Assembly: GCA_947478865.1 (NCBI GenBank)
Contig: CANJXF010000044.1
Coordinates: 1-33,799 of the forward strand
Source of the DNA: Verrucomicrobiales bacterium
GTDB lineage: Bacteria > Verrucomicrobiota > Verrucomicrobiia > Limisphaerales > CANJXF01
DNA: 33,799 nt
Direction of reading: 5' to 3'
In this document: positions 1 through 33,799 of the stretch, in pieces
Layout: each line of letters opens with the position of its first letter
How positions within the stretch are numbered: position 1 is the first letter of the stretch
Translations under genes and position numbers: made by a program
The notes under the pieces: generated by a model
Database searches by the model: none
The model's input: only the letters and a program-made list of their open reading frames with translations
Told to the model about the DNA's origin: nothing

Positions 1-510
1 CCCGGATATTCCAGTGGGTTTCCCTTTGCGGTTTTCTTTTCCTACCTCTTCAGGGTTGATGTCCGACGCGGCTCATGTTTGCGCCAGCCTCTCCGCGTTT
101 CTGGTCCTGAAAACGTTTGTATCCACGCCGCCAACCGCGCTTTCTTCCTCGTGCCGCTCTCGATGCCAAAGGTTTTTCCCGCTTCGTCCCTTCCAGGACA
201 AAACCGCTGCGCCAACGCCGCTCCGTCTGTTTGACGCGGCACCGTGATCTTCTTTCCAGGTGGAGGCGCAATGGGAAGATCGCAACAGAGGCGGATTCAG
301 GGCTTCGAGATTTTTGGACTTCAAACGCGGCTCTGCAAATACTTGCCGTTGAAGCAAAATGCTTCCTGCCGGTGATTAAACCACGCGGCCAGAAATAGGT
401 CATATCATCGCGGTCTCTGCCAAATCTCCATTGCGGTCTTTTTCCGGCAAAAAAGAGTGAAAGTTCAGCTCGCTTGGTTTTAACTCTGCTGAGCGTATCA
501 AGCAGGCAAG
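1..510. other. no supported gene; left flank
   Basis: Overlapping open frames of 66-117 codons exist on both strands, but none shows a recognisable domain or a convincing start. I treat the stretch as intergenic or as the degraded end of a neighbouring gene outside the window. I saw no copy of the island's att repeat in it. Confidence 0.4.
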
Positions 511-1323
511 ATGACCCAGAGCAATCAACCGTTCACCGAACACGTCACCAAAGCGCAGCGCGCCAACAAAGGGCTGGGCTGGGTCGCCGTCGTAATCACG
601 GCGCTGTTGATCATTGTTTCCGGTTGGCTCTGGTCTTCGTCCAGGAACCATCGGCAAATGATCGACTCTCTCCAGGCCCAGTTGCGGGACACAATCGCCA
701 ATCTCTCTAATGCTGTCGCCGAAGGTCAAAAGAAACAGGACCAAATCGCCGAACTCAAACAGCAACTGGCCGAATTGGAAAAGCAGAGAGCGCTGGTAAC
801 GCAGCAGGCCAGAGGGCTGGAAGCTGAAATGCGGGCCGACCTCGAATCCAAGGATGTCACCATCTCCAAGCTGCAGGGAAAGCTCACGGTCAACATTCTG
901 GATCGAATCATGTTCGATTCCGGTGAAGCCATCCTGAAACCGGGAGGCGAAGCGGTGATGGAAAAAATTGCGAATCTGCTCAAGGACCATCCCGAGCTCA
1001 GGATTCACGTCATCGGCCACACGGACAATATTCCAATCCGCCGGGACGCTCATGGCCGATTTGCCAGCAACTGGGAACTTTCCACCGCGCGGGCCCTGGC
1101 CGCATTGCATTTCCTGACCGACAAAGCCGGCGTTGACCCACATCGGGTGGGCGCCGTCGGCTATGGAGAATTCCGGCCGGTTGCGGACAACTCCACCGCG
1201 GAGGGCCGGGCAAAGAACCGGCGCATCGCGATCACCCTTCTGCCGGATGAATTGATGGGGGCCGATGCCCCGGCGGCAGTTCCGTCTGCTTCAAATCCAA
1301 AAAGTGAGCCGAAGGAGAACTAG
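511..1323 (+). CDS. OmpA/MotB-domain cell-envelope protein
   Basis: Predicted inner-membrane-anchored, peptidoglycan-binding protein of 270 residues. A short cytoplasmic N-terminus is followed by one hydrophobic segment (about residues 21-41), then a charged, Gln/Glu/Lys-rich coiled coil (about 48-128), then an OmpA-like C-terminal domain (about 128-245). The domain carries the expected signatures: an FDSGEA stretch near its start, a GHTDN motif, and a C-terminal GRAKNRRI helix whose conserved Arg and Asn contact diaminopimelate in the family. The tail is Pro/Ala-rich. The layout matches MotB-like or stand-alone OmpA proteins that tether the envelope to peptidoglycan; no MotA partner is visible. 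It lies outside the island and is probably chromosomal backbone. The family call is strong; the exact role is unknown. Confidence 0.88.
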   Translation: MTQSNQPFTEHVTKAQRANKGLGWVAVVITALLIIVSGWLWSSSRNHRQMIDSLQAQLRDTIANLSNAVAEGQKKQDQIAELKQQLAELEKQRALVTQQARGLEAEMRADLESKDVTISKLQGKLTVNILDRIMFDSGEAILKPGGEAVMEKIANLLKDHPELRIHVIGHTDNIPIRRDAHGRFASNWELSTARALAALHFLTDKAGVDPHRVGAVGYGEFRPVADNSTAEGRAKNRRIAITLLPDELMGADAPAAVPSASNPKSEPKEN

Positions 1324-1463
1324 CCTCGGGCATTGCGCTCGCTGATCTGCGTGTTCAGAGTCCAAAAGTCGTAGAGGATGCCCGCGCCTTTTTGCGGGCC
1401 GCACGGATTGATTGCGCTTCACCAGTTGCCTGTTTGAGGGGCGAATTGGCCGTTAGCTTCCAA

Positions 1464-1893
1464 CTATTTTTTGATGATGACGGAGATGGCCGTCTTCAGG
1501 TCATGCATTGTAAATGGCTTCCAGAGGATCAGGCCCCGCACTTTCCGAATAAAGGCGTCGATCTTGGGATCGCCTTTGTGACCGGTCATGAAAATGAATC
1601 GCTTGCAGATCTGGGGGGTTAATCCGTTCCACCGCCCGATAAAACATTTCACCAGAAAGGTTCGGGATCATCATGTCGCACAGGATCAGGTCGCACTCGC
1701 TTGCCATGATGGCCTTGAGACCATCCACACCGTCCTTCACATAGATCACATGATAGCCTATGGATCCTAAGTAATCGTTCAGGAGCGAACCCAATTGAGG
1801 GTTATCCTCCAGCATGAGGACTGATTTCTGTTCGCTCTCGAAAACCAATTTCACTTTGGGCAGGCGTTTTGAAACCGCTCGGACATCCTCCAC
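1464..1893 (-). pseudogene. frameshifted response-regulator receiver domain
   Basis: Two overlapping minus-strand frames together make one complete CheY-like receiver domain. The upstream frame (from 1893) has the acidic pair in VLMLEDN and the phospho-acceptor Asp in LILCDMMIP. The downstream frame (to 1464) supplies the switch Thr/Ser region FMTGHK and the invariant Lys in LWKPF. They join at a run of six G (six C on the coding strand) at 1613-1618; five bases would restore a single frame reading ERINPQICKRF. The 5' end is abrupt: a GTG start lies only a few codons after an in-frame stop, and the protein begins in what looks like a linker. It may be the tail of a hybrid histidine kinase whose front was lost next to the element on its right. 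The frameshift could be real decay or a homopolymer sequencing error. Confidence 0.75.
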
Positions 1894-2057
1894 TGACCGG
1901 CGTAAAATATTTCTCGGCGGCGGCTCTTAGCGACTTGCGGAAGGACGCAAAGTGGCTGGCAAAAGCATCGGATTACATCGTTCAATATTGGAGGCCCCAA
2001 CCAGAAAAAGGCCGCACCCGGCGCGATGAAACACGGGGCGCGAAAGAACCTTTTTGG

Positions 2058-3113
2058 TTAAGCAACAACGGCACTCGCCACCTCTGGAATATTCTGAGGG
2101 CGCGGCAAGTGCAAATTGATGATTTTCCGTTCGTAGTCTTCCAAAGGCGGCAGCATCACTTTCGCTTTCCGCGCGTAAGCTCGATGGACCGCCTTGCTGT
2201 TATGTCCAAGCGCCTCTTGCGCGAATCGTTCGGGATAGCCATCCGTTTTCGCACGCGCCGCCCAGGCATAGCGGTAGGAGTGAAGGGTGACCTTCTTGAT
2301 TTTCAGTCCTTCACAACGCTGTTTGAACTCCGTGGCGCGATCCCCTGCCCGCACGGTGCATAGGTAAGGAAAGAGCGGACCGGATGACAGAAGCTTCCGC
2401 AAAATATCTTCGGTGTCCTCGCCGAAATGAAGCATGGCAATGCTTTTGGTTTTGCGGCGGAAAAAACTGATAACGCGCTATTCCCAGTCGATGTCCGCTG
2501 CTTTCAATTGGGCGATGTCAGACTGCGCAGCTCCCATCTGCCACGCCAACTCATAGGAGCTGCGCCGCTTGGGATTCTGTTCTCGCCCGATGATCGCCCG
2601 ATGTTCCTCCAGAGTGATGGCGCGCTTTTCGCCAAAGACAACTTTCGGCCACTGTTTTTTTGGAAGAATGGTTTTGGGCAGCCAATTCATGTCCAAAGCA
2701 AAATTGTGCAGGCGGCGCAAATAAACATTGGTGCAAACCGTTCCGGCGCGGAGAACTTTGAGAAAATGTTCCGCGCGCGTTTCCAGTATCGGCAGGTTGC
2801 GGATGAGATCAAATGCTTCGTCCAGCATGGCGCGTTTGTAGCGTTCCTGAGTCTCGCCGAGTTTCATTGCCGTCATTTCGTCCATCGGCAATTGCCATAT
2901 TCGTTTGGCGGCTTCGGGATCGGTGGCGCTCAAATACGCGAGGGCGATTTGCTGGTTGAGCAACGGCTGGCGGAAGGCTTCGTTTCGAGAGTGAAGAAGC
3001 GTGACGGCTTCCGCTTCATCTTTGGTTTTGAGGCTCGCTTGTTTTCGGGTGACGGTGTCCTCGCAATAGAACGTTCCGTTAGATCGGCGATAAATGATAA
3101 ACCGCGATTTCAT
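2058..3113 (-). pseudogene. tyrosine integrase with in-frame amber stop
   Basis: Read through one TAG at 2478-2480, this is a full-length tyrosine recombinase of about 351 residues. The N-terminal part (to 2481) holds the arm-binding and core-binding SAM-like regions and the start of the catalytic domain, ending ADIDWE. The next codon is TAG, and the same frame continues into RVISFFRRKT and the C-terminal catalytic boxes: an H-x-x-R box in LHSYRYAWA, then LGHNSKAVHRAYAR with the second His and the Tyr nucleophile. The usual first Arg box reads GAAQSDIAQL, with Gln where Arg is typical; the related integrase at 30669 has the same feature. The start at 3113 follows an AAAGG-like ribosome site. 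It lies outside the left att repeat, as the other copy lies inside the right one. Either an inactivating mutation or stop-codon readthrough is possible. Confidence 0.85.
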
Positions 3114-3299
3114 ACATTACCTTTCTTTGGTAATGGTGAACCCGTCTTGCCGACCGTCGTTAGTGAGCAGACAGTGAGTTGGCCATGAGTAATCTACCAG
3201 CAGGAGCGCACTTCTGTTCCGCGCCGCGTTTCACTGGCAATTGCACTGGCAACCGTTGCCTGTCGCCTCCTAAACCCTTGATGCATCCGCAGAAATGAA
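3114..3299. promoter_or_regulatory. upstream region of the left integrase
   Basis: Non-coding stretch of 186 bp between the left integrase start and the att repeat. Its length is close to the 171 bp between the right integrase start and its att repeat, so both copies keep the same integrase-att layout. It contains a local direct repeat of CACTGGCAA-type words around 3230-3250. I could not assign promoter boxes. Confidence 0.4.
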
Positions 3300-3320
3300 T
3301 GGAGGCGAGGGTCGGAATTG
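3300..3320. repeat. attL: left copy of the 21-bp tRNA-Cys att repeat
   Basis: Twenty-one bases are identical to 31590-31610, where they form the CCA end and acceptor/T-arm side of tRNA-Cys. The sequence beyond the repeat (CTCTGCAACT) does not continue the tRNA, so this is a 3'-end fragment and not a gene. It is the expected footprint of site-specific integration into the 3' end of a tRNA gene. A 12-bp partial match (GGCGAGGGTCGG) recurs at 3511-3522. Confidence 0.9.
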
Positions 3321-3691
3321 CTCTGCAACTCGCTTAATGACAACGACATACTACTACACTCCACGAGGTATTCAAGAGTTATTTTGCAAAATTCAAAACA
3401 ATGTTTTCAGAATGGTTTATTGACCATTGCGTTGACCACTGATTTTTGGACTTTTGAACTTTCAAAAACGAAAAAAGAAATTTTTTCTGCAAAAAAATCA
3501 AAATTTCCCGGGCGAGGGTCGGTTTCGGTTTTCAATGGTCAAAATTTAAATTTTTAAACAAAAAAACGCCGAATCGATTGATGGCAGCTCAGACAATGGA
3601 TCAACTTCAAAATTGTCTGAATCTTTGCGAGAAAAAACCAAATTTATTAACCGTTTTATTGACCATTTAACAATCACATAAGCTATTGATT
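3321..3691. promoter_or_regulatory. A+T-rich element end with candidate integrase arm sites
   Basis: Non-coding, markedly A+T-rich stretch inside attL. The word TTGACCA occurs at 3420-3426, 3432-3438 and 3659-3665, and inverted at 3536-3542. The first two are spaced exactly 12 bp apart, like the pair at 31523-31541 near the other end. An 8-bp inverted repeat (CAGACAAT at 3590-3597, ATTGTCTG at 3612-3619) is also present. The layout resembles an attP arm with binding sites for integrase or accessory proteins. A 79-codon open frame here (3318-3557) is low-complexity and I do not call it a gene. Confidence 0.55.
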
Positions 3692-4123
3692 TCAGGGCAG
3701 TTTAGTATTTTTTAAGCGGCGGTAGGCGGCGAGATATTTGTTAAGCCGTTGACGATCTTTTTCGGTGACTTCAGTGAGGCGTCGAACATCCATATTGTCT
3801 TCTAAATCGGCCAACTTCACACGGAGCGCAATTGGGTTTGAGGCGGAGCGTTCGACAAAGGCGGAATAATCTTCTCCGTCTCTTTTGGTCACGCAATCCA
3901 AGGCGGCAATAATGTGCGGGGGAAAACCGGCTTCGGCGAGTTGAGCAAAAGTCCATGATGTGTCTTCAACGACGTCGTGCAGAATGGCGACGATCTTTTC
4001 GTCTTCGGTTTCAACCCGCGCCATGACGCGGCGCGGATGCCCAATGTAAGGCTGTCCGTTACGCTCGGTTTGTCCGGCGTGGGCTTCGACGGCAATTTTC
4101 TGAGCGGTTTCCAATAAAGACAT
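3692..4123 (-). CDS. small HD-domain hydrolase, SpoT/MESH1-like
   Basis: Protein of 143 residues that is almost only the HD phosphohydrolase domain found at the N-terminus of RelA/SpoT and in MESH1-type small alarmone hydrolases. Visible family signatures are HAGQTERNGQPYIGHP (His at 15 and 29), ILHDVVEDT (His49-Asp50, Glu53-Asp54) and KLADLEDN (103-110), so all expected metal ligands and substrate-loop residues are present. No synthetase or TGS/ACT domain is attached. Family knowledge suggests a Mn-dependent 3'-pyrophosphohydrolase acting on (p)ppGpp or a related nucleotide; I infer this from motifs only. It sits at the island's left edge, transcribed toward attL, with no partner synthetase in view. 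It could also be an antitoxin-type hydrolase that neutralises a toxic alarmone synthetase elsewhere. Confidence 0.85.
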   Translation of the reverse strand: MSLLETAQKIAVEAHAGQTERNGQPYIGHPRRVMARVETEDEKIVAILHDVVEDTSWTFAQLAEAGFPPHIIAALDCVTKRDGEDYSAFVERSASNPIALRVKLADLEDNMDVRRLTEVTEKDRQRLNKYLAAYRRLKNTKLP

Positions 4124-4191
4124 GGAGGAAATTTAAAATGTGTTTGCGGGTTGTCGAGAGGCAGTATTCACAGAAAATTCAGACTGGATAA

Positions 4192-4221
4192 TGTCAGAAA
4201 AACGTAGGCAAATTTCTGACA
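4192..4221. promoter_or_regulatory. inverted repeat, candidate operator
   Basis: TGTCAGAAA (4192-4200) and TTTCTGACA (4213-4221) form a perfect 9-bp inverted repeat with a 12-bp spacer. It lies between the divergent HD gene (start 4123) and HTH gene (start 4282), about 60 bp upstream of the latter. Position and symmetry suit binding by a dimeric regulator, possibly the neighbouring HTH protein. A small hairpin in RNA is the alternative. Confidence 0.5.
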
Positions 4222-4281
4222 ATAGAATTGATGAAAGTCGGCCCGCGATTTTATCGATGGCGGATGAAAATTAATTGAGCC

Positions 4282-4596
4282 ATGAAAGATAAACAATTGA
4301 ATGTCGATTTGAAGATGGTGATGGAGAAGCGACGCCTCGATCAAGCGCTGAGCATCAAGGAATTTGCGATTGCCGCCGGCATTTCCTACTCGGTGGCGCG
4401 GAATTGGTTCCGCTCGCCAGGATTTCCAACGTTTCGAAATGTGGTCTTCTGGCAAGAATGCGTTCAATGGCGAAGAAATCGCATTGGATTGCCGCAAGAG
4501 CAACCGCCACCGGTTTCTAAGATTGAGGGGTATCGAAAATATGCTGCGACGCTGCCGCCTCGGGCGGTGCAAATTTTGGCGGAGCTTAACCGGTAG
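4282..4596 (+). CDS. small helix-turn-helix protein, excisionase/MerR-like
   Basis: Protein of 104 residues. Residues 23-50 (LSIKEFAIAAGISYSVARNW) read as a helix-turn-helix of the excisionase/AlpA type, followed by a short wing-like PGFPTFRNVVFW segment and a basic WRRNR patch. The C-terminal third is Pro-rich, then helical, and I do not recognise it. Small winged HTH proteins at the ends of integrative elements often act as recombination directionality factors or as repressors. Here the gene lies about 1 kb inside attL with an inverted repeat immediately upstream. No strong Shine-Dalgarno is seen before the ATG. Function is inferred from the fold and position only. Confidence 0.65.
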   Translation: MKDKQLNVDLKMVMEKRRLDQALSIKEFAIAAGISYSVARNWFRSPGFPTFRNVVFWQECVQWRRNRIGLPQEQPPPVSKIEGYRKYAATLPPRAVQILAELNR

Positions 4597-4864
4597 AATC
4601 TGAGTAGCCAAACCGACGCCCTGCTATTCGGGACACGGTTCTACCGCCAAATAATATTTTGTTGGAGAGAAAGTTAAATTCATTTGGAAGCTCCGCGACC
4701 TCGCAACAGCCTTTCAATTTGTGTTCTCCACCCGGATCCTTGATGAGTGATGCGAGTAAATTTTTTTGAAAAACGTTCCAGCAACTCTGTCTTGCTGTGT
4801 TGGCTCAAGGCTTTCCAGTCTTCGGAAGGCATTAAATACACTGCATTACCGACCCGCGGGCATT

Positions 4865-5728
4865 CTAGTGCAGCGACTTAACCACGTTGGAATACAAACA
4901 CGACATATCCCTCGAATGAAGCCGTTCCCACATAAATATGGTCTGGCCTGATATCGGCCTGATATCGTAAAGAATTTTTAATCTCTGTAAATCATAGCGA
5001 TGGTTTGTGATACGCTCGAGACGGCTGTAATGGCGCAACAATTCCTCCCACGAATCACCGGTGGGCTTCAATAATTCCCAATGAACCCTGTGCGTATGCC
5101 TGATTTCCTCCATTTCCAATAGTCCCGAAGCAAATAGCGAAAGGTCTTTTTTAATTCGATCGACCGAATGTTTTCGGATTGTTGCTGCCTCATCATAACC
5201 TCCCAAGATAAATTCGTGTTTTTGCCATTCGAGATTTGTCATTTGTTTTTGCAGTGCGGAAATTTTGCTGTTTAGGGACATCCTGCGGCTCGCCTTTCGC
5301 AGAAGGTTAAACTGCTTCCGAGAGGCTGAAAGCTCAGTTTCAATATTGAAAACTTTTCTATCAAAATCAGCTATTTGCTTTGCGACTACCGAATCGGAAA
5401 GGTCGCGAGGTGGTGGAAGAAAAGTTTCTAAAACAGCGACTAAACCTCGAATTGAAGCGGATTGGCTGGTCAGCAAATTTTGATATTGTTTCGCTTTTAA
5501 AGGGCGTAGGCATTCTTCCACGAAAATCCGAACATCTTTGAAATCTATATCTGGATTGACACTCCATAATCCATTGTTGGAAATCGGCGAAACTAACAGC
5601 TTGTAAAGCTCTAGCGTCGAAACAGGAATCGCGGTCACACACGATTCGCACAGGCCGGAATCATCTCTGCACCATAAAAAAAGCACTGGCTTAAAACATT
5701 TAGAACATATGACCGGATTCAAGCTCAT
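4865..5728 (-). CDS. zinc-ribbon plus coiled-coil protein, unknown function
   Basis: Protein of 287 residues that I do not recognise as a named family. The first 30 residues hold two Cys pairs, C8-x2-C11 and C27-x2-C30, with an extra Cys20, typical of a small treble-clef or ribbon zinc site. Residues about 110-180 are charged and heptad-like, with long Lys/Glu/Gln helices, probably a coiled coil; the C-terminus is mixed helical. It starts 22 bp after the stop of the stand-alone HTH gene on the same strand. It is therefore probably the last gene of the train that begins with hsdM. Base composition looks more A+T-rich than the upstream operon, suggesting a separate origin. It may be a scaffold or nucleic-acid-binding accessory of the defence cassette; this is inference. 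Confidence 0.65.
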   Translation of the reverse strand: MSLNPVICSKCFKPVLFLWCRDDSGLCESCVTAIPVSTLELYKLLVSPISNNGLWSVNPDIDFKDVRIFVEECLRPLKAKQYQNLLTSQSASIRGLVAVLETFLPPPRDLSDSVVAKQIADFDRKVFNIETELSASRKQFNLLRKASRRMSLNSKISALQKQMTNLEWQKHEFILGGYDEAATIRKHSVDRIKKDLSLFASGLLEMEEIRHTHRVHWELLKPTGDSWEELLRHYSRLERITNHRYDLQRLKILYDIRPISGQTIFMWERLHSRDMSCLYSNVVKSLH

Positions 5729-5750
5729 GCTACCGACAAGTTTAATTCAG

Positions 5751-5960
5751 TTAGCCGTTTTGCTTGGCATCAAACTCCAAGGGAAGTTTCAGCCGGCACT
5801 TCATGAAATCCACATCGCGCATGATGGTGCGCCACGAGACTTCAAATTCCTTGGCGATGAGGTTGCAATTGGGAAAAGACTTTTCCTGAATGAGGTTATG
5901 GAAGCGCATCATCCGCTCCCACGGTGGGCGGCTGAATACCTCGGTTTTAGTTTTGGCCAT
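5751..5960 (-). CDS. stand-alone HTH domain related to the WYL regulator
   Basis: Sixty-nine residues aligning end to end with the N-terminal helix-turn-helix of the WYL regulator at 24010-25140. Shared words include SR.PW at the start, FPNC, FEVS, RDVDFM and LPLEFD/LPIEYD; about half the positions are identical by eye. It stops right where the full regulator continues into its linker and WYL domain. It is thus either a truncated regulator or a deliberate DNA-binding-only form that could compete for the same operator. Its ATG at 5960 lies 7 bp beyond the helicase stop (5968) and the gene at 5728 follows closely, so it is embedded in the operon. A larger frame through 6344 on this strand overlaps the helicase gene and is not used. 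Confidence 0.65.
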   Translation of the reverse strand: MAKTKTEVFSRPPWERMMRFHNLIQEKSFPNCNLIAKEFEVSWRTIMRDVDFMKCRLKLPLEFDAKQNG

Positions 5961-5967
5961 GATGTTT

Positions 5968-8670
5968 TCAGGGGATCGTGGTTGGGTCATTTGCCGTGCC
6001 TTGACATGCGATGATGCCAAGCAACTCCAATTCGGGTTGCCGAAAGGGAAGGTCCAGCGAATCAAGGGCAGCGCGGGCCATGGCATCCGCCCGTGCAAGC
6101 AGCGCAGAATCGCCTGGGGCGGCGGTGGCTGGAGTGGTTTCTTCCCCGGCGAGAGGCTTGAGGTTGGATGAAACGGCATTGAGCCACTGAAGAACCTCCC
6201 AATCCTTGTAGAGCCCAAACTCGCCGCGCATATAGTGTATGCCAAGGACGATGGACTTCGGCTGGGCGGGATTGCCAGTGATGCGATCGTATGTGCGGAA
6301 AACGAATAATACTCCCGGTGTATCTGTTTGGTGAGACACGGCATAGGAGGGAGTCAACTGACATGCCTGCTGCAAAGCCGCGTCAAAGACCCGGCTGCCG
6401 ATGCCAAGAATCGTGCCCTTCATTGGAGTCGGCGGGCGGCGTTCAAAATGAGCATCATCGTAACGTGGCTTGATGCCTGGCGTGCGCTGCCAAGACTCAG
6501 GCGTTTTGAATGCGAGCATCCCCCCGGCTTCCGTCACTTGACGACGATTGTATCGGAGCGCGAGTCGGAAAAATGGCGCCAAGTCCGGCAAGTCGAGCTT
6601 GGGAACTTTTTCCGAAACCTGCGCAAAATCAAAATGCTGAGCGTGGCCTAAGAGGTCTTGAACCACGCGAACCGCATCCTCGCCTCCCATTTGACCCGTT
6701 TGCTGGTCAAACCATTCCTCCAGCTTCGCGCGGGGCACTTGATCTGCCGCCGAGAAGACGGCGTCCAACATGCCGGGGCGAGCGATGCCCAAGACCAACT
6801 GATGCAAATCTTCTGGCTCCTCGGCGACGGCGTTAATAGAGCGGCGAATGCGCTCAAGCTTCTCATTCAGGAGTTCCCAGATTCGCGACTCGACCGTATC
6901 TGGGTTCTGGAAAAGCATCACCTTGACGATGTCGCGCTGACCAATGCGGTTGAGCCGTCCGACGCGCTGATGGAGGCGCATGGGATTCCAAGGGAGATCC
7001 ACGTGGATCAGGCGCGAGCAGCGTTCCTGCAGATCGATGCCCTCGCCGGCAGCCTCGGTGGAGATAAGGAAGCGAATCTCGCCCGAATTGAACTTGTCCT
7101 TGGCCGTGTCGCGCGACTCACGAAGGTCGCGCAACGTGCCGGATGGGGTCGGCACGCCCGGTAACGCTTCATCGCCATTGATAAAGGAGGCACTCTCCAC
7201 CCCGAATTCGCGCCAGAGTGCAGCGAGGAGCTTGGCCTGAGTGACTTTGTATTCTGTGAAAAACAAAACTGATTCCCCGGGCGGGAGTGCGCGGACATGA
7301 GCGATGATGGTTGCAATCTTGGTTTCCACGAGAACCCGGTCTGCTGCCGCAATCAACTCGGCGAGCCGGGCGCATTCGTTTTCCATCAGCTCCAGATAAA
7401 GCGTAGCGATCTCGTCTTCGACGACCGGATTTAGGGAATCGGGATCGTCACTGAAACGTTCGAGCCGCCGGGTGGCATCCGTTGCGTTTGGCAAATTGCG
7501 CTGCACACGGGACGAAAGTTCACGCAACTTTACGAGTCGCCTTTGTAGCGCGCTTCGGACCGCTGCTACGGAACTGGAGGCGAGTTTCTGGAGCGCGATC
7601 AGCACCAGCATAACAGTGCGTCCCCGGTCGCCTTGAAGTCCGGTGGCATAGGCGCGGCCGGAGGCGATAAAGTCTGTCATCATTTGATAGAAGGCAGCCT
7701 CCTCCGGGTTGTAGTGGTAGGGGATAGTGCTGACTTGGGGTTCCTGAAAGAGGCGCTCCCCGCGAAGGTTGGTGACGTGATACTTGTTGTTGCGGACGAG
7801 GGCCTGGGGCAAGAGGGCCAATTGCGGTTCGACAGGGCGGCGCGGATCAAATAAGTCGGGACGCACGAGTGACATCAGCGCGAGAAACCCGTAGTGCTTT
7901 CCGCGATGCGGGGTGCCCGTAAACAGCAGAACCGACTGTAGCTGGTCGGCCTCCTGCAATTTTTTGATGAGGCGATGGGCGAGCGTCATGCCGGCTTGCT
8001 CGTCCACATTGAGGTGGTGAGCCTCGTCCACAATGATGAGATCCCACGGGTCCGTCTGGAGCATGCGGTCATGGCGGCCATCTCGGTCCTCGCGCAAAGT
8101 GTGGAAGGAGGCGACTACCTGCGGGTTCAGTTTCCAGAAATCGACCCGTTTTGAATCGAGCTCAGGATTATATTGGGCCATGCGAATGTCGAACATGGCG
8201 AAGAGCCTTTCCTGCCACTGCTGAACCAACGAGGCGGGACACAGGATGAGGAGGCGTCGAATCAAGCCGAGGTGAAACAAGCGCCAAAGAATCAGACCAG
8301 CCTCAACCGTCTTGCCGAGGCCGACGTCGTCGGCAACGACCCAGCGGACGGGCCAGTGTTCGGTAACCTTGCGACAGACCCAAAGCTGGTGAGGATACAA
8401 ATCAATGCGGCTGGGGGAAAAGACGCCCCAGGCATCGTTGACCGCCCGGATGGATTCACCGAGCAGGCGCAGAGTGACCGAGGATGCGTGAGCGGGTTGG
8501 CCTAGGAGGTAGCTGTCAGCCGCCGAACGTAAATAGGTGAGCTCGCGAGTGAGGCACTCCTCGATGCCGCGGACAAAACGCACCAAGGTGGTCTCGCCCT
8601 TGGAATACTCGACCACTCCGCGTCCAAATGTGTCGTGGTTGACGGGACTGCCGGGAGGAAGTGGGTTCAT
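5968..8670 (-). CDS. SNF2/RapA-type superfamily 2 helicase
   Basis: Nine-hundred-residue Swi2/Snf2-like ATPase. The N-terminus (about 7-50, FGRGVVEYSKGETTLVRF) looks like the small beta-barrel that precedes RapA-type helicases. Motif I is DDVGLGKT at 114-121, motif II DEAH at 215-218, motif III TGTP at 251-254. The second RecA lobe has ISTEAAGEGIDL near 536-547 and motif VI QRVGRLNRIGQ at 568-578. An insertion of about 130 residues rich in Arg and Glu separates the lobes (about 330-460). The C-terminal 300 residues are not recognised. Such enzymes translocate on double-stranded DNA without classical unwinding. Its ATG overlaps the stop of the giant GHKL gene by 4 bp, so the two proteins are probably made together. 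DrmD of DISARM is a comparable SNF2 enzyme, but no other DISARM gene is present. Confidence 0.93.
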   Translation of the reverse strand: MNPLPPGSPVNHDTFGRGVVEYSKGETTLVRFVRGIEECLTRELTYLRSAADSYLLGQPAHASSVTLRLLGESIRAVNDAWGVFSPSRIDLYPHQLWVCRKVTEHWPVRWVVADDVGLGKTVEAGLILWRLFHLGLIRRLLILCPASLVQQWQERLFAMFDIRMAQYNPELDSKRVDFWKLNPQVVASFHTLREDRDGRHDRMLQTDPWDLIIVDEAHHLNVDEQAGMTLAHRLIKKLQEADQLQSVLLFTGTPHRGKHYGFLALMSLVRPDLFDPRRPVEPQLALLPQALVRNNKYHVTNLRGERLFQEPQVSTIPYHYNPEEAAFYQMMTDFIASGRAYATGLQGDRGRTVMLVLIALQKLASSSVAAVRSALQRRLVKLRELSSRVQRNLPNATDATRRLERFSDDPDSLNPVVEDEIATLYLELMENECARLAELIAAADRVLVETKIATIIAHVRALPPGESVLFFTEYKVTQAKLLAALWREFGVESASFINGDEALPGVPTPSGTLRDLRESRDTAKDKFNSGEIRFLISTEAAGEGIDLQERCSRLIHVDLPWNPMRLHQRVGRLNRIGQRDIVKVMLFQNPDTVESRIWELLNEKLERIRRSINAVAEEPEDLHQLVLGIARPGMLDAVFSAADQVPRAKLEEWFDQQTGQMGGEDAVRVVQDLLGHAQHFDFAQVSEKVPKLDLPDLAPFFRLALRYNRRQVTEAGGMLAFKTPESWQRTPGIKPRYDDAHFERRPPTPMKGTILGIGSRVFDAALQQACQLTPSYAVSHQTDTPGVLFVFRTYDRITGNPAQPKSIVLGIHYMRGEFGLYKDWEVLQWLNAVSSNLKPLAGEETTPATAAPGDSALLARADAMARAALDSLDLPFRQPELELLGIIACQGTANDPTTIP

Positions 8671-11600
8671 AACGTTGGGTAGGAGAAATCCCTTGGCGCT
8701 GCATCAAGTTCAATACTGTCTGCTGCCTCGGCTTCAAACTCCTGCTGGAGGACCTGGGTGCGGAGGTCCTTGTTTTCTGCCAGAATCTGGAGAGGCAAAT
8801 CGAAGCAATGTTTGAATGTCGGGTCGAGCGCCGGCTGGAGGCTGGCACTCAGTTGCTGGAGTTCGGAAAAAATGGTCACCGAAGCAGAAGCACCGGCGTA
8901 TCCCTCGGAAGTGCCGAAAAGCTGGGTGCATAACCGACGCACCTTACGAATGGGTGTGAAGGCAAATTGGTAACCGTGAGGATTCTTAAGTCGCCCCAAC
9001 CGATATAATTCCCGGAGAAGTTGGCAGGTGCCCATACCGAGCATACCACTTAGGGGCGGAGCGACGATACCCGTGCCCGAGAGATTTTGATTAGCATTCG
9101 GACTGAAGACCAAATTGAAAGCGTCAGGCTGGATGGAACTCTCCGCTGCACGCAGAGAATGGAGGAACGCATCCAGATTCCGTGACACCGCGTAGAAGGC
9201 GATGAACTGGCGCATTTGGAAATGAAACTCGGTGTTCTGCAGATAGGAGCCGAGGTATTTGTCGAGAGCGGCAAACAAGGAGTGTGGATCATCAGACACC
9301 CGTGACAGAACATCCACCCAATCGTTCTCGATGAGAAAGCGGGTAAAGCTCTGGTCGCGACCGATGCGGTTAAATCCGAGTGGAACCAAGGCAGCCTGGA
9401 TGAAGAGCAACAGCCAGCGTGCTTGAGCGGAAGGTGTGGCGGCAGCATCCCACTCGTTCTCGCCTGGCCAAGGCAACGTTCCGGGGAACCCTGACGGGTA
9501 GGTGCGGTTCTCGTAGGATGCGGTCCAAGTTGTATGCTCGCGCGCCCACCATTCTGACACGCAGCGAAACGCCACATCGGCAGGCATAACCTGAATGACA
9601 GGGATGTCCGTGTTTGTCGGGAGAGTGATGGGTGGTGCAGTCCAGATGTGATGGCGCAAAAACTTACGTTCCAATTCATTCACATCATTGACCGACAAAC
9701 TTTGGAAAGCTGTTGTCGAACGTTTGGTGTCGAGCCATGGGCGACCCAGTTCATCGGCCAGTTGCTGGCCAAGCTCGCCGTTCACGAGATACTGGAAGAT
9801 GGCAGGCAGTTGGTCTGACGTAGCCTGATCAACCCAGCCTTTGAGCGTTGCGGCGTTGGCCGCGAGCTGTCCACGGGCCTTGATGAAGAAATGCAGCGCA
9901 GCATCGGAATAGCCGGAGGAAAGAATTGCGGATGGCGGGGCAAACTTTGCGCGATCTGCCTCATCCTCGTCGATGAGTCCGGCGAGTGACCGAGGGCAAA
10001 CAAGTGCCGTGGAAGAGTGATACTGACCGTCAGAGGCAAGCAGCTTAATCTCAGCGAGGGAGGAGAGAACGGGCAGCACCTCTGAGGCATAAGGGCTGGC
10101 CGGCTGAAAAAGCGCGCTGCACTGAAGGAAAAGCTGACCGATGCGCTCAGCTATAAGATGATTGGCTTCTTGCTGATTGCCGAGCTCCGCTTTCAAAGCG
10201 GTGCGCAAGTTGATCTCGCCCTGAAGCTTTTGAGTGGGGAGGACTTGCTTGAGGAAGTGAGCCACAGGGACGGCAACGGTCTTGCCGGGAGGATAGGCGG
10301 CCTGCACGGCGGGCCATTCAGCAATCAAGGCGAAGCAACCGTTATCCTGATCGGCGAGCAAGCCTGTGACGGAAAAATGAACGTCGTCGCTCTTAACCAA
10401 CCGATCATAAGCGGCCGGAAGTTGGGCCGGGATCGCGGGGCGCTGCTGGATCAACCGCAGCATCGCGCCGGTGGACTGTGCCCATGCAACATAGCCCAAC
10501 ACCTGTCCACCATCGCGCAGGTTCTCCCATTTGGTGGCAGGCCAAGTCCGGGTCATCTCATTCCAAAGTTGCTGCCACCAGGTCGCAAAAGAGGCGGAGG
10601 AATGCAGGCCCAACTGACGAGCGAACTCATCCCAACGGGTCTGCGTGGCATCAAACAACTCCAGCAACGACTGAAGCCAGGCGTGAGCCACTTCCTCCGC
10701 AATCTGGCGATTCACCGGATTGTTGAGGGCCAAGCGCTGGCGACCCGCGTCTGGTTTGAACGGCGCGTTCAACGCCCAGCGCAAGTCCGAGTGTTCGGTG
10801 GTGGGCGTGGTGATCCAAAGTCGTGGCATCGCTTCCGGCAAAGCTGATACGCCACTGGCGTCCAAGGGCAGCAGCACTGAAGCCGGGCGGGCGTCGGCGC
10901 GCAACGGGCAGCGAAAACAGAGATAGGATTGTTGGCCTACTTGGATGTGTGTGAACCGCCCGGAGCTGGTCAGCTTGTTTTTATCTTCGTGGCTGGTGAA
11001 GGTGGCAGTCGTGTCGCCATTCTTGACGATCAACGTGCGGATGCGTCGAGAGAAGATGGTCAGCAAAGGAGCTACCTGAGTGAACGCCTGAAAAGCCTCA
11101 GCGAGTTTCTCGGGCGTTGTGCTCTCGGTCCACTTGAGACGAATGGCCGTAGGCACCAAACCGGGAACGCCAAGGGACTCCGCCCACTCGCGCAAAGCTT
11201 TCGCGTGATCGAGCTGCAGTGGCACAGGGTAGAAGCCGCCGCGAATCTCGAAGGCGAGCCGGCCGCTGACCACCTCGGGTTGGTCCGCCACGAAAAAGAC
11301 CGTCTTGAAGCCGAGACCAAAACGCCCGGTTACCATTACCGGCTGATTCTCATCGCCAACACCCTTGTCGGAAAAATTCAAGGTGAGCATTTTCTGCAAA
11401 TCCTGGTCGTAGCCGCGCTTGAGACCTTGGGAAAAACCGGGGAAGGCGTGCCGATTGATCGGGCGTCCCCAGTGGATCAACTCCAGCCGCCGCTGGGCCG
11501 TGTCCAAGTGGACCACGAACTGACGTTCATGCGGATGAAGGTCGCGCTTCATCTCGTCCCATTCGGTGACAGCGTCGTCGGCATTTTGAAACAACTCGAG

Positions 11601-14600
11601 CGCGACCGAATCGAGGCTGTATTGGAAGTCTGTCATCTTGCGGCGGACCGCCTCGACGAGCGTGCGCCGGGTGGCGTCATCCTCGGAAGCATCCAGGAGG
11701 CTGACCAAGGTGCGTTTTGCGTCGGTGACCAGCTTCTCGGCCTTTTCGAACTTCTCACGAGAGCGCGCGGGAGATTGAGTTTTGAAAAGGTCAGCATCGA
11801 CGCGAGCTTGTCGTGCTTCACTGAATGCCCTCAGGACCTGCTCGAAAGCCGGGAAGCCGCGCACTGCCAATTCTTTGAGGCGAGCCTCGGCCATATCCAA
11901 GAGATAAAGCTGGCTGCGTTTGAGATCGGCCTGTCCAGCGTCAGCCACGTCCCCGAGCAATTCCTTGAGATTGGTGGGACACAGGCTGCCGACGCCATTG
12001 CAGTGGACCTTTAGCAAGATGGTTTCGATGGTGGAAGCGAAGATGCTAACGGGGTCTGATAAATCGTCAGGCCGCTCGATGGCGCGCAGACGCAGGCGAT
12101 GACATTCCGTATCCGGGCGGTTCTGGTAGAAGCAACGCCGCCAGAGATCAGAGGGATCGCCAACAATTAGCGTATTGATATCCGCGGTCAGGTCCACGGT
12201 CACCATGTCGCCGGTAATGGTCTGTGCCTGTGTGCTGCGGCCATGGACCACCTCGATAATGAAGCGCTGGGAACGAACTTGGTTAATAATCTGGGAGCGT
12301 TGGTCGCCCAAGAGATAAAGCAGAAAGTCGTCCGGGTCCTGGGCGAGGCCGGTTTGGAGCAACTCGCGCAGAAGCGCAACCATGTTGGGATGGCTGCCAA
12401 GAACGGCCACAAGTGCCGCGGGGAGGATGTCCCCCACGTTGCCATTCCGGAAGGGCTGGAGGTAGCCGGCCATGATTCTGGCCTGGGCGGCGAAATCCGG
12501 GGCGGACGGCAAGCTGTAATCACCTAGATTCAAGTGGCCTTGAACGGCGTGCTGCGCGGGAGCCGCAGCGCCCGGCTGAATCGGTGCGCCCCGGATGGTC
12601 GAGAGAATGCGGTCCTGCTCCTGACACAATTGCGCAGCGGGATCGAGATTGGCAGAGGGCCAAATCAACAGGTGGGCGGAGCGCCACTGACCGCGCTGGT
12701 TCACCAGTGACAAGCGGGGAAGCATTGGCACAACCACCGAGTCGGTCACGGCCTGACGCAAGTAGGCATCGAAGGAGAGGCGAGATGGTGAGCTTGCCAA
12801 CTGCACGAGCACGCGCTCAAGGCGGGTCGCGCCGTCTTTGGCATAGGCAAAAGGCCGCAGGATTGAGGGCCAAATGTGTTCCCGCAACTGCGCATCCCAG
12901 TGCTCGTTGGTAGCCTGATTAGGGAGACGCCAGAGACTGGCGAGCAGCGAAGCGCCGGGAAGGTCAGGGAGGTTTTCGAGCGAAGGGAGAAACTTATCCA
13001 ACTCTTGAGGCATTGACGACTCGGTCAAACCAAGATGCCAATCCGGTTGATCCTTGAGCCAAAGGCCGAGAAGGCCAAGGGCCTCTTCGAGGGTTGGGAA
13101 ATATTTTTTCAGCGTGGCGAAACCCGGATGTTCGACCACGGAAAGCGCGAGAGCTCGGGTGCCAGCAAGGCCGTCTTCGGCAGGATCGAGCAGGGCGTGG
13201 AGTTCAGCCTCCAAACCTTCTATGAAAAGGATGTAGGCGGGCGAGATGTTGCCAGTGGGCGACAAGGGCAACCATTCGGTCTGCTTTAGTTTGGCGCCAA
13301 GTCCACGGACCGCCTGGTCACCCCTGCTCAGCGCTTCCATGATCAAGGGCGACCAAGCAAACGCCTCGGAGGATTCAAGGCAACGACGGACGACATAATT
13401 CCAATCGAGGCGGGCCACGTAGGATTCGCCGTCGGGCGTCGTCAGGCGGAAGATGGTTTCTTGAACGGTGGAGGCCAAGCCATCGGCGACGCGTTCAACG
13501 ATCTTGGTGGTGGAGAGGAAGCGCTCCCAGAGCGGCACGAGTTGTTGAGAGATGCCAGACTCGAAATTGAGAGTGTGAAGGACAAACAAATCACCCAACC
13601 GACCATTTGCTGCCGCGATGGAAACACGCTCATTGGACTGCCCGCGCAGTTTGTGCAGGCGAAGTTTGCGCAGGAGCGCAACCGTGCCATCGGCATTGGA
13701 CTGCCCAGCCTGGAACAGGCCGTTGAGCAACGTGGCGACATCTGCGTCAGACCATTCGTCGGCCGGGAACTCCAGCGTGCTGAAGTCGGCCTGAGCGGTC
13801 ATCAATTCCTCCCACGCGCCCTGCTCGTCGATGGTGGATACCTTCAAATCCTGTTGTGCCTGCGGACTGAGGATTGAAGCCCACTGCTGGTCGAGAAGAC
13901 GCCAAGAGTTTTCCCCGCCCTCATGAATGAGCAATTGTTTAATAAGACGACTCCAGATCAGCTTGCCGGCCTGGGTGGACGGCATGAACAGGAAATGATC
14001 GCCGTCACGAGCCTGGGGAACGTGGCCGTGCATGAGGTAGCGCACTGCCAAGCAGACTGCACCGGGAAGCACTGGCTGGGAAAGAAAGTGGCGCACGAGG
14101 GCTGCGCGCGCAATGAACTCACCGAGCCGGGACTGCGCAACGACGACAGGAGCGGCAGTATGGATGTTGAGCGAAGGAGCATGCTGGCCCGCAAACCATC
14201 GGGGAATGTTCCAATCGTGAATGATGCAAGACCAGTCGGGCAGTGCAGGATGCAGAAAGCGAAGCCAGTCTTCTGTCTGTGGACTGGGGCCAAAGAGCTG
14301 GTCGGACGCAATGGCAGCACTCCAATCGTCCACGCTAATGCGCCGGTGCTCTCCGGTGCGAGCGATGCGCACAGGTAAAAGGGGAAGACGGGAGACGCGC
14401 TCGCGAATGGCGGGCGTGAGCGAATTGGCTTCGTGCAGATAGGTTAAGAAGGCGTTGAGCCAATCCGCTGCCGCTTGATCACCAGTGGCGCCCAGTTGCA
14501 CGTCCTCCAAAAGTTGCAGGACCAATGCTTCGTGCCAGTGCCGGACTTTACCATTGTGGAGCCCCGGCAAATCTCCCTCACTGTCGGGGGTGATGAGAGC

Positions 14601-16184
14601 GCAGTGCTGGCTCAAGACAGCCAGCTTAGGAACACGAGCGAGGACTTGGGAAGCATCAGAGGTTCGGGGAATGAGGAACACCGGATCGTTGGCTGGTATG
14701 AGCTCCCATGTTTCGTCGCCGGAGCGCCAGCGTGGCCGCCAAGTATTCGATTGGCAAATAGGCTCTTTGAATGTGGACCAGACGGCGGTCTGCTGAACGG
14801 CGAGTGCAAGCTCCCGACACTGAGTATTCGCAAGCTTTTCGTTTTGGGCGAATGCATCGAGGGCAGCGAGCAAGCCGGCAAGAGTGCCTTGGGTGGCAAG
14901 AATTCGATTCCATTCAACGCACACACCGGTGGCCGTTGAGCCATTGTGTTGGAACGCTTCGTCCAAGCCATCAATGCGCAGACGTTCCGAATCCAGGAAG
15001 AAGAATCCGTGCAGATTAAGGGTGATGGAACGGCGGATGGTAGGCAATGCGATGCGGCTCAAACCTGGTGGTTGTTTGCCGACAGGAAAGAATACGCACC
15101 ACCGCACTTCAAAACTTCCCGGTGAGGCGTCCTGCTCCGGCGGACCCCAAGCAAGCAATGTGGCGTAGTGGGGCTCTCCTTTGACGGGACAATTGGCTCG
15201 GCTGCGGTTGTGGGTGCGTTGAACGACGCGTGGCCATTCGGGGCTCGCCTTCAAATCCGCGACAACTCCGTCGTCCAGCCGGCCAGCAGACCCAGTGTAG
15301 AAAAGCGTCGTGTCACCACCATCACGCAGCGCGATTTGTCCGCTCACAAGCTCAACGCCCGATTTTGCATCGGGAGCGGGAATGCGCTGTTGCTGCGCCG
15401 GAAAATCCCAAACCAAAGTAGGTTCACTTGCGCCATTCGCATCGGAGATACAGATTCGTCTGAGGCTTCTTAGGGATACGAGCGAAGGAGAAAGTGTGCG
15501 AAGATCGGTTGCGAGATGCTTGAGAAACTGCGTGTCCTCGCCGGGGAGACTTTCATGGAAGCTGTCCGCCTCCTCGCCGTCCCGGGTGTGGGTGGCACAC
15601 CGCAAAGGAAACCAAAAGGCCAGCCAGGGTTCGTTGTCGCGGTAGATGTCGGCGAGGTTACTTCTCGCCCTGGCGAGATGGGAATCACCGTCTTTTTCAA
15701 ATGCCTCATCCCAATCCTGATGAAGCCAACCGTGCCATGGATTGAAAAAATCCATGATGTAGTGAGGCGCGGGCCAACCTTGATCAGGACAGGTGCGGGC
15801 GATAATGAAGAAAGCCTCGCACCAGGCGAACACGCTCTTGAGGCCCTTGCCGAAGCGGCCGATGGCACGTTCCTCCGTGCCCTTGGTGCCGAGGTTAATC
15901 TGCCGGATAGCGATTCGGTTCTCCTGGGTGAAGACGCCGTTATTGGCGACAAGCAGGCCGGGGCCGCGGAACAGAGGATGGCCGGCATTCGCATCGCCGC
16001 GGACGTAAAGTATATCCATCTGCGACGCCCGGGAGTCCTCCGCGTTTTGGATCAACTCCTTGAGAATGCTCCGAGACAACCCATAGCCACGCAGAAGATC
16101 GCGAATGCTCTCAATGTCTGCTTCCGGAGTATGATGGACACCACCTGATAGGGTTGCGGTGAAGGCTGTGGGAGGGTTTGCCAT
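8667..16184 (-). CDS. giant sacsin-like protein with two GHKL/Hsp90-type ATPase modules
   Basis: Protein of 2505 residues, the largest gene here. Residues about 20-250 form a sacsin/Hsp90-type GHKL ATPase: N-box KELIQNAEDS at 42-51, a nucleotide-lid glycine region GPGLLVANNG at 74-83, and GRFGKGLKSVF at 109-119. A second GHKL module lies near residues 1515-1700, with ALELFQNADDAV around 1525, an H-W-G-R-P segment, and GRFGLGFKTVFFVAD around 1617. The Asn of the N-box and the Gly-rich lids are intact in both, so both look able to bind ATP. Long unassigned regions follow each module, as in sacsin and plant NO VEIN-like proteins. I see no nuclease motif. It starts 12 bp after the radC stop and overlaps the SNF2 helicase by 4 bp. 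The role is unknown; a chaperone-like or clamp-like sensor in an anti-phage system is inferred from context. Confidence 0.88.
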   Translation of the reverse strand: MANPPTAFTATLSGGVHHTPEADIESIRDLLRGYGLSRSILKELIQNAEDSRASQMDILYVRGDANAGHPLFRGPGLLVANNGVFTQENRIAIRQINLGTKGTEERAIGRFGKGLKSVFAWCEAFFIIARTCPDQGWPAPHYIMDFFNPWHGWLHQDWDEAFEKDGDSHLARARSNLADIYRDNEPWLAFWFPLRCATHTRDGEEADSFHESLPGEDTQFLKHLATDLRTLSPSLVSLRSLRRICISDANGASEPTLVWDFPAQQQRIPAPDAKSGVELVSGQIALRDGGDTTLFYTGSAGRLDDGVVADLKASPEWPRVVQRTHNRSRANCPVKGEPHYATLLAWGPPEQDASPGSFEVRWCVFFPVGKQPPGLSRIALPTIRRSITLNLHGFFFLDSERLRIDGLDEAFQHNGSTATGVCVEWNRILATQGTLAGLLAALDAFAQNEKLANTQCRELALAVQQTAVWSTFKEPICQSNTWRPRWRSGDETWELIPANDPVFLIPRTSDASQVLARVPKLAVLSQHCALITPDSEGDLPGLHNGKVRHWHEALVLQLLEDVQLGATGDQAAADWLNAFLTYLHEANSLTPAIRERVSRLPLLPVRIARTGEHRRISVDDWSAAIASDQLFGPSPQTEDWLRFLHPALPDWSCIIHDWNIPRWFAGQHAPSLNIHTAAPVVVAQSRLGEFIARAALVRHFLSQPVLPGAVCLAVRYLMHGHVPQARDGDHFLFMPSTQAGKLIWSRLIKQLLIHEGGENSWRLLDQQWASILSPQAQQDLKVSTIDEQGAWEELMTAQADFSTLEFPADEWSDADVATLLNGLFQAGQSNADGTVALLRKLRLHKLRGQSNERVSIAAANGRLGDLFVLHTLNFESGISQQLVPLWERFLSTTKIVERVADGLASTVQETIFRLTTPDGESYVARLDWNYVVRRCLESSEAFAWSPLIMEALSRGDQAVRGLGAKLKQTEWLPLSPTGNISPAYILFIEGLEAELHALLDPAEDGLAGTRALALSVVEHPGFATLKKYFPTLEEALGLLGLWLKDQPDWHLGLTESSMPQELDKFLPSLENLPDLPGASLLASLWRLPNQATNEHWDAQLREHIWPSILRPFAYAKDGATRLERVLVQLASSPSRLSFDAYLRQAVTDSVVVPMLPRLSLVNQRGQWRSAHLLIWPSANLDPAAQLCQEQDRILSTIRGAPIQPGAAAPAQHAVQGHLNLGDYSLPSAPDFAAQARIMAGYLQPFRNGNVGDILPAALVAVLGSHPNMVALLRELLQTGLAQDPDDFLLYLLGDQRSQIINQVRSQRFIIEVVHGRSTQAQTITGDMVTVDLTADINTLIVGDPSDLWRRCFYQNRPDTECHRLRLRAIERPDDLSDPVSIFASTIETILLKVHCNGVGSLCPTNLKELLGDVADAGQADLKRSQLYLLDMAEARLKELAVRGFPAFEQVLRAFSEARQARVDADLFKTQSPARSREKFEKAEKLVTDAKRTLVSLLDASEDDATRRTLVEAVRRKMTDFQYSLDSVALELFQNADDAVTEWDEMKRDLHPHERQFVVHLDTAQRRLELIHWGRPINRHAFPGFSQGLKRGYDQDLQKMLTLNFSDKGVGDENQPVMVTGRFGLGFKTVFFVADQPEVVSGRLAFEIRGGFYPVPLQLDHAKALREWAESLGVPGLVPTAIRLKWTESTTPEKLAEAFQAFTQVAPLLTIFSRRIRTLIVKNGDTTATFTSHEDKNKLTSSGRFTHIQVGQQSYLCFRCPLRADARPASVLLPLDASGVSALPEAMPRLWITTPTTEHSDLRWALNAPFKPDAGRQRLALNNPVNRQIAEEVAHAWLQSLLELFDATQTRWDEFARQLGLHSSASFATWWQQLWNEMTRTWPATKWENLRDGGQVLGYVAWAQSTGAMLRLIQQRPAIPAQLPAAYDRLVKSDDVHFSVTGLLADQDNGCFALIAEWPAVQAAYPPGKTVAVPVAHFLKQVLPTQKLQGEINLRTALKAELGNQQEANHLIAERIGQLFLQCSALFQPASPYASEVLPVLSSLAEIKLLASDGQYHSSTALVCPRSLAGLIDEDEADRAKFAPPSAILSSGYSDAALHFFIKARGQLAANAATLKGWVDQATSDQLPAIFQYLVNGELGQQLADELGRPWLDTKRSTTAFQSLSVNDVNELERKFLRHHIWTAPPITLPTNTDIPVIQVMPADVAFRCVSEWWAREHTTWTASYENRTYPSGFPGTLPWPGENEWDAAATPSAQARWLLLFIQAALVPLGFNRIGRDQSFTRFLIENDWVDVLSRVSDDPHSLFAALDKYLGSYLQNTEFHFQMRQFIAFYAVSRNLDAFLHSLRAAESSIQPDAFNLVFSPNANQNLSGTGIVAPPLSGMLGMGTCQLLRELYRLGRLKNPHGYQFAFTPIRKVRRLCTQLFGTSEGYAGASASVTIFSELQQLSASLQPALDPTFKHCFDLPLQILAENKDLRTQVLQQEFEAEAADSIELDAAPRDFSYPTL

Positions 16185-16196
16185 GCGCCTTTGGGT

Positions 16197-16862
16197 TTAA
16201 GACAGCCTCCCGGCTTCAAGGAAGCTGAAGTAGGCGGTGCGGTTGAAAATGATGTGGTCGAGGAGGGCGATGCCCAGGATTTCACCGGCTTGTTTGATCT
16301 GGCCGGTGATGGCGATGTCGCTCGGTGACGGCTCAAGGCCGCCTTCGGGATGGTTGTGCGCGATGATGATGCCGGAGGCGCGATCGGCGACGGCGTCGGC
16401 GAAGACCTCGCGCGGATGGACCGGGCTGCGGTCAATGAGGCCGATGGAAATGACTCGGAAGTTCAAGACTTCGTTCGCGCCGTTGATGGTGGCGCAGAGG
16501 AAATGCTCCTGCCGGCGGTCGGCATAGTGGCGGACGAGAGGCAGGAGGTCGGCAGGCGTCGTGATTTGTGTGCCGGCGGGTTTGATCCGGCGGCGGGCAA
16601 ACTCGATGGCGGCGAGAATGAGCGTGGCTTTGGCGTCGCCGACAGCGCCGAACTGCTTGAGGTCCTCGGCGCGGAGGTTCAGCCCTTTGGCGTCCACGAC
16701 GGCGGTGAGCTTTTCGGCCAACGTCATCACGTCAATGGACGTGTTGCCGCTGCCAAGCAGGACGGCCAAGAGTTCCTGGTCGCTCAATGCCTGCGCCCCG
16801 CGCGCCAGCAATTTCTCACGCGGGCGGTCGTGCGCCGGAATCTCATGTATGGGCCGGGTCAT
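16197..16862 (-). CDS. radC: RadC family JAB/MPN-domain protein
   Basis: Protein of 221 residues, the usual RadC length. It has an N-terminal helix-hairpin-helix-like region (about 1-95, including FGAVGDAKA at 71-79) and a C-terminal JAB1/MPN metalloprotease-like domain. Family motifs are complete: HPREVF at 149-154, the zinc-binding HNHP at 169-172, and SPSD at 179-182 with Asp182. RadC was once linked to repair, but its biochemical role is still unclear; it is frequent on mobile elements and near restriction systems. Here it lies between hsdR and the giant GHKL gene. Its ATG overlaps the hsdR stop region by 4 bp, so it is a translationally coupled member of the operon and not a chromosomal housekeeping copy. 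Confidence 0.95.
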   Translation of the reverse strand: MTRPIHEIPAHDRPREKLLARGAQALSDQELLAVLLGSGNTSIDVMTLAEKLTAVVDAKGLNLRAEDLKQFGAVGDAKATLILAAIEFARRRIKPAGTQITTPADLLPLVRHYADRRQEHFLCATINGANEVLNFRVISIGLIDRSPVHPREVFADAVADRASGIIIAHNHPEGGLEPSPSDIAITGQIKQAGEILGIALLDHIIFNRTAYFSFLEAGRLS

Positions 16863-19801
16863 GCAGCGAAGGCGAGATTGGTGTCAATGACGGTGATGGC
16901 CATGATGTCGAAGATGCCTCCCTCGCGGGTATAATCGGGATTGGCCAACTCGTTGTAGCGCCCACGCCCATCGTAGGCATCCTGAATCTCGCCGTTGACC
17001 TGGCTGCGATACGTCCCTTCCAAGAACATCCGATCTCCCCGGTGCGCGGTAACGGTCGTGCGAATGACCGGGTCGGCTGCCTTTTCCTCGGTGACTTCCT
17101 TGATGTAGAGCGCTTCCTCGTCCGTGATGTTAAATTTATTCCGGATTTCGGTGATCATGTCCTGGACGGAAACTTTCTTCGGCGGCGGGCCAACGCCTTT
17201 CTTGCCATGCCCGGGTTTCAGCTTCACCGGCCCGGCGCTGGTGGTGACGCCCTGATATTCGACGGCAGCCTTGATGACCTCCGTCTTCCGGATTAGCTTC
17301 ATCAGGTCGGACACGCTGCCGAGCTTGATGAGCTGTTCGCCGATGTATTCGGCAAAGGTTGCGAACTCCTTCAACTCCGCCGCGTAGCTGAAGAAGCAGG
17401 ACAGGAAGTGGAACACCTTGACGTAGCGGGCGAGCAAATAGACGAACGACTTGCGGTCCTCCGCATCCACGATTTGCGCCTGAAACCGCGTGCGCAGCGC
17501 ATTGACGAAAAATTGGACCTGCGCGTCCGTGCCGCTGGCGACGAGCTTGGCGAAATCCGCCGCGTCTTTCTGAGTGAACACCCCCGTCGCCAGAATCTCG
17601 TTGTAGAGTTTGGGGCACAGGTCTTTGTCCGGTTCTTGGGGCGCGAACGGTGTGCCTTTGCGGTATTTCTGGAACGCCTTGAGGATGGCTGCCGCGTTGT
17701 TGGTAAAGTCCACGACCACGACGTCTTTCTTGCCTTCGTGGCAGCGGTTCAGGCGCGACACCGTCTGCACGGCGTTGCGGTCCACGACGGGTTTGTCGAG
17801 GAACATGCCGGCGAGCATGGGTTGGTCGAAGCCGGTCTGGAATTTGTTGGCGACGACCATCAAGCGGTAGTCCTCGCCCTCGAAGCGGTCCTCAATCAAC
17901 TCGCTCGGCTGCAATTCATTGACGGCGTGCTCATGGATTTCCGCGTTGGTTTCCGGGTGCGTGAAATCCGAGAAGGCGTAGAGCACCTTGTATTTAGCAC
18001 CACGCTCCTTGAGTTTTTCCTTGATGATGTTGAAATAACGCAGACCAGCCACGCGGGAACTGGTGACAATCATCGCCTTAGCCCGGCCTTCGATGAGTGG
18101 CATCACCTTTTCCTCGAAGATGCGGAGCATGACCTCGGACTTGTATTGGATCAGGCCGTCGTCCGCGAACGCCACGTTCATGAGGGCCTTGGAGACGAGG
18201 CCTTTGGAAAAGAGCTTTTCACCCTCGCCTTCGGGCGGAACGAAATGGCAGTGCAGGTTGTAAAGCGTCTTGTAGGAAATGATGCTGGCCGCGACATCCA
18301 CGATGTAGCCCTCGGCGATGGCCTCGGCCTCGGTGTAGCTGTCGAACGGATTGCCAAACAGATCGAGCGTGGCCTGTGAGGGCGTGGCGGTGAACGCGAC
18401 GAACAACTGATTGGTGTCGTGTTCACGGATGACCCTGGCAAGCTGTTCCTCCGGATCAAGTTCCGGCGCTTCGGCGTCGGGTTCGGTCGGTTTGCGGAAC
18501 GGCAGGCGAATGGCCGCACCCATCTGACCTTCCTGCGACCGGTGCGCTTCATCAATCAGGAAGGCTACCCGGAGAGCCTTCAACGCCGGGTTCTTTTGGA
18601 GTTCCTCCAGCACGTAGGCCAGCTTCTGCTGCGTGGTGACGATGATCGGCTTGCGGTCTTTCAGAAAGCGCGGCAGGTCGTCCGCCTTTTTCGCGAAGCC
18701 AACGATGTCCTTGAGGTGCGTGAAATTCTCCATGTCCTCCCGGACGTTCGTGTCGAGCGCCTTGCGGTCGGTGAGGATGAACGTGATGTCCAGCAACTTT
18801 TCGTTCGTCCCGGGCTTAAACAGGCTGTGCAAGCGGTCGGCCAGCCAGCAAATGGAGAGGGTTTTGCCGCTGCCCGGCGAGTGCTCCGCCAGGTATTTGC
18901 GGCCGATGTTGCCGGTCTTGGCGTAGTGCGCCGAAATATCCTCCGCGACCGTGCGCACGAGCCGGGCCTGATGGTAACGCGGGAAGATGGTGAAGGCCGG
19001 ACGCTCCGGCTTGTCCGCCTCCGCCTCGCGTTTCGGCACGCGCACGAGGAAGAAAGATAGCGCCTCCAACAACTGATCCTTGGACAGCACCTCGCGATAA
19101 AGGAACTCGACCGGATATTCGTCCGGGTTGGTGGGCACATTGGTCAGGCCCATGTTGTGCCAACGGAAATTCTCCACCCGGCGCGGATCGGTGGCGGCCA
19201 TCACATCGCTGGTATCGGCGGCGAGGTAAAGGAACGGGTGCGAGAAAATCTTGTGCTGATGGTCGCGGTCGGCGAACTGCTGGACGGCATTATGCACGTT
19301 CTGATTCGCCTCATGCTTCAACTCCAAATCCACAATGGGCAGGCCGTTCAGGAAGAAAACGAAATCAATTTCCTTGGGCGCTTGGCCGGGCGCGACTGCG
19401 CCAAAGTAAAAATGCGGTCGGAAGGTGATGCGGTTTTGAGCGTATCCCTCAGCCCCGGCACTCGCGGCGGACCGGGGTTTGGGGTAGTAGAGCAACAGCC
19501 GCACGCTCTTTTTCACTTCGAGGCCATCCCGCAGAATCATGCAGAGCGGTTTGCGCTCCAATTCCTTGCGCAACGCCTTGAACACCTCGTCCCGCGCGTC
19601 CGTGCTGTAATCTTCCTCCAACTTCTTGAGCGTGTCGGCCTGGGTGGCTTTGAGGAAGGCCCATAGGAGATCCTCAGCGATAAAATGCTCGGTGTCCGTG
19701 ATGTCGGACTGTTCCAGCACGCCGTAGCCGTGCTCGCGAACGAGATACTTCGCGATGTGCTTTTGGAACACCAGTTCCGGCGCTTTGTTTGTTTTAGCCA
19801 T
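16859..19801 (-). CDS. hsdR: type I restriction enzyme R subunit
   Basis: Restriction and translocation subunit of 980 residues. The N-terminal PD-(D/E)xK nuclease is visible as EIDFVFF (Asp146) and PIVDLELK (Glu160-x-Lys162), followed by the QxxxY-like NVHNAVQQFADRD region. The motor has Walker A SPGSGKT around 308-314, DEAH at 417-420, and TATPS at 471-475, and a second lobe including KFQTGFDQP and VSRLNR. The C-terminal helical region would contact the methylase core. It would translocate DNA from an unmethylated HsdS target and cut at a distance. The start at 19801 overlaps the hsdS stop by 8 bp. All catalytic residues I can check are intact, so the subunit looks functional. Confidence 0.96.
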   Translation of the reverse strand: MAKTNKAPELVFQKHIAKYLVREHGYGVLEQSDITDTEHFIAEDLLWAFLKATQADTLKKLEEDYSTDARDEVFKALRKELERKPLCMILRDGLEVKKSVRLLLYYPKPRSAASAGAEGYAQNRITFRPHFYFGAVAPGQAPKEIDFVFFLNGLPIVDLELKHEANQNVHNAVQQFADRDHQHKIFSHPFLYLAADTSDVMAATDPRRVENFRWHNMGLTNVPTNPDEYPVEFLYREVLSKDQLLEALSFFLVRVPKREAEADKPERPAFTIFPRYHQARLVRTVAEDISAHYAKTGNIGRKYLAEHSPGSGKTLSICWLADRLHSLFKPGTNEKLLDITFILTDRKALDTNVREDMENFTHLKDIVGFAKKADDLPRFLKDRKPIIVTTQQKLAYVLEELQKNPALKALRVAFLIDEAHRSQEGQMGAAIRLPFRKPTEPDAEAPELDPEEQLARVIREHDTNQLFVAFTATPSQATLDLFGNPFDSYTEAEAIAEGYIVDVAASIISYKTLYNLHCHFVPPEGEGEKLFSKGLVSKALMNVAFADDGLIQYKSEVMLRIFEEKVMPLIEGRAKAMIVTSSRVAGLRYFNIIKEKLKERGAKYKVLYAFSDFTHPETNAEIHEHAVNELQPSELIEDRFEGEDYRLMVVANKFQTGFDQPMLAGMFLDKPVVDRNAVQTVSRLNRCHEGKKDVVVVDFTNNAAAILKAFQKYRKGTPFAPQEPDKDLCPKLYNEILATGVFTQKDAADFAKLVASGTDAQVQFFVNALRTRFQAQIVDAEDRKSFVYLLARYVKVFHFLSCFFSYAAELKEFATFAEYIGEQLIKLGSVSDLMKLIRKTEVIKAAVEYQGVTTSAGPVKLKPGHGKKGVGPPPKKVSVQDMITEIRNKFNITDEEALYIKEVTEEKAADPVIRTTVTAHRGDRMFLEGTYRSQVNGEIQDAYDGRGRYNELANPDYTREGGIFDIMAITVIDTNLAFAA

Positions 19802-21113
19802 GCCCTTTGACGTGGTTCAAATCCGCCTCCGCGATCCGCCGCTGGCCGGTGACGCATTCGTGAATCAGTGACTTGCGGTAGTCCTTGAGCGTGGCGATTT
19901 GGGTCTTGATGCCGGTGACAAGGCGCTCCATGTCAGCAAGCTTTGTGTCTAGGAAATCAGCGATGGCTTCTTGCTCTTTGCGTGTGGGTGGCAATGCCAT
20001 GATAACGCTTCCCAACTCCTCAGCATTCAGATGCGGTTGGGCGGCACGGAGCGTCAGTAGCAGAATTTGGCCTTGAAGGACGTAGCGGCTCAGTAAGCCG
20101 TAGGCGATGAATCGTGACGAGGCGCGCGTCGCGGTCACAACCATGTCGTAGCCTGCCACTGCGCCCTCCAACTCTGACGGAACAATGGCGGAGTCTCCCG
20201 TGTATGCTCCGCTGCGAACAACGATAATCTCTCCAGGCTTTAGATATGGGTTTCTGTCTCGCGGCAACGCGTCTGGATCGACACGAAGTAAATTATCTGT
20301 GTAAATCTTTCCTCCATCCACATCTGTTGCGCGGATCATTGCCACACCGGATGCAAGTTCTGCTGGTGGTTGCCCCAGTCCGTAGCGGATGCTGGCAACG
20401 GATTTAAGTCTATCTAGCCGCCAGCCGTTCGGTATCAGCGGCAAAGCCGATGAACCTGTTGAAATGGTCTGGACTCCATCGCTGATGCCGAGAGTGATGG
20501 CGCGGAGAAGTATCGAACTACACAGTTCATCGAGGGTTTCGAGTTGGCGGCGTTTGGCGGAGACGGCGGCGTCAATCGCGGCGCAACTGGCATCCAGATA
20601 AGCCGCAATACGTTGTTGCTCCGGCAGCGGCGGATGAACAATGTATTTCTGTTTGATTGTCTCTTGTCCGATATTTTGTTGGCCTCCTCCAAGACCGTCG
20701 GCAATCAGGTCAGCCCGCATAGACCTTAGCGTGTAGAACATGAATCTCATGTCCACAGTTTTGCGGACAACCAATGCACAACACGCCTGATTTACTGCCG
20801 CTGCAAATTTTAAGATTCCCAGTTTTCCGATTGTCGCTCCATACATCGCAACTAGCAGAGTATTCTTTGGGTAAAGTCGTGCAGCCGAATTTCGCAGCCC
20901 TTTTTCGGTAATTGTTTTTGCCGTTTCATCCAAACAATCGTCGGTGAGATCGCCCGTTTGCACCCAAGGGATGCCGCCGTCGTAGAAATCTGGATTGCCT
21001 GTCGGCGGCGTTCCACCTGAACCAACAAAGTCACAAAGTCGCGCAATTTTGTCGCGCCGCCACTCACGCGGAAGTTCGACTGTCGAATGCCCGTTCTGGC
21101 GACGGTCACTCAT
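19794..21113 (-). CDS. hsdS: type I restriction enzyme specificity subunit
   Basis: Specificity subunit of 439 residues from the ATG at 21113, chosen because it overlaps the hsdM stop as ATGA and begins MSDRRQNGHS directly before the first recognition domain. An upstream frame extension to 21359 only overlaps hsdM. The protein has the classic two-fold layout. TRD1 covers about 15-170, and the first conserved helix contains PLPEQQRIAAYLD and a long AIDAAVSAKRRQLETL helix. TRD2 covers about 225-375, and the second helix contains RKEQEAIADFLDTKLADMERL. The two TRDs differ in sequence, so the target is expected to be a bipartite, asymmetric site. The target cannot be read from sequence. Confidence 0.95.
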   Translation of the reverse strand: MSDRRQNGHSTVELPREWRRDKIARLCDFVGSGGTPPTGNPDFYDGGIPWVQTGDLTDDCLDETAKTITEKGLRNSAARLYPKNTLLVAMYGATIGKLGILKFAAAVNQACCALVVRKTVDMRFMFYTLRSMRADLIADGLGGGQQNIGQETIKQKYIVHPPLPEQQRIAAYLDASCAAIDAAVSAKRRQLETLDELCSSILLRAITLGISDGVQTISTGSSALPLIPNGWRLDRLKSVASIRYGLGQPPAELASGVAMIRATDVDGGKIYTDNLLRVDPDALPRDRNPYLKPGEIIVVRSGAYTGDSAIVPSELEGAVAGYDMVVTATRASSRFIAYGLLSRYVLQGQILLLTLRAAQPHLNAEELGSVIMALPPTRKEQEAIADFLDTKLADMERLVTGIKTQIATLKDYRKSLIHECVTGQRRIAEADLNHVKGHG

Positions 21114-23098
21114 TTCGCTAACCCCTCCAGCATCTTTTCCGCTTGCTTTTCCAACTTCCAAAATTCGGCCAGCAATTCTTTTGCGGGGGTGGGCGGTTGG
21201 TAGCGGTAGAAGTATTTGTTCGGCAGGATTTCGTAGCCGAGCTGCGGGCTGTCCTCCCAACGGATGATGGACTTTGCGATTTCCCGTTTCAGGAAAGCCT
21301 CGATGTCTTCGCCGTGCGGGATGTATTCGTCGTCCTGCACGTAATGGCGATGCGTCCATTCGACGGAGAGGATTTCCTGCACGTCTTCGAATGTGGCTTT
21401 GAATTTCTTGGACGCGTTGTCCTTGGCCGTGAGGGCGAGCGTGACGGTGGATTCCTTGCCGGCCTTTTTCACGCGGGCACGAAACGTGAGGTCGCTGGCG
21501 TGGTATTCCAGTTCCTTGGACATGGTGGCGGCGGTGAAAGATTTTTCGTAAGGCTCGGTGACGATGGCCGGTTTGTCGTTCTCATCCGTCTGCCAGAAGA
21601 CGACGCTGACCTTGTGGTAGGCGAAATCTTCACGACGGAAAATCTTCACCTGCTCGTCGGCGTAACCCTTGGCCCAGCCGTCACGGTAACGTTCCTCAAT
21701 CCACGCGCGGTGCGCGTCGGTCATGCGGTTGCGTTTGCTGGCAAAGGCTTTGGGTTCTTTCTCGAATTGCTGCCGGGCGTCAATCAGCATCACACGTCCG
21801 CGATGGCTGACCGGCTTGTCGTTCCGATAAAGCCAGATGTAGGAAAAGATGCCGGTATTGTAGAACAACTGGTCGGGCAGCATGACGATGGCGTCGAGCC
21901 AATCGTTTTCCAGCATCCAACGGCGGATTTCGCTTTCGCCCGACCCGCAATCGCCATTGGAAAGGGGCGACCCGTTGGAAACGACGGCAATGCGGCTGCC
22001 GCCCTCCTCAGGCGGGATCATCTTGGCCAGCATGGTTTGGTGGAAGAGCAACGCGCCGTCGTTCACGCGCGGCATGCCAGCCCGGTAACGGGTGGCCTCC
22101 AGCTTGCGCGCCTCGGTTTCGTAGCCGTCCTTGCCGCCCCAGGTGACGCCAAAGGGCGGATTGCTCAACATGCGGTTGAACCGGAATTTGCCTTCGGGCC
22201 ACTGGTCGCCCGGCTCTTTGCTGTGCGGGTCGTGCGGGATGAGCGAGTTGCCCAAGGTCACCTTGGCCTGCTTGTCGTTTTTGATCAGGAGGTCGGCCTG
22301 GCAGACGGCGTAGTTCGTCGGGGAAATCTCCTGGCCGTGGACGGTGAGGAATTTTTCGACGTGCTCCCTTTCCTCCGGGGTCTTGGCGCGGTCAAGGAGG
22401 TGTTCTTTGCTGACGGACAACATGCCGCCCGTGCCGCCGGCGGGATCGTAAATGGAGAAATGCTTTTCCGGGATGGGGATTTCCAGCAACTCGACCATGA
22501 GGCGGATGACTTCGCGCGGGGTGAAGTGATCCCCGGCCTCATCGCCGCTTTGCTCCGAGAAGCGCCGGAGTAATTCCTCGTAGATGTAACCCATCTCAAG
22601 CGCCGATAGCTGGTCCGGTCCGAGCGCGAGTTCCTTGTATTGATTCAGGATCGGGGCGAGCCGGTTGTTTTTCACCATCACGCCGATGGTGGCGCGGTAA
22701 TTAAAGTGCTCGATGATGTCGTCAACGTTTTTGGAGAAGCCGTTGATGTAAGCGCGGAAGTTTTTCTCCAGCAGCGCCTGGTCTTCCTCATAGACGCGGC
22801 GGAGCGTCCAGTCGGTTGTGTTGGAGAACGGGCATTGCTTGGGATTGAGTTCAAGTTCCTTGACGAGCTTGGTGAGTTCCTTGGGCTTGTCCTTGAGGGC
22901 CGGGCGTTTGGCGAGCACCTCGGCAGACTTCGCCTCGCGCCACGCCAACAGCACACACTCCAGCCGCCGGATGACGATGATGGGCAGGATGACGCCTTGA
23001 TATTCGTAAGCCTTGAACTTTCCGCGCAGCCGCTCGGCGGATTTCCAGATGTCACCGGCGAGGTTGTCGAGCTTGGGTTTGTTCAGGGATAGGGACAT
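21110..23098 (-). CDS. hsdM: type I restriction enzyme adenine methylase subunit
   Basis: DNA N6-adenine methyltransferase subunit of 662 residues. The start is set at the ATG at 23098, where MSLSLNKPKLDNLAGDIWK begins the standard HsdM N-terminal helical domain; the upstream 19 codons look non-coding. The SAM-binding motif is DPAGGTGGMLS and the catalytic motif IV is NPPF, within MLSNPPFGVTW. An ISPTNYAVCQADLL segment follows motif I as usual. The last 130 residues extend beyond short HsdM proteins and contain charged helices that would pack on HsdS. It is the first gene of the train and defines its promoter side. No obvious Shine-Dalgarno precedes the ATG. A 27-codon open frame (23101-23184) ends just before it and could act as a leader. 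Confidence 0.96.
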   Translation of the reverse strand: MSLSLNKPKLDNLAGDIWKSAERLRGKFKAYEYQGVILPIIVIRRLECVLLAWREAKSAEVLAKRPALKDKPKELTKLVKELELNPKQCPFSNTTDWTLRRVYEEDQALLEKNFRAYINGFSKNVDDIIEHFNYRATIGVMVKNNRLAPILNQYKELALGPDQLSALEMGYIYEELLRRFSEQSGDEAGDHFTPREVIRLMVELLEIPIPEKHFSIYDPAGGTGGMLSVSKEHLLDRAKTPEEREHVEKFLTVHGQEISPTNYAVCQADLLIKNDKQAKVTLGNSLIPHDPHSKEPGDQWPEGKFRFNRMLSNPPFGVTWGGKDGYETEARKLEATRYRAGMPRVNDGALLFHQTMLAKMIPPEEGGSRIAVVSNGSPLSNGDCGSGESEIRRWMLENDWLDAIVMLPDQLFYNTGIFSYIWLYRNDKPVSHRGRVMLIDARQQFEKEPKAFASKRNRMTDAHRAWIEERYRDGWAKGYADEQVKIFRREDFAYHKVSVVFWQTDENDKPAIVTEPYEKSFTAATMSKELEYHASDLTFRARVKKAGKESTVTLALTAKDNASKKFKATFEDVQEILSVEWTHRHYVQDDEYIPHGEDIEAFLKREIAKSIIRWEDSPQLGYEILPNKYFYRYQPPTPAKELLAEFWKLEKQAEKMLEGLAK

Positions 23099-23100
23099 GA

Positions 23101-23698
23101 TCAGTGAGCGGTGCGGTTCTGGGAAATGGATTGAGGCCGGGCCTTGGAAGCCCATCCGGTTTCAAGATTTGAAAAGTCGTTCATGCTTGCTCGCTTGATG
23201 ATGGACAAAATTCGCGACGAGCGCACGGATAAAGTCAAACGGCGAGTGGCAGCACGAGGCGGTTCAGGAGAGGCGAATCTGATTCTCATGCGCATAGAAT
23301 GACTGAGATGGTATGACAACGGCTGACAGGGGGCGAAACTTAAATTCTGAAAGCGCGTGCCGGACGGGCAACCTGGGGAAGAATTTGAATTCGGGTTGGC
23401 GGAAGGCATGGCGTCTGATAATTGCGGAAACCGGGATGCCTGGCGAGATTTTCGGAGATGAAAGCCTGCGAAAAGCCGCAGTTCCAATCCGATTTTGCAT
23501 GTAAATTGCCCGTTTCCCATAGGTTGAACTGAATGGAATTTAAAGAGTGGCGCGGCGGTGTCGAGGAAAACAATTGAACGCGGAAGGCGGAATTGCAAAT
23601 TACGAATGGCAAATGGACCGGATGCCGTTTGGGGACAAACGGCCTACAAAAAAAGGAAATCGGCGGTCGCAGACCGCACGCTACAAACGGCCTACAGA
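23101..23698. promoter_or_regulatory. upstream region of the hsd operon
   Basis: About 600 bp before hsdM with no convincing gene. It must contain the operon promoter unless that lies in the repeats further right. It holds a possible leader frame on the minus strand (23101-23184, MNDFSNLETGW...), ending just ahead of the hsdM ATG. Its right end holds the palindrome at 23624-23643 and short GAATTGCAAATTACGAATGG-like words also seen at 24030-24070. I cannot place promoter boxes. Confidence 0.4.
23624..23643. repeat. palindrome G, copy 1
   Basis: The hairpin-forming word GCCGTTTGGGGACAAACGGC has a 7-bp perfect stem. An identical 20-bp copy lies at 24105-24124, at the same place relative to the WYL start. 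A half copy, ACAAACGGCCTAC, follows at 23684-23696. Confidence 0.85.
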
Positions 23699-23780
23699 AT
23701 GGCGAAAGAAAAGTTGAGCCGCGCGCCGTGGGAATGAATTTTGTCCATTCATGAGCGGTTACGTTCGGGTGCGGTGAATA
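23699..23780 (+). pseudogene. decayed copy of the WYL regulator N-terminus
   Basis: Starting at an ATG at about 23698, the DNA matches 24133-24215 closely: it encodes MAKEKLSRAPWE, then hits TGA, while the intact gene reads MAKEKLSRSPWRRILQ. Nucleotide similarity, about 80% by eye with small indels, continues for about 80 bp and then fades. The 46 bp before it contains the same palindrome as the intact copy, so the duplication included upstream sequence. The MITE at 23810 lies just downstream. It is too short to make a regulator. Confidence 0.7.
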
Positions 23781-23801
23781 AGTTTGTGAAAATTTTTTGG
23801 G

Positions 23802-23963
23802 ATAAAAGTCGGGAGTATGTAGATAACGCAAATCATGCAGAAGCAGCGTTGGTGGACTCTTCAAATAGGCATGATGTCAACAGCAAGAACCATCGACAAA
23901 GGCAATAATGACATGCACCTCAATTGAGTCAATTTGCGTTAACTACATACTCCCGATAAAAGT
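23802..23963. mobile_element. MITE-like element with 24-bp terminal inverted repeats
   Basis: The element spans 23810-23955 (146 bp). Its left end begins CGGGAGTATGTAG and its right end closes with CTACATACTCCCG; the 24-bp inverted termini match at 23 of 24 positions. It is flanked by an 8-bp direct repeat ATAAAAGT at 23802-23809 and 23956-23963, the expected target-site duplication. The interior has no gene, so it would need a transposase supplied in trans. An 8-bp duplication fits several IS families, including ISL3 and IS1595; I cannot assign one. It landed in the leader region upstream of the WYL gene. Confidence 0.88.
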
Positions 23964-24009
23964 TTCGGTTGGACAGCCTTTGTCCGGGTGAGGTTGGTAA
24001 ATTGGAGGC

Positions 24010-25140
24010 ATGAAAATAATTAAGAACGAAGAATTCAGAGTTGCGAAAGGCGAATTACGAAGTGCGAATGAAGAATCAGCGATGAGCGACCGGCGAGAAA
24101 AGATGCCGTTTGGGGACAAACGGCCTGCAAAAATGGCGAAAGAAAAGTTGAGTCGTTCGCCGTGGCGGAGAATTTTGCAGATCCATGAAAAGGTGCGCGC
24201 GGGTGAATTTCCAAATTGCGCGACGTTGGCGGCGCATTTTGAGGTGTCGACGAAAACAATGCATCGGGATGTGGATTTCATGCGGGACAGTTTGAATCTG
24301 CCGATTGAATATGATGTGAAACGGCACGGCTTCTATTACACAAAGACCGTGGATAAATTTCCCGGTGCGTCCATCACTGAGCAGGAAATGTTTGCGCTGC
24401 TGGTGGCCGATAAAGCGATTGCGCAATATCATGGCACGCCGTTTCAAAAGCCGTTGCGCATGGCTTTTGAAAAACTCACCGAGCAATTGGATAACAGGAC
24501 GCGCTATTCCATGGATGATTTGCAGGGGGCATTATCCTTTCGTCCATTTGCTCCAGAGGATACGGATCTGCACGCATTCCAAATTATTTCGCAAGCGCTG
24601 CAGGAGCATCGGGCGTTGAAATTCAATTACACGAATCTCGGCACGCGCACAGCGCAAGCGCGGCGGGTGCATCCGTATCATTTGGCGTGCATTGACAGTC
24701 GCTGGTGTTTGTTCGCGCATGATGTGGACCGCGCGGCGCTGCGAACATTTGTGCTGACTCGTTTGAGCGAGCCGATGTTGCTGAGTGAGCGGTTCGATAA
24801 GCCGAAGGATTTTAATGCGGATGAATATTTGCGCGGGAGTTTCGGTGTGCTCAAGGGGAGCGAAGATTTTGAAGTGGTGATTGAGTTTGATTTGTGGGCG
24901 AGCGATTTGTTGCGGGGACGGAAGTGGCATCCGTCGCAGAAATTAATCGAACTGCCAAATGGCTGCGCGCAAATGCAGATGCGGCTCTCAAGTCTGGACG
25001 AAATTGAGCGGTGGATTTTAAATTGGGGCACGCACGCGACGGTGGTCAGGCCGGAGCAATTGCGGGAACGGGTTGGAGCGACAGCGCGGGAAATTGCAGA
25101 GAAATATGACACTAGCGTGTCGGCCAATGGGAAAATTTGA
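24010..25140 (+). CDS. WYL-domain transcriptional regulator
   Basis: Predicted regulator of 376 residues. The first 41 residues look like translated repeat sequence, including MPFGDKRPA from a 20-bp palindrome. The conserved protein begins at Met42 (24133) with MAKEKLSRSPWRRILQ. I keep 24010 because it has a strong GGAGG site 4 bp upstream; 24133 is the alternative. Domains are a winged helix-turn-helix (about 45-105), a linker helix region, a WYL domain (about 190-265, including VHPYHLACIDSRWCLFAHD) and a C-terminal WCX extension (about 285-365). WYL regulators such as BrxR and CapW repress defence operons and respond to nucleic-acid-type signals. Its divergent position next to hsdM suggests it controls that operon. 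Confidence 0.9.
   Translation: MKIIKNEEFRVAKGELRSANEESAMSDRREKMPFGDKRPAKMAKEKLSRSPWRRILQIHEKVRAGEFPNCATLAAHFEVSTKTMHRDVDFMRDSLNLPIEYDVKRHGFYYTKTVDKFPGASITEQEMFALLVADKAIAQYHGTPFQKPLRMAFEKLTEQLDNRTRYSMDDLQGALSFRPFAPEDTDLHAFQIISQALQEHRALKFNYTNLGTRTAQARRVHPYHLACIDSRWCLFAHDVDRAALRTFVLTRLSEPMLLSERFDKPKDFNADEYLRGSFGVLKGSEDFEVVIEFDLWASDLLRGRKWHPSQKLIELPNGCAQMQMRLSSLDEIERWILNWGTHATVVRPEQLRERVGATAREIAEKYDTSVSANGKI
24105..24124. repeat. palindrome G, copy 2, read in frame in the WYL gene
   Basis: Identical to 23624-23643. It is translated as part of MPFGDKRPA in the N-terminal extension of the WYL regulator if translation begins at 24010. It lies 9 bp before the alternative start at 24133. Confidence 0.85.
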
Positions 25141-25202
25141 TTAATTAAAGTCGCGAAAAGTATTTGCCTCAACAACTCTTATCAGACTCCTCAAAAATAA
25201 TT

Positions 25203-25388
25203 ATGAAAGCCACCATCACCATCAGCGATGACGCCAACGGGAAATGCACGGTCGATGTTCAATTCGACCCTCCTTTGCCCAAGACGGGGACGGACATGCC
25301 CGCCGGAAAGCTCGCCATGTTCGTGCTCGAGCAGATCAAGGAAAATTCCAAGAGCTTCAAGCAAACCATGTCCGTCACGCGAAGCTAG
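25203..25388 (+). CDS. small conserved-looking protein, unknown function
   Basis: A 61-residue protein starting MKATITISDD, with an ATG at 25203 chosen over an upstream in-frame ATG at 25164 because the protein-like sequence begins there. It reads as two beta strands (TITISDDANGKCTVDVQFDP), a turn with PKTGTDMPAGK, and one amphipathic helix (LAMFVLEQIKENSKSF). This is a compact fold with sensible codon use, but I do not recognise the family. It follows the WYL gene by 62 bp on the same strand and converges with a serpin relic. Confidence 0.55.
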   Translation: MKATITISDDANGKCTVDVQFDPPLPKTGTDMPAGKLAMFVLEQIKENSKSFKQTMSVTRS

Positions 25389-25610
25389 TCACGACCCCTT
25401 CCGGTTAACTCCATCGGCTCCGGCGTAAGTCATCGCCAATGCGCTTTGCATTGAGTAGGGCGAAATCAGGAAATTGTTCGTCGGCTGGCTGGCCGTGCGG
25501 ATCAAGTCCAAGCCGAAAGAATTGAGGGCGTTAGCGGCAGGCGAAACAGGTTCAGCGGCAAAGGCGATTGTGGCAGTGGTGAACAGAACAACCAAAGTCG
25601 GGAACTTCAT
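25389..25610 (-). pseudogene. serpin N-terminal fragment with signal peptide
   Basis: Seventy-three residues from the ATG at 25610. Residues 1-19 (MKFPTLVVLFTTATIAFAA) are a clear signal peptide. The rest, SFGLDLIRTA...NNFLISPYSMQSALAMTYAGA, is the start of a serpin: helix A and the conserved N-x-x-x-SPxS and LAMTYAGA region. It ends at a stop right after AGADGVNRKGS, whereas a serpin needs about 300 more residues including the reactive-centre loop. No continuation is present upstream in the window. It is a broken end of a secreted protease inhibitor gene captured at a rearrangement. Confidence 0.78.
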
Positions 25611-25731
25611 TTGCTCAGTGGTAAAGGATGCGGTCGGTATAAGCGAGGGTCTGAATCGTTTGTGAAAAGTTTTCGAAATTATTTTTGGTGTTGGAAGGCT
25701 TTTGTCTGACCCCCTTTGATAAAGTGGAGGC

Positions 25732-26295
25732 ATGAAAATAAATAAAGATGAAGAAAGAAGTCAGGAGTCAGGAGTCAGAAGCCACCTCACCCCTGCCCTC
25801 TCCCCCAAAGGCGGAGAGGGAGTGAAACGGCTGGAATGGTGGGAGTCGTTGACCTTGGGTGAACGGAAATTGATTTGCAGCCTGATGCGGATGTTGCGCG
25901 GGGCCAAACAAAGTGAGCTGCGCGATGTCGCCATCGCGGCGGCGAAGTGGGAACGCGGCATCGGCTGCTTTATTAAAGTCCGGCTGATCGGGCAAGCTGC
26001 CCGTGGCCAAAGGTTCACGCAAAGACGCCAAGGCGCAGTTTGTATCACAGTTGGGAACACCTCATCCGCCGCCGAACCTCGGCCTGGCAATCGGGCACCT
26101 AATGACTCGCTCGCGCCCGCTCACTCGGCCCTCGGCGGGCCTTCGTCCCGCAAAAGCGGGACAAATTCCTTCCGCCATTTCCCAAGCGGCGGAAGTCCCC
26201 AGCGCGGAGAAGGCGGCGCTCAAGGGACTGATCGCCCTACCGCATCCCCGTCAACTTCGCGTAGCCAACGAGGTGTTTCTCCAAGTCAGGGTTGA
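25732..26295 (+). CDS. hypothetical protein built partly from interspersed repeats
   Basis: Open frame of 187 codons with a strong GGAGG site before the ATG; I do not recognise a family. Residues 18-30 (HLTPALSPKGGEG) are the translation of a widespread palindromic repeat. Residues about 32-85 (WWESLTLGERKLICSLMRML, then a Lys/Arg/Ala-rich helix) look protein-like and may be the only genuine domain. From about residue 110 the sequence is low-complexity Ser/Pro/Arg/Gly, matching repeat C DNA at 26104-26213. The 3' end overlaps the antisense repressor gene by 59 bp. The true gene may be shorter or broken. Its leader resembles that of the WYL gene. Confidence 0.4.
   Translation: MKINKDEERSQESGVRSHLTPALSPKGGEGVKRLEWWESLTLGERKLICSLMRMLRGAKQSELRDVAIAAAKWERGIGCFIKVRLIGQAARGQRFTQRRQGAVCITVGNTSSAAEPRPGNRAPNDSLAPAHSALGGPSSRKSGTNSFRHFPSGGSPQRGEGGAQGTDRPTASPSTSRSQRGVSPSQG
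25783..25822. repeat. palindromic repeat A, copy 1
   Basis: CACCTCACCCCTGCCCTCTC followed by CCCCAAAGGCGGAGAGGGAG forms an imperfect hairpin (CCCTCTCC against GGAGAGGG). In frame it reads HLTPALSPKGGEG. This is the element type translated as LTPALSP in many bacterial genomes. Confidence 0.8.
26104..26213. repeat. repeat C, copy 1
   Basis: About 110 bp sharing a 19-bp exact word (GACTCGCTCGCGCCCGCTC) and a similar order of words with 27908-28000, including AAATTCCTT and TTCCCAAGC. It contains internal hairpins such as GTCCCGCAAAAGCGGGAC. Confidence 0.75.
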
Positions 26296-26689
26296 TGGGA
26301 CATTGGCTGCGCAACCACACAAACGCCCGCTCGGTCTCATGACTCAATTCCACCACCGGCAAGTCCGACCCGGACTGGGCAATAATCTTGGTTCTTGCCT
26401 CCGTGGGTTTAACACGAATTTCCACAAGGTCGGCACCGGGCGCTCTGGCGAAGCGGGCAATTTCGCGGACGTCCATGCAGCGGGCGGCGATGATTTCCGC
26501 CTGAGCCGCCGGGTCGGTGGCGAAGGCGTTGAGCAGGCCGGCAAAATTGGCATCGGACAAGTCGCGCGACTCGCCGCTGTAAAGCCGGCTGATATAGCTG
26601 TTGGAAATGCCGCTGCGTTTGGCGAGGTCGCTCTGGTTCAACTGGCGGCGCTCGGCGCAGCGCTGGAGGGCGTTGGAAAAATAGCTCAT
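26237..26689 (-). CDS. XRE-family helix-turn-helix repressor
   Basis: Repressor-like protein of 150 residues from the ATG at 26689; a 7-codon extension would need a TTG start. Residues 7-62 form an XRE/Cro-CI helix-turn-helix, including LNQSDLAKRSGISNSYISRLYSG. A C-terminal domain of about 85 residues is rich in charged and hydrophobic positions and has no LexA-type Ser-Lys protease signature that I can see. It is divergent from the gene at 27023, the arrangement of a phage immunity region. A palindromic repeat (GTGCG...CCGCAC) sits in its 5' leader. It probably maintains the quiescent state of the recombination module. Confidence 0.85.
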   Translation of the reverse strand: MSYFSNALQRCAERRQLNQSDLAKRSGISNSYISRLYSGESRDLSDANFAGLLNAFATDPAAQAEIIAARCMDVREIARFARAPGADLVEIRVKPTEARTKIIAQSGSDLPVVELSHETERAFVWLRSQCPINPDLEKHLVGYAKLTGMR

Positions 26690-26713
26690 AGTGCGTGCCG
26701 CACGGGCCAATGG
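26690..26713. repeat. repeat E, copy 1
   Basis: AGTGCGTGCCGCACGGGCC plus CAATGG, 22 of 24 positions identical to 30642-30665. The inner part GTGCGTGCCGCAC is a hairpin. It abuts the repressor start codon. Confidence 0.75.
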
Positions 26714-27022
26714 TTAAAACGTGAAAACCTGAAAGCTGAAAGTTGAAATGAAACGAAAGTGGTTGCGAGCCGATGATCGGCTAACACAAAACCGCTCCGA
26801 AAGGGGCGCGCAATTTTTTTGTCCATCGGTTTGCAGTATACGCAAATCTGTAGATGTTGCAAACACCTTGCGGTTGGTGCGTGCCGGTGGCAGCGCCACT
26901 GGCAAACGGGCAACCAGTGGGAAACGAAGAATGGCCCTACCTCACCCCCGTCCCTCTCCCTCCCATCCGATGGGCCGGAGAGGGGGGGAAAAAGCGATCA
27001 GTTGACTTCGCGCCATTAACAA
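26711..27022. promoter_or_regulatory. divergent control region with candidate operator
   Basis: About 310 bp between the repressor and the gene at 27023. It includes the 17-bp near-palindrome TTTGCAGTATACGCAAA at 26830-26846, with perfect 5-bp arms around GTATAC, and a partial GTTGCAAAC at 26857-26865. These are the most operator-like sites I see. The right half is occupied by repeats: GGTGGCAGCGCCAC at 26886-26899 and repeat A at 26938-26990. Confidence 0.5.
26938..26990. repeat. palindromic repeat A, copy 2
   Basis: CCTCACCCCCGTCCCTCTCC followed by CATCCGATGGGCCGGAGAGG, a longer hairpin of the same family. It is intergenic and lies just before the gene at 27023. Confidence 0.75.
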
Positions 27023-27730
27023 ATGGACACCACGATTCCCATTGAACTGCTGTTGCGTTTGATCAACGCGACACCGGAGCAGCGTGCGATGGCGGAACGT
27101 CTGCGTGGGATGCCGGTTGATTTGGGGAAAAATTCAGACAGTTCACCTCATCCGGCCTGCGGCCACCTTCTCCCCAGAGCGGAGAAGGAAAAGCCGAAGT
27201 TTGTATTTCGCAAGGCGGGCAGTCATTGGGATGTTGTTTTTGACGGGTCCGAAACTTTTCATCTGCCGGACAAATTGGGAACCGAATACATCGGGCATTT
27301 TCTGCATCACGCCAACGAACCGATTTCAGCATTTGATCTGGAGCGCGTGATTCAGCCGGAAAAGGCCCAAGTGCGGGCCAAGGATTCCATCCAATGCAAC
27401 GTCGATGCGGAAGCCGTGCGGGCTTATCTGCGTCAGCTCGACAGGCTGCGCGAGCAGCGATCGGAGGCGGCGGAGGACGGAGATCTGGCCCGGGCGGACC
27501 AGTTGGATGAGGACATTTCGGCCCTCGAAGCGGCGCTGAAAGCGCCGGGACAGGCTGCTGATGCCGGGGAGCGAGCCCGCGGGAATGTGAGCAAGGCGGT
27601 GCGGGCGGTCCTGCGGCAGTTGCGGCGCGGCGGTTCCACCGAACAGGCATTTGGCCGGCATTTGGAACAATTTCTCAGCCTCGGCTACGAGTGCTGCTAC
27701 CACCAACCGCCGGGAATCTCCTGGCAATAA
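27023..27730 (+). CDS. protein with the regulatory module of large ATPase/cyclase proteins
   Basis: Protein of 235 residues. Residues about 58-110 (FVFRKAGSHWDVVFDGSETF, then LPDKLGTEYIGHFLHHANEP) and the C-terminal part (about 125-235, with a coiled coil and ARGNVSKAVRAVLRQL, HLEQF, CCYHQP) resemble a module I associate with the C-termini of bacterial adenylate-cyclase/AAA or STAND-like proteins, where similar FRREGDYWTI and GRHL...SY words recur. Here it stands alone without an enzymatic domain. Residues about 41-55 (PHPACGHLLPRAEKE) are the translation of a 46-bp interspersed repeat inserted between the N-terminal helix and the module. It is the first gene right of the repressor control region and is likely controlled by it. 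Function is unknown; the module match is from memory. Confidence 0.6.
   Translation: MDTTIPIELLLRLINATPEQRAMAERLRGMPVDLGKNSDSSPHPACGHLLPRAEKEKPKFVFRKAGSHWDVVFDGSETFHLPDKLGTEYIGHFLHHANEPISAFDLERVIQPEKAQVRAKDSIQCNVDAEAVRAYLRQLDRLREQRSEAAEDGDLARADQLDEDISALEAALKAPGQAADAGERARGNVSKAVRAVLRQLRRGGSTEQAFGRHLEQFLSLGYECCYHQPPGISWQ
27144..27189. repeat. 46-bp repeat B, copy 1, inside a coding region
   Basis: Begins CACCTCATCCGGCCTGCGGC and ends AGAGCGGAGAAGGA. All 46 bases equal those at 30366-30411. It contains nested inverted parts (GGCC-TGC-GGCC and CTTCTCC/GGAGAAG). In this gene it is read as SPHPACGHLLPRAEK. Confidence 0.93.
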
Positions 27731-27738
27731 TAATTCAT

Positions 27739-27779
27739 TTGGGAAGCCGTTTTTCCCAATTGGGAAGCCTCTTTTCCCA
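27739..27779. repeat. two tandem 21-bp hairpin units
   Basis: TTGGGAAGCCGTTTTTCCCA(A) at 27739-27759 is followed directly by TTGGGAAGCCTCTTTTCCCA at 27760-27779. Each unit is itself an inverted repeat (TGGGAA/TTCCCA). They begin 8 bp after a stop codon and run into a terminator-like hairpin. Confidence 0.7.
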
Positions 27780-27814
27780 CCAGGTAGGTAACAGCCTGAG
27801 TGGCGGGTTTTTTA
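27776..27814 (+). terminator. probable Rho-independent terminator
   Basis: CCACCAGG pairs with CCTGAGTGG (one bulged A) around a 10-base loop, followed by CGGG and a run of six T. It lies 46 bp after the stop of the gene at 27023. Confidence 0.6.
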
Positions 27815-27862
27815 TTACCTCGTCCGAAGGCGAAGCAGACGACCACCAAGCAGACGGCCACC

Positions 27863-28324
27863 ATGAAAAAATCTATCCGACAACCCTCATCCGGCCTGCG
27901 GCACGTGGACTCGCTCGCGCCCGCTCGCTCCGCCCTGCGGGCCTCCGCCTCCGGCAAATTCCTTTTGCGGCTTCCCAAGCCGCTCAAGTCTCCCGCTCCC
28001 GCGAGCGAAGGACAGATTCCGGCAGGCGAAGGCTACCTGGACAAGGTGGCGGTCGCGAAACGGCTGGGTTTGCGCCCGCGCACGGTCGCCCAGTGGGCTC
28101 GGCAAGGGCGGTTGCCGTGGTATCGCTTCGGACGTTACCTGCGGTTCAGTTGGGAGGAAGTGCAGGTGCGTTTGGCGGAAACGTGCCGGGTGGCGGGGGA
28201 AAAGCTGAAAATTGAAACGCGGACAACTGAAATGGGACTTCGACACCTCACCCCAACCCTCTCCCCGCTCGAGGCGGAGAGGGAGCAGAAAACAAAACGC
28301 AGATCAACAAATCCCGCGCTCTGA
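27863..28324 (+). CDS. excisionase-like helix-turn-helix protein with repeat-derived tails
   Basis: Protein of 153 residues from the ATG at 27863. The only conserved domain is at about 58-108: GYLDKVAVAKRLGLRPRTVA, QWARQGRLPWYRFGRYLRFS and WEEVQVRLAE form a MerR/excisionase-type winged helix-turn-helix of the DNA-binding family used by Xis and AlpA proteins. The N-terminal 50 residues (SSGLRHVDSLAPARSALRAS...) are translated repeats B/C. The C-terminal RHLTPTLSPLEAERE is translated repeat A, and the stop codon comes from the repeat F copy at 28305. The native protein may have been much shorter. It probably acts as excisionase or early regulator of the element. Confidence 0.65.
   Translation: MKKSIRQPSSGLRHVDSLAPARSALRASASGKFLLRLPKPLKSPAPASEGQIPAGEGYLDKVAVAKRLGLRPRTVAQWARQGRLPWYRFGRYLRFSWEEVQVRLAETCRVAGEKLKIETRTTEMGLRHLTPTLSPLEAEREQKTKRRSTNPAL
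27885..28000. repeat. repeat B fragment joined to repeat C, copy 2
   Basis: CCTCATCCGGCCTGCGGC at 27886-27903 matches the start of the 46-bp repeat B. It runs into GACTCGCTCGCGCCCGCTC at 27908-27926, shared with 26104-26122, and further similar words to about 28000. All of it is translated in the HTH gene. Confidence 0.75.
28243..28287. repeat. palindromic repeat A, copy 3, in coding sequence
   Basis: CACCTCACCCCAACCCTCTC followed by CCCGCTCGAGGCGGAGAGGG, read in frame as RHLTPTLSPLEAERE at the C-terminus of the HTH protein. Confidence 0.8.
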
Positions 28325-28338
28325 CGAGTCGCGGCTAC
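28305..28338. repeat. repeat F, copy 1
   Basis: CAACAAATCCCGCGCTCT plus GACGAGTCGCGGCTAC. The first 18 bases equal 29776-29793 and the rest matches with two differences. It supplies the TGA that ends the HTH gene. Confidence 0.8.
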
Positions 28339-28351
28339 CACGAAAGGAAAC

Positions 28352-28990
28352 ATGAAACACATCGTATTCGACATCGAAACCGTTCCGCAGGACGAAGCCA
28401 AGTTGTTGGCGCTCGCCCCGGAATTCACTGCCGCCGCGAACTTGAAGGACCCGGAGAAGATCGCGGCGAGCATCGCCAAGAAGCGCACGGATTATCTCGC
28501 TGATGCGGCGCTCAACTGGAAGACCGCCGAAGTCGTGCTGATCGGCGCGGGTGATGACGCGGGCATCCAGTCGTTCACCGCCGGTTCGGAAAAGGAATTG
28601 GTCGGCAACTTTCTCACGCTCCTGGGTGATGCATTGGCCGACGGCGTGGCCGCAGGCGGGCACAACGTCAAGGGCTTCGATCTGCCGATGCTCGTGAACC
28701 GTGCCCGCGTTCATGGCCTGAAAATTCCCACGACGGTTCTCTCATTCTGGAAGGGCCGTCCGCAGTGGGCGGAAAACATCTTCGACACGCTGGAATTGTT
28801 GTCCTTTGGAAAATCGTTCGACGGCAACGGCGTGGATGACGTGGCGCGGGTGTTCGGCCTGCCGCCGAAGCTCGGGCACGGCGGCGACTTTCCGCTGCTC
28901 TGGCGCGCGGACTGCCAAGCGGCAGTGGCGTATAACCGGCGCGATGTGGAAATCGAAATCGAGATCGCGCGCATCTGCGGCTGCTTTTAA
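28352..28990 (+). CDS. DEDDy 3'-5' exonuclease related to the PolB proofreading domain
   Basis: Protein of 212 residues. Exo I is FDIET with Asp7 and Glu9, Exo II is GGHNVKGFDLPML with Asn105 and Asp110, and Exo III is YNRRD with Tyr194 and Asp198, so the four acidic residues and the Tyr of the DEDDy class are present. The length and the NVKGFDLPML context fit the predicted PolB-like 3'-5' exonuclease family (Pfam PF10108 type). It begins after an AAAGGAAAC ribosome site. With the ERF annealing protein 190 bp downstream it makes an exonuclease-annealase pair, as used by phages and integrative elements for recombination. Confidence 0.88.
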   Translation: MKHIVFDIETVPQDEAKLLALAPEFTAAANLKDPEKIAASIAKKRTDYLADAALNWKTAEVVLIGAGDDAGIQSFTAGSEKELVGNFLTLLGDALADGVAAGGHNVKGFDLPMLVNRARVHGLKIPTTVLSFWKGRPQWAENIFDTLELLSFGKSFDGNGVDDVARVFGLPPKLGHGGDFPLLWRADCQAAVAYNRRDVEIEIEIARICGCF

Positions 28991-29042
28991 CCGCAGAGAA
29001 CGCAAAGAGCGCAAAGATTCTTTAACCGCAGAAGACACGAAC
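28986..29042. repeat. ACCGCAGA-type tandem repeat tract
   Basis: TTTTAACCGCAGAGAACGCA, AAGAGCGCAAAGATTC, then a second TTTAACCGCAGAAGACACGA. It overlaps the exonuclease stop codon. I recognise this repeat type from memory as common intergenic filler in Verrucomicrobia-like genomes. Confidence 0.55.
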
Positions 29043-29063
29043 CACATGAAAGCAAATCAACCC

Positions 29064-29166
29064 TACCTCACCCTTAATCCCTTGGGAAACCCTCACCCCC
29101 AGCCCCTCTCCCAATCCGATTGGGCGAGGGTGGCGTCGGGCCGATCAAGGCGGAGAGGGAGGGAAA
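29064..29166. repeat. palindromic repeat A, copy 4 (composite)
   Basis: Two starts (CCTCACCC at 29066 and 29090) precede one CCAATCCGATTGG hairpin and a terminal GGCGGAGAGGGAGGG. It looks like one copy inserted into another. It lies immediately upstream of the ERF gene's ribosome site. Confidence 0.7.
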
Positions 29167-29181
29167 ACTGAAAGGAAAATT

Positions 29182-29673
29182 ATGACACGCTCTGAAACCA
29201 TCACGCATCTGGCGACGGCGCTCGCCAAGGCACAGGCGGAAATGCCGGTCGCGGTGTTCGACGCGACCAACCCGTTTCTCAAATCGAAATACGCATCGCT
29301 CGGCGCGGTGATCCAAGCCAGCCGCCCGATTCTGGCGAAACACAAGCTGAGTCTTGTCCAGTTCCCCATTTCCGACGCCGCTGGCATCGGCGTTGAATCC
29401 ATTCTCGCGCATGAGTCGGGCGAGTTTGTCGCGGAACGCATTTTGATTCCGCTCACGGAGGAGAAAGGGAAATCAAAGGTGCAATCCGCCGGCAGCACGC
29501 TGACGTATCTGCGCCGCTATTCGTGGGCTTCGATTTTGGGGATGTATTCGGACGAGGACTCCGACGGGGTGGCAGCGCCACCTGCCAATATGCCTGCGGC
29601 ATCGGCCAAGACTGCATCTCCCAAACCGGCAACGGCACTTCCGCCTGTCCCAATGGAAAAACTGAAACGATGA
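29182..29673 (+). CDS. ERF-family single-strand annealing recombinase
   Basis: Protein of 163 residues. The ERF core is visible: NPFLKSKYASLGAVIQASRP (30-49), KHKLSLVQFP (53-62) and GSTLTYLRRYSWASILG (104-120), the signature of phage Erf/Sak-type annealing proteins. The core ends in a GMYSDEDSDG acidic turn at about 128. The rest is a Pro/Ala-rich tail (AAPPANMPAASAKTASPKPA) whose first part is translated palindrome GGTGGCAGCGCCACC. It would coat single-stranded DNA made by the exonuclease upstream and anneal homologous ends. An AAAGGA ribosome site precedes the ATG. The family call is strong. Confidence 0.9.
   Translation: MTRSETITHLATALAKAQAEMPVAVFDATNPFLKSKYASLGAVIQASRPILAKHKLSLVQFPISDAAGIGVESILAHESGEFVAERILIPLTEEKGKSKVQSAGSTLTYLRRYSWASILGMYSDEDSDGVAAPPANMPAASAKTASPKPATALPPVPMEKLKR
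29568..29586. repeat. palindrome D, in-frame copy 1
   Basis: GGTGGCAGCGCCACCTGCC, identical over 19 bp to 29982-30000; the first 14 bases also occur at 26886-26899. It folds as GGTGGC-AGC-GCCACC and is read as VAAPP in the ERF protein tail. Confidence 0.85.
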
Positions 29674-29700
29674 AAGCTGAGACGTTGAAATTTTCAACCG

Positions 29701-29876
29701 CGAAACACGCGAAACACGCGAAACGATTTTTCGGCGAGACGCCGAAAAGAACCCGCGAGACGCGGGTGCTACCGACAACAAATCCCGCGCTCTCACGAGA
29801 CGCGGCTACGAACAAAACAACAAAAAATGCCGGTGCTGGAGTTAGAGCCTCCTGACGTCGGCTGCTACCAACAAAA
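29701..29876. repeat. repeat-packed intergenic tract with three repeat F-like units
   Basis: The tract contains CGAAACACG in tandem at 29701-29718 with a partial third unit. It then has hairpins CCGCGAGACGCGGG and TTCGGCGAGACGCCGAA, repeat F copy 2 (29776-29809), and a third, looser unit (GACGTCGGCTGCTACCAACA, about 29857). It fills the space between the ERF gene and the next start. An open frame from 29827 runs into the gene at 29881, but its first 18 codons are repeat sequence. Confidence 0.7.
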
Positions 29877-29880
29877 ACAT

Positions 29881-30642
29881 ATGGAAATACCAAACGAAGG
29901 AAAATACGTCTGCAAACTCAATGGCCAACTGGTCATTTACGAAGCATCCACCGGCTCACTCTGCGGCGCAGTGCCGTGCGTGGTGGCAGCGCCACCTGCC
30001 TACGAAGGCTTCGCCTTCAAACACACGATGGTGCTCGTCAAAGCCGACGGGACGATTCTGACCAAGACCACCGACACGCTCAAGGCGGTGTTCGGTTGGG
30101 ATGGCGTGGACCCGTTCGCGCTGATGGACAACTCGGTAGACGGTGGCGCAATGCGCGACGTGGAGTTCGAGATCGTGGGCGGGCCGGAGACGGGTGATAA
30201 GGGCGGGCAATACTTCAAGAGCCAATGGCTCAATCCGCTGGGTGGCGGCATGAAGACGCCTGCCGCGGCAGACCGTCGCTCGGTGCTGGCGAAATATGGC
30301 AACAAGTTCCAAGCGCTGGCGTCGTCAGCGACGACGGGCAATAGCGCAGAACGCGGAACGCGGAGCACCTCATCCGGCCTGCGGCCACCTTCTCCCCAGA
30401 GCGGAGAAGGACGGCGCGGCACGGTGCCGCCGCCGCCTGTGCCCATGGCGGCTGCGCCGTCCACGATGGAAGAGGCGTGGGCGGCGTTGAACGAAGCGCA
30501 ATCTGGCAAGGCCGCTGATGTCATCGAGAAGGTCTGGTTCGACACCATCGCCAAGTTGTTCCCGAACAAGTCCAACACGGACCTCAAGCCGCATGAGTGG
30601 GGCAAACTCAAAACCGAGTTCACCGACGACATCCCGATGTAA
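29881..30642 (+). CDS. unknown element protein downstream of ERF
   Basis: Protein of 253 residues from the ATG at 29881 (MEIPNEGKYVCKLNGQLVIY), chosen because upstream codons are repeat sequence. The N-terminal 110 residues form a beta-rich domain (FKHTMVLVKADGTILTKTTD, then LKAVFGWDGVDPFALMDNSV, then VEFEIVGGPETGDKGGQYFK). Position and strand pattern suggest a single-strand-binding or recombination accessory protein, as often follows ERF genes, but I do not recognise the family. The C-terminal 70 residues (TMEEAWAALNEAQSGKAADV, then IEKVWFDTIAKLF) are helical. Between them a low-complexity linker contains translated 46-bp repeat B (STSSGLRPPSPQSGEG). Palindrome D is translated near residue 35 (VAAPP). 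Confidence 0.65.
   Translation: MEIPNEGKYVCKLNGQLVIYEASTGSLCGAVPCVVAAPPAYEGFAFKHTMVLVKADGTILTKTTDTLKAVFGWDGVDPFALMDNSVDGGAMRDVEFEIVGGPETGDKGGQYFKSQWLNPLGGGMKTPAAADRRSVLAKYGNKFQALASSATTGNSAERGTRSTSSGLRPPSPQSGEGRRGTVPPPPVPMAAAPSTMEEAWAALNEAQSGKAADVIEKVWFDTIAKLFPNKSNTDLKPHEWGKLKTEFTDDIPM
29982..30000. repeat. palindrome D, in-frame copy 2
   Basis: Same 19 bases as 29568-29586, read as VAAPPA inside the beta domain of the protein at 29881. A second hairpin (GAAGGCTTCGCCTTC) follows directly. Confidence 0.85.
30366..30411. repeat. 46-bp repeat B, copy 2, inside a coding region
   Basis: Identical over 46 bp to 27144-27189, but here read one frame over, as STSSGLRPPSPQSGEG. It sits in the low-complexity linker of the protein at 29881. 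Confidence 0.93.
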
Positions 30643-30665
30643 GTGCGAGCCGCACTGGCCAATGG
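30642..30665. repeat. repeat E, copy 2, at the integrase break
   Basis: AGTGCGAGCCGCACTGGCC plus AATGG, 22 of 24 matches to 26690-26713. It begins on the last base of the preceding gene's stop codon and ends 4 bp before the stop codon of the truncated integrase. Confidence 0.75.
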
Positions 30666-30668
30666 CGA

Positions 30669-31418
30669 TTATGGGAAGAGCGGGCCTTCTGCAGGAAGAT
30701 CTTTAAAAAGGTTCAACGTTTCAGGCCCGAGATGAACCAAAACCGGCACACCGGTTTTTTTCCTAAAGAAACTGACCGTCTCGTTTTGCCAGTCGATGTC
30801 TTCTCCTTTTAAAAGCGCGATGTCGCCCTGGCTCGCGCCCAATTGCCAGCAGAGCTGATAGAAAGTTTTTCGTTCGGGATTCACTTCGGCCGCAATTATT
30901 TTCTGATGCTCCTCGATGGTGATGGCGCGTTTTTCTTTGTAATGAATAGCGGGCCATTGTCGTCTCGGAATCACTGGCACGGGCAACCAATTCATATCGA
31001 GCGAGAAGTTGTGGATCTTGCGCAAAAACGCATTCGTCGAAACGGTTCCGGTTTTCAAAACCTGCAGAAGATGCTCAGCCTGCGTCTCAATCAAAGTTCG
31101 GTCGCGAATTAAATCGAACGCTTTATCCTTGGAAGCCGTTTGCCAACGGTACTGCGTGGGACCGGTTTTGATTTGGATAATTTCATCCAGCACATTTTGC
31201 CAGGTTCTTTTGGCCATGTGTGGATCGCTGTGCCGCAAATAAACCCGAGCCAGACTAAGATTCATCGCGGGCTGCTGCGACGCCTGATTCATCGCTGCAA
31301 GAATTCCGCGGGCTTGATGTTTGTCTTTGGTCTTGAGGCTTTGGAATTTATTTTCGATGGTGTCGAAGACATAATAAATTGCCTTACGACGGAGGAATAA
31401 ACGGTAACGCGCTTTCAT
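30669..31418 (-). pseudogene. tyrosine integrase lacking its catalytic C-terminus
   Basis: A 249-residue fragment homologous to the left integrase: MKARYRLFLRR aligns with MKSRFIIYRR, NAFLRKIHNFSLDMNWLPVP with NVYLRRLHNFALDMNWLPKT, and AITIEEHQ with AITLEEHR. The start at 31418 is chosen from this alignment; an in-frame ATG at 31424 also exists. Homology runs through EGPLFP and stops at a TAA, whereas the left copy continues for about 95 more residues with the H-x-x-R, second His and Tyr boxes. It should therefore be unable to cut DNA. The position where Arg is usual again reads GASQGDIALL. It lies between attR and the island genes, transcribed away from the tRNA, as expected for the island's own integrase. 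Confidence 0.88.
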
Positions 31419-31424
31419 ATGCAT

Positions 31425-31589
31425 GCGTCATCGAGAGTAATTCAGAAGAATTCCAACGGTTAAACCATTGCGGCTTTATCAGCCGAGAATGGTGCAACAA
31501 TCATGAAATAATCACAAAATTGTTGACCAAACCGTTGACCATTTTGGCCTAAATTCGCTCCAAGTCGTTGCTGCACACGCAGTTAGAAT
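31425..31589. promoter_or_regulatory. integrase leader and right arm of the att site
   Basis: A+T-rich stretch between the integrase start and attR. TTGACCA occurs at 31523-31529 and 31535-31541, two direct copies with a 12-bp period, matching the pair at 3420-3438. The integrase promoter must lie here. Confidence 0.55.
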
Positions 31590-31610
31590 TGGAGGCGAGG
31601 GTCGGAATTG
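31590..31610. repeat. attR: right copy of the att repeat within tRNA-Cys
   Basis: The 21 bp identical to 3300-3320. They correspond to the encoded CCA, the discriminator, the 3' acceptor strand and part of the T arm of the tRNA, so integration left the tRNA gene intact. Confidence 0.92.
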
Positions 31611-31664
31611 AACCGACGCATACAGCTTTTGCAGAGCCGCGCCTTACCACTTGGCTACCCCGCC
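31590..31664 (-). tRNA. tRNA-Cys (anticodon GCA)
   Basis: On the minus strand the sequence starts GGCGGGGTAGCCAAGTGG, has the anticodon loop CTGCAAA, a T arm with GGTTCAATTCC, and ends CCTCGCCTCCA. The acceptor stem GGCGGGG/CCTCGCC has seven pairs, one of them G-U. The CCA end is encoded. The gene is 75 nt and looks intact. Its 3' end faces the island and serves as the integration site. Confidence 0.97.
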
Positions 31665-31685
31665 TTCCGCAACAACAATATTAAA

Positions 31686-31714
31686 CTTCGCCGAACGCGC
31701 AAGTTCGGTTTTTA
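31686..31714 (-). terminator. possible terminator hairpin after mtnA
   Basis: CCGAAC (31691-31696) and GTTCGG (31703-31708) form a 6-bp stem with a 6-base loop immediately after the mtnA stop. On the minus strand only a weak T-rich stretch follows; on the plus strand five T follow. The evidence is weak. Confidence 0.3.
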
Positions 31715-32848
31715 CTTTTCGGAAAATCCAAGAGCCGCCCGCTTTTTCCACAGATCGCGCGGTTTGAAAATACCGACCGGCGTAATGATCCCGGTGATCA
31801 ACTCCGCCGGGGTCACATCGAAGCCCGGATTGCGCGCGCGGCTGGCGGGATTGGCGACGCGGACGTAGGCGCGGCGCGACGAGGCCGGGGACCGGGAGCC
31901 GGAGGCCGGAGTTGAAATGATTCCCCACGCGCCGAGCACTTCGCTTTCATGCCGCTCTTCAATCGGTATTTCCAGCCCGGAGCGGAGGTTCCAATCGATG
32001 GTGGAAAGCGGGATGGCCACGTAGAACGGAATGCCGTGTCGCCTGGCCAGAACGGCTTTGGTGTAGGTGCCGATCTTGTTGGCGACCTCGCCGGTGCGGC
32101 CGAGGGTGCGGTCGCTGCCGACGATAACCAGGTCAATTTCGCCCCGCTGCATGAGATGTCCGGCGGCGTTGTCGGCGATGATTTCGTGCGAAATTTTTTG
32201 CTGGGCCAGCTCCCAGGCGGTCAAGGTGGCGCCCTGTGAGCGCGGGCGGGTTTCGTCGCAGAACACGTGGAATTTTGTGCCGCGAGCCTGCGCGGCATAC
32301 ATCGGCGCGGTGGCGCTGCCGAAATCGACGAAGGCGAGCCAGCCGGCGTTGCAATGGGTCAGGACGCGGGCGTCCTTCCGGATCAGCGGCGCGCCAAATT
32401 CGCCGATGGCCTGGCAATGCTTGACATCTTCGCTGGCGAATTCCTCGGCCGCCGCCAGCGCGAGCGCCTGTTTTTGCGCGACCGTTTCGCCGGCACTCAT
32501 GATGCGCAGCAGGTCATTCATGGCGTTGACCGGATCGACGGCCGTGGGCCGGGCCGCTTTCAGGACCTCATAAACGCGCGCGGTGTGGAGCGAAAACTTT
32601 TCCAGGCCGGAACCGCGAAAGGCGCGGACCCCCTGGGCCAGGCCGTAGGCCGCCGTGGCGCCGATGGCCCCTGCCCCGCGCACAACCATGTCGGTGATGG
32701 CTCGGGCGGTCTCCTGAAAATTCCGGGTGGAAACAATTTCAAAGCGATGAGGCAAAAGCCGCTGCTCGATGAGCAGGACAGAATTCTTTGCGACGTCAAA
32801 AGCAACAGTGCGGAAATGCCGGGCGCGCCCGCCCACGGTGACTTTCAT
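31712..32848 (-). CDS. mtnA: S-methyl-5-thioribose-1-phosphate isomerase
   Basis: Methionine-salvage enzyme of 378 residues that converts 5-methylthioribose-1-phosphate to 5-methylthioribulose-1-phosphate. Family hallmarks: DMVVRGAGAIGATAAYGLAQ near the N-terminus, LTHCNAGWLAFVDFG with the catalytic Cys in THCNAG, CDETRPRSQG, GSDRTLGRTGEVANKIGTY with the conserved Asp, PFYVAIPLSTID, and FDVTPAELITGIIT near the C-terminus. Between about residues 303 and 340 the sequence is unusual (STPASGSRSPASSRRAYVRV, ANPASRAR). The matching DNA at 31881-31912 is a GC-rich palindromic repeat, so the loop before NPGFDVTPAE seems enlarged by an in-frame repeat. It lies outside the island beside the tRNA, so it is chromosomal backbone. 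The TPR gene is 32 bp upstream on the same strand. Confidence 0.95.
   Translation of the reverse strand: MKVTVGGRARHFRTVAFDVAKNSVLLIEQRLLPHRFEIVSTRNFQETARAITDMVVRGAGAIGATAAYGLAQGVRAFRGSGLEKFSLHTARVYEVLKAARPTAVDPVNAMNDLLRIMSAGETVAQKQALALAAAEEFASEDVKHCQAIGEFGAPLIRKDARVLTHCNAGWLAFVDFGSATAPMYAAQARGTKFHVFCDETRPRSQGATLTAWELAQQKISHEIIADNAAGHLMQRGEIDLVIVGSDRTLGRTGEVANKIGTYTKAVLARRHGIPFYVAIPLSTIDWNLRSGLEIPIEERHESEVLGAWGIISTPASGSRSPASSRRAYVRVANPASRARNPGFDVTPAELITGIITPVGIFKPRDLWKKRAALGFSEK
31881..31912. repeat. GC-rich palindromic repeat inside mtnA
   Basis: GAGGCCGGGGACCGGGAGCC followed by GGAGGCCGGAGT has nested GGCC/CCGG symmetry. Read in the mtnA frame it gives roughly TPASGSRSPAS, which is extra relative to the usual family loop. 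Confidence 0.5.
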
Positions 32849-32880
32849 GATTGGTTTGCGCCGAAGGCCCCGGACCGCGC

Positions 32881-33300
32881 TCAGCGGGCCTGCAGCTTCA
32901 GTTCCCGGACTTTGGCCCGGATTTTCTTGTAGAGAGCGTGATTGCGCAAGTTGCGCAAATCGGGATCGGTCGTGATCCAGCGGAAATCGCGATAGCCGAG
33001 CTGCAGGGCGAGCTCGAGGGCGGCGCTGGCCGCCTCGCAGTCGTCAATCAACGAATAACTGCAGGCCAGATTGTAATGGACCAAGGCATCCTTCGGCTGA
33101 AGCCGGGCGAGCTGCTCGTCCACTTTGAGGCCGTGGGAATATTCGCCCCGGCGCGTGTAGGCGTCCCCGAGAATCTGCAAGGCTTCAACGTAATCGGGAT
33201 CGCGGCGAAGAATCCCCTCCAAAAACCCAATCTCCACGTCCAGATCGCGCTGCTCCCGGCGAGTCAGTTTTTTCCGCGAACTAAAGGCTTTTTTTGGCAT
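32881..33300 (-). CDS. small TPR-repeat protein
   Basis: Protein of 139 residues from the ATG at 33300; a GTG at 33312 would add four residues. After a basic N-terminus it contains about two tetratricopeptide repeats, visible as DVEIGFLEGILRRDPDYVEA, LQILGDAYTRRGEYSHGLKV, LARLQPKDALVHYNLACSYS and CEAASAALELALQLGY. It ends in a basic helix. TPR proteins act as protein-interaction scaffolds; no partner can be named here. It precedes mtnA by 32 bp on the same strand and they are probably co-transcribed. It is chromosomal backbone. Confidence 0.85.
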   Translation of the reverse strand: MPKKAFSSRKKLTRREQRDLDVEIGFLEGILRRDPDYVEALQILGDAYTRRGEYSHGLKVDEQLARLQPKDALVHYNLACSYSLIDDCEAASAALELALQLGYRDFRWITTDPDLRNLRNHALYKKIRAKVRELKLQAR

Positions 33301-33312
33301 AGAATTTGACAC

Positions 33313-33724
33313 TGACTTATCCCTCAGTTTTTCCCTTATGTCGAACTTTTTTTGAATTTTCAGAACAAAAAAGTGTCAGCGCGGCACGCTCGATCAACGC
33401 CCCGGGTCGAAGTTGTTTTTGACTGGGCGGCGGTGGGGAAAAAAGTTCGCGAGCCATGCCGCCTCCCACGGCCGGTCGGAGTGCTGCGAGCGGGGACCGC
33501 CCGCGGGCCCGCTCAATTCCCCTGAAACTCGTGGAACTCCACTTCATCCAGCTCCGCATAGCCTCCGCTCAACCTCCAAAGATAGCATTGATCGGAGGGG
33601 GTAAAGGGGGCGGAGCATCAATGCTAACTGTTGTTGAACAAGCCCGGATATGGTTCCTCGACGTTTTTAGTGGGTAAAGGGGGAAAAATTGTTTTTTCTG
33701 GTGGGGCGTATGATACCGGAGAGA
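33313..33724. other. intergenic region with a 10-bp inverted repeat
   Basis: No gene is supported here. TAGCATTGAT (33583-33592) and ATCAATGCTA (33617-33626) are a perfect inverted pair around a 24-bp purine-rich spacer. The word GGGTAAAGGGGG occurs at about 33599-33610 and again at about 33673-33684. This may be the end region of the transposable element that starts downstream, or a regulatory hairpin. Confidence 0.45.
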
Positions 33725-33799
33725 ATGTTTCAACAGATCTTGGCGCTGGGTGAAGCCTGGCGGGTGTTGCGGATGGATTACCTGGAAAAAGAGCAGCAG
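33725..33799 (+). CDS. start of a gene cut by the window edge, possibly ISL3-family transposase
   Basis: Twenty-five codons run to the window's end without a stop: MFQQILALGEAWRVLRMDYL, then EKEQQ. A GGAGAG ribosome site lies just upstream. The pattern of a short helix, then LG..W.V and a beta strand of alternating charged residues, resembles the N-terminus of ISL3-type transposases. The evidence is too short to be firm. Confidence 0.4.
   Translation, partial: MFQQILALGEAWRVLRMDYLEKEQQ

Follow-up and report, generated by a model that had tools for sequence, protein, structure and literature searches.

The question raised by this locus is whether a run of eight closely packed genes constitutes one defence system or an assemblage of separable units. 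Within the window, the 33,799-nucleotide stretch that we analysed, all eight minus-strand ORFs reported in the initial annotation were reproduced with matching order, coordinates and spacing: hsdM and hsdS overlap by 4 bp, hsdS and hsdR by 8 bp, hsdR and radC by 4 bp, and the giant GHKL gene and the SNF2 helicase gene by 4 bp; gaps of 12, 7 and 22 bp separate radC from the giant, the helicase gene from an HTH stub, and the stub from a gene for a 287-amino-acid protein. Domain identities were assigned using Pfam, PADLOC and NCBIfam. The run had been read as a single eight-gene cassette; comparison with related loci refutes this and resolves it into two modules that can be separated, together with a truncated gene remnant and one unrelated gene.

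The first module comprises hsdM, the type I restriction–modification (RM) methyltransferase (21110–23098, minus strand; Pfam N6_Mtase and HsdM_N, PADLOC MTase_I at 558 bits, NCBIfam), hsdS, the specificity subunit with two Methylase_S stretches (19794–21113, minus strand; Pfam, PADLOC), hsdR, the restriction subunit (16859–19801, minus strand; Pfam HSDR_N, SWI2_SNF2 and T1R_D3, PADLOC, NCBIfam) and, as fourth gene of the unit, radC, with a JAB/MPN domain (16197–16862, minus strand; Pfam). The three hsd genes are present and intact by Pfam, as expected of the complete type I RM system that had been claimed. The further claim of intact motifs holds for most catalytic sites, including NPPF in HsdM, DEAH and an N-terminal candidate D..ELK in HsdR, and an intact RadC motif, HNHPEGGLEPSPSD; it does not extend to HsdR Walker A and HsdM motif I, which simple regular expressions did not match and which are therefore read solely from the Pfam matches.

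The same unit occurs without the giant and helicase in two other genomes of the window's order, in both of which radC also follows hsdR. One of them, G033, encodes hsdMSR–radC with proteins about 71–80% identical to those of the window, except that HsdS reaches 36% across its aligned portion; hsdR is read there as two ORFs. Its contig runs out 184 bp past radC, and its DNA homology to the window ends at the radC stop codon (window position 16199). The other, G084, has hsdS–hsdR–radC and no giant within 1.2 kb past radC. Module 1 is thus a type I RM unit, ordinary apart from radC as its fourth gene, that exists without the giant–helicase pair. Divergent from hsdM lies a full-length gene for a WYL regulator (24010–25140, plus strand; Pfam WYL, WCX and HTH_11; PADLOC WYL, 140 bits). 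BrxR-type regulators adjoin defence loci (PMC9122601), and the divergent position of this gene agrees with that arrangement, making its product a candidate for regulating the operon in the manner of BrxR. No RNA elements were detected in the 0.9-kb region upstream of hsdM.

The core of the second module consists of two large genes. The giant (8667–16184, minus strand; 2,505 amino acids) carries two sacsin/Hsp90-type ATPase units, supported by Pfam SACS and NCBIfam P_loop_sacsin, each in two stretches, and by AlphaFold matches. Two N-boxes and two G2 boxes can be seen: copy 1 (residues 25–124; 15813–16112, minus strand) has the N-box E43..QN47..D50 and the G2 box G109RFGKG, and copy 2 (about residues 1520–1640; 11265–11627, minus strand), defined by its motifs and by the modelled structure of residues 1485–2503, has E1530LFQN1534ADD and G1620RFGLGFK. 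In both copies, conservation of these boxes among 33 homologues is for the most part 85% or higher. By sequence, sacsin is the best relative (E = 5 × 10−25) and MORC2 a weaker one (E = 2 × 10−5). AlphaFold models of residues 1–1190 (pLDDT 83) and 1485–2503 (pLDDT 85) match sacsin SR1, Hsp90 and MORC2 for the first GHKL unit, and Hsp90, GyrB and sacsin for the second (Z about 16).

The helicase (5968–8670, minus strand; 900 amino acids; Pfam SNF2-rel_dom and Helicase_C, PADLOC PDLC02634) is of the RapA/BrxHII/DrmD type and retains intact SF2 motifs (GLGKT, DEAH, EAAGEGIDLQ and RVGRLNRIGQ). Its nearest solved relative in profile comparison is RapA (E = 4 × 10−45), and the RapA-like class also takes in DrmD, BrxHII and the ARMADA protein ArmA (PMC12839542, PMC12458937). 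Three ATPase sites, two GHKL and one SNF2, are conserved in the pair. A cryptic nuclease was provisionally rejected, on a search that barely reached the C-terminal helical regions: no nuclease domain was matched by Pfam or NCBIfam in either protein. Inspection of the helicase C terminus by eye revealed no invariant D-ExK-like residue set, nuclease folds were absent from the structural matches listed for the giant, and no constant nuclease neighbour gene accompanies the pair across the compared loci.

To what extent do these two genes belong together? A helicase profile run against 84,980 species genomes recovered 46 loci at 39–79% identity over most of the protein, after which identity drops to about 28–35%. 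In all 45 evaluable loci the helicase gene has upstream of it, on its own strand, the giant or what remains of the giant where a contig ends, compared with 2 of 32 distant SNF2 controls (Fisher P = 2 × 10−19); the figure of 45 of 45 is an automated count of 37 of 43, hand-corrected to allow for split giants, ORFs with long starts and loci at contig edges. All 45 therefore place a GHKL ATPase beside an SF2 helicase, the arrangement of the MORC/paraMORC class. Two loci (L040 and L041) have a gap of about 0.7–0.8 kb between the genes, the giant is broken in another (L042), and in some cyanobacteria and alphaproteobacteria it is divided among at least two ORFs. On plasmids, each of the five helicase homologues (at least 80% coverage) is paired with a giant, and one full-length helicase relative was found in a viral contig collection. 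The hosts span Verrucomicrobiota, Planctomycetota, Chloroflexota, Cyanobacteriota, Deinococcota, Spirochaetota, Gemmatimonadota, Thermodesulfobacteriota, Acidobacteriota and Pseudomonadota.

Giant and helicase co-diverge (Mantel r = 0.88, reached in 0 of 2,000 permutations; 0.69 for distant pairs only). Both genes are under purifying selection, with dN/dS values relative to G129 of 0.065 (SNF2) and 0.12 (giant) that are rough, synonymous distances being near saturation. The pair is rare: within the order to which the window belongs it occurs in 4 of 320 genomes, the window included (E ≤ 1 × 10−150). Its nearest relative is in G129 (giant 76% and helicase 89% identical), where DNA homology to the window spans 6242–16165, starting at the beginning of the giant. 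Homology to other genomes accordingly stops at the radC–giant junction from both sides. The giant and the helicase form a genuine conserved two-gene unit, which bears out the pairing proposed in the initial annotation.

The two genes downstream of the helicase, which had been counted as members, belong to neither module. The HTH gene (5751–5960, minus strand; 69 codons) is a truncated 5′ remnant of a gene for a WYL regulator; G129 has the intact 1-kb gene (L137:9191–10195). The stub is 86.6% identical to it in nucleotide sequence over 217 bp, and because identity ends at window position 5752, a recombination junction is placed there. Read in this way, the stub is a recombination scar outside the pair, and we rejected it as a seventh functional gene. 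The putative zinc-ribbon gene (4865–5728, minus strand) encodes the 287-amino-acid protein with N-terminal CxxC pairs; it sits in lower-GC DNA (46% versus about 58%), its product has no family match in Pfam, PADLOC or NCBIfam, and no homologue was found in any related locus searched. It travels with neither module, is probably unrelated to both and was rejected as a component of the system.

If the pair is a unit of its own, which systems does it accompany? The proposed coupling to hsdMSR and radC fails: in 30 other pair-bearing genomes no hsdM homologue (E ≤ 1 × 10−10) is located closer than 10 kb to the pair, and hsdMSR–radC occurs without the pair. A specific tie to type I RM is thus rejected, and the pair instead occurs with at least five other types of system or alone. 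In G033 it is on a different contig from hsdMSR–radC, inside a type I BREX operon with the order brxC–pglX–[giant–helicase]–pglZ–brxL and gaps of 3, 5 and 21 bp. From upstream DNA of 27 additional pair loci, together with PADLOC scans, the systems found just before the pair and on its strand include type I BREX in Sphingomonas oleivorans (L064), a pglW–pglX–brxC–pglZ locus in Rubrivivax (L071), pglX–pglZ–BrxHI in Pseudanabaena (L043), a PglXI locus in Anaerolineae (L037), type III RM in Qipengyuania (L052), HmaA–HmaB–HmaC in G263, DISARM (DrmMI, DrmA and DrmB) in Paludisphaera (L036), type I methyltransferases in a member of the Planctomycetota (L031), and IIG/DrmMI-type methyltransferases in L039 and G129; in G129 the pair sits behind a DpdE-like gene, the DrmMI/IIG-type methyltransferase gene and other genes. 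The pair is therefore often directly behind or within methylation-guided systems, and it moves between partner systems. A second effector layer, as had been suggested, fits methylation-guided neighbours at large, not hsdMSR specifically; likewise, the pair occurs independently of hsd genes, which does not hold for methylation-based systems in general.

Upstream of the pair we counted 11 methyltransferase ORFs in 353 kb, whereas 354 kb taken from elsewhere in these genomes contained 0; the test is not fully blind because the reference set contained proteins from the tested loci. Shedu loci (PF14082) had been considered as a defence-gene control, but they passed the cut-off in only 5 genomes, an insufficient number, and the other regions of the same genomes took their place. 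At 17 of the 27 loci there is no methyltransferase within 15 kb upstream, and at two pair loci on Deinococcus plasmids there is none within 14 kb. As about two thirds of the loci lack a methyltransferase within that distance, a partner of this kind is optional, and what looks like a second layer may be no more than co-residence in shared defence islands. Partner labels are unclustered on a quick helicase tree (12 changes compared with a shuffled mean of 11.8).

Exchange of partners can be followed at one locus. The loci of Qipengyuania pacifica (L052) and S. oleivorans (L064) are 81% identical in DNA over a stretch that opens about 40–50 bp into the giant gene, takes in both genes and runs on for about 10 kb past them; identity resumes over 978 bp farther upstream. 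Between these shared flanks lies type III RM in the former and type I BREX in the latter. The alignment indicates that the pair was retained and the upstream methylation system exchanged. This natural partner-swap locus could be used to test whether the effector depends on the methylation system.

We consider it very likely that the pair has an anti-phage function. On balance we lean towards a portable two-gene module, in which a tandem sacsin/Hsp90-type GHKL giant and a RapA-type SNF2 translocase would act as clamp and motor in a second layer of defence. The overlapping genes would be co-translated. By analogy with MutL, MORC, gyrase and Hsp90, the giant may use ATP to close a clamp or loop around foreign DNA or around DNA-bound proteins, and the RapA-like motor would then translocate on the DNA and strip or displace RNA polymerase or other proteins. 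Invading DNA would probably be silenced or stalled, with transcription or replication blocked, rather than cut, given that no nuclease is evident in the pair and that it has no constant nuclease neighbour. A position behind a methylation-guided system would provide co-expression and a backup layer when phages block the first. We put forward more tentatively, and with rather more doubt than belief, that the pair is a general nuclease-free effector cassette, a common second line for at least six classes of methylation-guided immunity whose partners are exchanged beside a fixed pair. The six classes meant are type I RM, type III RM, several BREX types, Hma, DISARM and IIG/DrmMI.

The explanation that best survives alongside these is that the two genes make up a full defence system that needs no partner and is stacked beside unrelated neighbours with which it shares a hotspot and a promoter. 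The loci that lack a methyltransferase, the Deinococcus plasmid loci among them, agree with such stacking, as does the lack of phylogenetic conservation of partner types. However, operon-tight joins, such as the insertion between pglX and pglZ and the 12-bp gap in the window, and the enrichment of methyltransferases over other regions of the same genomes favour a link over plain stacking, and we regard stacking as a serious but somewhat doubtful account. It is improbable, in our view, that the giant is an Hsp90/sacsin-like chaperone for large defence complexes (HsdM2S1R2 or BREX) with the helicase as client or partner: sacsin SR1 and Hsp90 are among its best structural relatives and the partner systems are often large multisubunit machines, but the constant partner is a DNA motor rather than an RM or BREX subunit, many pair loci have no large complex nearby, and the DNA-acting proteins GyrB and MORC2 match the giant too. 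Finally, a single integrated system of eight genes, with HsdS guiding a GHKL/SNF2 effector, has the tight spacing and single strand in its favour but is highly improbable, contradicted as a conserved system by hsdMSR–radC without the pair in G084 and G033, the pair within BREX in G033, the 30 pair genomes without a nearby hsdM, the HTH stub and the break in homology at the radC–giant junction, although a lineage-specific functional link could still exist.

If the reading of the pair as a portable clamp-and-motor module is right, one effector serves many modification-based immune systems, which would help to explain the extra killing power of nuclease-poor systems such as BREX and the recurrence of SNF2/RapA helicases in defence.

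Comparison with known systems agrees with the claim that the pair lies outside those already named. The PADLOC profile PDLC02634, labelled DrmD, matches the helicase over its whole length at 813 bits and would tag it as DISARM, an annotation that needs correction. We rejected DISARM membership: the helicase falls below the NCBIfam cut-offs (256.6 bits against 610 for DISARM_DrmD NF038317, and 135 bits against 950 for NF038318), and neither Pfam nor PADLOC detected drmA, drmB or drmC among the cassette proteins. The class 1 DISARM protein DrmD, BrxHII, ArmA and RapA belong to the same SNF2 superfamily as the pair's helicase, and in Paludisphaera a separate DrmD-like helicase (29% identical) belongs to DISARM and stands next to that of the pair. 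The giant resembles PADLOC TmtA, which we take to be Tiamat, in having a sacsin/Hsp90-like GHKL domain within a very large defence protein. Tiamat membership was likewise rejected, as TmtA profiles match partially and in the GHKL regions only (best 82 bits); these profiles have 1,302–1,782 positions, whereas the giant contains two GHKL units, and a helicase is its constant companion. Pfam and PADLOC found none of the BREX genes pglX, pglZ and brxC in the window's cassette, so it is not a BREX locus. Auxiliary or backup effectors have been described as extra effectors in BREX loci (PMC12839542), a conceptual match to the pglX/pglZ insertion; the main text of that study mentions no GHKL, HSP90, MORC or sacsin protein.

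A search of the main text of openly accessible papers found no published description of the pair, and no defence-system model covering it as a unit was found. The closest precedent is the work of Iyer et al. (2008; PMC2292703), who described MORC/paraMORC GHKL ATPases adjoining SF2 helicases, including SWI2/SNF2 helicases, in RM contexts, and proposed DNA looping for such GHKL–helicase neighbourhoods. The neighbours named there include HNH, EcoRII-like and Vsr nucleases, and sacsin-type proteins are unmentioned. Unlike in those neighbourhoods, the giant here has two sacsin-type units and a constant nuclease is absent. A GHKL ATPase beside an SF2 helicase near RM genes has thus been known since 2008, and the pair is a variant of that theme.

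The pair formed by the GHKL giant and the SNF2 helicase keeps different company at what is otherwise one chromosomal locus. The loci of Qipengyuania pacifica (L052) and Sphingomonas oleivorans (L064) are in common from approximately position 2800 on (upstream DNA, stretches L126/L127); upstream of the conserved pair, a type III restriction–modification system in the former and a type I BREX system in the latter have been exchanged. Several alphaproteobacteria (L045, L062 and L017) carry a gene for a TM0106-type RecB-like nuclease upstream of the giant, sometimes accompanied by WYL and HEPN genes. This nuclease gene is 78–80% conserved, and its product is a possible lineage-specific partner of the pair.

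In G129, the genome with the closest relative of the pair, a DruE-like helicase and further defence genes lie upstream (L024, 3–5150), which suggests a large defence island. Relatives of a perfect 46-bp direct repeat in the window (27144–27189 and 30366–30411; CACCTCATCCGGCCTGCGGCC...GAGAAGG) adjoin the WYL gene of this genome, and an 80% copy is found on another contig (C54) of the window genome; the element looks like a dispersed intergenic repeat.

Among the distant SNF2 helicases, two from Verrucomicrobia (L094 and L096; around 30% identical) have a GHKL protein of 1,443–1,906 amino acids encoded immediately upstream, and possibly represent a deeper branch of the same pairing.

On plasmid C of Trichormus variabilis (L015), an unmatched helicase-related gene pair (6806–13512; 1,012 and 1,223 amino acids) immediately precedes the giant, which is split here, and its helicase; the opposite strand carries DISARM genes. 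The window helicase, itself non-DISARM, is matched along its full length by the PADLOC profile labelled DrmD (PDLC02634); PADLOC may therefore call DISARM components at loci where the pair alone is present.
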